Positions 1-64,000 of a stretch of 64,000 nt of DNA are shown piece after piece; within the stretch, counting starts at the first letter, position 1, and every line of letters starts with the position of its first letter. Origin of the DNA: Herbidospora galbida. GTDB lineage: Bacteria; Actinomycetota; Actinomycetes; Streptosporangiales; Streptosporangiaceae. The position numbers were made by a program, and so were the translations under genes. The notes beneath the pieces are model-generated. The model did no database searches. It worked only from the letters and a program-made list of their open reading frames with translations, and was not told the DNA's origin. Location: NCBI RefSeq assembly GCF_005233835.1, contig NZ_SZQA01000032.1:1-64000 (forward strand), written 5' to 3'.

Positions 1-69
1 GGCCGTCGCGTGGGCCCCGGTCGCCGGGGCCACCCGGCCGGCCCGGGGACGGTGGGCGGCCGCCGCCAC
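1..69 (-). CDS. Probable start of ftsI (penicillin-binding protein), truncated by the window edge
   Basis: A GTG at 69-67 opens a frame with no stop to the window edge (23 codons, rich in Ala, Arg and Pro). It starts three bases after the ftsL stop codon. In actinobacterial division clusters the gene after ftsL is ftsI, the septal transpeptidase, whose N-terminus is usually a basic cytoplasmic tail like this one. Identity rests on position only; too little protein is present for a domain call. Confidence 0.4.
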   Translation of the reverse strand, partial: MAAAAHRPRAGRVAPATGAHATA

Positions 70-72
70 TGC

Positions 73-591
73 TCACTGCTCGCTGCTCCCCGTCTCCGAA
101 GCCTCCGCCGCGCCGCCGGGCTCGGTGCGGCCCGACGTGGTGGGCTCGGCGCCGGGCGCCGACGGCGTGTGACCGCCGCCGACCCACTTCGGCGCCGACT
201 CGTCGGGCGAGACGCCGTGCTGGACGGCGCCCTTGGCGACGGCGTCGGGCTGGCGGGCGTCGCGGATGCGGCCCTTCTCGGCGTCGGCCTGCTGACGCAG
301 CTGCTCGTTCACGCGGCGCAGCTCGTTGTGCTTGAACGAGTCCTGCGCCAGCACCGTGTTGAGCAGGAGCAGGCTGACGAGACCGCCGCCGAGCAGGCCG
401 ACGACGAGCATGACGAAGGGCGCCCTGGGCGGGCGCCGCCGTTCGGACGGCGGTTGCGGCGCGCGGCGGGCGACCGGGACCTCGGGCCGCTCGACCGGGC
501 GGGCGTGCGTGACGGGGCCGCGCGGACGACGGCGGACGTCGGGCTTGGCGCCGGGCTTCGCGCCGGTCTTCGGGTCTTTCAGTGGGCTCAT
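73..591 (-). CDS. ftsL: FtsL-like septum formation protein
   Basis: Product of 172 aa. A basic, proline-rich cytoplasmic tail (about residues 1-55) is followed by one membrane segment (about 60-80, with a GLLGGGLVSLLLL core) and a short heptad-like stretch rich in Leu, Arg and Gln (about 85-110), then a disordered Ser/Glu/Pro tail. This is the bitopic layout of FtsL, which pairs with FtsB/DivIC and FtsQ in the divisome. The ATG at 591 is chosen because GAGG lies six bases upstream; an in-frame ATG at 603 overlaps the rsmH stop but has poor spacing. Actinobacterial FtsL is poorly conserved, so the call rests on topology and on its place after rsmH. The C-terminal tail is longer than in classical FtsL. 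Confidence 0.75.
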   Translation of the reverse strand: MSPLKDPKTGAKPGAKPDVRRRPRGPVTHARPVERPEVPVARRAPQPPSERRRPPRAPFVMLVVGLLGGGLVSLLLLNTVLAQDSFKHNELRRVNEQLRQQADAEKGRIRDARQPDAVAKGAVQHGVSPDESAPKWVGGGHTPSAPGAEPTTSGRTEPGGAAEASETGSSEQ

Positions 592-599
592 CGTTGGCC

Positions 600-1559
600 T
601 CATCCCTGGCGGATCCTCTCTGCCGCCCGCAACCGGGCCGAGGCGGCCCGCGGGTTGCGGGCCAGCTCGTCGTCGTCGGGGAGCTCGGCCCCCCTCGTCA
701 GGTGACGGAACCGGGGCTGGTGAGCCTCCAACGGGACCGGCAGCCCCGGAGGGCCGGTTTCCCTGGTTCGCGCCGCGAGGACCTGCTTGGTGAGCCGGTC
801 CTCCAAGGAGTGGTAGGAGAGCACGACCACGCGCCCGCCCACCGCGAGCGCGTCGAGCGAGGCGGGCAGGGCCGCGTCGAGGGCGGCCAGCTCCGCGTTC
901 ACTTCGATGCGCAACGCCTGGAAGGTTCGTTTCGCCGGGTTGCCGCCGGTGCGGCGGGTCGCGGCGGGGATCGCCTCGCGTACGAGGTCGGCGAGGCGTT
1001 TGGTCGAGGTGATCGGCTCGATGGCCCGTTCCTTCGCGACCCGTTCGGCGATGCGCGCGGCGAAGCGTTCCTCGCCGAAGTCGCGCAGCACCCGGGCCAG
1101 GTCGCGGGGCGCGTAGGTGTTCACCACGTCGGCGGCGGTCAGCTCCTGGTCGCGGTCCATGCGCATGTCGAGGGGCGCGTCGTAGGAGTAGGCGAACCCG
1201 CGGTCGGCCTCGTCGAGCTGCGGCGAGGAGACGCCGAGGTCGAACAGCGCGCCGTCGATGACGGGGTGCCCGCTGTCGGCGAGCACCTCCTCCAGCTCAC
1301 TGGAGACGGCGCGGACGATGGTCGTGCGGGCGGCGTAGGGCGCCAGCCGTGCGGTGGAGTGCTCGATGGCGAACGGGTCACGGTCGATGCCGATGAGGTG
1401 CACGTTGGGATGTGCGGCGAGGATCGCCTCGGCGTGACCCCCGAGGCCCAGGTTGGCGTCGACGACCACCGGGGACGGCCCGGTGAGCGCGGGAGCCAGC
1501 AGCTCCAGCACACGGCCAAGCAGCACCGGAACGTGCCCACCGGTGTTCTGGTCGGTCAT
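600..1559 (-). CDS. rsmH: 16S rRNA (cytosine(1402)-N(4))-methyltransferase RsmH (MraW)
   Basis: Product of 319 aa, the usual family length. It methylates N4 of C1402 in the decoding site of 16S rRNA using S-adenosylmethionine. The N-terminus has the family signature HVPVLL (residues 9-14); the SAM-binding loop ANLGLGGH lies at about 35-42, followed by the IGIDRDP acidic strand. FDLGVSS, the MRMD stretch and [10 protein letters not shown] near the C-terminus are all typical of RsmH. It starts with ATG after a GGGGGTG ribosome site and lies downstream of mraZ and upstream of ftsL, the standard order of the division and cell wall cluster. Confidence 0.97.
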
Positions 1560-1859
1560 TGTCGTACACCCCCATGAGAAGCGAGACGCGGACTGCCGAA
1601 GGCAGGCCGTGGCTCGCGCTGCGAATCTGCCTCGAACAATTGCCGCTTCTGGGCTCGCGGTCGCGCGGCGCCCCGTCGGCTAGACAGTCCCCACCCTCGG
1701 TCGACCGCCGCCGAGAACTATGGCGGAGAGCCGACCCGTCCGGCCAGGTCCCCATCCGCAGACCGCGTCTCGTGGCACCTGACACCGGGGAAGGTGCATC
1801 AGGTACCCGGCGGGCGGGTGGAGACCTCGCCGAACGTCACCGACGGGTCATTTCGAAAG
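1560..1859. other. Gene-free spacer between mraZ and rsmH, 300 bp
   Basis: No open frame here has coding character or a ribosome site. The spacer holds copy A of a 52-base hairpin repeat (1580-1631) close to the rsmH start. A spacer this long is large for two adjacent genes of one cluster, so rsmH may have its own promoter here, but I cannot point to a convincing -10/-35 pair. Confidence 0.6.
1580..1631 (+). repeat. Hairpin repeat, copy A
   Basis: A 52-base element also found at 27556-27607 and 31319-31371 (both on the minus strand). Copies A and B are both 52 bases and differ at five positions. Element positions 2-38 fold into a long hairpin: a GCGAG/CTCGC base, a CGG/CCG middle and a five-pair tip closed on the loop GAA; the last 14 bases are a conserved tail ending AATCTGCC. 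In copy A the tip pair at element positions 15 and 25 is T-A, in copy B it is G-C: a compensatory change. It resembles REP-type palindromic elements; no transposase is nearby. Confidence 0.85.
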
Positions 1860-2291
1860 TCACAGGATCCCTGGCAACACCTCCTCGGACAGGTCGGCGA
1901 ATGCCTGCTCCTGGTCGGCGAGATAGGCCTCCCACGCCGGGGCGGCCCAGATCTCCAGCCGGGTGTTGGCGCCGATGACCACGCAGTCACGATCGAGCCC
2001 GGCGTACTGGCGCAGGCCGGACGGGATGGTGACGCGCCCCTGTTTGTCGGGGGTCTCATCGGAGGCACTGGCGAAGAAGACGCGGCTGTAGTCGCGGACG
2101 GCCTTGGCGGTCACCGGCGCGGTGCGCAAAGCCTCAGTGATGCGCTGGAACTCCTCTACGGGGAAGACGTAGAGGCAGCGCTCCTGGCCTTTGGTGATCA
2201 CAAGACCCTCCGCCAGCTCCTCGCGATACTTCGCCGGCAGGAACAGCCGTCCTTTGTCATCGAGGCGCGGGTGGTGAGTGCCGAGGAACAC
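1860..2291 (-). CDS. mraZ: Transcriptional regulator MraZ
   Basis: Product of 143 aa, exactly the usual length. MraZ is an AbrB-fold DNA-binding protein that forms ring oligomers and represses the division and cell wall cluster. Both conserved DxxxR motifs are present: D11 to R15 (DDKGR) and D82 to R86 (DKQGR), one per AbrB half. The start is the GTG at 2291, giving the canonical [16 protein letters not shown]-terminus with GGGAGGTGG just upstream; an ATG further upstream (2309) is part of that ribosome site region and gives a non-homologous extension. Its own promoter carries four direct repeats fitting MraZ boxes. Confidence 0.97.
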
Positions 2292-2341
2292 CGGCGCCAC
2301 CTCCCGTGCCATGGGGAACACGAAGCCCTACAGCCACGGTC

Positions 2342-2377
2342 CTCCATTGGGCTCCACCATACTCCACTTCTCTCCAC
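2342..2377 (-). promoter_or_regulatory. Four-unit MraZ box array
   Basis: Read on the minus strand, four hexamers GTGGAG, GTGGAG, GTGGAG and ATGGAG begin exactly ten bases apart (plus-strand positions 2372-2377, 2362-2367, 2352-2357, 2342-2347). Known MraZ operators are tandem TGGGN-like repeats with a ten-base period upstream of mraZ. The array covers the spacer and -10 of the mraZ promoter, which fits direct autorepression. Confidence 0.85.
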
Positions 2378-2383
2378 CGTCAA
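2356..2383 (-). promoter_or_regulatory. mraZ promoter
   Basis: -35 TTGACG at 2383-2378 and -10 TATGGT at 2361-2356, 16-base spacer. The expected start is near 2349, giving a leader of about 55 bases before the GTG of mraZ. Two MraZ units sit inside the core promoter. Confidence 0.65.
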
Positions 2384-2702
2384 CTGATTCAAACGGTATG
2401 ACGATCTCGTTTATCGGGCGTTTTCGCAGGTCAAATGCGGTGGTGCGAAGTGGGGCGCCGGAGCGGCGCGGGCGTGTCGCGCTCACCGGCGTCAATGCGA
2501 AGGCGTCAAGGCGCGGGCCCGGCGTGTCACGGAATCCAGACTGGCGTACCACACGATCCGGACCGGCTAGCACGACACTGTGGGCAGTTCACGCTTCTTT
2601 CTGCACAAAGTCGCCGGAGAACCACGTGCGGCATAGTCTCGGTACTCACAATGGATAAGAAATGGCAAACCCCCAGCAATACGGCACGCCCTTGGAGGCC
2701 CG

Positions 2703-3689
2703 GTGGCAGTAACTCACGGCGTCGGTGACAAAGCCGGCTCGGAGAGTCTCAACGAGCTGGTCGAGACCGCGCACCGGATCCGGGACGCGATCGAATCCGT
2801 CATCGAAGGCAAGAGCGACGTGGTTCGGCTGACGCTGACCGTATTGCTCGCGGAAGGTCACCTTCTCATCGAAGACGTACCGGGTGTGGGAAAGACGATG
2901 CTCGCCAAGGCGTTGGCGAAGTCGATCGACTGCCCCATGCGCCGCGTGCAGTTCACCCCCGACCTGCTCCCCTCCGACATCACCGGCGTGAGCGCCTACA
3001 ACCAGCAGACCCGGGAGTTCGAGTTCAAGCCCGGTCCGGTGTTCGCCAACATCGTGGTCGGCGACGAGATCAACCGGGCCTCGCCGAAGACCCAGTCGGC
3101 CCTCCTGGAGTGCATGGAGGAGCGGCAGGTGACCGTCGACGGCCTCACCCACCGGCTCGACGCGCCGTTCATGGTCATCGCGACCCAGAACCCCATCGAG
3201 ATGGAGGGCACCTATCCCCTCCCCGAGGCGCAGCGCGACCGGTTCACCGCGAAGATCGCCATGGGCTACCCCGAGCCGGTGGCCGAGCTTGAGATGCTCG
3301 ACGTGCACGGCGCCTCGCAGCCGCTCGACAAGCTGGAGCCGGTCGCCACCACCGCCGAGGTGAAGTCGCTGATCGAGGCGGTCCGCGCGGTCTACGTCTC
3401 ACAGCCGGTGAAGAAGTACGCCATCGACCTGGTCACCGCCACCCGCCAGACCCCCGACCTGCGGCTCGGTGCCTCCCCGCGCGCCACGCTGCAGCTGGTC
3501 AGGGCGGCCCGCGCGCACGCCGCGCTCTCGGGCCGTGACTACGTGATCCCCGACGACCTCCAGGACCTCGCGGTGCCGGTCCTGGCCCACCGCCTGCTGC
3601 CCAGCATGGAGGCGCAGGGCCAGCGGCGGACGCCCGAGCAGTCGCTCGCCGAGCTTGTGCGCCGCATCCCGGTGCCCGACACGAAGTAG
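2703..3689 (+). CDS. MoxR-family AAA+ ATPase
   Basis: Product of 328 aa. Walker A PGVGKT at residues 60-65, Walker B ending in GDE with D121-E122, and the ATQNP sensor-1 stretch near 160 are intact, with a C-terminal AAA lid. MoxR ATPases act as chaperones that activate partner proteins, often ones with von Willebrand A domains. The GTG start at 2703 has GGAGG four bases upstream. It heads a three-gene operon with a DUF58 protein (11-base gap) and a transglutaminase-like membrane protein, a conserved actinobacterial arrangement. The DUF58 protein is the likely client, but the cellular target is unknown. Confidence 0.93.
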   Translation: MAVTHGVGDKAGSESLNELVETAHRIRDAIESVIEGKSDVVRLTLTVLLAEGHLLIEDVPGVGKTMLAKALAKSIDCPMRRVQFTPDLLPSDITGVSAYNQQTREFEFKPGPVFANIVVGDEINRASPKTQSALLECMEERQVTVDGLTHRLDAPFMVIATQNPIEMEGTYPLPEAQRDRFTAKIAMGYPEPVAELEMLDVHGASQPLDKLEPVATTAEVKSLIEAVRAVYVSQPVKKYAIDLVTATRQTPDLRLGASPRATLQLVRAARAHAALSGRDYVIPDDLQDLAVPVLAHRLLPSMEAQGQRRTPEQSLAELVRRIPVPDTK

Positions 3690-3700
3690 GACTCCTCTCT

Positions 3701-4939
3701 ATGACCGGACTCAGGGCGCTCACCGCCCGGGGCAGGTCGTTCCTCGCTTCTGGGATCGCCGCCCTGGTGTGCGCGTTCCTGCTCGGGGAGCACGACCTCA
3801 TCCGGGTGGCGATCCTGATCGTCGCGCTGCCGCTGCTGGCCGTGATGGTCGTGGCGCGGACCCGTTACCGGCTGAGCTGCGCGCGCCGCCTCGACCCCTC
3901 GCGGGTCGAGGCCGGCAACGACAGCACGGTCACGCTGCGGCTGGAGAACGTGACCCGGCTGCCGACCGGCCTGCTCCTCATCGAGGACACGCTCCAGTAC
4001 GCCCTCGGCACCCGCCCCCGGTTCGTGCTCGACCGAGTGGAGGCCAAGGGGATCCGCGAGATCGACTACAAGGTGCGGTCGGACCTGCGCGGGCGTTACT
4101 CCATCGGGCCGCTGTCGGTGCGCATCACCGACCCGTTCGGCCTGGTCGAGCTGGCCCGCACGTTCACCGCGACCGACTCCCTCGTGGTGACCCCGCAGGT
4201 CATCCCGCTGCCCTACGTGCGCCTGTCCGGAGAGTGGGCGGGCGGGGGCGACAGCCGTACCCGATCGGTGGCGGCCGCGGGCGACGACGACGTCGCCCCG
4301 CGCGACTACCGGCAGGGCGACGACCTGCGCCGGGTGCACTGGCGCTCGACCGCCCGGTACGGCGAGCTGATGGTGCGGCGCGAGGAGCAGCAGTGGCAGA
4401 GCCGCGGCGCGCTCCTGCTCGACACGCGGCGGCCCGCCCACCGGGGCGAGGGGCCGCGTTCGTCGTTCGAGGTCGCGGTCTCGGCGGCGGCCTCCATCGG
4501 CGTGCACCTCGCGCACGAGGGGCTCGGGCTGCGGCTGGTCACCGACCAGGGGCCGCAGCAGCTCATGGAGGGCGGCGTGCAGGCCTCGCTGCTCGACACG
4601 CTCGCGGTGGTCCGCAACAGCCAGGCCCGCTCGCTGTCCAACGGCATCGCCGGGCTGCGGCAGGGCGGCGGCGAAGGGCTGATCGTGGCGGTCCTCGGGG
4701 CGCTCGACCTCGACGACGCCCAGTCGCTGGCGCGGCTGCGGCACGGCCACATGACCGGCGTCGCGGTGCTGCTCGACGTCGCGACCTGGGAGGGCGGCTC
4801 GGAGGGCGAGGTCTCCCCCGAACACGAGCAGGCGCAGGCGGTGCTGGCCGCGAGCGGCTGGCGGGTGCTGCGGCTGCCCGCCGGGGTGTCGCTGGCCTCC
4901 ATCTGGCCCGACGCCGCGTACAAGAGGAGTGCCGCGTGA
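3701..4939 (+). CDS. DUF58 domain-containing protein
   Basis: Product of 412 aa. Two N-terminal hydrophobic segments (about residues 12-50) are followed by a beta-rich region and the DUF58 signature RDYRQGDDLRRVHW at about 201-214. The DUF58 C-terminal half adopts a von Willebrand A-like fold, and such proteins are typical partners of MoxR ATPases. It ends in an ATGA overlap with the next gene, implying translational coupling. Biochemical role unknown; placement with MoxR and a transglutaminase suggests assembly or remodelling at the envelope. Confidence 0.92.
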   Translation: MTGLRALTARGRSFLASGIAALVCAFLLGEHDLIRVAILIVALPLLAVMVVARTRYRLSCARRLDPSRVEAGNDSTVTLRLENVTRLPTGLLLIEDTLQYALGTRPRFVLDRVEAKGIREIDYKVRSDLRGRYSIGPLSVRITDPFGLVELARTFTATDSLVVTPQVIPLPYVRLSGEWAGGGDSRTRSVAAAGDDDVAPRDYRQGDDLRRVHWRSTARYGELMVRREEQQWQSRGALLLDTRRPAHRGEGPRSSFEVAVSAAASIGVHLAHEGLGLRLVTDQGPQQLMEGGVQASLLDTLAVVRNSQARSLSNGIAGLRQGGGEGLIVAVLGALDLDDAQSLARLRHGHMTGVAVLLDVATWEGGSEGEVSPEHEQAQAVLAASGWRVLRLPAGVSLASIWPDAAYKRSAA

Positions 4940-7500
4940 TGCGACTGCCGATCGCTTCGGGGGCGGCCACCGGGGCCGTCGCGCTCACCCTTTATCCGTT
5001 GTTCGCCGACGGCTCGTGGTTCTGGGCGACGCTCGGCATCCTGCTGTGCACGACGCTGGCGGCGGCGCTGGTGTCGCGTTACGCGCAGCCCGCGTTCGCG
5101 GCGCCGGTCGGGATGGCGCTGGCGGCGATCGTCTTCATGACGGTCACCTTCGCCCGCGACGAGGCGTGGTGGGGGTTCATCCCCAACTTCGACTCCACCG
5201 CCCGGATCGCCCAGACGATGGCCGAGGGCTGGGACGAGATCCAGAAGTTCGCCGCGCCGGTGCCGTCGACCGGTGGCATCAGCCTGCTGACCGCCGGCGG
5301 GGTCGCGTTCATCGCGATCCTGGTCGACGCGTTCGCGGTGCGGGTGCGCCGGGCGGCCCTGGCGGGCCTGCCGCTGCTCGGGCTGTTCACCGTCCCGGCC
5401 GCCGTGCTCAACGAGCCGATCGCCTGGCCCGCGTTCATCATCGGCGCGCTCGGGTTCGTCGGCCTGCTGGTCTCCGACGGGCGCGAACGGGTGTCCCACT
5501 GGGGCCGGGCCGTGCTGGTACGGCGTTCGCGTACGACCACCACCACCCCCGACGCGGGCAAGCTCGTCCTGTCGGGCAAGCGCATCGGGGTCACCGCCGT
5601 GGCGCTGGCCATCGGCATCCCGGCGCTGATCCCCACGCTGACGCCCAACCCGCCGTTCGGGTTCGGGGTCGGCAACGGCCTGGGGCCGGGCGGCCGCAAC
5701 GTCGGCATCCCCGACGCCATCGCCAAGCTCAGCGGGCAGCTGTCGCACCCGGTGAACGCGCCGGTGCTGACCTACACGTCCAAAGACGACGTGCCGCGCT
5801 ACCTGCGCATCTACTCCCTCGACGAGTTCGACGGGCAGCAGTTCAAGTCGAGCTCGCTGCGCGGGCGTCCCGAAGACCGGGTGAGCGAGAGCGTCATGCC
5901 GCCCGCGCCGGGCCTGTCGCCCATGACGCCGGGGACGCCCATCGACCAGACCATCACGGTCAGCGAGGACATCGAGGAGCTGCGGTTCCTGCCGCTCCCC
6001 TACCCGGCCACCCGCGTCATCGCCGACGGCGACTGGCGGGCCGACCGCAACACCCTCATGGTGTTCTCCACCGAGGACGACGCGGCCGGGCTCGAATACC
6101 AGGTCATCGGCAAGGACGTGCGGCCCACGCCCGAGTTGCTGGACAACGCCCCGATGGCGCCGATCGAGGTGCAGGGCCGCTTCCTGACGCTGCCCGCCGA
6201 CATCGACCCCGCCGTCGTCGCGCTGGCCGACGACGTCACCCGGGGCGCGGCCACCAAGTACCAGATGGCGGTGAAGCTGCAGGAGTGGTTCACCCGGACC
6301 GGCGGGTTCACCTACGACCTGCAGACCAAGGGGTCGGGGCTCGACGCGCTGACCGACTTCCTGCTGGTCGGCAAGTCGGGCTACTGCGAGCAGTTCGCCA
6401 GCGCCTTCGCGGTGATGGCGCGCGTGCTGGGCATCCCGTCGCGGGTGTCGATCGGCTACACCGGCGGCACCAAGTCGGAGGGCCGGTGGATCGTCCGGAC
6501 CCACGACGCGCACGCCTGGCCGGAGCTCTACTTCGAGGGCGCCGGATGGCTGACCTTCGAGCCGACGCCGGCGGGCGGGTTCGGGCAGGCGACGGCGCGG
6601 GTGCCGTCGTACACGCTGCCGCAGTCCGACTCCGCCGAGCCCTCGTCGGGGGCGTCGGCGAGGCCGTCGAGCGACCCGGCGTCCTCGCCGGGGGCGAGCA
6701 ACCCGGCGCGCGGCGTCAACAACGCCGAGCGGGAGCTCGGGCCGACCGGTCTGCCGGCGGTCGAGGAGAGGTCCATCTGGGTGAACGTCGGCATCGGCGT
6801 CGCCGTGGCGCTGCTGCTGTCGCTGATCCCCGCGGTCATGCGGGCGGTGCTGTGGCTGTGGCGGCGGCGGGTGCTCAACCGGGCCGCGGCCGTGCCCGAC
6901 GACGAGGTGCCCGTCGTCAAGCCGAAGAAGGACGACGACGACGGCTGGAGCGGCGGCGAGGTGATCGGCGGGGAGCCCGCTGAAAAGCCCCTGTCGGTCT
7001 GGGCCGTCGCCGAGGAGCCGGTGGCGCCGCCGAAGCAGGAGAACACCTTCGCGGCCCCGGCCGTGGAGGCCGCCTGGGCCGAGCTCTGCGACACGCTGGT
7101 CGACCTGGGCATGCCCAAGGCGGGCAGCGAGACGCCCCGGGCGCTGGGCCGGCGGCTGGCGGCGGCCTACCCCCTCGACACCGAGGCGGCCAAGGCGCTG
7201 AACAAGATCGCCACCAGCGAGGAGAAGCTGCGGTACGCCCGCACGCCCGGCGAGGTCACGCCTCTGGTCGACGACCTGAAGGCGATCAGGCGCGGCCTGG
7301 CGGCGTCGGTGTCGCGGGGGCGGCGGGTCGCGGCGGTGCTGGCGCCCATGTCGTCGCTGCTGCGGGTGCGCGGCCTCGGCGAGCGGGTGCTCGACGGGTT
7401 CGACCGGCTGGAGAACATCCGGCTGCGGCCAGCGCGAAAGGAACCCGAGACCGCGACCACCGACGACGTGCTGGAGTCACAGGTCGGGTCGCGGCGGTAA
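4939..7500 (+). CDS. Transglutaminase-like membrane protein (TgpA family)
   Basis: Product of 853 aa. The N-terminal ~220 residues hold several membrane segments (TgpA_N/DUF3488). An external transglutaminase core follows, with the catalytic Cys483 in GYCEQFA and His525 in DAHAWPE, then FEPTP supplying the third site. A Ser/Pro-rich linker, one more membrane helix (about 615-640) and a C-terminal cytoplasmic DUF4129-like region complete the protein. The start is ATG at 4939, overlapping the DUF58 stop; GTG at 4936 is in frame and equally served by the GAGGAG at 4924-4929. Third gene of the moxR operon. Family members are thought to act on peptide bonds or crosslinks outside the membrane; the substrate is unknown. 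Confidence 0.92.
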   Translation: MRLPIASGAATGAVALTLYPLFADGSWFWATLGILLCTTLAAALVSRYAQPAFAAPVGMALAAIVFMTVTFARDEAWWGFIPNFDSTARIAQTMAEGWDEIQKFAAPVPSTGGISLLTAGGVAFIAILVDAFAVRVRRAALAGLPLLGLFTVPAAVLNEPIAWPAFIIGALGFVGLLVSDGRERVSHWGRAVLVRRSRTTTTTPDAGKLVLSGKRIGVTAVALAIGIPALIPTLTPNPPFGFGVGNGLGPGGRNVGIPDAIAKLSGQLSHPVNAPVLTYTSKDDVPRYLRIYSLDEFDGQQFKSSSLRGRPEDRVSESVMPPAPGLSPMTPGTPIDQTITVSEDIEELRFLPLPYPATRVIADGDWRADRNTLMVFSTEDDAAGLEYQVIGKDVRPTPELLDNAPMAPIEVQGRFLTLPADIDPAVVALADDVTRGAATKYQMAVKLQEWFTRTGGFTYDLQTKGSGLDALTDFLLVGKSGYCEQFASAFAVMARVLGIPSRVSIGYTGGTKSEGRWIVRTHDAHAWPELYFEGAGWLTFEPTPAGGFGQATARVPSYTLPQSDSAEPSSGASARPSSDPASSPGASNPARGVNNAERELGPTGLPAVEERSIWVNVGIGVAVALLLSLIPAVMRAVLWLWRRRVLNRAAAVPDDEVPVVKPKKDDDDGWSGGEVIGGEPAEKPLSVWAVAEEPVAPPKQENTFAAPAVEAAWAELCDTLVDLGMPKAGSETPRALGRRLAAAYPLDTEAAKALNKIATSEEKLRYARTPGEVTPLVDDLKAIRRGLAASVSRGRRVAAVLAPMSSLLRVRGLGERVLDGFDRLENIRLRPARKEPETATTDDVLESQVGSRR

Positions 7501-7516
7501 TACCGGAACAAACGAG

Positions 7517-7546
7517 CGGGCTCGGGGCGTGTCAGCCCCGGGCCCG
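7517..7546. terminator. Terminator after the moxR operon
   Basis: Twelve-pair stem (7517-7528 with 7535-7546, one T-G pair) and six-base loop GTGTCA, followed by a short T-rich stretch. It lies between the convergent transglutaminase and DUF3040 genes and may serve both strands. Confidence 0.75.
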
Positions 7547-7584
7547 TCGTCTTTCCACGATTACTGTGGCGTGTGATGCGGCGG

Positions 7585-7983
7585 CTAGCGCTCGTCGTTA
7601 CGACGGCGCCAGCGCTCCTCCATGCGCTCCATGAAGCCGGGACGGCGCCCACGGCGGGCGGCCGGCCCCTGCTGCTGCGTGGACGTGGCGGAGCGGCTGT
7701 CGCCGTGGAAACCGTTCATGCGTTTCCAGCTGGACAGACCCCACAGACACGTCGCGAGCATGACCACAAAGCCGGCGACCCCGAGCCAGATGACGGTGGA
7801 CACGACGCCGACCATCAGCAGGACGACGCCGAGTGCGAAGCCGATGGAGGCCTTCACCAGGCGGCGCTTGTAATGGCTGCGTGGGTCACTGATCCGGACG
7901 GTATTGGCCCACTTCGGGTCCTCGGCATAGAGGGCCTGCTCGATCTGGTCGAGCAAGCGCTGCTCGTGCTCAGACAGCGGCAC
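7585..7983 (-). CDS. DUF3040 domain-containing membrane protein
   Basis: Product of 132 aa. The N-terminus PLSEHEQRLLDQIEQAL is the classic DUF3040 signature, followed by two close hydrophobic segments (about residues 42-85) and a basic C-terminal tail. These small actinobacterial membrane proteins have no known function. The GTG at 7983 is chosen because it gives the family N-terminus and has GGGAGG upstream; an upstream in-frame start at 8007 would add eight non-homologous residues. A second DUF3040 gene lies at 59079. Confidence 0.88.
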   Translation of the reverse strand: MPLSEHEQRLLDQIEQALYAEDPKWANTVRISDPRSHYKRRLVKASIGFALGVVLLMVGVVSTVIWLGVAGFVVMLATCLWGLSSWKRMNGFHGDSRSATSTQQQGPAARRGRRPGFMERMEERWRRRNDER

Positions 7984-8092
7984 GGCGCCTCCCAAGGACG
8001 GCCCCAAGACGGGGAAGACGGCAACGAACGAAGGATGTCCGAACCCTGCGGTCGGTTATCCCCAGAATACGAGTCTGTAGACGTGGGCGAAA

Positions 8093-8168
8093 GAAAACGG
8101 TCAGAACGTCCACAAGCGCGGTCCAATGCGGAGGTGACGTCATAGATCCATTGGACCAAACCGTTTTC
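8093..8168. repeat. Nested inverted repeats at the 3' end of dinB
   Basis: Outer arms GAAAACGGT (8093-8101) and ACCGTTTTC (8160-8168), and inner arms GGTCCAATG (8120-8128) and CATTGGACC (8149-8157), are both perfect. The inner loop is 20 bases. The structure spans the dinB stop codon (8140-8142) and encodes the last residues of DinB. It could be an RNA terminator-like fold or a pair of DNA operators for the DUF3040 gene downstream. Confidence 0.7.
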
Positions 8169-9378
8169 GGACGAGCGAGGCGGGGCGGACCGCATCCGGT
8201 CCGAACCTCCGGATCGCCTTGTCCATGGCCTGTTCCGCCTCCCGCCAGCCGATCTCGCGGTCTCCCAGGCCGATTTGCCTGGTCGCCGTGTCTGCCGGGC
8301 GGAGGTTCTCCATCCGGACGCCTACGAGTCGCAGCCGCACTCTATCGAGACCTGCGGCCCTGTAGAGGTCGCAAGCGGTGGTATGTATCTCTTTCGCCAC
8401 ATCTGTGGCCTCTCGGAGGGTACGCGACCGCGTGATGGTCGTGAAATCGGACCGGCGCAGCTTCACGCTGACGGTCCGGCCGACGTAGCCGGCGGCGCGC
8501 AGCCGGGCGGCGACCCGCTCCGAGAGCCGGAGCAGCTCCCGCATGATCGTCTCGGGGTCGTCGACGTCGTGGGCGAAGGTCTCCTCGTTGCCGATGCTCT
8601 TGTCGGGGACGTGGGCGGTCACCCGGCGCTCGTCACGGCCCCACGCCAGCGCCGCCAGATGGCTCCCCGCGGCCCCGAACTCGCGCTGGAGCGTGGCAAC
8701 CGGCACCCGGGCAAGGTCTCCCACCGTCTTGATGCCCAGCCGCGTCAGGGCCTGCTCAGTGCGTTCGCCCACGCCCCACAGGGCGGCCACCGGGAGCGGG
8801 TGGAGGAAGTCGACCACGCCGTCGGCCGGGACGACCAGGAGGCCGTCGGGCTTGCACTGGCGGGAGGCGAGCTTGGCCACGAACTTGGTGGACGCGACCC
8901 CGACCGAGCAGGTCACCCCGAAGCGCTCGGCCACCTGGGCCCGGATCGCCGCCGCCACCTGAACCGGGGACCCCAGCCTGCGGCGGGCGCCGCCGACGTC
9001 GAGGAAGGCCTCGTCGACCGAGAGCGGCTCCACGAGCGGGGTGACCGCGTGGAAGATCTCGAAGACGCCCTTGGAGATCGCGCCGTATTTGCCGTGGGAG
9101 GGCGGGATGACCGTCGCCTGCGGGCACAGGCGCATCGCGCGGGTCATCGGCATCGCCGAGTGGACCCCGAACCGGCGGGCCTCGTAGGTGGCGCTCAGCA
9201 CCACGCCCCGCGCCCCGGCGGCGCCGACGATCACGGGGGTGCCCGTGAGCTCCGGCCGGTCGATCAGCTCGACCGCCGCGAAGAACGCGTCCATGTCGAC
9301 GTGGAGGATCGGGCAGCCGGTGTCATCGGCCTTCCCAGTAGGGGTGGTGACCTGCGGCAACACCTGTTTCCTCGACAT
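8140..9378 (-). CDS. dinB: DNA polymerase IV (Y family)
   Basis: Product of 412 aa. An error-prone translesion polymerase. The palm acids are visible: HVDMDAFFA with D28, and SVDEAF with D122-E123. Finger and thumb regions (GVASTKFVAKLAS; LWGVGERTEQALTRLGIKTVGDLA, a helix-hairpin-helix) and a little-finger domain to about residue 385 follow. No clear QLxLF-type clamp motif is seen at the C-terminus, which ends in basic residues encoded within an inverted repeat. There is no ribosome site: the -10 TAGACT lies six bases before the ATG, so the mRNA is probably leaderless, and a LexA box sits directly upstream, so expression should be DNA-damage induced. Confidence 0.95.
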   Translation of the reverse strand: MSRKQVLPQVTTPTGKADDTGCPILHVDMDAFFAAVELIDRPELTGTPVIVGAAGARGVVLSATYEARRFGVHSAMPMTRAMRLCPQATVIPPSHGKYGAISKGVFEIFHAVTPLVEPLSVDEAFLDVGGARRRLGSPVQVAAAIRAQVAERFGVTCSVGVASTKFVAKLASRQCKPDGLLVVPADGVVDFLHPLPVAALWGVGERTEQALTRLGIKTVGDLARVPVATLQREFGAAGSHLAALAWGRDERRVTAHVPDKSIGNEETFAHDVDDPETIMRELLRLSERVAARLRAAGYVGRTVSVKLRRSDFTTITRSRTLREATDVAKEIHTTACDLYRAAGLDRVRLRLVGVRMENLRPADTATRQIGLGDREIGWREAEQAMDKAIRRFGPDAVRPASLVRKRFGPMDL

Positions 9379-9384
9379 GGCGCG

Positions 9385-9406
9385 AGTCTAACCGAACAGA
9401 GGTTCG
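9385..9406 (-). promoter_or_regulatory. dinB promoter with LexA (SOS) box
   Basis: CGAACAGAGGTTCG at 9393-9406 matches the actinobacterial SOS box core CGAAC-N4-GTTCG perfectly, with the flanking A at 9407 also matching. It abuts the -10 TAGACT at 9390-9385, which ends six bases before the dinB start. LexA bound here would block polymerase. Confidence 0.9.
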
Positions 9407-9613
9407 ACCGGAACGGCGGACCTGAGAGGTCGGCCGAACATGCCGGCCTGGGCCGAACCCCGGGCGGGCTCGCTCTCTTCGCCCGACCCGCTCGTTGGGC
9501 GCGAAGGGTGAGCGGGTGGTCGGCGCCGGATACGGCGGGATCCGAGGGCGGCGGGCGGTGTCAGGGTAGGCAGAGCCGTAACGGCAGAAAGGGCTTGTGA
9601 GCTTTTAAGGCCG

Positions 9614-10309
9614 TTACCGGTGGGCCAAAAGGTGGATCCTGGTCGCGATGTCCCTCAGGACGGGGTGGGCGGTGGCGGCCCTTTCAAGCTCGATCAAGCC
9701 ATCCGGGTCGTCTTCGGCGAAGCGGCTGGGGACCAGGTCGGTGAAGATCCGGGCGCCCTGGACCTCGTCGACGGTGAAGCCGGCCTTGGTCAGGAGGGTG
9801 GCCAGGGCCTCGCCGGTGAAACGGCGGGGGGTCGGGTCCTTCTCGCCCCAGGTGCCCGTCTCCAGGACGTCGCGGGCCTCGGCGAAGTTGCCCGCCAGGG
9901 CGCGGTGGATGGCGGTCGCGACGGGGTTGGCGGCCAGGACGCTGACCACTCCCCCGGGGCGGACGACCGTGTGGACCGACGCGAGGGCGGCCGACGGGTC
10001 GTCGACGTATTCCAGCACGCTGTGGCAGAGCACCAGGTCGGCGCTGGCGGGCGGGAGGAGGTCGGCCAGGTCGCCGGCGTCGCCCTGGAGGCCGGTGACG
10101 GACACGCCCGCCTCGGCGGCGCGGCGCTCCAGCGCGGCGAGCGAGTCGGGCGTGGGGTCGACCACGGTCACCGAGTGGCCCAGGCGGGCCAGCGGCACCG
10201 CGAACCCGCCGGTGCCGCCGCCGGCGTCGAGGATGTCGAGCGCGGATCTGCCGGCGATGACCGCTTGGAGCGACTCCCAGACGACGGCCTGCCGCGTGGC
10301 GTCACGCAC
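9614..10309 (-). CDS. SAM-dependent class I methyltransferase
   Basis: Product of 231 aa. Rossmann-type methyltransferase: motif I LDAGGGTGGFA at about residues 27-37, acidic VVDPTP at the end of strand 2, DLVLCHSVLEYV as motif IV. The substrate cannot be read from the sequence. The GTG at 10309 is chosen over an upstream in-frame start because GGAGG lies six bases before it. It follows nusB after about 60 bases on the same strand. The 235-base gap downstream, to dinB, holds only the dinB promoter. Confidence 0.88.
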   Translation of the reverse strand: MRDATRQAVVWESLQAVIAGRSALDILDAGGGTGGFAVPLARLGHSVTVVDPTPDSLAALERRAAEAGVSVTGLQGDAGDLADLLPPASADLVLCHSVLEYVDDPSAALASVHTVVRPGGVVSVLAANPVATAIHRALAGNFAEARDVLETGTWGEKDPTPRRFTGEALATLLTKAGFTVDEVQGARIFTDLVPSRFAEDDPDGLIELERAATAHPVLRDIATRIHLLAHR

Positions 10310-10369
10310 GGTGATCCTCCGAAAAGTCGACGACGACGTAGGCACGCCAGCCTACGCCGCCGCCGGAGC

Positions 10370-10780
10370 TCAGAGCGTCAGGGACGGCTTGAGCTGCTTG
10401 AAACGGGCCAGCAGCCCGTTGACGAACTGGGGCGACTCGTCGGTCGACAGCTCACCGGCGAGGGCCACCCACTCGCTGATCACGACGCCCTCAGGCACTT
10501 CCTCGACCCAGAGCATCTCGTAGGTGCCGACCCGGAGGATGTTGCGGTCGACGGCGGGCATGCGCTCCATCGTCCACCCCTCCGAGTAGGTGGAGATCAG
10601 CTCGTCGATGCGGCCCAGCCGCCCGGCCACGCCCTCGACCAGGCTGATCGTGTATTCGTTGACCGGAGGCTCGGCCCGCTCGACCCGCTCGGCGAGGATG
10701 TCGAGCGGGTTGGTGTCACGTGCCTCGGCCTCGAAGAGGATGTCGAGCGCGCGGCGGCGCGCCTTCCCCCGGGCAGACAT
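10370..10780 (-). CDS. nusB: Transcription antitermination factor NusB
   Basis: Product of 136 aa, all-helical NusB family. With NusE (S10) it binds boxA RNA in rRNA operon antitermination complexes. The N-terminal ARGKARRRALDILFEAEAR and the central NILRVGTYEMLW are family signatures. The ATG at 10780 overlaps the efp stop by one base (TGATG), so translation is coupled to efp. Confidence 0.95.
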   Translation of the reverse strand: MSARGKARRRALDILFEAEARDTNPLDILAERVERAEPPVNEYTISLVEGVAGRLGRIDELISTYSEGWTMERMPAVDRNILRVGTYEMLWVEEVPEGVVISEWVALAGELSTDESPQFVNGLLARFKQLKPSLTL

Positions 10781-11340
10781 CAAGCGCGACCGAGGTAGTC
10801 GCCGGTCCGGGTGTCGACCTTGACCTTCTCGCCGGTCGTGATGAACAGCGGCACCTTGATCTCGGCGCCGGTCTCGAGGGTGGCGGGCTTGGTGCCGCCG
10901 GTCGAGCGGTCGCCCTGCAGGCCCGGCTCGGTCTCGGAGATGATCAGCTCGACGGCGGCCGGGAGCTCGACGTAGAGGACGTTGCCCTCGTTGATCGCGA
11001 CCGTGGCGGTCATGTTCTCGAGCAGGTAGTTGGCGGCGTCGCCGACGGCCACCCGCGAGACGTTGATCATGTCGTAGGTCTCGGTGTCCATGAAGACGAA
11101 CTCGTCGCCGTCCATGTAGGAGAACTGCATCTCACGACGGTCGACGGTCGCCACCTCGACCTTGACGCCGGCGTTGAAGGTCTTGTCGACGACCTTGCCC
11201 GACTTCACGTTCTTCAGCTTGGTGCGCACGAACGCGCCGCCCTTACCGGGCTTGACGTGCTGGAACTCGACGACCGACCAGAGGTCGCCACCGTCGAGTT
11301 TGAGCACGAGTCCGTTCTTCAGGTCGTTCGTGGTCGCCAC
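10780..11340 (-). CDS. efp: Elongation factor P
   Basis: Product of 186 aa, standard three-domain length. EF-P binds between the P and E sites and relieves stalling at polyproline. The domain I tip has [10 protein letters not shown] with Lys33 at the site modified in other bacteria; which modification occurs here cannot be told. The C-terminal GDYLGRA is typical. GTG start with GGAGAAGAG upstream; it lies between an M24 peptidase and nusB in one operon. Confidence 0.97.
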
Positions 11341-11370
11341 GTGAAGTCTCTTCTCCTGCGTGCGGGCCGC

Positions 11371-12408
11371 TCACAGGACGAGCAGCTCCCTGGTGGTGAG
11401 TGTGAGCAGTTCCGGCAATGGGTCACGCGTCACGAGCGTGTCCTCGATGCGCACACCGCCCAACCCCTGCAGGTAGACCCCGGGTTCGACGGTGATCGGA
11501 ACTCGATCCTCTAGTCTACCGGTCCTGCCGGGGCCGAGAAACGGCTCCTCATGGATCTCCAGGCCCACGCCGTGCCCCAGGCCGTGGCCGAAGCGGTCGC
11601 CGTAGCCCGCGGCGGCGATCATGTCGCGCGCGGCGGCGTCGATCCCGGCCGCCGTGGCCCCCGGGCGGACGGCGGCGCGTCCCGCCGCCTGGGCGTCGTG
11701 GACGAGGGTGTAGATCTCGCGCTGCCAGGCCGACGGCTCGCCCAGGGCCACGGTCCTGGTCATGTCGGCGTGGTAGCCGGCGTACAGGGCGCCGAAGTCC
11801 ATGGTGATGAGGTCGCCCTCGACGACCGGGCGATCCCCGGGCGAATGGTGCGGGACGGCGCCGTTGGGGCCGCTCGCGACGATCGTCTCGAAGGCCGGGC
11901 GGTCGGCTCCGAGTTCCGTCATCCGCAGTTCGAGCATCCGGGCGATCTCGCGTTCCGTCATTCCAGCCCTGATCTGGCCGACGACCAGGGAGAACGCCTC
12001 ATCGGTGAGGGCGCAGGCGCGGGCCAGGGCGGCGATCTCGGCGTCGTCCTTGACCCTTCTGAGGTCTTCGACGAGGCCTTCGGTGAGGGGCGCCCCGCCG
12101 CCGAGGCGGCGGTATTCGCTGACCGTCAGGTGGTGGGCCTCGACGGCGGCGCCGGGCTCCAGGAGGTCGCCGGCGACGTCGCGGGTCTCCTTCAGCCGTA
12201 CGTCGCCGTCGAGCCCCCTGGCCGTCTCGATGTAGCGGGAATCGGTGGCGAGCGTGGCGGTCGCGTCGGCCCTGACGATCACGGCGGCGTTGGAGCTGGC
12301 CAGGCCGGTCAGGTAACGGACGTTGACCGGCCGGGTGACCAGCAGGGAGGCGTGGCCGCCCTCGGCGAGGAGAGCGGCCAGGCGGGCCCGGCGTTCCGCG
12401 AAACTCAT
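11371..12408 (-). CDS. M24-family aminopeptidase (Xaa-Pro peptidase type)
   Basis: Product of 345 aa. A creatinase-like N-terminal domain (about 1-125) precedes the pita-bread catalytic domain. All five metal ligands are identifiable: D204, D215, H279, E308 and E322, with the GHGLGHGVGLEIHE stretch around H279. The likely activity is removal of N-terminal residues before proline, with two metal ions. It lies 30 bases upstream of efp, a common pairing. The -10 TAGATT lies six bases before the ATG, so a leaderless transcript can start here within the 19-base gap after the AAA ATPase gene. Confidence 0.93.
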   Translation of the reverse strand: MSFAERRARLAALLAEGGHASLLVTRPVNVRYLTGLASSNAAVIVRADATATLATDSRYIETARGLDGDVRLKETRDVAGDLLEPGAAVEAHHLTVSEYRRLGGGAPLTEGLVEDLRRVKDDAEIAALARACALTDEAFSLVVGQIRAGMTEREIARMLELRMTELGADRPAFETIVASGPNGAVPHHSPGDRPVVEGDLITMDFGALYAGYHADMTRTVALGEPSAWQREIYTLVHDAQAAGRAAVRPGATAAGIDAAARDMIAAAGYGDRFGHGLGHGVGLEIHEEPFLGPGRTGRLEDRVPITVEPGVYLQGLGGVRIEDTLVTRDPLPELLTLTTRELLVL

Positions 12409-12414
12409 GGTCAG

Positions 12415-12420
12415 AATCTA
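12415..12420 (-). promoter_or_regulatory. -10 box of the M24 peptidase gene
   Basis: TAGATT ends six bases before the ATG at 12408, predicting transcription from the start codon. No clear -35. Confidence 0.55.
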
Positions 12421-12427
12421 GGACATA

Positions 12428-13870
12428 TCAGCACTTGGGCGGTTCGAGGCGGGGCTTTGCGCGGTGCTCCCTGGGCTCGGCGGCGCCGCCGAGGAGGGCG
12501 CGGGTGAGGGACTCGCCGTCGTCGGCCATCCGGGTCAGGACCGTGGCGAAGTGGTCGTCGGTGAGGGCGTGCTCGTCGCGTCGCAGCGCCGTGAGGACGA
12601 CCCTCCTGAGCAGTTCCTTGATGAAGGAGGCGGTGACCCCCTCGGTGGCCTTGACCACGGCGGCCACGTCGGCCTCGACGGGACGGTTGCGGGCGTAGAG
12701 GCGGATCAGGCGGTCGCGGGCGGCGGCGTCCGGGGGCGGGACCTCGACGGCCAGGTCGATCCGGCCGGGCCGCTGGACCAGCGCCGCCTCCAGGGTCTCC
12801 ACGCGGTTGGTGGTGAGGAGGAAGGTCACGTCGGCGTCTCCGGTGACGCCGTCCATGGCGTCGAGGAGGGCGAACAGCAGGGGGCTGGTCTCGAACTGGG
12901 AGCGGTCTTCGGCGATGAGGTCGACGTCCTCGATGACCACGATCGACGGCTGGAGCCGCCGGGCCAGCGCCACCGCGAAGTCGATCTTCGACATGCCCTC
13001 GGCGGTCATCAGGATCGCGGTGCTCTCGGGCCGCCGGCCGATCAGGTAGCGGACGGTGTGGGTCTTGCCCGTGCCGGGCGGGCCGTAGAGCAGCAGGCCC
13101 CGGCGCAGGTGCTGACCGGCCTCACGGAGCCGGTCGGCCTCCCGGCCGATGCCGACGACGTGGTCTTCGAGCGCCTCCAGGCGGCCCTCGGGCAGCACCA
13201 CCTCCTCCGGGCCGAGGCCGGCCCTCGGGATGAAGGTGAGCAGCTCGTTCTCGCGGTGCTCGGAGAAGCCGAAGCTCACGACCTGGCCGCGCAGCGGGTC
13301 GAGCGCGTCCTTCAGGCGGTCGATCTCCTCGCGTACGGCGGTCGCCGCGCCCCTCTCCGTGGCGAGCACCGTGAGGAGGGCGAACTTGTTGTAGTCCTCG
13401 CGGTTGCTGACCGCCAGGATCACCGGGGTGCCGTCGGGGGCGTGGGTGCACACCATGCCGAGCTGGATCACGTCCATGGTGTCGTCGGGCCCGATGGAGG
13501 CGACCGCGTAGTCGGGGCGGCCGAGGAGCACGCCGCCCGACTTCATGGCGCTGGTGATCATGTTGATCAGGCTCTCCCAGCGCCGGTCGGAGCCGACGAC
13601 CCCGAACCACTCGGCTCCGGGGCTGTGCTCGCTCAGGTAGCGGTCGGCGGCCAGCTGGAGGGCGGCGTGCTCGAAGAGGCGGTACTTCTCCTCGACCACG
13701 ACCACCTCGCCGATGGGGCGGCCCAGGTGGCCGGTGACCTTGATGGCGAGGGGCGAGGCGGCGTTCTCCTCCGTCACTCGTTCCGCGACCGCGTCATAGA
13801 CCCGGCGGAGGCCTTCGGCCAGGGCGCGGGCGTCGTGCGAGTCGATTGACGTCACCCGGCCATGGTTCAC
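12428..13870 (-). CDS. AAA-family ATPase with uncharacterised N-terminal domain
   Basis: Product of 480 aa. The C-terminal half is a classic AAA module: Walker A GPPGTGKT at 263-270, Walker B VVIEDVD at 311-317, and a second region of homology LLTTNRVETLEAALVQRPGR with arginines at 367 and 370, closest to the Cdc48/FtsH type. The N-terminal ~230 residues match no domain I can name. No membrane segments or protease motif are seen, so it is not FtsH. No ribosome site precedes the GTG at 13870; an alternative GTG lies at 13855. Role unknown; possibly a protein-remodelling ATPase. Confidence 0.85.
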   Translation of the reverse strand: MNHGRVTSIDSHDARALAEGLRRVYDAVAERVTEENAASPLAIKVTGHLGRPIGEVVVVEEKYRLFEHAALQLAADRYLSEHSPGAEWFGVVGSDRRWESLINMITSAMKSGGVLLGRPDYAVASIGPDDTMDVIQLGMVCTHAPDGTPVILAVSNREDYNKFALLTVLATERGAATAVREEIDRLKDALDPLRGQVVSFGFSEHRENELLTFIPRAGLGPEEVVLPEGRLEALEDHVVGIGREADRLREAGQHLRRGLLLYGPPGTGKTHTVRYLIGRRPESTAILMTAEGMSKIDFAVALARRLQPSIVVIEDVDLIAEDRSQFETSPLLFALLDAMDGVTGDADVTFLLTTNRVETLEAALVQRPGRIDLAVEVPPPDAAARDRLIRLYARNRPVEADVAAVVKATEGVTASFIKELLRRVVLTALRRDEHALTDDHFATVLTRMADDGESLTRALLGGAAEPREHRAKPRLEPPKC

Positions 13871-13894
13871 GCGGGCGCGGCCACGCGCAACGGA

Positions 13895-15472
13895 TTAGAC
13901 CGGCTGCTTGCGGCGGGAGCGCTCGTGCCGGCCGTGGCGGCCGTGCCGTCCGGGCTCGGCCTCCGGGGCTCCGCCGCCGCGCAGCGGCACCTCCTTGAGG
14001 AACAGCACCGCGACCACCCCCAGCACCGCCGCGGGCACCCCGACCAGGAACACGGTCTGCATCGCCTCCGTGTACGACTCCAGCACCGCCTTCACCACCT
14101 GCGGCGGCAGCCCGTGGATGGCCTCGGGGGTGCCCAGCTGGGGCGCGGCGGCGACGCCGCCGAGCCGGGCGGCCAGTTCGTCTTTGACCCGGTTGGTGAG
14201 GATCGCCCCGAACGCCGCGACGCCGACCGCGCCGCCCAGGCTGCGGAAGAACGTGACGCCGGAGGTGCTGACCGCCATGTCCTGCCGGGAGGCGGCGTTC
14301 TGGGCGGCGAGCACGAGCATCTGCATCGTCATGCCGAGCCCCGCGCCCATGATCGTGATGTACGCCCCGATCTCGACCGGCGTGGAGTCAACGTGCAGCC
14401 GCGACAGCAGGAACAGCCCGATCGCGACCAGCACCAGCCCGACGGCCGGGAAGGCCTTCCACCGCCCGGTCGACGAGGCGACCTTGCCCGAGACGATCGA
14501 GCTGAGGAACAGGCCGATCACCATCGGGAGGGTCATCAGGCCCGACTCGGTGGGCGACATGCCCTTGACGATCTGGAGGTACTGCGGCAAGTAGATCATC
14601 GCGCCGAACAGGGCGACGCCGACCAGGAGCGAGGCGATGCTCGCCAGCACGAACGTGCGGTCGCGGAACAGCCGGGGCGGCAGGATCGGCGAGGCCGCCG
14701 CCCGCTCGGCCACGACGGCCCCCGCGACCAGGACCACGGTGATCGCGCCCAGGATGTACGTCCACGCCGAGTTCCACTCGAACTCGTGGCCGCCGAACGA
14801 CAGCAGCAGCATGAGGGCGGTCGCGCCGCCGGTCAGCGTGGTGGCGCCCCACCAGTCGATGCGGGCGTCGCGGCTCTCGTGGTCGAACCGGAGCACCCGC
14901 TGGACCACCGCGAAGGCCACGACCGCGAGCGGCACGCAGACGTAGAAGCACCAGCGCCAGCCCAGCCAGTCGGTGTCGACGATGAACCCGCCCAGCAGCG
15001 GGCCGGCGACGGTCGAGATGCCGAACACCGCGCCGACGTAGCCGGAGTAACGCCCCCGCTCGCGGGGCGGCACGATGTCGCCCAGGATGACCTGGGTCAG
15101 GGCCGACAGGCCGCCCGTGCCGAGGCCCTGGACCGCGCGGGCCGCGATGAGCATGCCGATGTTCTGCGACAGCCCCGCCACCACCGAGGCGGCCACGAAC
15201 AGGCCGAGGGCGATCTGGAAGAGGCGCTTGCGGCCGAAGATGTCGGACAGCTTGCCCCAGAGCGGGGTGGACACGGTCATCGTGAGGAGGGTCGCGCTGG
15301 CCACCCAGGAGAGCTGCTCCTGGCCGCCCAGGTCGCCGACGATCGTGGGGAGGGCGGTGCCGACGACCGACGTGGAGAGCATCGAGGTCATGAGGGCGAG
15401 CAGGAGGCCGGAGAGGATCTCCAGTACCTGACGGTGGCTGTAGGTGCGTTGTGGTGCGTCCAAGAGAGTCAA
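13895..15472 (-). CDS. MFS multidrug efflux transporter, DHA2 (14-helix) type
   Basis: Product of about 525 aa with some 14 hydrophobic segments. Motif A is visible after helix 2 (GKLSDIFGRKRLFQ) and motif C-like GAVFGISTVAGPLLGG in helix 5, marking a drug/proton antiporter of the EmrB/QacA group. The start is uncertain: TTG at 15472, behind GGGGGG, is preferred, because the in-frame codons upstream to 15538 overlap the promoter itself. It is divergent from a TetR gene that shares its operator, the usual arrangement for an inducible exporter. Substrate unknown. Confidence 0.9.
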   Translation of the reverse strand: MTLLDAPQRTYSHRQVLEILSGLLLALMTSMLSTSVVGTALPTIVGDLGGQEQLSWVASATLLTMTVSTPLWGKLSDIFGRKRLFQIALGLFVAASVVAGLSQNIGMLIAARAVQGLGTGGLSALTQVILGDIVPPRERGRYSGYVGAVFGISTVAGPLLGGFIVDTDWLGWRWCFYVCVPLAVVAFAVVQRVLRFDHESRDARIDWWGATTLTGGATALMLLLSFGGHEFEWNSAWTYILGAITVVLVAGAVVAERAAASPILPPRLFRDRTFVLASIASLLVGVALFGAMIYLPQYLQIVKGMSPTESGLMTLPMVIGLFLSSIVSGKVASSTGRWKAFPAVGLVLVAIGLFLLSRLHVDSTPVEIGAYITIMGAGLGMTMQMLVLAAQNAASRQDMAVSTSGVTFFRSLGGAVGVAAFGAILTNRVKDELAARLGGVAAAPQLGTPEAIHGLPPQVVKAVLESYTEAMQTVFLVGVPAAVLGVVAVLFLKEVPLRGGGAPEAEPGRHGRHGRHERSRRKQPV

Positions 15473-15509
15473 AGCCGGCGTCCCCCCGTGTAAAGAATGC
15501 TCCTCAACA

Positions 15510-15551
15510 GAGTTAGTAGACGCTTGTTTACTTGTCAAACGCAGCTAATAT
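15510..15551. promoter_or_regulatory. Shared TetR operator and divergent promoters
   Basis: Near-perfect palindrome AGTAGAC-GCTT-GTTTACT at 15515-15532 (one mismatch). For the MFS gene (minus strand): -35 TTGACA at 15538-15533, 17-base spacer, -10 TAACTC at 15515-15510, so the operator fills the spacer. For tetR (plus strand): -10 TAATAT at 15546-15551, seven bases before its GTG, -35 candidate TTGTTT at 15524-15529 inside the operator. One bound repressor dimer would block both. Confidence 0.8.
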
Positions 15552-15558
15552 TCGTCAG

Positions 15559-16107
15559 GTGACGAGAGATCGGGAGGCGACCAGCAGGCGGATCCTGGAA
15601 GCGGCCCGCGACCTGTTCGCGGCCCACGGCTACGACCAGGTGACGATGCGGATGATCGCCGCCGAGGCCGGGGCCAACGTGGCCCTCGTCAACCGCTACT
15701 TCGGCACGAAGGCGGCCCTGTTCGCCGAGGCCCTGGCGACGGGCTCGACGATCGAGTCGGTCATCGCCGGCGACCCGGCGGGCCTGGCCTCCCGCCTCGC
15801 CCACCGGCTGGCGGTCCGGCTGCAGAGCGGCGCGACCGAGCCGGTCACGCGCATGGTCGACCGCGCGGGCACCAGCCCCGAGATCCAGGCCATCCTCCGC
15901 GCCCACGTCGAGGCGACCGTCGTCAAGCGCATCGCCGCCCAGCTCGACGGGCCGCACCCCGAACAGCGGGCCCTGCTGGCCGCCACGATGATCCTGGGCA
16001 CGGGTTCGGTACGCCGCCTCTTCGGGCCGGGCGTGATCGAGGCGGTCGACGCGGAAGAGGTCGAGGCCCGGCTGCGCGCGATGTTCGAGATCTCCCTGCG
16101 CCCCTGA
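15559..16107 (+). CDS. TetR-family transcriptional repressor
   Basis: Product of 182 aa. An N-terminal TetR helix-turn-helix (ATSRRILEAARDLFAAHGYDQVTMRMIAAEAGANVALVNRYF, described here by its key residues G18-Y20 and N-R-Y-F) is followed by a helical ligand-binding domain. GTG at 15559 is chosen because it lies seven bases after the -10 TAATAT, which implies a leaderless transcript; there is no ribosome site. It should repress itself and the divergent MFS exporter. Its stop lies five bases from the convergent SUKH gene. Confidence 0.92.
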   Translation: MTRDREATSRRILEAARDLFAAHGYDQVTMRMIAAEAGANVALVNRYFGTKAALFAEALATGSTIESVIAGDPAGLASRLAHRLAVRLQSGATEPVTRMVDRAGTSPEIQAILRAHVEATVVKRIAAQLDGPHPEQRALLAATMILGTGSVRRLFGPGVIEAVDAEEVEARLRAMFEISLRP

Positions 16108-16112
16108 GCGCC

Positions 16113-16652
16113 TCACAGCCTGTTCATGAGCTCCCAGAACGACCGCTCCCGGGCCGCGCCCGCCCGCCACGACGCGAGATGCCAGGCTTCCCACTCGCCG
16201 TCGGCGGTGACGATCAGGGGGTTGAGGAGGAGCAGCCCGTCCCAGTGGCCGACGAGAAGGGTGTGCGGCACGTACTCGCTGCGGACGAATCCGTTCTGCC
16301 CCGGCCCGTAGACGAAGTAGAGGTCGTCGGGCACGCTCGGGACCTTGTCGCCCTCCTGGGGGCCCCAGATTTGGCACCACTCGGGTTCCAGGTCGCGCAG
16401 CCAGCCGACCCGCTCCGTCCGGAACAGGCAGTACTCCTCCTCGTCCGCGTCGCCGTAGCCGTCGGCGTACCGCAGGAGGGCGCGGTAGCTGGGCGGCAGC
16501 GGCAGGCCCAGCCGCTCTTCCAGCAGGCGCACCTGCGGCTCACCGGCGGCAGTGTGGAGACCGTGGTCGGGAGGGAAGGGATAGTCGGCGGTTTCCGGGG
16601 ACGGCGGGTCCTCTGGCGGGAAGACGCCGGACCACGCGAAGGGGGATTCCAT
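16113..16652 (-). CDS. SMI1/KNR4 (SUKH) family protein
   Basis: Product of 179 aa. VRLLEERLGLPLPPSYR (about residues 41-57) and the following ADGYG are the SUKH fold signature. SUKH proteins are often immunity proteins against polymorphic toxins, but many stand alone, and no toxin gene is adjacent here, so the role is open. There is no ribosome site: an 11-pair palindrome ends one base before the ATG. Confidence 0.8.
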   Translation of the reverse strand: MESPFAWSGVFPPEDPPSPETADYPFPPDHGLHTAAGEPQVRLLEERLGLPLPPSYRALLRYADGYGDADEEEYCLFRTERVGWLRDLEPEWCQIWGPQEGDKVPSVPDDLYFVYGPGQNGFVRSEYVPHTLLVGHWDGLLLLNPLIVTADGEWEAWHLASWRAGAARERSFWELMNRL

Positions 16653-16653
16653 G

Positions 16654-16678
16654 GTCGGCGACCCTAGGGGTCGCCGAC
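16654..16678. repeat. Perfect palindrome at the SUKH gene start
   Basis: Arms GTCGGCGACCC (16654-16664) and GGGTCGCCGAC (16668-16678) around TAG. On the minus strand it follows the F420 oxidoreductase stop by six bases and ends one base before the SUKH ATG. It could be the terminator of the upstream gene, an RNA hairpin at the start codon, or a DNA operator: it contains a possible -10 TAGGGT (16666-16661). Confidence 0.7.
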
Positions 16679-16684
16679 GACATT

Positions 16685-17719
16685 TCAGCCCGCCAGTTCC
16701 CTGACCTTCTCGATCAGGCGCACGCGCTCCTCGTGGGTCGAGGCGATCGGGGTCACGTTGATCGTCGTGACGCCGCTCTCACGCATCGCGGCCAGCCGGT
16801 CGCGGACGAAGCCCTCGCTGCCGATCAGCGACATCTTCTCCAGCAGCTCGTGGGGCACGCGGGCGGCGGCCTCGTCCTTCTTGCCCGCCAGGTAGAGGTC
16901 CTGGATCTCGGCCGCCTCCTTCTCGTAGCCGTAGCGGACGGCCAGGTCGTTGTAGAAGTTCTTGCCCTTGGCGCCCATGCCGCCGATGTAGAGCGCCGCC
17001 ATCGGGCGGCCGAACTCCAGGAAGCCCGCCACGTCGTCGCCGATGGCGAGGTGGGCGGTGGCGATGACGTCCAGGGTGCCGAGTTCCCCGGAGCGCTTGG
17101 CCGCGCCGGCCGCCAGGGACGGGCCCCACACGTCGGCGGCCTTCTCCGGCATGTAGAAGATGGGCAGCCAGCCCTCGGCCAGTTCGGCGGCCAGTTCGAC
17201 GTTCTTGGGGCCGATGGCCGCCACCACGATCGGGATGCGCTCGCGGACCGGCGCGTTGATCAGCTTCAGCGGCTTGCCGAGGCCGGTGCCGCCCTGGAGG
17301 GGCATCGTGTAGTGCTTGCCCTGGTATTCGAGGCGCTCGCGCTTCCACACCTTGCGGGCGATCTCGATGACCTCGCGGGTGCGGCCCAGCGGGGCCGAGT
17401 AGGGCACGCCGTGGAAGCCCTCGATCACCTGCGGGCCCGAGGCGCCGAGGCCCAGGGTGAAGCGGCCGTCGGAGACGTAGTCGAGGCCGGCCGCCGTCAT
17501 GGCCAGCAGCGCGGGGGTGCGGGAGTAGACCGGGAGGATGCCGGAGGCGATCTCCAGGCGCTCGGTCCGGGCGGCGATGTACCCCATCTGGCTGACCGCG
17601 TCGAAGCTGTAGGCCTCGGCGACGAACACGATGTCGAGGCCGGCCTTCTCGTAGTCGGCCAGTTCGGCGACGGTCTCCTTGAAACCGCCGGAATAGCTCA
17701 GGGCCATCCCGATCCGCAT
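16685..17719 (-). CDS. LLM-class F420-dependent oxidoreductase
   Basis: Product of 344 aa, a luciferase-like TIM barrel. The N-terminal MRIGMALSYSG and the GILPVYSRTP and TLGLGASGPQVIEGFHG stretches are typical of actinobacterial F420-dependent members, so coenzyme F420 rather than FMN is the likely cofactor. Substrate unknown. ATG at 17719 with AGGAGG seven bases upstream. It is divergent from an endonuclease/phosphatase gene (112-base gap). Confidence 0.88.
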   Translation of the reverse strand: MRIGMALSYSGGFKETVAELADYEKAGLDIVFVAEAYSFDAVSQMGYIAARTERLEIASGILPVYSRTPALLAMTAAGLDYVSDGRFTLGLGASGPQVIEGFHGVPYSAPLGRTREVIEIARKVWKRERLEYQGKHYTMPLQGGTGLGKPLKLINAPVRERIPIVVAAIGPKNVELAAELAEGWLPIFYMPEKAADVWGPSLAAGAAKRSGELGTLDVIATAHLAIGDDVAGFLEFGRPMAALYIGGMGAKGKNFYNDLAVRYGYEKEAAEIQDLYLAGKKDEAAARVPHELLEKMSLIGSEGFVRDRLAAMRESGVTTINVTPIASTHEERVRLIEKVRELAG

Positions 17720-17831
17720 AGATCCTCCTGGACCGAATGTTGTTCCGGTAGTACGGGATTCCGAGGGTACATGTCGGCTCACGCCCTCCGTATACGGGGA
17801 GCCGTACACTTTCCCGGCAGGGGGAGGGATC

Positions 17832-18719
17832 TTGCTTGCTCGTGTGGTGTCGGTGTTCGCGGTCGCGCTCGCCGCGATCCTGGCCGGGCATCGTCTGCTG
17901 CCCGAACTGGGCGGGGTGACGCCGGTCCTCGAGAGCGTGCTGCCCTGGCTCGGGGTGGCGATCGTCCCGCTGGTGGCGCTGGCGGCGGTGGCCCGGTCGC
18001 GGGGGGCGATCGTGGCGTCGCTGACCCCGGCCGTCGTGTGGGGCGTGATGTTCGGGCCGAGCGTGCTGCGGCAGCCGGCCGGCGGGGCCAGTGACTTCGC
18101 GGTCGCGACGCTCAACGTCGGGGTGGCCAACGAGCTGTCCGGCGAGGCGGTGCAGGCGGCGGCCGAGGGCCGCGACGTGGTGGCGGCGCAGGAGCTGACC
18201 CCCGGCGGGCCGGCCGCCAAGGAGCTGAACCGCATCTTCCCCCACCGCTTCCAGGTCGGCACGGTCGGGCTGTGGAGCAGATACCGGCTCGACGGCGCCA
18301 AACGCGTCGACGTCGGGCTCGGCTGGGCCAGGGCGCTGCGCGCCGTCGTCAAGACCGACAAAGGCGACGTGACCGTGTACGTCATGCACCTCGCCTCCGC
18401 CCGCCCCGGCGAGACCTCCTTCCGTGACAAGACGCTGAAAGAGGCCGGCGAGGTGATCGCCAAGGACAAGAGCCGCCGGCTCGTCCTGCTCGGCGACCTG
18501 AACACCGCCACGACCGACCGCAACCGGGCCAACCTGGTGCCGCCGCTGCGCGACGCCCAGGAAGACGCGGGCCAGGGCTTCGGCTTCACCTGGCCGTCGG
18601 GCTTCCCGATCACCCGTCCCGACCACATCCTCTACCGCGGCATGGAGGCCACCCTGGCGGAGGTCCGCGAGGCCACCGGCAGCGACCACCGCGCGGCCGT
18701 CGCCGACCTGAGGTTCTAG
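17832..18719 (+). CDS. Membrane-anchored endonuclease/exonuclease/phosphatase family protein
   Basis: Product of 295 aa. Two or three N-terminal hydrophobic segments (about 1-80) are followed by an EEP domain: VATLNVG at about 91-97, AQELTPGG carrying the metal-binding Glu, LLGDLNTA near 220 and a terminal GSDHRAAVADL with the catalytic Asp-His. Extracellular hydrolysis of a phosphodiester is likely; the substrate is unknown. TTG start at 17832 behind GGGAGGG. Its stop TAG shares CTAG with the convergent MocA-like gene. Confidence 0.85.
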   Translation: MLARVVSVFAVALAAILAGHRLLPELGGVTPVLESVLPWLGVAIVPLVALAAVARSRGAIVASLTPAVVWGVMFGPSVLRQPAGGASDFAVATLNVGVANELSGEAVQAAAEGRDVVAAQELTPGGPAAKELNRIFPHRFQVGTVGLWSRYRLDGAKRVDVGLGWARALRAVVKTDKGDVTVYVMHLASARPGETSFRDKTLKEAGEVIAKDKSRRLVLLGDLNTATTDRNRANLVPPLRDAQEDAGQGFGFTWPSGFPITRPDHILYRGMEATLAEVREATGSDHRAAVADLRF

Positions 18720-19270
18720 CCCACGGGCAGGTCGCCCGGCTCGTCGATGTCGGCCGGGTCTCCCGCCTCATCGCAGGGCACCTCGGTCACCAGATGCCGG
18801 TTGCGCTTCAGGTAGGGCCGGGCGCCCACGTCCCCCTCCAGCGAGGCGGCCACGTCGGCGATGTGGTCGCGGCCGATCAGCACGGGGTTGCGCTGCGCTC
18901 CCCCGTAGGTGGCGACGGCGAGTTCGGCCCCGGCCTGGAAGGCGGCGATGAGCCGTTCGACCGCTTCGGGACGGATGAGCGGCTGGTCGACCAGGGCGAC
19001 CACCACGCCCGGCGCGTCGGGTGGGACCGCCTCCAGGCCGACCCGGAGCGAGGAGCCCATGCCGGTCGCCCAGTCGGGGTTCAGAACGGTCACCGCGCCC
19101 CGGACCTGGGCGCACGCCGCCCCCAGCACGACGACGACCGGATGGCAGCCGCCCTCTTCGAGCAGCCGCACCCCCCGGTCGACCAGGCGTTCGCCCTGGT
19201 ACTCGACCAGGGCCTTCGGGCGGCCGAACCGGCGGCCCGCGCCGGCCGCCAGCAGGACTCCGGCGATCAT
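18716..19270 (-). CDS. MocA-like nucleotidyltransferase (molybdenum cofactor cytidylyl/guanylyltransferase family)
   Basis: Product of 184 aa. The N-terminal GVLLAAGAGRRFGRPKAL is the NTP-binding loop of the MobA/MocA family, and VALVDQPL carries the metal-binding Asp. MocA makes the cytosine dinucleotide form of Mo-cofactor needed by xanthine dehydrogenase and CO dehydrogenase-type enzymes. It is last in a four-gene overlapping operon (four-base overlap with the XdhC-like gene), which supports that role over other MobA-like functions. Confidence 0.85.
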   Translation of the reverse strand: MIAGVLLAAGAGRRFGRPKALVEYQGERLVDRGVRLLEEGGCHPVVVVLGAACAQVRGAVTVLNPDWATGMGSSLRVGLEAVPPDAPGVVVALVDQPLIRPEAVERLIAAFQAGAELAVATYGGAQRNPVLIGRDHIADVAASLEGDVGARPYLKRNRHLVTEVPCDEAGDPADIDEPGDLPVG

Positions 19271-20370
19271 GCGAACTCTCCGTGGATGCGGCCCTCGGTG
19301 GTGGTCAGCGGGCGGCCCGAGCCGCCCCAGCGCAGCTGGATGAGCTCGGCCGCGATCGACACGGCCGTCTCCTCGGGGGTCCGGGCGCCGAGGTCGAGGC
19401 CGATCGGCGAGCGGAGCCGGGCGAGTTCCACGTCGGTCAGGCCGATCTCGCGCAGCCGGGCCATGCGGTCGTCGTGGGTGCGGCGCGAGCCCATCGCGCC
19501 CACGTAGGCGGCGGGCGTGCGCAGCGCCACCTCCAGCAGCGGGACGTCGAACTTGGGGTCGTGGGTCAGCACGCAGATGACGGTGCGCTCGTCGACCGCC
19601 GCGTTGGACAGGTAGTCGTGCGGCCACTTCACCACGACCTCGTCGGCGTCGGGGAAGCGCTTGGAGGTCGCGAACACCGGCCGGGCGTCGCAGACGACCA
19701 CGTGGTAGCCGAGGAACTTGCCCACCCGGGCCACCGCCGCCGCGAAGTCGATCGCGCCGAACACCAGCATCTTGGGCGGCGGCGCGAACGACTGGACGAA
19801 TACCTGCAGGTCGTCGAGGCGGCGTTCGCCGTTCCGGCCGTAGCGCCGGACGCCGGTCACGCCCTGGGCCAGCATGCCCCGGGCGTCGTCGTCGACGGCG
19901 GCGTCGAGCCGGGGCGAGCCCAGCGTGCCGGACACGTGGTCGTCCCACACCACGCGCCGGGCGCCGACCCTGCCGGGGCCGGACAGTATGGTCGCCACCG
20001 CCACCGGGACGCGCTTCTCGATCGACGCGGCGATCTCCCCCAGCTCGGGGTAAGCGTCTCTGGAGACCGGTTCGACGAAGATGTCGATGATCCCCCCGCA
20101 GGTCAGGCCCACGGCGAAGGCGTCGTCGTCGCTCACGCCGTACCGCTGCAGGACGGGTTTCCCGGAGGCGACGACCTCCTGGGCCAGTTCGTAGACGGCG
20201 CCCTCGACGCAGCCGCCCGACACGCTGCCGACCGCCTCCTCGCCCAGGACGGCCATGGCCGCGCCGGGCTGGCGTGGGGCGCTGCGGAAGGTGCCGACGA
20301 CCGTGGCCAGGCCGAACACGCCTCCGTCGGCCGTCCACCAGCGGTTGACCTGCGAAAGGATGTCACGCAT
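19267..20370 (-). CDS. XdhC/CoxI family molybdo-enzyme maturation protein
   Basis: Product of 367 aa. The N-terminal XdhC region shows GSVSGGCVEGAV (about 48-59), and the C-terminal Rossmann domain shows KMLVFGAIDFAAAV and YVGAMGSRRTHDDR, both hallmarks. XdhC proteins bind Mo-cofactor and help insert the sulfurated form into xanthine dehydrogenase-type enzymes. The ATG at 20370 overlaps the CoxE-like stop by eight bases. No structural molybdenum hydroxylase gene is in the window. Confidence 0.9.
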   Translation of the reverse strand: MRDILSQVNRWWTADGGVFGLATVVGTFRSAPRQPGAAMAVLGEEAVGSVSGGCVEGAVYELAQEVVASGKPVLQRYGVSDDDAFAVGLTCGGIIDIFVEPVSRDAYPELGEIAASIEKRVPVAVATILSGPGRVGARRVVWDDHVSGTLGSPRLDAAVDDDARGMLAQGVTGVRRYGRNGERRLDDLQVFVQSFAPPPKMLVFGAIDFAAAVARVGKFLGYHVVVCDARPVFATSKRFPDADEVVVKWPHDYLSNAAVDERTVICVLTHDPKFDVPLLEVALRTPAAYVGAMGSRRTHDDRMARLREIGLTDVELARLRSPIGLDLGARTPEETAVSIAAELIQLRWGGSGRPLTTTEGRIHGEFA

Positions 20371-21451
20371 GACCGGCTCTCCTTCCCGCGAGGAGCCCGG
20401 CCAGCTCCTCGTAGGCGGCCAGGCTGTGCCCGGCCACCAAGTCGTCGACATGGGGCAGCGCCGCCCGCATCCCCCCGGTGAGCGGCCGGTACGCCGGATC
20501 CCCCTTATGGGGGTTAACCCAGATGACCCGGTGGGCCATCCGGCCCAGGCGCTCCATCTGCGCGCCGAGCAGCGACGGATCACCCCGTTCCCAGCCGTCG
20601 GAGGCGATCACCACGATCGCGCCCCGCGCGTCGGGCAGCCGGAGGAAGGCCCGCAGCTCCTCCCCCAGCCGGGTGCCGCCGCTCCAGTCGGGGATGGCGG
20701 CCGAGACCTGGTCCATGGCGCGGGCGGCGTCCCTGACCCGCAGTTCGGCGGTCAGCCGGGTCAGCCGGGTCCCGGCGGAGAAGACCTCGGTGGCGCGCGG
20801 CGCCGACCGGACCACCGCGTGGGCGAGGCGCAGCAGGGTGTCGGCGTACGCCTTCATGGAGCCGCTCACGTCGATCAGCAGCACCACCCTGCGGGGCTTG
20901 CGCCGCCGGTCGCGGAACCTCAGCCGGGCCGGTTCGCCGCCGCGCTTAACCGCCTCCCTGACGATGCGCCGGGGGTCGAGTGAGCCGCGCTTGGAGGCGG
21001 CCAGGCGGCGGGAGAGCCGCGTCTCACGGGCGGTCCGCATGAGGGACAGCAGGCGGTTGATCTCGGCGCGCTCCCCGGGGGTGAGCCCGGCGACGTCGCG
21101 GGAGCGGAGGACCTCCAGGGTGCTCGCGGTCGCGGCGGTGGTCTGCTCGCCCCCCTCTTCCGGCCCGCCGTCGGGTGAGGCGACATACCGGGCGACGGTG
21201 ACGCCCGGCGTCGCCGGTCTCGGCGATTCGCGGCCGTCGAAATAGGCGGCGAAACAGCGGTCGTATCGGGGAAGGTCGTCGGGGCCGGCACACAGGGTGA
21301 GCCGGCCGGCCCAATAGACGTCTTTCCGGTCTCCGGCGTCGAGATTCTCCAGGGCGGTGAGAAAACCCCGGGTCCGTTCATGGTCGGCCGCCACTCCGGC
21401 GGCCCTGAGCGTACGGACGAATCCCACCATCAACGGAACGACGTCAGACAT
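20363..21451 (-). CDS. CoxE-like von Willebrand A domain protein
   Basis: Product of 362 aa. The C-terminal half is a VWA domain with the MIDAS motif DVSGS at 194-198, preceded by basic helices. The CoxE family works with a MoxR-type ATPase (CoxD) in assembling the active site of Mo-containing CO dehydrogenase and related hydroxylases. It overlaps its neighbours on both sides by eight bases. Confidence 0.88.
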   Translation of the reverse strand: MSDVVPLMVGFVRTLRAAGVAADHERTRGFLTALENLDAGDRKDVYWAGRLTLCAGPDDLPRYDRCFAAYFDGRESPRPATPGVTVARYVASPDGGPEEGGEQTTAATASTLEVLRSRDVAGLTPGERAEINRLLSLMRTARETRLSRRLAASKRGSLDPRRIVREAVKRGGEPARLRFRDRRRKPRRVVLLIDVSGSMKAYADTLLRLAHAVVRSAPRATEVFSAGTRLTRLTAELRVRDAARAMDQVSAAIPDWSGGTRLGEELRAFLRLPDARGAIVVIASDGWERGDPSLLGAQMERLGRMAHRVIWVNPHKGDPAYRPLTGGMRAALPHVDDLVAGHSLAAYEELAGLLAGRRAGHA

Positions 21452-22307
21452 CGAGAAGCCCGTCGCGAATGGCGGCCTGCTGGTCTTCGCGGTATTTCAG
21501 CGCGGCCCCCAGCGTCACCGCGGCCGTTTCCGGGTCGAGCCGGTTCGCCCCCAGGGTCAGCAGCGCCTCGGCCCAGTCGATCGTCTCGGCGATGCCGGGT
21601 GGTTTCAGCAGGTCGGCGGCCCTGAGGCGGGCCGCCGCGCGGGCGACCTGCTCGGCGAGGGCCGACGTACAGGACGGCAGGCGGCGCAGCAGAATGGCGA
21701 CCTCGCGGTCGAATCCCGGATGGTCGAGCCAGTGGTAGAGGCAGCGCCTTTTCAGCGCGTCGTGGACTTCGCGGGTGCGGTTCGAGGTCAGCACCACCAA
21801 GGGCGGCGACTCGGCGCGAATGGTGCCGAGTTCCGGAATGGAGATGGTGAAATCCGAGAGCACCTCCAGGAGAAACGCCTCGAATTCGTCGTCGGCGCGG
21901 TCGATCTCGTCCACGAGAAGGACGGCGGGCTGCGATTCGATCGCCCGCAGCAACGGCCGGGCGATGAGGAATCTGCGGTCGTAGATCTCGCCTTCGAGGG
22001 CTTTCAGGTCGGTGATCCCGGCCGCTTCTGCGGCTTTCAGATGCAGCAGCTGGCGGGCGAAGTCCCAGTCGTAGAGGGCCTGGGCGGCGTCGAGGCCCTC
22101 GTAGCACTGCAGCCGGATCAGCGGGGCGCCCAGCACGGCGGCGAGGGTCTTGGCGAGCTCGGTCTTGCCGACTCCGGCCTCCCCTTCCAGGAACAGCGGC
22201 CGGCCCATGCGCAGGGCCAGGTAGGCGGCGGTCGCCAGGCCGGGGCCGGCCAGGTAGTCGTGCTGTTCGAGGAGGTCCCGGAGGGTCTCCGGGGAGTCGA
22301 TTTCCAC
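21444..22307 (-). CDS. CoxD-like MoxR AAA+ ATPase
   Basis: Product of 287 aa. Walker A GEAGVGKT at 42-49, Walker B LLVDEID at about 130-136 and sensor VVLTSN are present. In the Oligotropha CO dehydrogenase system CoxD is an ATPase needed to sulfurate the copper-molybdenum site, and it pairs with CoxE. First gene of the operon. GTG start; the -10 TAGCCT is six bases upstream, implying a leaderless mRNA. Confidence 0.9.
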   Translation of the reverse strand: MEIDSPETLRDLLEQHDYLAGPGLATAAYLALRMGRPLFLEGEAGVGKTELAKTLAAVLGAPLIRLQCYEGLDAAQALYDWDFARQLLHLKAAEAAGITDLKALEGEIYDRRFLIARPLLRAIESQPAVLLVDEIDRADDEFEAFLLEVLSDFTISIPELGTIRAESPPLVVLTSNRTREVHDALKRRCLYHWLDHPGFDREVAILLRRLPSCTSALAEQVARAAARLRAADLLKPPGIAETIDWAEALLTLGANRLDPETAAVTLGAALKYREDQQAAIRDGLLDV

Positions 22308-22313
22308 CTGTCC

Positions 22314-22359
22314 AGGCTACTTCGGAGCGTGATCACGCGGCGATCGCCCTTGGTAGGTT
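22314..22359. promoter_or_regulatory. Divergent leaderless promoters of the CoxD-like and HD-domain genes
   Basis: Minus strand: TAGCCT at 22319-22314 ends six bases before the CoxD-like GTG (22307). Plus strand: TAGGTT at 22354-22359 ends six bases before the HD gene GTG (22366). The two starts are only 58 bases apart. Neither has a ribosome site or a good -35. Confidence 0.65.
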
Positions 22360-22365
22360 CGCCGG

Positions 22366-22965
22366 GTGACGCAGGATTTCCCCCACTCCCCCGCGGGGCG
22401 CGCCCTGGTCGCGGAGCTGTCCGCACGCTGGGCCGAACCCCACCGCCGCTACCACACGACCCGCCACCTGACCGAGGTCCTGGCGGCGGTCGACACGCTG
22501 CAGGACCATGCCCACGACGTGCGGGCGGTACGGCTGGCGGCCTGGTTCCACGACGCCGTCTACGACGGCCGGCCGGGTCTCGACGAGGAGCGCAGCGCCC
22601 AGCTCGCCCAGTCGCGCCTGGCCGCCCTGCGGCCGCCGTTCGGCCGGGAGGTCGCCCACGAGGTGGCGCGGCTGGTCCGGGTGACGGCGACGCACGCGTA
22701 CGAGGAGGGCGACGCCAACGCGGCGGTGCTCTGTGACGCCGATCTGGCCGTGCTGGGGCAGCCCTCCGGCGACTACGACGTCTACGCCCGCGCGATCCGG
22801 CAGGAGTACCGCCACGTCCCCGACCCGCTGTTCCGGGTGGGGCGGGCCGAGGTGCTCAGGCGGCTGCTCGACAGCCCTCTCTACGGCACCCGAATGGCCC
22901 GTGACCTGTGGGAGGACCAGGCGAGGCACAACCTGGCCCGGGAGCTTCGGCATATTACCGATTGA
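22366..22965 (+). CDS. HD-domain phosphohydrolase-like protein
   Basis: Product of 199 aa. Metal-binding residues follow the HD pattern: YHTTRH with H34, WFHDAVYD with H62-D63, and a later Asp in LCDADL (about 124-126). This subgroup of predicted HD metal-dependent phosphohydrolases has no known substrate. GTG start, leaderless by -10 position. Its stop overlaps the -35 of the sulfonate operon. Confidence 0.85.
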   Translation: MTQDFPHSPAGRALVAELSARWAEPHRRYHTTRHLTEVLAAVDTLQDHAHDVRAVRLAAWFHDAVYDGRPGLDEERSAQLAQSRLAALRPPFGREVAHEVARLVRVTATHAYEEGDANAAVLCDADLAVLGQPSGDYDVYARAIRQEYRHVPDPLFRVGRAEVLRRLLDSPLYGTRMARDLWEDQARHNLARELRHITD

Positions 22966-22989
22966 CTTGGTAGGAAATATGGGTAACTC
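22962..22989 (+). promoter_or_regulatory. ssu operon promoter
   Basis: -35 TTGACT at 22962-22967 and -10 TAACTC at 22984-22989, 16-base spacer. Its -35 overlaps the stop codon of the HD gene. The leader to the ssuC ATG is about 33 bases. Confidence 0.55.
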
Positions 22990-23028
22990 TGAGGGCGGTC
23001 CACTCACCGCTCTCTGCGAGGTTCCCGT

Positions 23029-23850
23029 ATGTCCGTCGTCGAGCTGGCGCGCCCGGTTGGGAAACCGCGCGCCACGCCGAAAGGGCCGCGGCGCCGCGTC
23101 ACCGCGTGGCATCGCTGGCTGAGCCCGCTCGCCCTGCTCGTGATCTGGCAGATCGCCAGCGCGACCGGCCTGCTCCCCGAACGCCTGCTGGCCGCACCGG
23201 CCACTATCGCCTCCACCGCCGTCGAACTGACCCAGGCGGGGACGCTGCCGACCGCGATCGGGGTCTCGCTCCAGCGGGTGCTGATCGGCTTCCTGGTCGG
23301 CGGCGCGGCCGGAATCCTGCTGGCCCTGGTCGCGGGGCTGAGCCGGGCGGGTGAGAACGCGGTCGACCCGATCATGCAGGCGCTGCGGGCGCTGCCGTTC
23401 TTCGGCCTCATCCCGCTGTTCATCCTCTGGTTCGGCATCGGCGAGGAGCCGAAGATCCTGCTGGTGGCCCTGGCGGTGTCGTTCCCCCTCTACCTGAACA
23501 CCTTCTCCGGCATCCGGGGCGTCGACGGCAAGCTCGCCGAGGTCGCCAAGACGCTGAAGCTGTCGCGCGGCCAGCTGATCAGGCACATCGTGCTGCCGGG
23601 CGCGCTCCCCCAGACGCTCGTCGGGCTGCGGCAGGCCCTCGGCGTGGCCTGGCTGGCGCTGATCGTGGCCGAGCAGGTGAACGCGACCACCGGCCTCGGC
23701 TACATGATCAACGACGCCCGGGAGTTCCTGCGCACCGACGTGATCGTGGTCGGGCTGCTCGTCTACAGCGCGCTGGGCCTGGCCACCGACGCGATCGTCC
23801 GGCTGCTGGAGAGGAGGGCGCTGGCATGGCGACGCGGCTTTCTGGCGTAG
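23029..23850 (+). CDS. ssuC: Sulfonate ABC transporter permease SsuC
   Basis: Product of 273 aa with about six membrane segments and the binding-protein-dependent permease loop (EVAKTLKLSRGQLIRHIVLPGALP, key Gly in SRGQ) that contacts SsuB. The RALPFFGLIPLFILWFGIG stretch is typical of the nitrate/sulfonate/taurine permease family. First gene of ssuCBAD. Sulfonate specificity is inferred from ssuD in the same operon. Confidence 0.93.
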   Translation: MSVVELARPVGKPRATPKGPRRRVTAWHRWLSPLALLVIWQIASATGLLPERLLAAPATIASTAVELTQAGTLPTAIGVSLQRVLIGFLVGGAAGILLALVAGLSRAGENAVDPIMQALRALPFFGLIPLFILWFGIGEEPKILLVALAVSFPLYLNTFSGIRGVDGKLAEVAKTLKLSRGQLIRHIVLPGALPQTLVGLRQALGVAWLALIVAEQVNATTGLGYMINDAREFLRTDVIVVGLLVYSALGLATDAIVRLLERRALAWRRGFLA

Positions 23851-24521
23851 CGCGCGCGTTCGGCGACCGGGTCGTGCTCGACTCGCTCGACCTGGAACTG
23901 CGCGACGGCGAGTTCACCGCCCTGCTGGGCCGCAGCGGCTCCGGCAAGTCCACCCTGCTCCGGGCCCTGGCCGGGCTCGACGACGAGGTCACCGGGAAGA
24001 TCGACGTCACCGACTCGGTCGCGGTGGCCTTCCAGGAGCCCCGGCTGGTGCCGTGGAAGCGGCTGCTGGCCAACATCACCCTCGGGCTCGACGCCCCCGC
24101 CGACAAGGCGAAGGCGGCGCTGGCCGAGGTCGCGCTGACGGAACGTTCCGACGCCTGGCCGCTCACCCTCTCGGGCGGGGAGGCGCAGCGCGCCAGCCTG
24201 GCCCGCGCGCTGGTCCGCGAACCCGAACTGCTGCTGCTGGACGAGCCGTTCTCCGCCCTCGACGCCCTCACCCGGATCACCATCCACCAGCTCGTGCTGG
24301 AGCTGTGGGCCCGGCACCGCCCCGCCGTGCTGCTCGTCACGCACGACGTGGACGAGGCGCTGCTGCTGGCCGACCGGGTGCTGGTGCTCGACGAGGGCCG
24401 CATCGCCCACGACATCTCCATCACGGCCGACCGTCCCCGCCACCGCGAGGACCCGGACCTGGTCACCCTGCGAACCATCCTGCTCGCCGCGCTCGGCGTC
24501 TCACCCGAAGGAAGATCATGA
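23826..24521 (+). CDS. ssuB: Sulfonate ABC transporter ATP-binding protein SsuB
   Basis: Product of 231 aa. Walker A GRSGSGKST at 35-43, Q-loop FQEPRLVPW, signature LSGGEAQR, Walker B LLLLDEPF and the switch His in VTHDVDEAL are all intact. Powers sulfonate import with SsuC. It overlaps the ssuC 3' end by 25 bases and ssuA by four. Confidence 0.95.
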   Translation: MATRLSGVARAFGDRVVLDSLDLELRDGEFTALLGRSGSGKSTLLRALAGLDDEVTGKIDVTDSVAVAFQEPRLVPWKRLLANITLGLDAPADKAKAALAEVALTERSDAWPLTLSGGEAQRASLARALVREPELLLLDEPFSALDALTRITIHQLVLELWARHRPAVLLVTHDVDEALLLADRVLVLDEGRIAHDISITADRPRHREDPDLVTLRTILLAALGVSPEGRS

Positions 24522-25483
24522 AACGCGCACTGCTGGCCGCCGTCCTGCTGCTGGCCGCCGCCGCGTGCGGCGCCCCGTCCACCGACGCCGGCGGCGCCTC
24601 CGAAGGGACGATCACGTTGCGCGTGGGCGACCAGAAGGCCGGGTCGCAGGCACTGCTGAAGGCGGCCGGGCTGCTCGACGGCGCCCCGTACAAGATCACG
24701 TTCGCCCAGTTCACGTCGGGGCCGCCGCTGCTGGAGGCGATCAACGCCGGGGCCGTCGACATCGGCGGCGTGGGCAACACGCCCCCGATCTTCGCGGCGG
24801 CGGCCGACTCGAAGATCAAGATCGTGGCGGCCTACAAGCAGAACGTCACGGGGGCGGCGGTGGTCGTACCGGCGAACTCGACCCTGACCAGCCCGGCCGA
24901 CCTCAGGGGCAAGAAGATCGCGGTGGCCAAGGGCAGCTCCTCCCACCACCACCTGCTGTCGGTGCTGAAGAAGGAGGGCCTGAAGTTCTCCGACATCCAG
25001 CCGCAGTACCTCCAGCCCGCCGACGCGCTGGCCGCCTTCTCCGGCGGCACCGTCGACGCCTGGACGATCTGGGAGCCGTTCACCTCGCAGGCGATCCTGC
25101 AGCACAAGGCGAAGGTGCTGGTCGACGGCACCGGCTACGTCAACGGCCTGAACTTCACCGTCGCCGCCCCGGAGGCCGTCGAGACCAAGGCCGACGCGGT
25201 CCGCGACTACCTCACCCGGCTCGCCAAGGCCCGTGAGTGGGCGCTCACCCACAAGCCGGAATGGGCCAAGGTGTGGGCCGCCGAGACCGGCCTGCCGCAG
25301 GAGGTCGCCGACGCGGCCGTCGACAACGCGGTCTCCTCGCCGATCGTCATCGACGACGCGGTGGTCACCTCGGAGCAGGAGATGGCCGACGCCTTCGCCG
25401 CCGAGGGCCTCATCCCGGGCGGCCTGAAGTTCGCCGACTTCGTCGACCAGCGGTTCAACGACATCGTGGGGGCGGCGCGATGA
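24518..25483 (+). CDS. ssuA: Sulfonate-binding lipoprotein SsuA
   Basis: Product of 321 aa. Signal peptide with a lipobox LAAAAC, so Cys17 is the lipidated residue, followed by a type II periplasmic-binding fold of the NMT1/SsuA group (GVGNTPP ligand loop; TIWEPF). Captures sulfonates outside the membrane for SsuBC. ATGA overlaps at both ends. Confidence 0.93.
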   Translation: MKRALLAAVLLLAAAACGAPSTDAGGASEGTITLRVGDQKAGSQALLKAAGLLDGAPYKITFAQFTSGPPLLEAINAGAVDIGGVGNTPPIFAAAADSKIKIVAAYKQNVTGAAVVVPANSTLTSPADLRGKKIAVAKGSSSHHHLLSVLKKEGLKFSDIQPQYLQPADALAAFSGGTVDAWTIWEPFTSQAILQHKAKVLVDGTGYVNGLNFTVAAPEAVETKADAVRDYLTRLAKAREWALTHKPEWAKVWAAETGLPQEVADAAVDNAVSSPIVIDDAVVTSEQEMADAFAAEGLIPGGLKFADFVDQRFNDIVGAAR

Positions 25484-26586
25484 GGTTCCACTGGTTCCTG
25501 CCGACGACCGGCGACGGCCGCTCGATCGTGGCCGGCGGCCACGGCCTGGGCCGCACCCACGGCGACGCCGAATACCGCCCGCCGACGGTCGAATACCTGG
25601 GCCAGATCGCGAAGGCGGCCGAGCAGGTCGGCTTCGAGGCGGTGCTCACCCCGACCGGAACCTGGTGCGAGGACGCCTGGCTCATCACGGCGGCCCTCAC
25701 CCAGGTGACGACCCGGCTGAAGTTCCTGGTGGCCTTCCGTCCGGGCCTGCTCTCCCCGACGCTGGCCGCCCAGATGGCCGCGACCTACCAGCGCGTCTCG
25801 AACGGTCGGCTGCTGCTGAACGTGGTGACCGGCGGCGAGGCGGCCGAACAGGCCCGGTTCGGCGACCACCTGAGCAAGGACGAGCGCTACGCCCGCACCG
25901 ACGAGTTCCTCAGCGTCGTCCGGGGCGCCTGGCAGGGCGGCTTCGACTTCTCCGGCACCTACTACGACGTGACCGACGCCCGCGTCGCCGCCCCGCCGGA
26001 GCCGACCCCGGAGATCTACTTCGGCGGCTCCTCCGGCGCGGCCGGCCCCGTGGCCGCCAAGCACGCCGACGTCTACCTGACCTGGGGCGAACCGCCCGCG
26101 CAGGTGGGCGAGAAGCTCGGCTGGATCCGCGACCTGGCTGCCGCCGAAGGGCGGACGCTGCGGTACGGCGTCCGCCTGCACGTCATCACCAGAGACACCG
26201 CCGAGGAGGCCTGGGCCGAAGCCGGCCGCCTGCTGGAGCGCATCCCGAGCGGCGACATCGCCAAGGCCCGCACGCTGCTGTCGACCAGCGAGTCGGTCGG
26301 CCAGAAGCGGATGCTGGCCCTGCACGAGGGCTTCAAGAGCGGCAAGGCCCGCGACCTGGAGATCCACCCCGGCCTGTGGGCCGGCGTGGGCCTGGTGCGC
26401 GGCGGCGCCGGGACCGCGCTGGTGGGCAGCCACGCGGAGGTCGCCGACCTGCTGGAGGAGTACGCCGCCCACGGGGCGTCCGAGTTCATCCTGTCGGGCT
26501 ACCCGCACCTGGAGGAGGCCTACTGGTTCGGCGAGGGCGTGCTGCCCGAGCTGCGCAGGAGGGGCCTGGTCGAGAAGGCGGCCTGA
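25480..26586 (+). CDS. ssuD: FMNH2-dependent alkanesulfonate monooxygenase SsuD
   Basis: Product of 368 aa, luciferase-like TIM barrel. FHWFLPTTGDGR at the N-terminus, EAVLTPTGTWCEDAW with the active-site Cys (about residue 63) and RLLLNVVTGG are SsuD signatures. It cleaves alkanesulfonates to sulfite and aldehyde using reduced FMN and oxygen. No flavin reductase (ssuE) is in the operon; the FMN reductase at 61446 is distant and not clearly linked. Ends six bases from the convergent PH-domain gene. Confidence 0.93.
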   Translation: MRFHWFLPTTGDGRSIVAGGHGLGRTHGDAEYRPPTVEYLGQIAKAAEQVGFEAVLTPTGTWCEDAWLITAALTQVTTRLKFLVAFRPGLLSPTLAAQMAATYQRVSNGRLLLNVVTGGEAAEQARFGDHLSKDERYARTDEFLSVVRGAWQGGFDFSGTYYDVTDARVAAPPEPTPEIYFGGSSGAAGPVAAKHADVYLTWGEPPAQVGEKLGWIRDLAAAEGRTLRYGVRLHVITRDTAEEAWAEAGRLLERIPSGDIAKARTLLSTSESVGQKRMLALHEGFKSGKARDLEIHPGLWAGVGLVRGGAGTALVGSHAEVADLLEEYAAHGASEFILSGYPHLEEAYWFGEGVLPELRRRGLVEKAA

Positions 26587-26592
26587 CCGGGC

Positions 26593-27045
26593 CTAGTGGT
26601 CGGGCGCCTCGCTCTTGATCTTGATCAACGCGTTCAGTTCGGCCACCGCCCGCGCCGCCCGCGCCTTCTCCGAGCCCTGGATCCCCATCGCCCCCACGAC
26701 GCTCCCGTCGGCGAGGTCGAGGCGGGGCCAGGGCTCGGCGTCCGGCAGGGAGACGCCGAGGATCTCGGCCCACTCGTAGCGGTGCACCCGCACGGCGTTG
26801 ACCACGGTCACGCCGTCGTCGTCGGCCACCACCCGCAGGCGGCCCAGCAGGTGGAGGATGAAGGCGACGGCGCAGCCGAAGACGAAGACCCCGATGCGGT
26901 CGGGCAGGTGGAACTGCTCCGGGAGCACGACCGCCAGGATCAGGGCGCCGCCCACCATGATCGCCGCGAGCGTGTAGGCCACGACGCGGGCCCTCTTCGG
27001 ACGCCAGACGACAGGGAGGGGCGGCGCGGGAACACTCGGGAACAT
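26593..27045 (-). CDS. PH-domain membrane protein
   Basis: Product of 150 aa. Two close hydrophobic segments (about 20-70) are followed by a bacterial PH-like domain (LRVVADDDGVTVVN to the C-terminus). Function unknown. It follows ribH after 11 bases and is therefore the last gene of the rib operon, a conserved actinobacterial placement. Confidence 0.8.
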   Translation of the reverse strand: MFPSVPAPPLPVVWRPKRARVVAYTLAAIMVGGALILAVVLPEQFHLPDRIGVFVFGCAVAFILHLLGRLRVVADDDGVTVVNAVRVHRYEWAEILGVSLPDAEPWPRLDLADGSVVGAMGIQGSEKARAARAVAELNALIKIKSEAPDH

Positions 27046-27056
27046 GAGACCGAACG

Positions 27057-27545
<489 letters not shown>

Positions 27546-28814
27546 TTAATTCTCGGGCAGATTCTCGACGCGAGCCACGGCCGGCCTTCGGCCGTCCGCG
27601 TCTCGCTCGGGGATCTCATGACCAAGTCGGTCACGCTTGGCGTACAGGTACTTCTCGTTGTACGGGTTCACGGCGATCGGCATCGGCTCGCGGCCGAGCA
27701 CCTTGATGCCGTATCCGTCCATCCCCCGCATTTTGGCGGGGTTGTTGGTCAGCAGGCGCACCGATTTGACCCCGAGGTCGCCGAGCATCTGCCCCGCGTT
27801 GGAGAACTCGCGGGCGTCGACCGGCAGGCCGAGTTCGAGGTTGGCGTCGACGGTGTCGTGGCCGTCGTCCTGGAGGGCGTAGGCGCGCAGCTTGGCGAGC
27901 AGACCGATGCCGCGGCCCTCGTGGCCGCGCAGGTAGACGACCACGCCGCGGCCCTCTCCGGCGATGGCGGCCATGGCGTGGTCGAGCTGCACGCCGCAGT
28001 CGCAGCGCAGCGAGCCGAGCACGTCGCCCGTCATGCACTCGGAGTGGGCCCGGACCAGCACGTTCTCGCCGTCGTCGAGGTCGCCGTAGACGAGCGCGAC
28101 GTGCTCGCCGCCGTCGAGGGAGCTGGCGAAGCCGTAGGCCTTCCACATGCCGTAGCGGTTGGGGATGGACGTCTCGGCGACCCGGGTCACCACGCGCTCG
28201 GTGCGGCGGCGGAACTCGATGAGCTGCTCGATGGAGACCAGCGCGAGGTCGTGCTCGTCGGCGAAGGCGCGCAGCTCGGGCAGCCGGGCCATGGTGCCGT
28301 CGTCGTTGGTCACCTCGGCCAGCGCGCCGGCCGGGGTCAGCCCGGCCAGCCGGGCCAGGTCGACGGCGGCCTCGGTGTGGCCGGGCCGGACCAGCACGCC
28401 GCCGTCGCGGTAGCGCAGCGGGAAGATGTGGCCGGGCCGGACCAGCTCGAACGGCTCGGTGGCCGAGTCGGCCAGGGTGCGGATGGTGCGTGCCCGGTCG
28501 GCGGCGCTGATGCCGGTGCTGACCCCGTCACGGGCGTCGACGCTGATCGTGTACGCCGTCCGCATGCGCTCCCGGTTGTCGTTCACCATCAGCGGCAGCC
28601 CGAGCCGGTCGAGGTCGTCGCCCCGCATGCCGACGCAGATGACGCCCGAGGTGTGCCGGATCGTGAAGGCCAGCGTCTGGGCCGTGGCCTTGGACGCGGC
28701 GAAGATGAGGTCGCCCTCGTTCTCGCGGTTCTCGTTGTCGACGACCACGACCGGCTTGCCGTCGCGGATGTCGGCGATGGCCCGTTCGATCGGGTCGAGC
28801 CTGATGTCGTTCAT
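27546..28814 (-). CDS. ribBA: Bifunctional 3,4-dihydroxy-2-butanone 4-phosphate synthase / GTP cyclohydrolase II
   Basis: Product of 422 aa. RibB domain (about 1-205): [11 protein letters not shown], the acidic metal loop, and [13 protein letters not shown]. RibA domain (about 206-400): the zinc cysteines in [17 protein letters not shown] and the [10 protein letters not shown] loop. It makes both precursors, one from ribulose-5-phosphate and one from GTP. The last ~17 codons before the final few are encoded by hairpin repeat copy B, so the C-terminal tail (rich in Arg, Ala and Val, ending NLPEN) is not part of the conserved enzyme. ATGA overlap with ribM. Confidence 0.96.
27556..27607 (-). 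repeat. Hairpin repeat, copy B, inside the 3' end of ribBA
   Basis: 52 bases, five differences from copy A. Lies in frame within ribBA and ends eight bases before the end of its stop codon, so it encodes the protein tail. Same strand orientation as copy C at the other end of the rib operon, about 3.7 kb away. Confidence 0.85.
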
Positions 28815-29443
28815 ACTGCGACGGCCTCCTTCTGCTGCCACTGCTTGCGCCAGTTCACGAATCCGGTGAGGACCAGGACGAAGAACACCGCGTACACCGC
28901 CCCGGAGACGACGAGCCCCGACCGGAAGGCCAGCGGCACCCCGACGAGGTCGACGGCGATCCAGACGAGCCAGAAGTCGGTCAGCGCCCGGCCCTGGGCC
29001 CAGGTCGCGACCGCGCTGCCGACGAAGATGTAGGCGTCGGCCGCCACCAGGAAGTACCCCTCGGGCAGCGGCGCGTGGGCGCCCCACGAGAGCCCGGTGA
29101 CGAAGAAGAACCAGCCCACCAGGGCGGTCCCGACGACGACGGTCCCGGCCAGGAACAGCCGCTCGCCGTACGTCGCGGGCCGCACGGCCAGCTCCTCGCC
29201 CTGGCTCTTCCAGCGCACCCAGCCGTAGACGGCCAGCACGCCGAACAGGACCTGCTTCAGCGCGTTGCCGGTCAGCCCGGCGTCGACCGACGCGGCCAGC
29301 AGCAGCACCGACGCGCTGAGCTGGACCGGCCAGGTCCACAGCGACCTGCGGATGGCGAACACGACCGTGGCCAGGGCCAGGATGTTGCCGATGAGGTCGG
29401 TCCACAGGACGGTCGTCCCGAGGACCTCGAAGCCGGCGTTCAT
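28811..29443 (-). CDS. ribM: Riboflavin transporter RibM (PnuC/PnuX family)
   Basis: Product of 210 aa with about seven membrane segments and the PnuC-family VYGWVRWK and [16 protein letters not shown] stretches. Actinobacterial PnuC homologues inside FMN-controlled rib operons (RibM/PnuX) take up riboflavin by facilitated diffusion. Overlaps ribE and ribBA by four bases at each end. Riboflavin rather than nicotinamide riboside specificity is inferred from the operon. Confidence 0.9.
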
Positions 29444-30027
29444 CGGGCCACCAGCTTCTCGACGTACTTCGCGATGACGTCGGCCTCCAGGTTCACCGGG
29501 TCGCCGGCGACCTTCCGGCCGAGCGTGGTGAGCTGGAGGGTGGTGGGGATCAGGCTCACCGTGAACTCCGCGTCGGAGACCGACGCCACGGTCAGCGACA
29601 CCCCGTCGACGGTGATCGAGCCCTTGTGCACCACGTAGCGGGCCAGGTCGGCGGGCAGGGAGATGGTCACGACCTCCCAGTGCTCGTCGGGTTCCCTCTT
29701 CAGCAGGACCCCGGTGCCGTCGACGTGGCCCTGCACGATGTGCCCGCCGAGCCGCTGGTCGGCGCGGACGGCGCGCTCCAGGTTCACCGGCGAGCCCACG
29801 GTCAGCGCGCCGAGGCTGCTGCGGTCGAGGGTCTCCTTCATGACGTCCACGGTGAAGACGTCGTCACGCACCTCGACGACCGTCAGGCAGACGCCGTTGA
29901 CGGCGATCGAGTCGCCGTGCCCGGCGTCCTCGGTGACCGTGGGGCCGCGGAAGGCCAGCCGGGCCGCCTGCGGGAGGGGGTCGACGGCGACGACCTCGCC
30001 GAGTTCCTCGACGATTCCGGTGAACAT
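29440..30027 (-). CDS. ribE: Riboflavin synthase alpha chain
   Basis: Product of 195 aa with the two tandem lumazine-binding repeats typical of the family: [10 protein letters not shown] and [12 protein letters not shown] in the first, [12 protein letters not shown] and [11 protein letters not shown] in the second. Converts two lumazines into riboflavin and the pyrimidine. Starts two bases after the ribD stop. Confidence 0.95.
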
Positions 30028-30029
30028 GC

Positions 30030-31085
30030 TCAGTTCTCCTTCGGGGGCGCCGGCCGCGCGGTCACGCGCAGGTCCGGTCCAATGGGGACGACGTCTTCGA
30101 ACTCCCAGCGGTGGATGCCGCCGACGCCCGTCACCCCGGCGTCGCCGAGGGCGGCGGCCCCCGAGCCGAGGAACGCGGGCGCCAGGTAGGCGACGACCCG
30201 GTCGACCAGACCGGTGCGCAGGAAGCTTCCGGCGAGGGTGGGGCCGCCTTCGAGGAAGACGCTGACGATCTGACGCCGGTGGAGTTCGGTCAGCAGGGCG
30301 GGCAGGTCGAGGCCATGAGGGCCGCGCGGGACGCGCAGGGCGTCCTCGCGGGGGACGTCGGCCCCGACGGCGAGCAGCGTCGGCGCGGCGCCGTCGAGCA
30401 CCTTCGCGCCGGGGGGTGTACGCCCCTCGCTGTCGACCACCACCCGCAGCGGCGTGGCCGGTCCGGGCCGGACCGTGAGATGGGGGTCGTCGGCCAGCAC
30501 GGTGCCGATCCCCGCCATGATCGCGTCGTGCTGCCCGCGCAGGCGGTGGACGTCGGCGCGGGCCTCGGGCGAGGTGATCCACTGGCTGGTGCCGTCGGCG
30601 GCGGCCGACCGGCCGTCGAGGGTCGCGGCGAACTTCCACGTGACGAACGGCCGCCGCAGCCGCGTGTACGTCAGCCAGTGGGCGTTCCCCCGCTCCGCCT
30701 CCGCCCGCAGGAGCCCGCTCTCGACGGCGACGCCCTCGTGACGCAGCCTCTTCAGGCCGCCGGCCGCGACGGGGTTGGGGTCGGGCACCGCGACGACGAC
30801 CCGCGCGATCCCGGCCTTCAGCAGGGCCTCGGAGCACGGGCCGGTCCGGCCGTGGTGGTCGCAGGGTTCGAGGGTGACGTAGGCGGTGCCGCCCCGGGCC
30901 AGCTCACCGGCCTCGCGCAGCGCCCAGATCTCGGCGTGCGGGCCGCCGGCGGCGGCGTGGAAGCCCTCGCCGACGACGGAGCCCCCGGCGGAAGTGATCA
31001 CGCACCCGACCACCGGATTCGGGCTCGTCGTGCCCAGCCCGCGCGCGGCGAGGTCGATCGCCCGGCGCATGAAGTGGTCGTCCAC
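30030..31085 (-). CDS. ribD: Bifunctional pyrimidine deaminase/reductase RibD
   Basis: Product of 351 aa. N-terminal deaminase with zinc ligands H50 (in PHAEIWALRE, with catalytic E52), C75 (EPCDHHGRTGPC) and C84; C-terminal reductase from about residue 145 (RPFVTWKFAATLDGR, FLEGGPTLAGSF). The GTG at 31085 behind AAGGGA is preferred; an upstream ATG would add 18 residues lacking family similarity. First gene of the FMN-controlled operon. Confidence 0.95.
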   Translation of the reverse strand: MDDHFMRRAIDLAARGLGTTSPNPVVGCVITSAGGSVVGEGFHAAAGGPHAEIWALREAGELARGGTAYVTLEPCDHHGRTGPCSEALLKAGIARVVVAVPDPNPVAAGGLKRLRHEGVAVESGLLRAEAERGNAHWLTYTRLRRPFVTWKFAATLDGRSAAADGTSQWITSPEARADVHRLRGQHDAIMAGIGTVLADDPHLTVRPGPATPLRVVVDSEGRTPPGAKVLDGAAPTLLAVGADVPREDALRVPRGPHGLDLPALLTELHRRQIVSVFLEGGPTLAGSFLRTGLVDRVVAYLAPAFLGSGAAALGDAGVTGVGGIHRWEFEDVVPIGPDLRVTARPAPPKEN

Positions 31086-31142
31086 CCCGGTCCCTTCCCA
31101 AAAATCAGGGCTCCGGGGCATGGGCATGGAAGCGCCCAAAGA

Positions 31143-31173
31143 CGGACGCGCCCCGAAAGAGGGACCTCGTCCG
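31143..31173 (-). terminator. Terminator-like hairpin after the FMN riboswitch
   Basis: Stem CGGACG (31173-31168) with CGTCCG (31148-31143), an inner CCC/GGG pair, and a TCTTT run just after it on the minus strand. It lies directly downstream of the aptamer, so it is a candidate expression platform working by termination; the T-run is short. Confidence 0.5.
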
Positions 31174-31175
31174 CC

Positions 31176-31302
31176 GCGTGCTGCCTCCCATCCGGACTTT
31201 CACCGTCGGTCCTGGAATTCCACCAGGTCAACCGGCCGATGGATTCGGCCGGGTCGCGGACTGTCACCGCCGGTTCGGACTTTCACCGACCCCGGAGCAC
31301 GC
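31176..31302 (-). ncRNA. FMN riboswitch (RFN element)
   Basis: On the minus strand the closing helix is GCGTGC (31302-31297) with GCACGC (31181-31176). Inside are the RFN core elements: GGTCGGTGAAAGTCCG, ACCGGCGGT, AGTCCGCGAC, the GGTGGAATTCC loop, GACGGTGAAAGTCCGGATGG and GGAGG. It binds FMN and reduces expression of ribD-ribE-ribM-ribBA-ribH. Confidence 0.96.
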
Positions 31303-31318
31303 ATTGCTTGTTTCTTAC

Positions 31319-31371
31319 GGCAGATTCACGAACGCGAGCCACGGCTGGCCTTCGGCCGACCGCATCTCGCT
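31319..31371 (-). repeat. Hairpin repeat, copy C, upstream of the FMN riboswitch
   Basis: 53 bases, one base longer than copies A and B. It ends 16 bases before the aptamer, so it overlaps the place where the rib operon promoter should be. I see no good -35/-10 pair here (TAAGAA follows the repeat). Confidence 0.85.
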
Positions 31372-31439
31372 TCCGATGTGCGTAAAGGCTGTTGCCTACG
31401 CAAGTTATTCCCAGTCTGCCACGAGGGTTCCGGGCGGCG

Positions 31440-32219
31440 TCAATGTGGCGCCGGTCGCAGTGCCCTCGGGACGGCGTTCAGGCCGGTCCGGACGGTGCGC
31501 AGCGTCATGGTCGCCCACACGTCGCCGAACGGGGTGGCGGGCAGGCCGTAGAGGCGTCTGGCCCACCGGGGCAGGCTGGCGAAGGCCACGGCGGTGATCC
31601 ACGGGAAGATCGGCTTGATCAGGGTGAGCCGGGCCGGCAGCGGCGGGTTCAGCGACATCAGCAGCGGGTGGGGCGCCTCGGGGACGAACCGCAGCTTCGG
31701 CCGTTCGGCGTCGATGTAGTCGCGCATCTCGGCCACCGTGTGGGGCACGTCGCCGGGTGACAGGCCGACGACCTCGGCGGCGCGGCGCCATTCGTACACG
31801 AACTGATCGGCCTCGTCGTCGGTCAGGGGAACCCCGGCGCGGCGGGCCGTGGACAGGTAGGAGTCGACCTCGCCGACGTGCACCCAGCGCAGCGCGTCGG
31901 GCTCGTCGAGGTGGTAGCGGTCGCCGACGTCGGGATCGTAGGCGGTCAGGGTGGCGTGGATCTTGCGGACCCGGCTCGCGGCCTTCTCGACCTCGGCGGC
32001 GGTCCCGTAGGTGCGCACCCGGACGAACTCGGTCGTGCGCAGGAACCGCGCCCACGCCTCGGAGGGGTCGAACAGGGCCGAGTTCTGGATCACCCCGCGC
32101 ATCGCCCGCGGATGGAGGCCCTGCATCAGCAGGGCCCGGAAGCCGCCCACGAACAGCACCGGCTCCGCCATCACCCGCCAGGTGACCGAACCGGGGCCGA
32201 ACAGCCCGTCTTGGTTCAT
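31440..32219 (-). CDS. Oxygenase MpaB family protein (DUF2236)
   Basis: Product of 259 aa. The N-terminal GPGSVTWRVMAEPVLFVGGFRALLMQGLHPRAM and the later HVGEVDSYL are DUF2236 hallmarks; His in GLHPRAM is a conserved candidate haem or metal ligand of this family. Some members are haem oxygenases such as latex-clearing protein. Starts nine bases after rpe, with GAGG upstream. Substrate unknown. Confidence 0.85.
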   Translation of the reverse strand: MNQDGLFGPGSVTWRVMAEPVLFVGGFRALLMQGLHPRAMRGVIQNSALFDPSEAWARFLRTTEFVRVRTYGTAAEVEKAASRVRKIHATLTAYDPDVGDRYHLDEPDALRWVHVGEVDSYLSTARRAGVPLTDDEADQFVYEWRRAAEVVGLSPGDVPHTVAEMRDYIDAERPKLRFVPEAPHPLLMSLNPPLPARLTLIKPIFPWITAVAFASLPRWARRLYGLPATPFGDVWATMTLRTVRTGLNAVPRALRPAPH

Positions 32220-32228
32220 GACCTCACG

Positions 32229-32888
32229 CTACGCCCCCTCGGCGAGCGCACGAAGGGCCTGCACCGCCCCGGCGGGGTCGTCGCGGCCGTAGACGGCGTT
32301 CCCGGCCACGAAGACGTCGGCGCCCGCCTCGGCGCAGCGCTCGATGGTCTCGTCGGCCACCCCGCCGTCGACCTGGATCCAGACCTCCAGGCCGTGCTTG
32401 GAGACCAGCGAGCGGGCCCGGCGGATCTTCGGCAGCACCCCGTCGAGGAACGGCTGCCCGCCGAACCCCGGCTCGACGGTCATCAGCAGCAGCATGTCGA
32501 TCTCGGGCAGCAGGTCTTCGTAGGCGTCGACGGCCGTCGCCGGGTTCAGCGCGAACCCCGCCCGCGCGCCCTCCTTCCTGATCGCCCGGAGGGTGCGTAC
32601 GGGCGCCTTGGCCGCCTCGGCGTGGATGGTCACGCTCTTCGCGCCCGCCTCGGCGTAGCCGACGGCCCACCGGTCGGGGTCTTCGATCATGAGGTGGCAG
32701 TCGACCGGCGTCGAGACCGCCTTCAGCAGCGCCTCCACCACGGGCAGGCCGAGCGTGAGGTTGGGCACGAAGTGGTTGTCCATCACGTCGACGTGGAGCC
32801 AGTCGGCCACCCCGGCGACCCGGGCGGCCTCGTCGGCCAGGCGGGCGAAATCGGCGGACAAAATGCTGGGCGAGATCTGTACGGCCAT
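32229..32888 (-). CDS. rpe: Ribulose-phosphate 3-epimerase
   Basis: Product of 219 aa, TIM barrel. Metal and catalytic residues appear in [38 protein letters not shown] and QVDGGV. Interconverts ribulose-5-phosphate and xylulose-5-phosphate; ribulose-5-phosphate is also the RibB substrate made in the next operon. A -10-like TAGACT lies eight bases before the ATG, so the leader is at most a few bases. Confidence 0.95.
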
Positions 32889-32951
32889 GACGCCGCAGTC
32901 TACGCGGCAAGGTTTTGTCCCCTCATGAACCTGCGGATGATCAGCGCGAAC

Positions 32952-32957
32952 TAGCCT
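32952..32957 (+). promoter_or_regulatory. -10 box of the ABC transporter operon
   Basis: TAGCCT ends six bases before the ATG at 32964; no ribosome site, so a leaderless transcript is likely. Confidence 0.6.
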
Positions 32958-32963
32958 CGAACC

Positions 32964-33857
32964 ATGATCAGCGCATCCGGCCTGACCAAGGTCTACGGAA
33001 GCAAGACCGCCGTAGACCACGCCGACTTCACGGTCCGGCCGGGTGTGGTGACGGGCTTCCTCGGCCCGAACGGGGCGGGCAAGTCGACCGCGATGCGGCT
33101 GGTCCTGGGTCTCGACCGGGCGACCTCCGGCTCGGTCACCGTCAACGGGCGGTGCTACCGCGACCTGCCCGCGCCGCTGCGCGAGGTCGGCGCGCTGCTG
33201 GAGGCCAAGGCGTGGCACGGCGGGCGGTCGGCGTACGACCACCTGCGCTTCCTGGCCCTCACCAACGGCATCCCCAAGGCCCGCGTCCGCGAGGTGCTCG
33301 ACATCGTCGGCCTCCACGACGTCGCCGGGAAGCGCGCCAAGGGCTACTCCCTCGGCATGGGCCAGCGGCTCGGCATCGCCGCCGCCCTGCTGGGCGACCC
33401 CTCGATCCTGATGTTCGACGAGCCGGTGAACGGGCTCGACCCCGAGGGCATCCTGTGGATCCGCCGGCTGATGCAGTCGCTGGCCGCCGAAGGACGCACC
33501 GTGTTCGTCTCCAGCCACCTGATGTCGGAGATGGCGGTCACCGCCGGGCACCTGATCGTGATCGGCCGGGGCCGGATCCTGGCCGACACCCCGATGGCCG
33601 ACTTCATCCCGCCCAGCCACGTGCGGGTCCGCTCCCCCGACCTCCAGGCTCTGGGCCGGACCGTCGCCGCCGAGAACTGGCGGGCCCGCGCCGCCGACGG
33701 CGCCCTTCTCGTGTACGGGGTGACGCCCGCCGACGTCGGCGACCTCGCCCACCGGAACGGGATCCGGGTGCACGAGCTGTCGCCCGTCCACCCGTCGCTG
33801 GAGGAGGCGTTCATGCGCCTGACGGCCGACAGCGTCGAGTTCCACGGGGGCGGTTGA
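32964..33857 (+). CDS. ABC transporter ATP-binding protein (DrrA/CcmA-like exporter)
   Basis: Product of 297 aa. Walker [10 protein letters not shown] at 34-42, signature [10 protein letters not shown] at about 134-143, Walker B ILMFDEP and switch SSHL are intact. The short-loop sequence and the C-terminal extension after residue 220 match ATPases of two-component exporters and lantibiotic/antibiotic self-protection systems. Paired with the permease that follows (TGATG overlap). Cargo unknown. Confidence 0.92.
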
Positions 33858-34645
33858 TGGCCCTCCGGAAGGCCACCTTCGCGGGAGCCGTGGCCGGAGA
33901 GTGGATCAAGATCTGGACCGTGCGGTCGACGCTGTGGAGCATGTTCTCCACCGTCGTGGTGACCGTGGGGCTGTCGTCGCTGCTGTCGCTGGCGTACGCG
34001 CTGTCGTACGACCGGCTCGGCTTCCGGGCCCGGCTGGCCTTCGACCCGGTCGCCTACGGGCTGGCCGGGCTGAACTTCGGGGTGATCACCCTGGGCGTGC
34101 TCGGGGTGCTGGTGGTCTCGACCGAGTTCTCGTCGGGGCTCATGCGGACCTCCCTGTCGGCCGTGCCGCGCCGCTCGCGGCTGCTGGCGGCCAAGGCCGT
34201 CGTGCTGGCCGTGATCGCGCTGGTCGTGGGGCTGATCTCGTCGTTCGCGGCGTTCTTCGCCTCGCAGGCGATCTTCTCGATGCGGCGGCTCGGCGTCGGG
34301 ATCGGCGACCCCGAGGTGCTGCGCGCGGTCACCGGCGGCGGGCTCTACCTCACGCTGATCGCGCTGATCTCGCTCGGCGCGGGGGCGATCGTGCGGCACA
34401 CCGCCGGGGCGATCACGTCGGTGCTCGGGGTGCTGTTCGTGGCGCCGATCTTCGGAGTGTTCCTGCCGGAGGACTGGGGGCGTACCGTCCAGAAGTTCCT
34501 GCCCCCGGCGGCCGGCAGCGCCATTCTGACCACCCGCGAGACGCCGGTCACCCTGCCTCCGTGGGAGGGGTTCGGCGTCTTCGCGGGCTACACGGCCCTG
34601 GTGCTCGTGGTCGCCTTCGTCCTGTTCAGGCGTCGCGACGTCTGA
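33857..34645 (+). CDS. ABC transporter permease (ABC-2 type)
   Basis: Product of 262 aa with about six membrane segments. The N-terminal [13 protein letters not shown] and the [17 protein letters not shown] loop are typical of ABC-2 type membrane subunits of actinobacterial exporters. Overlaps the 3' end of convergent rsmB by 20 bases. Confidence 0.9.
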
Positions 34646-36035
34646 GCAGCGCCAGGAACATCGCGTCGGTGCCGTGGCGGTGCGGCCAGAACTGCGCGTA
34701 GGGACCGTCGCCGAGCCCCGGGACCTCGGGCAGGTAGGAGCGGGCGTCGAGCGTCTCGGCCAGGTCGCCCACGTCGCCCACGACGGCCCGCGTCTCGGCG
34801 ATGTGGGGCGAGCAGGTCACGTAGGCGACCACGCCGCCGGGACGGACCGCCCGCAGGGCAGACTTCAGCAGCGCCCGCTGGAGCGCGGTCAGCTCGGGGA
34901 TGCCGCGCGGATCACGCCGCCACCGCGCCTCCGGACGGCGGCGCAGCGCCCCTAGGCCGGTGCACGGCGCGTCGAGCATGACCCGGTCGAACACGCCCTC
35001 GCGCCACGGCGGGTTGGTGCCGTCGGCCACCACGACGGTGGCCTCCTTGGTCGCCTGCCAGACCAGCCGGGCCCGGTGCTCCTGCGCGTCGCCCGCGAGC
35101 AGCCGGGCGCCCGTCTGGGCGGCCACCGCGTCGAGCAGGCCCGCCTTGCCGCCGGGACCCGCGCACATGTCGAGCCAGGTGCCGTCGCGGTCGTCGAGCG
35201 GCACCCGGGTCAGCGCGAGGGCGACGAGCTGGCTCGCTTCGTCCTGCACCGCCGCGCGGGCCTCCCCGACCGCCTTCAGCCGGCCGGGGTCACCGTCGAC
35301 CAGGTAGGCGCCGTAGGGCGAGTAGGGCGCGGGCTCGGCCCCGGCGTCGACGAGCTCGTCGATCGTGGCCCGGCCCGGCCGCGCCACGAGGGCCACGCGG
35401 GGCCGCTCGTTGTCGGCTTCGAGCGCCTTGGCGGTCTCGTCGATCGACCCCCCGATGGCGTCGCGCAGGGCGGTGACGATCCACTTCGGGTGGCTGTAGG
35501 TGACGGCGAGGTGGCCGATCGGGTCGTCTTCGACCGGCGGCGCGACGGCCTTCAGCCACTCGTCGAGCGAGCGCTGGCTGACCTTGCGCAGGATCGCGTT
35601 GGCGAACCGCGACGGCCCCTGGCCGACCCGCAGCCGGACCAGGTCGATCGTGGCCGAGACGGCGGCGTGAGCCGGGATGCGGGTGCGCAGCAGCTGGTGG
35701 ACGCCCAGGCGCATGGCGTCGAGGAGCGGCGGGTCGATCTCCTCCGGCGGGCGGTCGCTGCAGGCGGCGATCACCTCGTCGTAGGTGCCCAGACCCCGCA
35801 GGGTGCCGTAGGCCAGCTCGGTCGCGAGGGCGGCGTCGCGGCCGGAGATGTCACGCTGCCGCAACATCTGCGGCAGCAGCAGGTTGGCGTAGGCGTCGCG
35901 CTCGTCGACGGCCCTCATCAGGTCGTACGCCGCGTTTCTCGCCTCGTCACGGACGGGCTTGGGGGGCCTCGGAGGGCCGCCGCGCCGACCGGTGGAGCGG
36001 GCCCGTCCTGAGGGGTTGTTGCCCCGGTTCGTCAT
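34626..36035 (-). CDS. rsmB: 16S rRNA (cytosine(967)-C(5))-methyltransferase RsmB
   Basis: Product of 469 aa. An N-terminal NusB-like RNA-binding domain (about 30-165) precedes the methyltransferase: LDMCAGPGGKAG (SAM loop), DAPCTGLGALRRRPEARWRR with one catalytic Cys and YVTCSPH with the other. The first ~28 residues are a basic, disordered extension. Downstream of fmt on the same strand, the conserved order. Confidence 0.94.
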   Translation of the reverse strand: MTNRGNNPSGRARSTGRRGGPPRPPKPVRDEARNAAYDLMRAVDERDAYANLLLPQMLRQRDISGRDAALATELAYGTLRGLGTYDEVIAACSDRPPEEIDPPLLDAMRLGVHQLLRTRIPAHAAVSATIDLVRLRVGQGPSRFANAILRKVSQRSLDEWLKAVAPPVEDDPIGHLAVTYSHPKWIVTALRDAIGGSIDETAKALEADNERPRVALVARPGRATIDELVDAGAEPAPYSPYGAYLVDGDPGRLKAVGEARAAVQDEASQLVALALTRVPLDDRDGTWLDMCAGPGGKAGLLDAVAAQTGARLLAGDAQEHRARLVWQATKEATVVVADGTNPPWREGVFDRVMLDAPCTGLGALRRRPEARWRRDPRGIPELTALQRALLKSALRAVRPGGVVAYVTCSPHIAETRAVVGDVGDLAETLDARSYLPEVPGLGDGPYAQFWPHRHGTDAMFLALLRRRDA

Positions 36036-36083
36036 CTGGCGGTTGCCTTTGGTTGGTGGTGGCGAGCGATCATTCAGGGTAGC

Positions 36084-37010
36084 TCAGCTGAGGTGGTCGC
36101 CTTCCCCGATTCGGGCACCACGGGCCCAATCGCCCGCCGTCATGGGCTTCTTCCCCTCGGCCCTCACCTCGCCGAGCAGAACGGGGTGACTGGCCGTGCC
36201 GACCCAGATCCGGTTCTTCTGGACGCGGATCTCCCCCGGCGCCAGTTTCTCGGCGTCGGGGGCCTGCTCGACCCTCCCGAGCTTCAGGCGGTGACCTCGG
36301 AACTCGGTCCAGGCGCCGGGATTGGGCGTACAGGCCCGGATGAGCCGGTCGACCCGGAGGGCGGGGGCGGTCCAGTCGACCCGGGCGTCGTCGACCTGGA
36401 TCTTGGGCGCCAGGCTGACCCCCTGGGCGGGCTGCGGACGGGCTTCGAGCTCGCCGTCTTCGATGCCGTCGATCGTGGCGGCCAGCAGGCCCGCCCCCGA
36501 CTCGGCCAGCCGCGCCAGCAGCTCGCCACTGGTGTCGGAGGGCCGGATCTCCTCGGTGACCACGCCGAACACCGGACCGGCGTCGAGCTCCTTGACGATG
36601 CGGAAGGTGGCGGCGCCGGTGATCTCGTCGCCGTGCAGCACGGCGTGCTGGACGGGGGCCGCGCCGCGCCAGGCCGGCAGCAGCGAGAAGTGCAGGTTGA
36701 CCCAGCCGTGGACCGGGATGTCGAGCGCCGCCTGCGGCAGCAGCGCACCGTAGGCGACCACCGGGCAGCAGTCGGGCGCGATCTCCCGCAGCCGGTCGAG
36801 GAACGCCGGGTCGCCAACCTTCGCGGGCTTCAGCACCTCGACGCCCGCCTCGGCGGCGAGCTCGGCGACCGGGCTGGGGTGCAGCCGGCGGCCGCGCCCC
36901 GACTGGGCGTCGGGCCGGGTCACCACGGCCACCACCTCGTGGCGGGAGGCCAGCAGGGCCCGCAGCGACGGGAGCGCGGTCTCGGGGGTGCCCGCGAAGA
37001 CGAGACGCAC
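36084..37010 (-). CDS. fmt: Methionyl-tRNA formyltransferase
   Basis: Product of 308 aa. [15 protein letters not shown] at the N-terminus and [17 protein letters not shown], the formyl-transfer signature with the catalytic Asn/His region, are diagnostic. Adds formyl to initiator Met-tRNA. The GTG start at 37010 shares one base with the def stop (TAGTG). Confidence 0.96.
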
Positions 37011-37558
37011 TAGATGGCCCTCCCGCCGGTCGCGTGGGGCGAGAACCGCACGACCGGGGCGGCCAGGCCGCTCCACTCGGCCTCGCGGACCGCCTTCATG
37101 GCGAGCTTGCGCTGGCGCTGGTCCATGCGGTCGATGAACAGGATGCCGTCGAGGTGATCGGTCTCGTGCTGCAGGCAGCGGGCCATCAGGTCGGTGCCCT
37201 CGATCGTGACCGGGTCGCCGTGCATGTTGAAGCCCTTGGCGACCGCGCGGATCGCGCGCGGCGTCGGGAAGGCCAGGCCGGGGAAGGACAGGCAGCCCTC
37301 CTCGCCCTCCTCGTCGCACTCGGCGCCCAGGTCGAGGACCGGGTTCACCAGATGGCCGACCACGTCGTCGATGTTGTAGGTGAACACGCGGAGCCCGACG
37401 CCGATCTGCGGGGCGGCGAGGCCGGCGCCCGGGGCGTCCATCATCGTGTCGGTCAGGTCTTTGACGAGCTTGCGCAGTTCCTTGTCGAAGGTCTTCACCG
37501 GCTCCGCCGGAGTGCGCAACACGGGGTCGCCGAACAGGCGGATCGGCTGAACTGCCAC
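37010..37558 (-). CDS. def: Peptide deformylase
   Basis: Product of 182 aa. The three motifs are intact: GAGLAAPQ (44-51), EGCLSFP with metal ligand C89, and QHETDH with H131, E132 and H135. Removes the N-formyl group from new proteins, complementary to Fmt next door. GTG start with GAAGGAG upstream. Confidence 0.96.
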
Positions 37559-37603
37559 CAGAGGGCTCCTTCGACTAGGGATCAGCCCAGTTTAAGGGCG
37601 CTC

Positions 37604-38863
37604 TCAGCGCGACCGGGTCTTCATCGCCGCCTTGCGGGCGGCCTTGGCGACCACGACGTCGGGGTGGTTCTTGCCGAGCAGTTCGAGCACGGCCAGGGCG
37701 TCGGGATGGTCGGCCGCGCCCATGATCGGCACCAGGCTGAGCAGGTCGTCGCCGAGCACGTCGAGGTCGCCGCCCTTGGCCGGGGCGCCCAGGTAGAGCA
37801 GGGCGGCCAGGGTGTCGACGGCCACCCACGCGCCGTCGGTCTCGCCGAGGGCCGGGGCGTCGAAGTCGCGCACGCCCAGCCAGGCGGCGGCGTAGCGCCA
37901 CATCAGCGGCTCGTCGAGCGCCTCCCGCACGGCGGGGGCGGCCTCGGGGCCGAGCTCCTCCAGGATGGTGCCGGCGGTGCCGCGCTGGGCGGCGTTGCCG
38001 GTCGCGGCGATCTTGATGAGGTCGCGGGCGGCCTCCTCGGGGGCCCGCCGCTCCAGCCACAGACTGGCCGCGCTGGCCGACGCCTTCCCGGCGATCAGCG
38101 CGTCGATGAGCTCGCCGGCGGTCAGCAGGGCCAGGCCCTCGATCTCGCTCAGCGAGGGGGCGTCGTGGCCCTCGCGCAGCAGGTCGCGGCGGACCGCCCA
38201 GACGCCGATCGGGGTCAGCCGCACCGAGTCGGCCCCCGCCGGTTCGATCAGCCCGCAGTAGGCCAGCAGCTCCATCGCCGCGGCGAGCTCGGCGGGCAGC
38301 GCCACGCGCAGCCGCCGCAGCTCCTTGAGCCCGGCCTCGCAGCCGACCTCGTGGGCCTGCAGGATCCCGGTCGTCAGCAGCGGGATCGCCATGCCCTCGC
38401 GCACCGAGTACATCGTGGCCAGGATCTCGGTCAGGTGCTCGTCGACGACGGCCGAGCCGGTCAGGCCCTGCCCCCCGGTCTGCTGCCCGTCGGTCTGGCG
38501 CTCGTCGGTCCGGTCGAGCACATCCATGACGACGCCGTCCCAGAACTCCATCGTGTCGCGCACCCCGGGCCCCGGCCGGGCCCCCTCGGGGGTGATCTCG
38601 ATGAGGCGGCCGTTGACCGCCACGATCCACAGCAGGCGCAGCCGGTCGGCCTTCAGGCCGAGGTCGTGGACGACCTGGGCGGCGTCACCCGGCAGCAGGG
38701 TGTGATCGCCGGCGACGGGGCGGGTGCCGGTCCAGGCGGCGAGGCGGGCCGCGTCGCGTACCAGGGGGACCGCCCGCACCTGAGCGGCGAGCTCGTCGTC
38801 GAGCGCCAGCTCGACCGGCGGGAAGGTGAGCACGTCGCTGTCGAGGATCGCTGAACCTGGCAT
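37604..38863 (-). CDS. Uncharacterised protein, shorter of two tandem paralogues
   Basis: Product of 419 aa, no signal peptide or membrane segment. It aligns with residues from about 155 onward of the 561-aa neighbour: the pattern PPVxLA...VxxVPLLRDA, the anchor GSAVVD, LTPxGxWxxR, and a helical repeat-like C-terminal half (HEAT-like in look) ending HPDVVV...AKAARKAAMKTRSR. No catalytic motif is seen. The -10 TAAGTT lies six bases before the ATG and there is no ribosome site, so it is probably leaderless. A scaffold or regulatory role is possible but unproven. Confidence 0.7.
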   Translation of the reverse strand: MPGSAILDSDVLTFPPVELALDDELAAQVRAVPLVRDAARLAAWTGTRPVAGDHTLLPGDAAQVVHDLGLKADRLRLLWIVAVNGRLIEITPEGARPGPGVRDTMEFWDGVVMDVLDRTDERQTDGQQTGGQGLTGSAVVDEHLTEILATMYSVREGMAIPLLTTGILQAHEVGCEAGLKELRRLRVALPAELAAAMELLAYCGLIEPAGADSVRLTPIGVWAVRRDLLREGHDAPSLSEIEGLALLTAGELIDALIAGKASASAASLWLERRAPEEAARDLIKIAATGNAAQRGTAGTILEELGPEAAPAVREALDEPLMWRYAAAWLGVRDFDAPALGETDGAWVAVDTLAALLYLGAPAKGGDLDVLGDDLLSLVPIMGAADHPDALAVLELLGKNHPDVVVAKAARKAAMKTRSR

Positions 38864-38869
38864 TCCTGC

Positions 38870-38875
38870 AACTTA
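38870..38875 (-). promoter_or_regulatory. -10 box of the shorter paralogue
   Basis: TAAGTT ends six bases before the ATG at 38863, inside the 23-base gap between the two paralogues. Confidence 0.5.
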
Positions 38876-38886
38876 CTCCACAGTGG

Positions 38887-40572
38887 TTACCTGATACCCC
38901 GCGAACGAGCCTTGAAGGCGGCCTTCCTGGCGGCCTTGGCGGCGTTGCGGTCAGGCAGGGTGTGCCCGAGCATTTCGAGCACCTGGACGACGTCGGGGTG
39001 CTCCACCTTCCACATGTCCTCGATCACCTCGGGCGAGGGCCCGGAGGCGGCCATGTTCTCGGCGAACGACTCGGGATCGGCCTCGGCCGCCGGGATCGCC
39101 AGGGCGAGCATGTCGACGCTGACCCAGAGCATCTCGTCTTCGGTCAGCGGCGGCGCCCCCAGCCGGCGGGCCGACAGCCAGTGGATGACGTGAGGGCGCA
39201 GCTCCTGGTCGGACAGGTAGCGCCGGACGGCGGGCTCGGCCTCGAACCCCAGCCGGTCGACGATCGTGACGGCCACCCCGCGCACCTCGGCGGGCGCCCC
39301 GACGACGGCTTCGAGCAGCTCCCCGGCGGCCTCGGCGGGCGACCGGGCGCCCAGCCACCGGACGATGTCGGGCTCGGCCGCCTCGGGCGTGATCCCGTCG
39401 GACAGCAGCCCCGCGATCAGCCCGCTCGCGTCGCCCTCGGCCAGGTCGGGCGCGATGGGGGCGTCGAGGCCGAGTTCGGCGTACATCTCCCGGATCCCCC
39501 ACATGCCGTGAGGGGTCAGCATGAGACCCTCGACCGTGATGGCGACGGTGCCCGCCGCGACGAGCCCTTCGAGGGCCTCGGTCAGGTCGCCCACCGGCCC
39601 GTCGTCGGCCACCTCGCTGAGGTAGTCGCCCACCGCCTCGACCGGGACCGGCACCTGGAGCCGGTAGAGCAGGTCGTGGATGGCGTAGACCTCCTTGTCG
39701 ACCACCGCCGACCCGGTCACCTCGCCGCGGTCTTCGCCCAGGAACTCGACCAGCCCGACCCAGAGGTCGAGCACGTCTTCGTCGGCCCGCTCCTCCAGGG
39801 CCCGGAACCCGGCCTCGGCGCTGACCTGGACGCCGTCGAGCTCGGCGAGCCCGAGCTCCAGCGCCAGCCCCCAGGCGACCGAAGGGCGGGCCACCCCGCG
39901 CCCGGCGAGCACCTTGGCGTCTTTGACCCTGAGGGCCTTGCGGGTGGTCGCGGTGGCCCCGCTCTCGACCATCCAGGCCACGACGGTGTGGGCGTCGCGC
40001 AGCAGCGGCACCTCGCGCACCATCTTGGCCACCTCGCCCGGCGCGGCCAGCCGCACGGGCGGCAGCGGCGCGCAGCCGGGACAGTCGCAGTCTTCGTCGA
40101 GGGTGAGGCTGCGCCCCTGCCCGAGCCGCGGCGCGGCGTCGTCGACCCCCGGCTCGATGAGCTCGAAGGTGTCGGCCCCTATGACACTGAAAATGCTCTT
40201 GGCCATGCCGAACTTGGACGAGTCGGCCAGCGCCGCCGGCATCAGCGGCCCGACCCGGTCGAGCGTGGCCCGCATCTCGGCTGCGGTCGGGCCGTCGACC
40301 GCGTCGGTGGAGGCCAGGAAGTCGACGAGCGAGTGGGCGGCCGCGACGGTTCCCGCCGCGCTGTCGGGCGGGGTGATCACCTTGCGCGGGTAGATCTCCA
40401 GCAGCAGTTCCTCGAAAGTGGCGGGCCGGAAATCACCCGGCGCACCGACTTCGAGGTAGTCACTGGCGTAGTCGCAGAGCAGCCTGATCTCATCGGCATC
40501 GGGCGTGACGCCGTTCTCGTGCCCCCACACACGCAGGCCGTCGATGGCCCGGTTCACCCATTCGATCGACAC
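38887..40572 (-). CDS. Uncharacterised protein, longer of two tandem paralogues
   Basis: Product of 561 aa. An N-terminal helical domain of about 150 residues unique to this copy is followed by a Cys cluster DEDCDCPGC, then the region shared with the shorter paralogue (LPPVRLA, VREVPLLRDA, TGSAVVD, LTPHGMWGIR, C-terminal AKAARKAAFKARSR). The Cys pattern could bind a metal. No known catalytic motif. GTG start; -10 TAGCGT six bases upstream, no ribosome site. It lies between priA and def, where I know no standard gene. Confidence 0.75.
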   Translation of the reverse strand: MSIEWVNRAIDGLRVWGHENGVTPDADEIRLLCDYASDYLEVGAPGDFRPATFEELLLEIYPRKVITPPDSAAGTVAAAHSLVDFLASTDAVDGPTAAEMRATLDRVGPLMPAALADSSKFGMAKSIFSVIGADTFELIEPGVDDAAPRLGQGRSLTLDEDCDCPGCAPLPPVRLAAPGEVAKMVREVPLLRDAHTVVAWMVESGATATTRKALRVKDAKVLAGRGVARPSVAWGLALELGLAELDGVQVSAEAGFRALEERADEDVLDLWVGLVEFLGEDRGEVTGSAVVDKEVYAIHDLLYRLQVPVPVEAVGDYLSEVADDGPVGDLTEALEGLVAAGTVAITVEGLMLTPHGMWGIREMYAELGLDAPIAPDLAEGDASGLIAGLLSDGITPEAAEPDIVRWLGARSPAEAAGELLEAVVGAPAEVRGVAVTIVDRLGFEAEPAVRRYLSDQELRPHVIHWLSARRLGAPPLTEDEMLWVSVDMLALAIPAAEADPESFAENMAASGPSPEVIEDMWKVEHPDVVQVLEMLGHTLPDRNAAKAARKAAFKARSRGIR

Positions 40573-40578
40573 AGGGAG

Positions 40579-40584
40579 ACGCTA
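40579..40584 (-). promoter_or_regulatory. -10 box of the longer paralogue
   Basis: TAGCGT ends six bases before the GTG at 40572; -35 not evident. Confidence 0.45.
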
Positions 40585-40633
40585 ACGGGTTACTGACCGC
40601 ATCGCGAATCGACGCCCTCGCCCCTAGATCAGG

Positions 40634-40700
40634 TCACAGCAGATCAACCACCCCGATCCCCACCCTGACCACCTCGGAGACCTTCGCGGCGGCGAGATCG
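40634..40700 (-). pseudogene. Duplicated fragment of the priA 3' end
   Basis: The minus strand reads AAAKVSEVVRVGIGVVDLL and a stop, close to the PriA C-terminus RKAAEVVRVDVDPLDLL and stop. The DNA is also alike: both begin (plus strand) TCACARCAGATC and share a CCACC-GACCACCTCGG core, 226 bases apart. A 61-codon frame runs through it from an ATG at 40819 but shows no other conserved feature. Best read as a decayed tandem duplication. Confidence 0.55.
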
Positions 40701-40859
40701 CGGTCACCCGAGCCGGCTTTCGGGACGGCCGCTTTCGGGCCGGCGCTCCCGAGTGGGCCCGCGGATTTCGGCGGCCCTCCGCTTGCCGGCCGCACGCGCG
40801 GGATCACCACAGGTCCCATGGATCGACCACTCTCCGCGTGCCACCCGGAATGGCAGGGG

Positions 40860-43355
40860 TCACAACAGATCCAGTGGATCGACGTCCACCCGGACCACCT
40901 CGGCGGCCTTCCGGGCGGACCTGACCCCGGCGGCGCCCTTGAGGACCCTGGCCAGGTCGGCCCCCTTGGCCTTGGGCGCCCGCAGGACCGCCCGCTCCTC
41001 TTCGGTACGCCCGACCGGCACCGGCCCCAGCACCTCCACGCCCTCGGGGAGCGCGGTGATCGCCAGCATCTCCCTGATCGCGGCCGGCGACCCGGTGAGC
41101 GTGGCGACGTGGGTGACGGGCGGGAACCCGAGCTCGGCTCGGTCGCGGAGCTCGCGTTCGGCGTGGGTGACCGGATCCCACCGGACGAGGGCCTGGGTGA
41201 CCGTCGCCTGGGCGTCGGCGAGCACGACGACCTCCCCGCCCGGCCGGACCAGCGCCGCCGCGTTCAGCCACCTCCGCAGCGCCTCCTCGGCGGACCTGAG
41301 GTCGGGCCTGCTCAGCATCGCCCACCCGTCGAGCAGCGCCGCGGCCGCGTAGCCGCCCTCCGCGACGGGTTCGGCCCCCGGCGTGGCCACCACGAGCGCC
41401 GGCGCGTCGGGCACCGACGCGAACACCCCGTCGCGCCCCGACGTCGTGACCCTGGTCGAGGGGAACGCCCGCCCCAGCTCTTCGGCCGTCCTGCGCGCCC
41501 CCACGACGGCCGCTCGCAGGCGCGGGGACCCGCAGTTGTGGCAGCGCCAGTCTCCGGCGATCCGGCCACACCAGCGGCAGTAGGGCGCCGCGTGCCCGTT
41601 CGTCAGCGCCAGCGGCCCGGAGCAGTTCGTACACCGCGCCCGGGTCCGGCAGTTCTGGCAGTTCAGCGCGGGAAGATATCCACGCCTCGGGACCTGGACG
41701 AGCACCGGCCCCCGCTCCAACCCGGCCTTGAGCGCCCGCCACGCGACGCTGGGCAGCCGCGCCGCCTTGGCCGCCTGGTCGCGCCCGAGCTCGGCGTCGT
41801 CGCCGGCGGGCCTGACCCGGGGCGCCCACCGCCTGACCTCGTCACGGGCGGCGGTCAGGGGCTTGGCCCACCCGGTGGCGATGAGCCGCGTCCCTTCGGC
41901 GGTACGCGCGTACCCCCCGATCAGCATCGCCGCACCCGCCGCGTGCACCCGGGTGGCCAGGACCTCCCGGGCGTGCGGGTAGGGCGCCAGCCGCTCGGAG
42001 TGCAGGTCGTCCCCGTCGTCCCAGAGCACCGCTAGCCCGAGGTCGCGTACGGGCGCGAACGCCATCGCCCGGTTCCCCACGGCGACCGTGACCTCTCCCC
42101 GCAACACCCTGAGCCACCGCCGATACCGCTCGGCGGGCCCGAGGTCGGCGGTGATGGCGACGTGGGGGGTGTCCTGGAGCGCGGCCCCGACGAGCGCGAC
42201 GTCCTTGCCGTCGGGGACGACCACGACGACCCCCCGCCCGGCCGCGACGGTCTGCCGAACGGCTTCGGCGACGGCACCGGGCCAGGTCGGCGGCCCACCC
42301 GGCAGGGCGGTCCAGACGGCCCGCACCGGTCGGCCGTCGCGAAGCCCGGCGAGGAAGGAGAGACCGGCGGGATAGGCACCCCAGTAGTCACTGACGGGGC
42401 CATCGGACTCGCCCAGCCCGTGAGCGGCGACCTCCCCCTTCACCTGTCCAGAGGTCTGGGTGGCGGGAAGGGGAGCGACGTCGTCCTGTCCTTGTCCGGA
42501 TGCCCGAGAACCCGCGCCGGCGCTGGGAGGAGACTCAGCATCACCTTCACGACCCACCTCGGTGGAGCCGACCGACGGCGCATGCTCCTCACCCGAAATC
42601 TCGCGACTTACGCCACCTGCGAGCGGAGCCGAACCAGCCAAGGGCGAATCTCCCCCGGGTGAGCTTGGACGCGCGCCACCCGCCATACCGGAGATTTCAA
42701 GATTTGCGGCCTGCGCGGGGCTGACCTCAGCGCCAGCTCCAATGGCGCCACCGGCTCCCGGGAGCAACGCACGCCCGACACCGCCCGAGATCTCGCCACC
42801 CGTGCCAGGCAAGGACGCCCCGCCGCCATCAGAGCCCTCAGCATCCCCGCCACCAGCCCCCACCCGCGCGGTCACACTCGTCCCCGCACGCCGGCCGGCA
42901 GCCGCCGACTCCCGCCCCGACTCCGCTCGTGCATGCCGAGGCGGTATCGCCAGCCGCAGCACGTCGGACAACGTCCCCGCATACCGATCGGCCACGGCCC
43001 GCGCGAGGGTAGCGATCTCCGCCGTCAGCACCCGCTCAGGCGAGATCACCCGGTCGAGAAAGAGCAGCGCCCCCTGGTGCTCGCTGGACTCCACCCGCTC
43101 CAGCACGAAGGCGTCGGTCAGCTTCCCGGCGAACCGCACCCGCACCCGCACCCCAGGCAGCGCGACGTCGCCAAGCGAAGAGGGCACGAGATAGTCGAAG
43201 GGCCGATCCAGGTGCGGCAGCGGGTTGTCGACCACGACCCGCGCCACCGGCGCAGAGGAAGCGGGTGTGGGCGCGCCTGCGGCCCTCCCTCGGGCTGCCG
43301 GGGAGGTCGCGTCGGAGGGAAGCGCGATCAGCGCCTCCTGCGAACCCTCGCTCAC
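40860..43355 (-). CDS. priA: Primosomal protein N' (PriA), helicase-inactive actinobacterial type, with a disordered insertion
   Basis: Product of about 831 aa. The N-terminal DNA-binding domain (VVVDNPLPHLDRPFDYLVP) and the zinc module with eight cysteines (566, 569, 575, 578, 593, 596, 605, 608) are present. The Walker A and DEAH positions are lost (PGGPPTWPG and LWDDGDD), as in other actinobacterial PriA, so helicase activity is not expected; it probably acts as a replication-restart loader. Residues 142-322 are a Gly/Ser/Ala/Glu-rich insertion with three EISG motifs exactly 32 residues apart, making it longer than usual. Start uncertain: GTG 43355 preferred to TTG 43364. Confidence 0.9.
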   Translation of the reverse strand: MSEGSQEALIALPSDATSPAARGRAAGAPTPASSAPVARVVVDNPLPHLDRPFDYLVPSSLGDVALPGVRVRVRFAGKLTDAFVLERVESSEHQGALLFLDRVISPERVLTAEIATLARAVADRYAGTLSDVLRLAIPPRHARAESGRESAAAGRRAGTSVTARVGAGGGDAEGSDGGGASLPGTGGEISGGVGRALLPGAGGAIGAGAEVSPAQAANLEISGMAGGARPSSPGGDSPLAGSAPLAGGVSREISGEEHAPSVGSTEVGREGDAESPPSAGAGSRASGQGQDDVAPLPATQTSGQVKGEVAAHGLGESDGPVSDYWGAYPAGLSFLAGLRDGRPVRAVWTALPGGPPTWPGAVAEAVRQTVAAGRGVVVVVPDGKDVALVGAALQDTPHVAITADLGPAERYRRWLRVLRGEVTVAVGNRAMAFAPVRDLGLAVLWDDGDDLHSERLAPYPHAREVLATRVHAAGAAMLIGGYARTAEGTRLIATGWAKPLTAARDEVRRWAPRVRPAGDDAELGRDQAAKAARLPSVAWRALKAGLERGPVLVQVPRRGYLPALNCQNCRTRARCTNCSGPLALTNGHAAPYCRWCGRIAGDWRCHNCGSPRLRAAVVGARRTAEELGRAFPSTRVTTSGRDGVFASVPDAPALVVATPGAEPVAEGGYAAAALLDGWAMLSRPDLRSAEEALRRWLNAAALVRPGGEVVVLADAQATVTQALVRWDPVTHAERELRDRAELGFPPVTHVATLTGSPAAIREMLAITALPEGVEVLGPVPVGRTEEERAVLRAPKAKGADLARVLKGAAGVRSARKAAEVVRVDVDPLDLL

Positions 43356-43382
43356 AAGGCCCAAGTCCTAGCAGCAACCAAA

Positions 43383-43410
43383 AGATCCCCGGGCCGGAGC
43401 CCGGGGATCT
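43383..43410 (-). terminator. metK terminator
   Basis: Perfect 12-pair stem (43383-43394 with 43399-43410), four-base loop, followed on the minus strand by TTTT. It lies nine bases after the metK stop and just before priA. Confidence 0.9.
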
Positions 43411-43418
43411 GGGGAAAA

Positions 43419-44606
<1,188 letters not shown>

Positions 44607-44696
44607 CTCGTGGCTCCTCATGCAGCGGCTGCTGACGGCTAAATGGCTTCGCCGAGTGTAGCCGGACGACCGTCACCCCCGCGAAACCGTCTCATG

Positions 44697-45053
44697 TCAC
44701 AAGTCGGGTAGCGGATCCCTCGGCAGGTCACCCGGCGCGAACGCCTCGGCGTCGGCCGCCCCGACGACGGCGACGTACTCGTCGGCCACCTCGAACGACA
44801 CGCCGCCGAGCTCGATGACGGGAGACGGCGAGAAGTCGACCGGACCGAGCCGGGTGCGCCGCGGATGGCGGGCCCACACCGACGCGGGCTCGTGCCGCCC
44901 GAACACCTTGGTGGCCAGGACCGTGATCGACCGGTCGGTCACCACGACGAGATAGCCGGCGCCGTTGGCGTGGGCCGGGAAGACGTACCGCAGGTCCTCA
45001 CCCGGCGGGAGCAGGGCGCGGCAGCGTTCCCGGATCGCGGCGGACACGGGCAT
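44697..45053 (-). CDS. Small uncharacterised protein
   Basis: Product of 118 aa, soluble, mostly predicted beta strand (YLVVVTDRSITVLATKVF) in a pattern reminiscent of PH-like domains, but not assigned. The ATG at 45053 has AAGGAG six bases upstream; an in-frame start at 45125 gives an extension without support. It lies between coaBC and metK on the same strand. Confidence 0.65.
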   Translation of the reverse strand: MPVSAAIRERCRALLPPGEDLRYVFPAHANGAGYLVVVTDRSITVLATKVFGRHEPASVWARHPRRTRLGPVDFSPSPVIELGGVSFEVADEYVAVVGAADAEAFAPGDLPRDPLPDL

Positions 45054-45152
45054 GGCCATCTCCTTCATGTGCCCGGAGTCGAGGGCCCGTCCCGGAGGGC
45101 CAAACGAGCCTTTTGTGGGCCCCATTCCCTCTTTGTCCAGCGAACCGGCGCG

Positions 45153-46352
45153 TTACACCAGCCTTGCGGCGATCAGATCCCAGACGACCCCGGCGAGGTC
45201 GTCTTTGGGCCCGCGCGGGATCTCGACCGCCTCGCCCCCCGCCACTAGGACGGTCGCCGCGTTGTCGGGGGTTCCAAAGGCGAGATTCTCCCCCACCTGG
45301 TTGACGACGAGCAGGTCGCACCCCTTCCGCGCCAGCTTGGCCTGCCCGTTGGCCAGCACGTCGTCGGTCTCGGCCGCGAACCCGACGATCACCTTGGGCG
45401 ACTTCTCCCCCGCCCGGCGCCGCTCTCCGAGTTCCGCCAGGATGTCCGGGTTCTTGGTGAGATGAATGGCCTCGGGCTCGTCCCCGGTCTTCTTGATCTT
45501 GGTAAGACGAGGGGCCACCGGCCGGAAGTCCGCCACCGCGGCCGCCATGACCACCGCGTCGGCGTCGGCCACGGCGTCGATCACGGCATCCCTGAGCTGC
45601 AACGCCGACTCGACCCGGACCACGTCCACCCCCGCCGGGTCGGGCAGCGAGACGTTGGCCGCCACGAGCGTGACGGAGGCCCCCCGCGCGGCCGCGACGC
45701 GCGCCAGCGCGTACCCCTGCAGCCCCGACGACCGGTTCCCGATGAACCGGACGGGATCGATGGCCTCCCGGGTGCCCCCGGCGGAGACCACCACCCGCCG
45801 CCCCGCGAGATCGGCGCCCGCGCCGGCGAGAACGCTCCGACACACCTGGAAGATCGCGGCGGGATCGGGCAGCCGCCCCTTCCCGGAGTCGGCCCCGGTC
45901 AGCCGCCCGACGGCGGGCTCGATCACGATGGCCCCCCGCGCCCGCAGGGTCGCGACGTTGGCCTGGGTGGCCGGATGCTCCCACATCTCGGTGTGCATCG
46001 CGGGCGCGAACACCACAGGACACCGCGCGGTCAGCAACGTGTTGGTCAGCAGATCGGAGGCCAGCCCATGAGCGGCCTTGGCCAGAATGTCGGCGGTCGC
46101 CGGCGCCACGACGAGAAGATCGGCACTCTGCCCGATCCGCACATGCGGCACCTCCTCCACGGAATCCCACACCTCAGCCGAAACGGGATTCCCGGAAAGC
46201 GCCGCCCACGTCGGTTCCCCCACAAACCGCAAAGCATCCCGCGTAGGCACAACACGGACAGAATGCCCCGATTCGGTAAACAACCGAAGAAGTTCACACG
46301 CCTTATAGACCGCGATCCCCGCGGAAACCCCCAACACCACCCGATTCGCCAC
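45153..46352 (-). CDS. coaBC: Bifunctional phosphopantothenoylcysteine decarboxylase / phosphopantothenate-cysteine ligase
   Basis: Product of 399 aa. CoaC flavoprotein half (about 1-180): GVSAGIAVYKACEL, PHVRIG with the catalytic His, APAMHTEMW. CoaB half: SAGGTREAIDPVRFIGNRSSG, AAAVADFRP and the KIKK loop. Two steps of coenzyme A synthesis. The -10 TAGGGT ends six bases before the GTG and no ribosome site is seen, so it is probably leaderless despite lying downstream of rpoZ. Confidence 0.95.
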   Translation of the reverse strand: MANRVVLGVSAGIAVYKACELLRLFTESGHSVRVVPTRDALRFVGEPTWAALSGNPVSAEVWDSVEEVPHVRIGQSADLLVVAPATADILAKAAHGLASDLLTNTLLTARCPVVFAPAMHTEMWEHPATQANVATLRARGAIVIEPAVGRLTGADSGKGRLPDPAAIFQVCRSVLAGAGADLAGRRVVVSAGGTREAIDPVRFIGNRSSGLQGYALARVAAARGASVTLVAANVSLPDPAGVDVVRVESALQLRDAVIDAVADADAVVMAAAVADFRPVAPRLTKIKKTGDEPEAIHLTKNPDILAELGERRRAGEKSPKVIVGFAAETDDVLANGQAKLARKGCDLLVVNQVGENLAFGTPDNAATVLVAGGEAVEIPRGPKDDLAGVVWDLIAARLV

Positions 46353-46358
46353 ACAGAA

Positions 46359-46364
46359 ACCCTA
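46359..46364 (-). promoter_or_regulatory. -10 box of coaBC
   Basis: TAGGGT ends six bases before the coaBC GTG (46352). Confidence 0.6.
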
Positions 46365-46902
46365 CCGACCCCCCTCACACCATTCAGCGCACCCCCACCC
46401 AAGAACAAGAACCTTCTTCTATTCCATTACGGCTCCGCCCACCCCAACACCCCCGCCGCCGCCAGCCAGCCCCGCACCCGGCGGCAACCCCCGCCCCACC
46501 ATCCCGCCGCAACGAGCCAGCGCGCGGCCAGTTCGAAGAGAGCCATTCTGGCGATGCGCGCATCGCCCGGCCATCACCGAAGCCGGCACAACCAACCCGG
46601 ACCACAACGGCGACGAAACCGACCACACGGGCTAGCTCGGCCGACTCAGACCAGCAGGGTCAATCAGCCCGTGAGCAGCGACAACACACCTGACCAACAC
46701 CCCGCCGTCGGCCAGCAAGGGCGGGCGATGCGGCCATCGCTCACCAGCAGGGCACGGCGACCTTCTCGACGATCCCGTCGGCAGCAGCCATCGCTTGAGG
46801 CCTGAACAAGACGTACCGGAACAGCAAAAGGGCCTGAAGGACGCATCCCCCAGGCCACACAAAATTCCCACGGCAATCAATCAAGCATCGCTCATATGGT
46901 GC
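46365..46902. other. Gene-free stretch between rpoZ and coaBC
   Basis: About 540 bases without a supportable gene. The plus strand is very rich in C and A and poor in T. Short minus-strand frames of 60-82 codons exist (for example 46632-46880) but lack ribosome sites and are Trp/Cys/Arg-rich, as in noise. It contains the perfect palindrome GGCGATGCGCGCATCGCC (46550-46567) and a related inverted repeat GCGATG-N4-CATCGC (46725-46740). Confidence 0.55.
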
Positions 46903-46942
46903 CCGCTCGGGCGCGCCCGAGCGGCGCGTGCGAAGCACGCGC
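46903..46942 (-). terminator. Tandem hairpins after rpoZ
   Basis: Minus strand, just after the rpoZ stop: an eight-pair hairpin with loop TTC (46942-46935 with 46931-46924), immediately followed by a perfect 22-base palindrome (46924-46903). No T-run follows, so termination may be T-less. Confidence 0.6.
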
Positions 46943-46945
46943 AGA

Positions 46946-47215
46946 CTACACAGCGCCTTCGATGGGCTCAGAGGTCAGCAGGCCCTCGGACACCTCGCGG
47001 AGCGCGATCGACAGCGGCTTCTCCTGGGCGTGGGTCTCGACCAGCGGGCCGACGTATTCGAGCAGGCCCTCGCCGAGCTGGGAGTAGTAGGCGTTGATCT
47101 GACGAGCACGCTTGGCGCCCATGATGACCAGGCTGTACTTGCTGTCGACCACGTCGAGCAGCGAGTCGATCGACGGGTTGGTGATGCCCTCGGCGTAGGC
47201 GGAGCTGGTGGTCAC
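46946..47215 (-). CDS. rpoZ: RNA polymerase omega subunit
   Basis: Product of 89 aa. [31 protein letters not shown] is the core omega fold that clamps the beta' subunit; [13 protein letters not shown] follows. GTG start, 12 bases after gmk; a short palindrome TAGGGGTCCCCTA (47218-47230) covers its ribosome site and the gmk stop. Confidence 0.96.
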
Positions 47216-47227
47216 AGTAGGGGTCCC

Positions 47228-47791
47228 CTAGCTAGTCGGATCGTCGGCCATCAAATCTATCAGCCGCCGACATACCTCTTGCACCGACGTGTTGACAAGG
47301 GTGAGGTCGAATTCTTTCTCGGCCGCCATCTCGACTCGCCCGGCCTCGAGCCGGCGGGCGATCACGTCGGGTGGTTCGGTGCCGCGTCCGCGCAGGCGGC
47401 GTTCGAGCTCTTCCCACGTCGGCGGGGCGAGGAAGACGAGCAGGGCCTCGGGCATGCTGGACCGGACCTGGCGCGCCCCCTGGAGGTCGATCTCGAGCAG
47501 GGTGGGTTCACCCTTGGCGAGGCGTTCCTCGACGGCGACACGCGGGGTGCCGTAGCGGTTGCCGGCGAACTCGGCCCACTCCAGCAGGTCTCCGCCGGCG
47601 ATGAGCCGGTCGAACTCGGCGTCGTCGGCGAAGAAGTATTCGACCCCGTGGATCTCTCCGGGGCGGGGTTTCCGGGTGGTCACCGAGACCGACAGCCACA
47701 CCTCTGGGTGTGCCCGCCGGAGCTCGGCGACGACCGTGGACTTGCCGACGCCGGACGGCCCGGACAGGACCGTCAGGCGTGTCAGAGGCAT
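47228..47791 (-). CDS. gmk: Guanylate kinase
   Basis: Product of 187 aa. P-loop GPSGVGKST at 11-19, GMP-binding [13 protein letters not shown], and [12 protein letters not shown]. Phosphorylates GMP to GDP. The ATG at 47791 gives the usual length; the frame stays open upstream to 47875 but that part is not conserved. Confidence 0.95.
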
Positions 47792-47939
47792 GGAGCCACC
47801 GTATCGCGCCCCGTCCCCTCCGGTTTCCGCGGCCTCGTGAGCCGTGCCGCCGTCGGACCAGGACGTCGTGGTCAACTCAATGCCCCTCTGGTGTCACGCG
47901 ATCCCCGGCCATCCCGGGGGATGGCCGAAAGCGTACGCC

Positions 47940-48263
47940 TCAGCTTTCCGCGCCACCGAATTCGCGCTCCAGGGAAGCGCGCTGGTTGGCGCCAAGTCCG
48001 CGCACGCGGCGGGATTCGGCGATACCAAGACGTTCCATCAGCTGCTTGGCGCGGACCTTGCCCACGCCAGGGAGCGACTCAAGCAGAGCCGAGACCTTCA
48101 TCTTGCCGATGACGTCGTCGGTCTGCCCATCCTTGAGCACCTCGGCAAGAGACACCGCGCCATGCTTGAGACGGTTCTTGACCTCAGCACGCTCCTTGCG
48201 GGCCTTCGCAGCCTTCTCAAGTGCTGCGGCGCGCTGCTCGGGGGTCAGGGGAGGAAGAGCCAC
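47940..48263 (-). CDS. mihF: Actinobacterial integration host factor (mIHF type)
   Basis: Product of 107 aa. Highly basic; LESLPGVGKVRAKQLMERLGI is a helix-two-turns-helix DNA-binding segment of mIHF/sIHF, which binds and bends DNA and organises the nucleoid in mycobacteria and Streptomyces. GTG start with GAGGTGA upstream. Sits between pyrF and gmk, the conserved position. Confidence 0.94.
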   Translation of the reverse strand: MALPPLTPEQRAAALEKAAKARKERAEVKNRLKHGAVSLAEVLKDGQTDDVIGKMKVSALLESLPGVGKVRAKQLMERLGIAESRRVRGLGANQRASLEREFGGAES

Positions 48264-48308
48264 GCCGGGTCACCTCGAATTTCTGTCGATGTACTCGGAC
48301 GGGATGGG

Positions 48309-48338
48309 AAATTAGCTGGTCCTTGCCCCTTCCGGCAA
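48309..48338 (-). promoter_or_regulatory. mihF promoter
   Basis: -35 TTGCCG at 48338-48333, 18-base spacer, -10 TAATTT at 48314-48309, in the unusually AT-rich gap after pyrF. Expected leader about 39 bases. Confidence 0.6.
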
Positions 48339-48424
48339 CGTCAAGACCTGTTTCTAGCAAAGAAATCCAAATAAACTACGCCCAGTAATCGCAATTTAAC
48401 TGTCCGTCGATGAAAACGGCCTCA

Positions 48425-49129
48425 TCAGGGGCGGGACAGTGATGTGCGCCTCAGTGCCGCGGCGATGGCCGCGGCGCTCGCGCCGGGGTCGGCCGAACCG
48501 GTGATCGGACGCCCGATCACGAGGAGGTCGGCGCCGTCGGCAAGCGCTCTCTCGGGGGTCGCGACGCGCGCCTGGTCCTGTGAAGCGGCGCCCGCCGGGC
48601 GCACCCCGGGGGTGATGAGGGTGATGCCCTCCCCCACCTCGGCCCGGACGGCCGCGACCTCCATGGGCGAGCACACGAGCGCCTGGGCCCCCGCGCCCAC
48701 GGCGAGGGCGGCGAGGCGGCGTACGGCGTCCTGAGGCGGCCCCTGGAGGCCGATGACGGCCAGGTCGGTCTCCGAGAGCGAGGTGAGCACCGTGACGGCC
48801 GCGATGCGCGTCTGAGGGGCCGCCTCGACGGCCGCGCGGATCATGGCGGCCCCGCCGCCCGCGTGGACGGTCAGGAAGGCGGGCTTGAGCCGGGCGACGG
48901 CCTTGGTGGCCCCGGCGACGGTGTTGGGGATGTCGTGCAGCTTGAGGTCGAGGAAGACCTGCACGCCGCTGGCGCCCCGGACGGAGGCGATCACGTCGGG
49001 CCCGTAGCGGAGGTAGAGCTCCAGGCCGACCTTGACGGTCGAGACGTGGGGGGTCACCAGGCTCGCCCAGCGGGCCGCGGTCTCCAGGTCGGGCGCGTCC
49101 AGGGCGACGGCGATGGGTGCGGGCGTCAC
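48425..49129 (-). CDS. pyrF: Orotidine 5'-phosphate decarboxylase
   Basis: Product of 234 aa, TIM barrel. The catalytic set is D61, K63 and D66 in [18 protein letters not shown] and IGRPIT bind phosphate. Forms UMP, last step of the pathway. GTG start overlapping the pyrD stop by four bases. Last gene of the pyr operon. Confidence 0.96.
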
Positions 49130-50085
49130 AGGGAACTCTCCTCACGGTCGGTGCGGTGGGACGGCCGGTGGGCCAGACCCACCGCGTCGGCGAGCCGGTC
49201 GAACCCGCGCTCCTGGAGGAGTTCCTCCAGCTCTCTGAGCACGCGGTGACCGGCGTAGGGGTCGTGGAACAGGACCGTACCCACCGCGACCGCGCAGGCT
49301 CCGGCCAGGACCAGCTCAAGGGCGTCGCGCCCGCTCGTGACGCCGCCCATGCCGATGACGGGGGTGCCGGGGAGGGCGGCGTGCACCTGCCAGACGCACT
49401 TGACGGCCAGCGGCCGGATCGCGGGGCCCGACAGCCCGCCGGTGCCGGCGGCCAGGGCCGGGCGCATGCGGTCGACGTCGATGGCCATGCCGACCGGGTT
49501 GTTGATCATCGAGAGGGCCTCGGCGCCGCCGTCGACGCACGCCTTGGCGATGGCCACGACGTCGGCCACGTCGGGCGTGAGCTTGGCGATCACGGGCAGG
49601 TCGTAGCGGGCGGCGGTGCGGACCGCCGAGACGACCTCGCCGGCGGCCGACGGGTCGCGGCCGAAGACGCGGCCCCGGTCTTCGACGTTGGGGCACGACA
49701 GGTTGACCTCCAGCGCGGTCACGCCGGGGGCGTCGGTGAGCTTGCGGGCCAGCGCCGAGAACTCGGCGACGCTGCCGCCGCCGATCGACACGACGGTCCG
49801 GGCGCCGCGCTCGGCCAGCCAGGGCAGCTCACGGGCCAGGAAGACGTCGACCCCCGGCCCCTGGAGCCCGACGGCGTTGAGAAGCCCTGAGGGCGTCTCT
49901 GCCATGCGGGGGGTGGGACGACCCGCCCGGGCGGCCATCGTGATCGTACGGGTCGTCAGGGCCCCCAGACGGGTCACGTCGGCGAAGGGGGCCAGCTCGC
50001 GGCCGGTCCCGGCGCAGCCCGAGGCGGTCAGGATCGGGTTGGGCAGCTCGACGTGCGCCAGGTAGGTGCGCATGTCAGCGGGCAC
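49126..50085 (-). CDS. pyrD: Dihydroorotate dehydrogenase, class 1B catalytic subunit
   Basis: Product of 319 aa. FMN-binding TIM barrel; NLSCPN carries the catalytic base C131, a class 1 feature, and NPVGMAIDV and GMGGV are typical. Works with PyrK so that NAD+ is the electron acceptor. GTG at 50085 is chosen for its GGGAGG six bases upstream; it overlaps the pyrK end by 11 bases. Confidence 0.94.
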
Positions 50086-50935
50086 GGTCGCCTCCCGGCG
50101 CCCCGTGGGCGTCGAAGGGGATCGTGCCGACGTCGTCGAAGCGCACCCGCTCGCCCCGGAAGACCGGCCCGTCGACGCACGCCCTGGTCATGCGGGTGAC
50201 GCCGTCGTCGCCGATCACGGGAACGGTACAGGTCATGCAGAGCCCGATGCCGCACGCCATCAGCTCCTCGACGCTCACCTGCACCGGGATGCCGAACTCG
50301 GCGCACACGGCGGTCACGCCGCCCAGCGTGGCCATCGGCCCGCAGGCGTAGACGACGTCGGCGTGCGTGTCGGCGATCACTCCGGGCAGGACGTCGACCA
50401 CCGACCCACGCACCCCCAGGGAGCCGTCGCGGGTCGTGAGGGTCGCCGTCTCGGCCATGCGGCGGGCGCGCAGGGCGCCGAAGACGCGGTCGGAGGAGGC
50501 CGCCCCCAGCACGAAGTCGACCCGGCAGTTGCGCTGCTGCAGCGCGTCGGCCAGGGCGAACAGGCCGGCGGCACCGTATTCGGAGCCGACCAGCAGGCAG
50601 GAGGCCGGGTCGCGCGGGAGCGGGAAGGGCCGCCCGAGCGGGCCGATGAGATCCAGGGGATCACGGGCCCGCCGATCGGCCAGCCAGGCGGTGCCCGCGC
50701 CGCGCACGGTGAAGACCAGCTCGACGGTGCCGCCGTAGTCGGGCTTCACGTCGTGGACGGCGAAGGCCCGGCGGGTGAGGGTGGAGGTGCGCGGCCCGCC
50801 CACGGCGACGGTGACGAAGTGGCCGGGCCGGAAGCGGTCGGCGATGCCCGGCGCGACGACGGTCAACGCGTGGTAGGCGTCGACCCGGCGCATGGTCAGC
50901 ACCGTCCCCGTCACCTGCACCGGGCTCCCGGCCAC
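50075..50935 (-). CDS. pyrK: Dihydroorotate dehydrogenase electron transfer subunit
   Basis: Product of 286 aa. FAD/NAD-binding ferredoxin reductase-like fold and a C-terminal [2Fe-2S] site: C228, C233, C236 and C253. Passes electrons from PyrD to NAD+. GTG at 50935 with AAGGGAG six bases upstream, 14 bases after carB. Confidence 0.93.
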   Translation of the reverse strand: MAGSPVQVTGTVLTMRRVDAYHALTVVAPGIADRFRPGHFVTVAVGGPRTSTLTRRAFAVHDVKPDYGGTVELVFTVRGAGTAWLADRRARDPLDLIGPLGRPFPLPRDPASCLLVGSEYGAAGLFALADALQQRNCRVDFVLGAASSDRVFGALRARRMAETATLTTRDGSLGVRGSVVDVLPGVIADTHADVVYACGPMATLGGVTAVCAEFGIPVQVSVEELMACGIGLCMTCTVPVIGDDGVTRMTRACVDGPVFRGERVRFDDVGTIPFDAHGAPGGDRAR

Positions 50936-50949
50936 GTCGTACTCCCTTG

Positions 50950-54220
<3,271 letters not shown>

Positions 54221-54228
<8 letters not shown>

Positions 54229-55324
54229 CCATGACCTCACAGAACTCGTCGAACAGGTAGGCCGCGTCGTGGGGTCCGGCGGCCGCCTCGGGGTGGTACT
54301 GCACGCTGAACACGGGCCGGTCGAGCAGGCGCAGGCCCTCGACGCAGTCGTCGTTCAGGTTGACGTGGCTCACTTCGGCCCGCCCGTAGGGGGTGTCGAA
54401 GGGGCCGTCGAGGGGGGCGTCGACGGCGAAGCCGTGGTTGTGGGCGCTGATCTCGACCTTGCCGGTCCGGCGGTCCTGGACGGGCTGGTTGACGCCGCGG
54501 TGGCCGTAGCGGAGCTTGTAGGTCCCGAGCCCCAGCGCGCGGCCGAGGATCTGGTTGCCGAAGCAGATGCCGAAGAACGGCTTCCCGGCGTCCAGGACCT
54601 TTCGCAGGGTCTCCACCGCGTGGTCGGCGGCGGCGGGGTCGCCGGGGCCGTTGGAGAAGAAGACGCCGTCGGGGTCGAGCGCGAGGAGGGCCTCGGCCGT
54701 CACCGTGGCGGGCAGCACGTGCACCTCGCAGCCGCGCTCGGCCATGCGGTGCGGCGTCATGCCCTTGATGCCGAGGTCGACGGCGGCGACGGTGAACCTC
54801 TTCTCGCCGATCGCCGGGACCACGTAGGCCTCGGTCGTCGCGACCTCGGCCGCGAGGTCGGCTCCGGTCATCTCGGGGCTGCGCCGCACCTTCTCGACCA
54901 GTTCCGGTACGGGGGGCAGCGCGCCGCCCGAGAAGATCCCGGCCCGCATCGCTCCCCGCTCGCGCAGGTGGCGGGTGAGGGCACGGGTGCCCCGCATGGC
55001 GATCCCGACCACGCCCTGCTCGCGCAGGTAGTCGTCGAGCGACCGGTTCGCGCGCCAGTTGGAGTGGACGCGGGCGGGCTCGCGGACGACGTACCCGGCG
55101 ACCCAGACGCGGCCCGACTCGGGGTCTTCGTCGTTGACGCCGGTGTTGCCGATGTGCGGCGCGGTCATCGCGACGATCTGACGGTGATAGGAGGGGTCGG
55201 TGAGGGTCTCCTGGTAACCGGTCATGCCGGTGTTGAAGACCATCTCCCCGTACGTCTCCCCGACGGCGCCGTAGGGCGCCCCCTCGAAGACGCGGCCGTC
55301 TTCCAGAACCAAGAGCGCGGTCAT
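54221..55324 (-). CDS. carA: Carbamoyl-phosphate synthase small subunit
   Basis: Product of 367 aa. N-terminal CPSase_S domain, C-terminal class I glutamine amidotransferase with the catalytic Cys254 in GICFGNQ and the His-Glu pair in QYHPEA. Supplies ammonia to CarB. ATGA overlap with pyrC; the extra membrane-protein gene found between pyrC and carA in Streptomyces is absent. Confidence 0.96.
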
Positions 55325-56606
55325 ACCAGCTTCCCATCCAGAACAGTGGGGCGGCCCCGCAGGAAGGTCGCGACGACGCGGCCGGGCAGGGTGAGGCCCT
55401 CGTAGGGCGTGTTGCGGCTGCGGGACACCATCGCCGTCGGGTCGACCGGGGTGCGGACGGCCGGGTCGTACAGGGTGATGTTCGCGGGCGAGCCCACCTC
55501 CAGGGGCAGGCCCTGGCCCGACAGGCGGCCGATGCGCGCGGGGCGGGTCGACATGCGGTCGGCGACGCCGGCCCAGTCGAGCAGGCCGGTCTCGACCATG
55601 GCCTCCTGGACGACGCTGAGCGCCGTCTCCAGGCCGATCATGCCCATGGCCGCCGCGGCCCACTCGGTCTCCTTGTCTTCGACCGGGTGGGGCGCGTGGT
55701 CGGTCGCGACGCAGTCGATCGTGCCGTCGGCGAGGGCCTCGCGCAGGGCGGTGACGTCGTCGTGGGTGCGCAGCGGCGGGTTGACCTTGTAGATCGGGTT
55801 GTACGGCCCCACCGGCGACGCCTCGGCGCAGGAGTCGGTCAGCAGCAGGTGATGGGGGGTGACCTCGGCGGTCACGTTCCAGCCCTTGGACTTGGCCCAC
55901 CGGATGATCTCGACGGAACCGGCGGTCGACACGTGGCAGACGTGCAGCCGCGACCCGACGTGGGCGGCCAGCAGGCAGTCACGCGCGATGATCGCCTCCT
56001 CGGCGACCGCCGGCCATCCGGTGAGCCCGAGCCGCCCCGAGACCTCGCCCTCGTTGAGCTGCGCGCCCTCGGTCAGGCGCGGCTCCTGGGCGTGCTGGGC
56101 CACGACGCCGTCGAAGGCCTTCACGTATTCCAGCGCCCGCCGCATCAGCACGGCGTCGCTGACGCACTTGCCGTCGTCGGAGAACACCCGTACGCGGGCC
56201 TGGGAGTCGGCCATCGCGCCGAGCTCGGCCAGGTGCTTGCCCTCCAGCCCGCTCGTCACCGCCCCGACGGGGTGGACGTCGCAGTGGCCGGCCTCCTGGC
56301 CGCGCCGCCAGACCTGCTCGACCACGCCGGCCGTGTCGGCGACGGGTGAGGTGTTGGCCATCGCGTGGACGGCGGTGAACCCGCCGATGGCGGCGGCGCG
56401 GGTGCCGGTCTCGACGGTCTCGGCGTCTTCGCGGCCGGGCTCGCGCAGGTGGGTGTGCAGGTCGACGAGCCCTGGCAGGGCGATGAGCCCGTCGGCCTCG
56501 ATGACGGTGTCGCCGCCGAGCCCGGCGCCGATCTCGGAGATCAGCCCGTTCGCGATGAGGATGTCGCGCGGCTCGCCGCCCAGGATGCGGGCGTTCCTGA
56601 TCACGA

Positions 56607-56610
<4 letters not shown>
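55321..56610 (-). CDS. pyrC: Dihydroorotase
   Basis: Product of 429 aa, type I amidohydrolase. [10 protein letters not shown] with D50, H52 and H54 of the binuclear zinc site, HVCHVSTAG and ATDHAPH with the remaining ligands. Cyclises carbamoyl aspartate. GTG start overlapping the pyrB stop (GTGA). Confidence 0.96.
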
Positions 56611-58129
<1,519 letters not shown>

Positions 58130-58153
58130 TTAAAAGGGTGTCTGGCCACCGAA

Positions 58154-58159
58154 ACCCTA
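58154..58159 (-). promoter_or_regulatory. -10 box of the pyr operon
   Basis: TAGGGT; predicted start near 58147 gives a leader of about 57 bases containing the PyrR loop. -35 weak. Confidence 0.45.
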
Positions 58160-58302
58160 CCAGGCCCCCTGCCGCTGCCAGCGGGGACGGGTCCCATGGC
58201 AGGTAGGAGGCCGAGCGGCACGGAGCGCCCGAAATCCGAAGGATGCTCGGTTCTCGCCGAGAGCACGGTTTCGCCATCTTTTCCCAATCGACTTGACCTT
58301 TG

Positions 58303-58419
58303 ACTGTGACGGCTTTACCGTCACTGTCCGTAACCACAACTCTCGACCTTCCTGGGTAAAACCCGACGCAACGGTCACCGTTGGTACCTGCCCCCAGGTG
58401 CCGCACCCGGTGAACCGGG
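58303..58419. promoter_or_regulatory. Cluster of inverted repeats upstream of bldD
   Basis: Three dyads in the pyrR-bldD gap: ACTGTGACGG/CCGTCACTGT (58303-58312 and 58318-58327, one mismatch), CAACGGT-C-ACCGTTG (58369-58383), and CCCGGT-GA-ACCGGG (58406-58419). TCACTGTCCGTAA (58321-58333) matches the TNAC...GTNA half-sites of the BldD box. BldD represses its own gene in Streptomyces, so these are candidate autoregulatory sites. Confidence 0.6.
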
Positions 58420-58480
58420 CATACGGGACGTGGGCACACAATCAAGTAAGAACAGACATAGAAAGCCGGGGGCCCAAACG

Positions 58481-58975
58481 ATGCCGTCTGACTACGCCAA
58501 GTCGCTTGGCGCGCGGCTGCGCGCGATCCGAACACAGCAGGGCTTGTCGCTGCACGGGGTGGAGGAGAAGTCCCGCGGCCGGTGGAAGGCCGTCGTGGTG
58601 GGCTCCTACGAGCGTGGCGACCGTGCGGTGACCGTACAGAAGCTTGCCGAACTGGCCGATTTCTACGGGGTGCCGGTGTCCGAGCTGCTTCCCGGGGGCA
58701 CCGCGCCCTCCCCGCTGCTGCCCACGCCGAAGCTCGTGATCGACCTTGAGCGCCTTGGCCAGTTGCCGAAGGACAAGGCCGGTCCGCTTGCCCGCTACGC
58801 GCAGACCATCCAGTCGCAGCGCGGTGACTACAACGGCAAGGTGCTGAGCATCCGCCAGGAGGACCTGCGGTCGCTGGCCGTCATATACGACCGGTCCCCG
58901 GCCGAGCTGACCGAGGAGTTCATCGCCTGGGGCGTCCTCGACGCCGAGGCCCGCCGCGCCGTCGAGTCGTTCTGA
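58481..58975 (+). CDS. bldD: Developmental master regulator BldD
   Basis: Product of 164 aa. N-terminal helix-turn-helix (about 1-72, LGARLRAIRTQQGLSLHGVEEKS). The C-terminal domain has the c-di-GMP signature R114-G115-D116 and R125-Q126-E127-D128, at the same numbering as in Streptomyces coelicolor (RGD and RQDD; here one Asp is Glu). A c-di-GMP tetramer dimerises BldD to repress sporulation genes. ATG at 58481; the ribosome site is weak. Confidence 0.95.
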   Translation: MPSDYAKSLGARLRAIRTQQGLSLHGVEEKSRGRWKAVVVGSYERGDRAVTVQKLAELADFYGVPVSELLPGGTAPSPLLPTPKLVIDLERLGQLPKDKAGPLARYAQTIQSQRGDYNGKVLSIRQEDLRSLAVIYDRSPAELTEEFIAWGVLDAEARRAVESF

Positions 58976-58978
58976 TCC

Positions 58979-59013
58979 CGCGATCACCCCTTCCGCGAGC
59001 CGGGGTGATCGCG
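58979..59013 (+). terminator. bldD terminator
   Basis: Twelve-pair stem (58979-58990 with 59002-59013), 11-base loop, starting right after the bldD stop. The T-run is short. Confidence 0.75.
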
Positions 59014-59078
59014 CTGGTCATTTCGGACAAATAGCGCTAAAACTTCCTTCACGGTTTCCCCAAGTGGAGGAAGATCAC

Positions 59079-59297
59079 ATGAGGCTGTCCCGGGCCGAGC
59101 GGCGCGCTCTCGACGAGATCGCGCGGCAGTTCCGCCGGAGCGACCCCCAGCTCGCCCAGGACCTCGCCGAACACGGCTCCTCCCCCGACCGGGAGGTCCC
59201 CATCCTCCCCGCCTTCATGACCGGGCGCCCCGCCATGGCCGTGGCCGGAATCGTGCTGATTACCGCGTTTTTGATGCCCTTTATGGCTATCAACTAG
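59079..59297 (+). CDS. DUF3040 small membrane protein
   Basis: Product of 72 aa. RLSRAERRALDEIARQFRRSDPQLAQDL is a DUF3040-type N-terminus, followed by one hydrophobic segment (about 50-70). ATG at 59079 with AGGAAG upstream. Shorter than the DUF3040 protein at 7585, with one membrane segment rather than two. Function unknown. Confidence 0.8.
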   Translation: MRLSRAERRALDEIARQFRRSDPQLAQDLAEHGSSPDREVPILPAFMTGRPAMAVAGIVLITAFLMPFMAIN

Positions 59298-59334
59298 CGT
59301 TTGACCACATTCGGTGACGGGCAGGTCGCCGAGC

Positions 59335-60558
59335 ATGACGTTCACCGTCGCCTCCGAGGTCGGGCGCCTGCACCACGTGCTGCTGCACGCCCCCGACCTG
59401 GCGCTGAAGCGGCTCACCCCCACCAACATGGCCGATCTGCTCTTCGACGACGTGCTGTGGGTGGCGCGGGCCGTCGAGGAGCACGAGGAGTTCCAACGGG
59501 TCCTGCGCGAGCGGGGCGTGCGGGTCACCCTGCTGCACGACCTGCTCCGCGAGACGGCCGAGATCCCCGAGGCCCGCAAGCACATCCTCGACGGCAGCGT
59601 CGAGGAGCGCTTCTTCGGCCCGATGGCGGCCGACGCGATCCGCAACACCCTCGACTCCCTGCCGGCCGCCGACCTCGCCTCCCACCTGACCGGCGGGCTG
59701 ACCAAGCGGGAGACCCTCGACCTCGGCTGCGAGCCCAAGTCGCTGTTCTTCCACTCCCTCGACCCCGACGACTTCGTCCTGCCGCCGCTGCCCAACCACC
59801 TCTACACGCGCGACACCTCGTGCTGGGTGTACGACGGCGTCTCGGTCAACGCGATGCGCAAACGGGCCCGGCGCCGCGAGACGGTCAACATGGAGGCCGT
59901 CTACCGCTTCCACCCGATGTTCGCCGGCGAGCGGTTCGGCGTCTGGTATCCCGGCACGTCCATGGCCCCGGCCACCATCGAGGGCGGCGACGTCCTGGTG
60001 ATCGGACGGGGCGCCGTGCTGGTCGGGATGAGCGAGCGCACCCAGCCGCAGGCGATCGAGATGCTCGCCAAGAACCTGTTCACGGCCGGTTCGGCCTCGG
60101 TGATCGTGGCGCTGCGCCTGCCGCAGGCCCGCGCGTTCATGCACCTCGACACCGTGATGACCAACGTCGACGTCGGGGTGTTCACCAAGTACGCGGGGCT
60201 GGGGATGCTGCCGTCCTACACGATCGAACCCGGTGACAACGACAAGGAGCTGAAGGTCACCGACCACGCGCCGGAGGAGATGCACCGCGCGATCGCCCGC
60301 GCCCTCGGCCTCGACGACATCCGGGTGCTGACCCCGACCCAGGACGTGCACGCCGCCGAGCGCGAGCAGTGGGACGACGGCTGCAACGTGCTGGCCGTCG
60401 AACCCGGCGTCGTCATCGGCTACGAGCGCAACACGACCACGAACAACTTCCTGCGGGCCAGCGGGATCGAGGTCATCACGATCAGGGGCAGCGAGCTGGG
60501 CCGGGGGCGGGGCGGCCCGCGCTGCATGAGCTGCCCTCTGCTGCGCGACGGGATCTGA
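59335..60558 (+). CDS. arcA: Arginine deiminase
   Basis: Product of 407 aa. Hydrolyses arginine to citrulline and ammonia. [42 protein letters not shown] and the C-terminal [10 protein letters not shown] with the catalytic Cys397 are all family features. No arcB, arcC or antiporter is adjacent, so citrulline must be used elsewhere. ATG at 59335 gives the family N-terminus; GTG 59314 is possible. Confidence 0.95.
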
Positions 60559-60564
60559 GCCGGC

Positions 60565-61449
60565 GTGAACATCGTGACCGGGTTCGCCCCCGACGGCGGG
60601 GGCGACGACGCCCTGGCCCTGTCGGGCGTCATCGCGCGGGCGCTGAGCGCGCACGTGACCGTGGCGAACGTGCGCCCGGCGGTGTGGGAGACGCCCGGCC
60701 CAGGGAGGGTCGACGCCGCGTGGCGGGCCTATCTGCGGGCGCAGCAGTCGGCGGCCCTGAGCCTGGCCGAGAAGGCCGCGCAGGAGGCCGGCCTCGACGA
60801 CGCCGAGGCGGCCTCCACCGTCCACCGCAGTGCGGGCCTGGGCCTGATCCGGCTGGCCGCCCAGGAGAACGGCGACCTGATCGTCATCGGCTCGGCCCCG
60901 CACGGCCCCCGCGACCGCATCGCCGTCGGCGGCACCGCCGACCAGCTCCTGCACAGCAGCCGCACCCCCGTGGGCATCGCCCCGAAGGGCTACGCGACCG
61001 ACCCGCCGGCCACCCTGACCCGGATCACCTTCGCCTATCACAAGTCCCCCGCCTGCGAAGACGCGCTGCTGCTGGCGATCCGGGCGGCCGGGAAGCTGCA
61101 GGTCCCGCTACGCCTGATCACGGTCCTGCTGAAGGAGCGCGGCACTCCCCGCGTGCCGGAGGACGTGATGGAGCAGGTCCACGCCCGGTACGAACACGAC
61201 CTCCGCGCGGCGGTCCGCAGCCCCCGCCGCACCGCCGCCCTCCCCCGGGGCGTCACCACCGAGGTAGTGGCCGGCCCGGACGCCGCCAGGGCGCTGGCGG
61301 AGACCGACTGGATCCCGGGCGAGCTGCTGCTCTGCGGTTCGAGCTCGGCCGGCCCCCTGCGCCGCGTGTTCGTCGGCGACCTGTCGCTGAAGATCCTCCG
61401 GGCCGCCCCCTGCCCGGTGGTGTTCCTCACCCGCTCGGCGACCCACTAG
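60565..61449 (+). CDS. Universal stress protein, two UspA domains
   Basis: Product of 294 aa with two tandem UspA-like folds. The first ends in VIGSAPHGPRDRIAVGGTADQLLHSSRTPV, close to the ATP-binding G-2x-G-9x-G(S/T) pattern; the second in LLCGSSSAGPLRRVFVGDLSLKILRAAPCPV. Six bases after arcA, probably cotranscribed. Its stop shares CTAG with the convergent FMN reductase gene. Confidence 0.9.
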   Translation: MNIVTGFAPDGGGDDALALSGVIARALSAHVTVANVRPAVWETPGPGRVDAAWRAYLRAQQSAALSLAEKAAQEAGLDDAEAASTVHRSAGLGLIRLAAQENGDLIVIGSAPHGPRDRIAVGGTADQLLHSSRTPVGIAPKGYATDPPATLTRITFAYHKSPACEDALLLAIRAAGKLQVPLRLITVLLKERGTPRVPEDVMEQVHARYEHDLRAAVRSPRRTAALPRGVTTEVVAGPDAARALAETDWIPGELLLCGSSSAGPLRRVFVGDLSLKILRAAPCPVVFLTRSATH

Positions 61450-62009
61450 CCGGCCTGGCGGAGGGGCGCCAGCGCCCGGCTCCAGGCGACGACCTCGTCG
61501 AGCATGGTGGTGAGGGTCGCGACCTGGTAGTCGCTGGCGTTCAGCTTGGAGAAGTCGACGAAGTCGGTGAACATCGACAGCGCCACGTTGGTGCGCACGT
61601 CGGCGAGCTTGAGCTCCCCGCCGATCAGCCGCAGGTGCTCGGCCGCCCGCGCCCCGCCCACGCCCCCGTAGGAGACGACGCCGAACGCCTTGTTGTTCCA
61701 CTCGGCGAACAGGTAGTCGATGGCGTTCTTGAGGACCCCCGAGGTCGAGTGGTTGTACTCGGGCGTCACCATGACGAAGCCGTCGTAGGAGGCGATCTTC
61801 GCGGCCCACTCCTTGGTGTGGTCGTTCTTGTACTGCCCCATGAGCGGCGAGATGGGCTCGTCGAAGTGCGGGAGCGGGTAGTCGAGCAGGTCGATGATCT
61901 CGAAGGTGGCGTCGGTGCGCTGCGAGGCGTGGTCGTACACCCACCGGGCGACCTGCTCGCCGTTGCGGCCGGGCCGGGTGCTGCCGATGATGATGCCGAT
62001 GCGCGTCAT
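61446..62009 (-). CDS. NADPH-dependent FMN reductase (flavodoxin-like)
   Basis: Product of 187 aa. GSTRPGRNG near the N-terminus binds FMN phosphate; TPEYNHSTSGVLKNAIDYL is the family signature. Possible quinone, azo or nitro reductase. ATG start behind GAGAGG, which itself lies in the 13-base palindrome GAGAGGTCCTCTC. Divergent from an HxlR regulator, so it may be induced by electrophiles. Confidence 0.93.
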   Translation of the reverse strand: MTRIGIIIGSTRPGRNGEQVARWVYDHASQRTDATFEIIDLLDYPLPHFDEPISPLMGQYKNDHTKEWAAKIASYDGFVMVTPEYNHSTSGVLKNAIDYLFAEWNNKAFGVVSYGGVGGARAAEHLRLIGGELKLADVRTNVALSMFTDFVDFSKLNASDYQVATLTTMLDEVVAWSRALAPLRQAG

Positions 62010-62073
62010 GGGAGAGGTCCTCTCGCGTGCGGCGGCGAGCGATCAGGCTCGCCACCTGCTCAGTAACTGATGA

Positions 62074-62098
62074 GTACTGAGTACACGTCGGTAACCGG
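62074..62098. promoter_or_regulatory. Candidate HxlR operators upstream of the FMN reductase
   Basis: GTACTGAGTAC (62074-62084) resembles the TACT/AGTA half-sites of YodB-type operators. CGGTAACCG (62089-62097) recurs on the other side of hxlR. Confidence 0.55.
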
Positions 62099-62141
62099 TC
62101 ACTTCAACTAAACCGGGTCACACCGAGTGGACCGACCACGG

Positions 62142-62558
62142 CTATCCGAGCTCGTCGCCGGCCCGGGACTCGTCGAACGCGCGGCGGTTGGCGACGATCG
62201 TGTCCTGGTTGTCGGCGGCCCACTGGGCCAGGCCGATGACCGGGGCGGTGAGGGTGTGCCCGAAGGGGGTGACCTCGTATTCGACCCGGGGCGGTATCTC
62301 GGGATAGATCGTGCGCTTGACGATGCCGTCGCGTTCGAGGTTGCGCAGCGTCAGGGTGAGCATCCGGCGGGAGATGCCGGGCGTGGTGTGCAGCAGCTCG
62401 GTGAAGCGCATGGAGCCGGTGTCGAGCAGCCCGATCAGGATGAGGCTCCACTTGTCGCCGACCCGGTCGAGGACGGAACGGAAGACCTCGGGGTCGTGTT
62501 CGAGGCACAGCCGCCCCATGGAACGCATGACGCGCTGGGCCTCGGCCTGATGGGACAT
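62142..62558 (-). CDS. HxlR-family transcriptional regulator
   Basis: Product of 138 aa. Winged helix with the family pattern VLDRVGDKWSLILIGLL, RFTELLHTTPGISRRMLTLTLRNLERDGIV and YEVTPFG. One Cys (about residue 18, LCLEHD) lies where redox-sensing members carry the sensory Cys. Transcribed in the same direction as the FMN reductase, starting about 130 bases before it ends, with GGTAACCG-type motifs before both genes. ATG start behind GGGGGTG. Confidence 0.92.
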   Translation of the reverse strand: MSHQAEAQRVMRSMGRLCLEHDPEVFRSVLDRVGDKWSLILIGLLDTGSMRFTELLHTTPGISRRMLTLTLRNLERDGIVKRTIYPEIPPRVEYEVTPFGHTLTAPVIGLAQWAADNQDTIVANRRAFDESRAGDELG

Positions 62559-62582
62559 GACGGCACCCCCGCTGTAACTGTT

Positions 62583-62621
62583 CGGTTACCGAACCTTACC
62601 TCAGGTATGGAGTGGTAACCG
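62583..62621. promoter_or_regulatory. Candidate HxlR autoregulatory sites
   Basis: TTCGGTTACCGAA palindrome (62581-62593, core CGGTTACCG 62583-62591) and TGGTAACCG (62613-62621) upstream of hxlR, matching CGGTAACCG upstream of the FMN reductase. Confidence 0.55.
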
Positions 62622-62686
62622 ACCAGATCACGGGGTGGACGGGTGTGCGCCCGGATGCGGCGGGGAAACGCATCCGGACGCCTCCG

Positions 62687-63148
62687 CTACCCCGCCATGG
62701 GCAGGGTCTCCTGGGTGGTCACGCCGAGGGTGGACTCGATGATGGTCACGAACGCCGTCGCCTCGGCGACGAGCTCCTCGGCGTCGTGGACGCTCACCAG
62801 GTGGACCAGCCCGGCCTCGGCCGCGGCGCGCTTCTTGGCGCTGACGGCGAAGTAGGCGGCCCACTGGGACAGCTCGGGCTGGACCTCGGGAAGGAGCTCC
62901 CACGCGCTCCGCAGACGGCGGCGACGGCCGTCGATCGGCTGGGGCCGGGCGGCGAGGATGGCCGCGGCCGAACGGAGGGCGGCGAGGTGGGCGTGGATGT
63001 ACCGGTCGGCCGGGTTGCCCGCCTGTGCCGCGTCGGCGAGGCAGGCGCGTGCGTCGGTGAGATGCGCGAGGACGGTCCGCGACACCTTGGGCCCGCTGGC
63101 GGGCCCGGTCGGGGCGGCCCCGTGGCCGTTCTGCTGCGGTCCGGTCAT
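62687..63148 (-). CDS. SAV_6107-family HEPN domain protein
   Basis: Product of 153 aa, all-helical. VLAHLTDARACLADAAQAGNPADRYIHAHLAALRSAAAIL and ELLPEVQPELSQWAAYFA match the actinobacterial SAV_6107 HEPN family. The Rx4-6H ribonuclease motif of toxin HEPNs is not obvious (a nearby RYIHAH is too short), so RNase activity is not assumed. ATG at 63148 with GGAGG ten bases upstream. No MNT-type antitoxin is adjacent. Confidence 0.8.
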   Translation of the reverse strand: MTGPQQNGHGAAPTGPASGPKVSRTVLAHLTDARACLADAAQAGNPADRYIHAHLAALRSAAAILAARPQPIDGRRRRLRSAWELLPEVQPELSQWAAYFAVSAKKRAAAEAGLVHLVSVHDAEELVAEATAFVTIIESTLGVTTQETLPMAG

Positions 63149-63378
63149 GGTGGTTCGGCCTCCTAAACGAGTGGCCACCGGCGGTCTCGTCGCCGGTCAG
63201 GGTCAACAGTCGCAGACCCCACCGACATTTCCGCCGGATCGGGCGGCCGGACGAGGAGCTTCCCCTCTCCCCGTCCGGCCCGAAGCTGTGGGGCCGCGAC
63301 TCCCGCCCTTCCGCCGATGGCCGGCGCCCGGACCCACGCGGTGAGAGCGAGCCGCGAGTCCCGCTCCCACCTTCATCG

Positions 63379-63407
63379 AACATAGTTTCGATCAATATCA
63401 AAGTCAA
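63379..63407 (-). promoter_or_regulatory. Strong promoter of the HEPN gene
   Basis: -35 TTGACT at 63407-63402, 17-base spacer, -10 TATGTT at 63384-63379. The spacer and flanks hold GTTTC/GAAAC and TTTCG/CGAAA dyads that could bind a regulator. Confidence 0.75.
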
Positions 63408-63435
63408 GAAACTTCGAAAGCCCGTTCGACATAAG

Positions 63436-63466
63436 GAAAAGGCCCCGCCGGCGGCGGAGCCTTTTC
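63436..63466 (-). terminator. L,D-transpeptidase terminator
   Basis: Fourteen-pair stem with one G-T pair and a three-base loop; on the minus strand the 3' arm ends in TTTTC and is followed by more T. It begins 17 bases after the transpeptidase stop. Confidence 0.9.
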
Positions 63467-63482
63467 GGAGAACCGGGTGGTG

Positions 63483-64000
63483 TCAGCGCTGGAACCTGCC
63501 GCGGACGTGGACCGGCACCCCCTTGCCGAGGAGGCCGGGGAGGACCTCCGCCACGTGCATGGGGAGGCGCACGCAGCCGTGGGAGGCCGGGTAGAGCGGG
63601 ACCGACAGCGCGCCGTGGAAGGCGATACCGCCGTTGAAGAAGATCGGGTTGTAGAGCTGGCCCAGGTAGGACTTGTGCCAGCCGTCACGCCGCCAGGTCG
63701 TCTTGAAGTTCCCCGTCGGGGTGCGGGCGTCGCCGGAGAACCTCTGGCGGGTGCCGTTCCACGTCGCGTACTCCACGTAGGGGACGCCGCTGCCGCTGGA
63801 GATGTGCGAGATCAGCTTGATCCGGCCCTTCACGTACAGGACCAGGATCTGGGTCGTCAGGTTGACCTCGGCGCGGGTTGGCTTGCCGTTCGGGACCAGC
63901 ACCTTCGGGAGCTTGGGGCTCTCCAGGGCGCGCCAGGTCTTCGACGCGATGGTGCTGGTCGGCTTGATGCCGTTGACCTTCTGGAAGGCCCAGACGGCCG
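63483..64000 (-). CDS. L,D-transpeptidase (YkuD), C-terminal part; 5' end beyond the window
   Basis: About 172 codons are present. The first visible residues AVWAFQKVNGI belong to a peptidoglycan-binding repeat, followed by a YkuD catalytic domain with IAFHGALSVPLYPASHGCVRL, carrying the catalytic His and Cys. Forms 3-3 crosslinks in peptidoglycan or attaches proteins to it. A GTG at 63902 is in frame but lies inside conserved sequence, so the gene continues off the edge; a signal peptide is expected there. Confidence 0.92.
   Translation of the reverse strand, partial: AVWAFQKVNGIKPTSTIASKTWRALESPKLPKVLVPNGKPTRAEVNLTTQILVLYVKGRIKLISHISSGSGVPYVEYATWNGTRQRFSGDARTPTGNFKTTWRRDGWHKSYLGQLYNPIFFNGGIAFHGALSVPLYPASHGCVRLPMHVAEVLPGLLGKGVPVHVRGRFQR

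Follow-up and report, generated by a model that had tools for sequence, protein, structure and literature searches.

The window analyzed here is a stretch of 64,000 nucleotides from Herbidospora galbida (contig NZ_SZQA01000032.1, positions 1 to 64,000). It carries three copies of a short palindromic element, named A, B and C below. A first-pass annotation of this DNA had placed them at 1580-1631 (+), 27556-27607 (-) and 31319-31371 (-). All three were recovered at these positions, and in each case the family profile adds one base at the start (1579+, 27608- and 31372-). The copies and their surroundings are as follows.

600..1559, minus strand: rsmH (mraW), adjoining copy A (Pfam PF01795)
1579..1635, plus strand: copy A, with the mraW RNA motif on one side and the start codon of rsmH (mraW) on the other; it runs antisense to rsmH
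1726..1843, minus strand: mraW RNA motif, near copy A and outside the element (Rfam RF01746, 59.4 bits)
27057..27536, minus strand: ribH, the next gene after copy B (Pfam PF00885)
27546..28814, minus strand: ribBA, which reads through copy B (Pfam PF00926 and PF00925)
27552..27608, minus strand: copy B, at the 3' end of ribBA and directly upstream of ribH, forming the in-frame C-terminal end of RibBA
31174..31304, minus strand: FMN riboswitch, downstream of copy C and outside the element (Rfam RF00050, 97.6 bits)
31315..31372, minus strand: copy C, a variant with a 53-base core, directly upstream of the FMN riboswitch that precedes ribD

Copies B and C lie within a single run of riboflavin genes (ribD, ribBA and ribH, identified by Pfam), which we infer to be one operon. 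The FMN riboswitch and the mraW motif were the only matches in the window at Rfam gathering scores, and none was obtained for the element copies themselves. Two of the three window copies adjoin these structured cis-regulatory RNAs (mraW motif, 1579-1843; FMN riboswitch, 31174-31372). Both of them, A and C, are missing from most congeners.

The family consensus reads AAGCGAGACGCGGACGGCC-GAA-GGCCGGCCGTGGCTCGCG-NNNN-GAATCTGCC-YCRA, followed in the family profile by a fading purine-rich tail. The whole unit is about 57 bp long and consists of (A)AGCGAG, the remainder of the hairpin, GNNNN, the GAATCTGCC box, YCRA and the tail. The hairpin spans 37 bases, with a stem of 15 pairs containing two mismatches and closed by a GAA loop; no U-run follows it in the consensus. 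The 3' boundary of the element is fuzzy, its boundaries being otherwise conserved. The 14-base tail first described as conserved consists of a G, a very variable 4-base linker and GAATCTGCC.

The fold is supported by covariation of the stem. In an alignment of 47 copies, 97.9% of stem cells were paired, and 5 of the 15 stem pairs displayed changes on both sides, compared to 0.6 in shuffled alignments (none of 500 shuffles scored as high). Among 93 full-length copies from the window's own genome, both sides had changed in 24 pair cells, 18 of which were complementary; one-sided changes broke the pair in 60 cases and kept it in 47. Direct reading confirmed five differences between copies A and B over 52 positions, as well as the bases at element positions 15 and 25 (T and A in copy A, G and C in copy B). 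The first-pass annotation took this as a compensatory change. The stem does covary, but the T-A pair occurs in only 3 of the 47 copies (A, L014 and L026) and may therefore reflect the spread of a single change and not an independent compensation. Each window copy had also been said to fold into a hairpin. This was observed for B and C with short flanks, while for copy A with its flanks a different fold has the minimum energy.

Divergence from the consensus in the 93 own-genome copies was lowest in the stem (0.05-0.06), followed by the box (0.10), the loop (0.12) and the linker (0.44). Among 24 deep pairs of orthologous copies, changes amounted to 0.039 in the stem, 0.11-0.13 in the flanks and 0.26 in the linker; many of these loci had been fetched by an exact stem pattern, which biases the stem value. 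We therefore set aside the stem constraint among orthologs as evidence of selection. Presence/absence counts in this set likewise lean towards presence where target loci were fetched for holding copies.

A covariance-model search, proposed with the first-pass annotation, revealed many further copies in the own genome (G000, H. galbida, 8.3 Mb) and in six other Herbidospora species (G001-G006). In G000, at least 148 matches were detected among 150 scored candidates, corresponding to at least 145 distinct places, since three matches were the opposite-strand reading of another one. The six congeners gave 72, 56, 74, 73, 97 and 37 matches. The number of matches thus varies four-fold (at least 148 in G000 versus 37 in G001), despite similar genome sizes.

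The family appears restricted to this genus. When 84,980 species genomes were searched for an exact pattern, 65 stretches were returned, all 65 of them in Herbidospora and from six species; these were matched to G001-G006 by identical loci, and G000 is none of them. For the right end of the element, 43 exact matches were found versus none for the backwards control, well above what chance would give. Right ends standing alone could mark a larger, autonomous parent element. When 120 family genomes were scanned with the covariance model (under stricter filters, with 43 candidates scored per genome among the matches listed), six matched: four were Herbidospora, and the other two had a single weak match each (8.1e-4 and 2.7e-4), which we took as chance. 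A BLAST scan of 41 genomes led to eight with matches, seven from one genus and one weak (8.6e-4). Copy L010, used as sole query, had no match in plasmids or phages, and one exact pattern had none in viral contigs.

In G000, 34 of the places sit in 13 tandem arrays. Tandem arrays are arranged head-to-tail with a period of 57-60 bp. In several of them (L019:1699-1927, L042, L038 and L030), the inner units lack the AAGC that starts the first unit and repeat every 59-60 bases or so. Given these two features, arrays may arise through internal duplication and not through new insertions. In G000, copies were also observed in inverted pairs that enclose genes, at a distance of 0.9-1.5 kb (C34:23806/25304, C28:52695/54331, C95:12190/13086 and C37:70566/71568). 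Such pairs might mark a hidden composite transposon, a candidate reading for which the ORFs of two pairs were listed.

Empty sites in congeners identify the copies as insertions. The comparison of empty sites, also proposed with the first-pass annotation, gave empty alleles for all three window copies, in four to five species each. Four congeners (G002, G003, G004 and G006) lack copy A, and two (G001 and G005) carry a version truncated at the 5' end. Outside G000, copy B occurs in G003 and copy C in G006; in each case, the five remaining congeners have an empty site. Taking sites as independent, the net insert was 54-65 bp at 21 of 22 sites and 45 bp at the remaining one. In a wider set of sites, a few comparisons gave 31-46 or 75-77 bp, attributable to remnants, array differences or other changes.

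The dinucleotide AG was found at the empty junction in 11 of the 22 sites, where 4.5 were expected (simulated P 0.00135, AG having been picked after inspection). TA (8 versus 2.2 expected) and AA (7 versus 2.5 expected) were likewise enriched, and the other 11 empty sites have no AG at the junction. At the copy C site, the empty allele reads tcgAAGaaa and the filled allele tcggAAGCGAG...GTAAGaaa; at the copy B site, these are cctGAGgag and cctGAGCGAG...TTAAGgag. These two sites suggest a repeat of 2-3 bases around AG, which other sites do not have. Since the junctions are fuzzy, both the ends of the element and the AG repeat are inexact. No fixed left flank was found at the insertions, either in the family profile or in the wider set of sites.

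Insertions are mostly extragenic. With a simple codon-usage gene caller, and counting orthologs separately across the seven genomes, only 9 of 199 leading copies fell inside called genes, which cover about 90% of the window. All gene orientations occur around these 199 copies: co-directional (69 and 46), divergent (44) and convergent (25). Of 94 leading copies that follow a gene on the same strand, 51 start between -3 and +2 of its stop codon, 11 start 13-60 bases past it and 24 start farther away. In a second test, 52 of 206 leading copies had a junction at which a long coding-like frame ends, versus 19 of 2243 shifted control points (0.85%). The allele without the element already holds a stop codon at all four sites compared (L116, TAG; L255, TGA; L080, TGA; L135, TAG), although the other allele at L255 differs by more than the element; a fifth, L094, was left out as a difference in array length. 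The stop is retained at the junction (marked by a slash), T/AG becoming T/AAG and TG/A becoming TG/AAG. Because the stop pre-exists in element-free alleles, the element lands on stop codons, and a stop is preserved or rebuilt by its first bases.

Site occupancy varies strongly between close species. Between G000 and G005, whose flanks are 90-98% identical, 12 sites of G000 could be compared; the element was present in G005 at three of them (one truncated) and absent at nine. At three further sites, the element is confined to G005, G000 retaining a remnant at one of these; in total, three of 15 sites are common to both species. This count covers contiguous stretches on G000 contigs chosen for holding copies, and leaves out copies with no comparable place, three in G000 (one array) and three in G005. 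Other copies are shared with a more distant species while the nearer G005 has an empty site. This applies to copy B and L135, common to G000 and G003, and to copy C and L009, common to G000 and G006. L124:2098, shared with G002, is empty in G005 too. Near-clean loss therefore looks common, several sites shared across the deepest split being empty nearer by.

The linker gives an indication of descent. The 4-base linker was the same in 12 of 28 orthologous pairs and differed by at most one base in 22 of them, compared to 3.7% and 21%, respectively, for pairs of paralogs. Thus, most orthologous copies stem from one inherited event. Mean core identity was 92.8% in the 28 orthologous pairs (some fetched by stem pattern) and 86.9% in 58 paralogs. 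Remnants were detected at four sites (copy A in G001 and G005, L029 in G005, L041 in G006 and G005:229997 in G000), in each of which the right-hand part is kept and the 5' part of the hairpin is missing. From this we infer that deletion provoked by the palindrome fits better than enzymatic excision. Altogether, the pattern suggests that the family was amplified before the genus arose or early in its history, with repeated near-clean loss. Copy A, found whole or truncated in only G000, G001 and G005, fits a single gain within the genus.

The most probable reading of these data, in which we have reasonable confidence, is a Herbidospora-specific family of REP-like non-autonomous palindromic elements. 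The hairpin would be the substrate of a DNA-processing enzyme acting in trans, perhaps on single strands. Expansion of the family by this enzyme would have taken place mostly before the radiation of the genus or in its early phase, and the enzyme would now be lost or unrecognized. Present-day change would be mostly loss, aided by the position of the palindrome between very short repeats around AG. The element itself is probably non-autonomous. Against this reading, no mobilizing enzyme was identified and no insertion was caught in action.

Patchy presence could also result from short-tract recombination between species or from repeated insertion at one site. Taken further, patchiness would reflect such exchange or hot sites and little true loss, which we regard as a minority possibility. 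G000 does share copies B and C with a single distant species each. At copy C, 150-bp windows are 94.7% and 96.0% identical to G006 versus 87-92% elsewhere, one of them counting the shared element itself and the other being conserved in all species. At copy B, however, G000 is 92-94% identical to G003 in two site windows, within the 90-97% range. Moreover, the shared linkers argue against independent insertion, and the remnants show that loss did occur at four sites.

The element might instead be an RNA hairpin with a function of its own (as 3'-end protector, attenuator or terminator), kept by selection at gene ends and not mainly mobile. Many copies do lie at gene ends, and the stem is both closest to the consensus and least changed among orthologs, the latter in the biased sample described above. 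However, nine of the 12 comparable own-genome copies are missing from G005 within well-conserved flanks, copies occur in all gene orientations, and the consensus has no U-run after the hairpin. We consider this explanation improbable.

The Y1_Tnp profile found no gene in six of the seven Herbidospora genomes, including G000; the first-pass annotation had noted no transposase in the window. The only hit, in G003 (H. cretacea), is an IS200/IS605 transposase (137 bits, cut-off 55), which scores 32.5 bits on REP_Tyr_transpos (cut-off 80). No copy of the element was detected in the 15 kb around this gene, even at E 10. The REP_Tyr_transpos cut-off was reached in none of the seven genomes, with E. 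coli as control, and the RAYT-type transposase that the first-pass annotation suggested looking for was thus not encountered. As these searches were negative or unlinked to the element, the mobilizing enzyme cannot be named. The G003 gene belongs to an IS605-like pair (L167:282-1887), comprising tnpA and a TnpB-like ORF named by eye, which is the only Y1 transposase locus found across the seven genomes.

Several known systems share features with the element. Non-autonomous elements of the IS200/IS605 type carry a hairpin with a 3' tail, leave near-clean empty sites and insert on the 3' side of a fixed short sequence, which they do not duplicate. The hairpin, 3' tail and near-clean empty sites are alike here, but no TnpA was found in six of seven genomes and there is no fixed left flank; AG stands at 11 of 22 junctions, with a possible repeat of 2-3 bases. 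MITEs derived from DDE transposons display terminal inverted repeats and a target duplication of fixed length; in the Herbidospora element, the inverted repeat stops short of the right end and only the fuzzy AG repeat is seen. Integron attC core sites (GTTRRRY / RYYYAAC) were rejected, the left end of the consensus having no GTTRRRY.

In its behavior, the element resembles REPs. The element is a short palindrome with many, mostly extragenic copies; REPs are quoted as 20-40 bp, and the whole Herbidospora unit is longer. As described in PMC3733652 and PMC2817692, GTAG REPs mobilized by RAYTs are likewise short hairpins of high copy number, lineage-restricted and mostly extragenic, with complementary stem changes, and often touch or supply a stop codon (for flanking ORFs, PMC3733652). 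A classical REP moved by a RAYT (Y1 HUH transposase) would account for the size, copy number and imperfect hairpin. Nevertheless, the consensus ends, (A)AGCGAG and GAATCTGCC-YCRA, have no unpaired GTAG or CGTC tag, the conserved 3' box lies outside the hairpin, no RAYT was found, and the sole Y1 gene is an IS200/IS605 transposase with no copy in the 15 kb around it. Arrays are head-to-tail, whereas GTAG REPs are paired in alternating orientation (PMC3733652, PMC2817692). A classical REP is therefore doubtful indeed.

PMC3733652 also describes CGTC-tagged and untagged REP-like repeats, palindromic families without associated transposase genes, the untagged ones including a family in M. tuberculosis; the word Actinobacteria is absent from the text searched. 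The Herbidospora element is likewise palindromic, no transposase gene having been found with it, but has no CGTC tag, and its likeness to the untagged families is one of description. Since the tag and the transposase were looked for and not found, we file it as REP-like, outside the GTAG and CGTC super-families and RAYT systems. The original label, "REP-type or small non-autonomous palindromic" element, fits as regards copy number, genus restriction, covarying hairpin, empty sites and arrays; a RAYT-type transposase is not supported, and the consensus ends have neither tag. Finally, a MIRU-like element, in which a short ORF of the element is coupled to a gene start, has very little to recommend it: mycobacterial MIRUs are also short actinobacterial repeats in tandem units at gene junctions and appear mobile, but they are described as inserting at start codons with a coupled ORF (PMC12548453), whereas the Herbidospora hairpin favors the stop codon and often begins on that of the upstream gene (the 52 of 206 leading copies above).

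Beyond the REP-like family that we favor, a bolder proposal is a new class of stop-codon-seeking palindrome, still turning over in the genus. An enzyme other than RAYT/Y1 would read the hairpin and the GAATCTGCC tail, join at AG and rebuild the stop. We put this forward tentatively, as conceivable but not the expected outcome.

Searching the open-licence literature gave no earlier description of a family of this sort in Herbidospora. Repeats, palindromes, insertion sequences and transposases are not mentioned in the genome paper for the genus (PMC4599437). The family is new, and its kind, REP-like repeats, is already known. What it offers is a high-GC actinobacterial genus with a REP-like family, no RAYT found, and filled and empty alleles across seven species. 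Two questions become testable through these alleles: what moves palindromic repeats devoid of a transposase, and how hairpin elements vanish almost without scars.

By inserting at stop codons, the element can avoid harm to its host; in G000, it rewrote the C terminus of RibBA. The final residues of the protein at copy B (four in the empty allele of G005) are replaced by twenty from the element and tail, giving a new in-frame end ...VENLPEN (window 27546-27608, minus strand). RibBA in the five congeners without copy B ends a few codons past HEIP. In four of these congeners, its stop codon overlaps the ribH start (ATGA), and in G006 a TAA precedes ribH.
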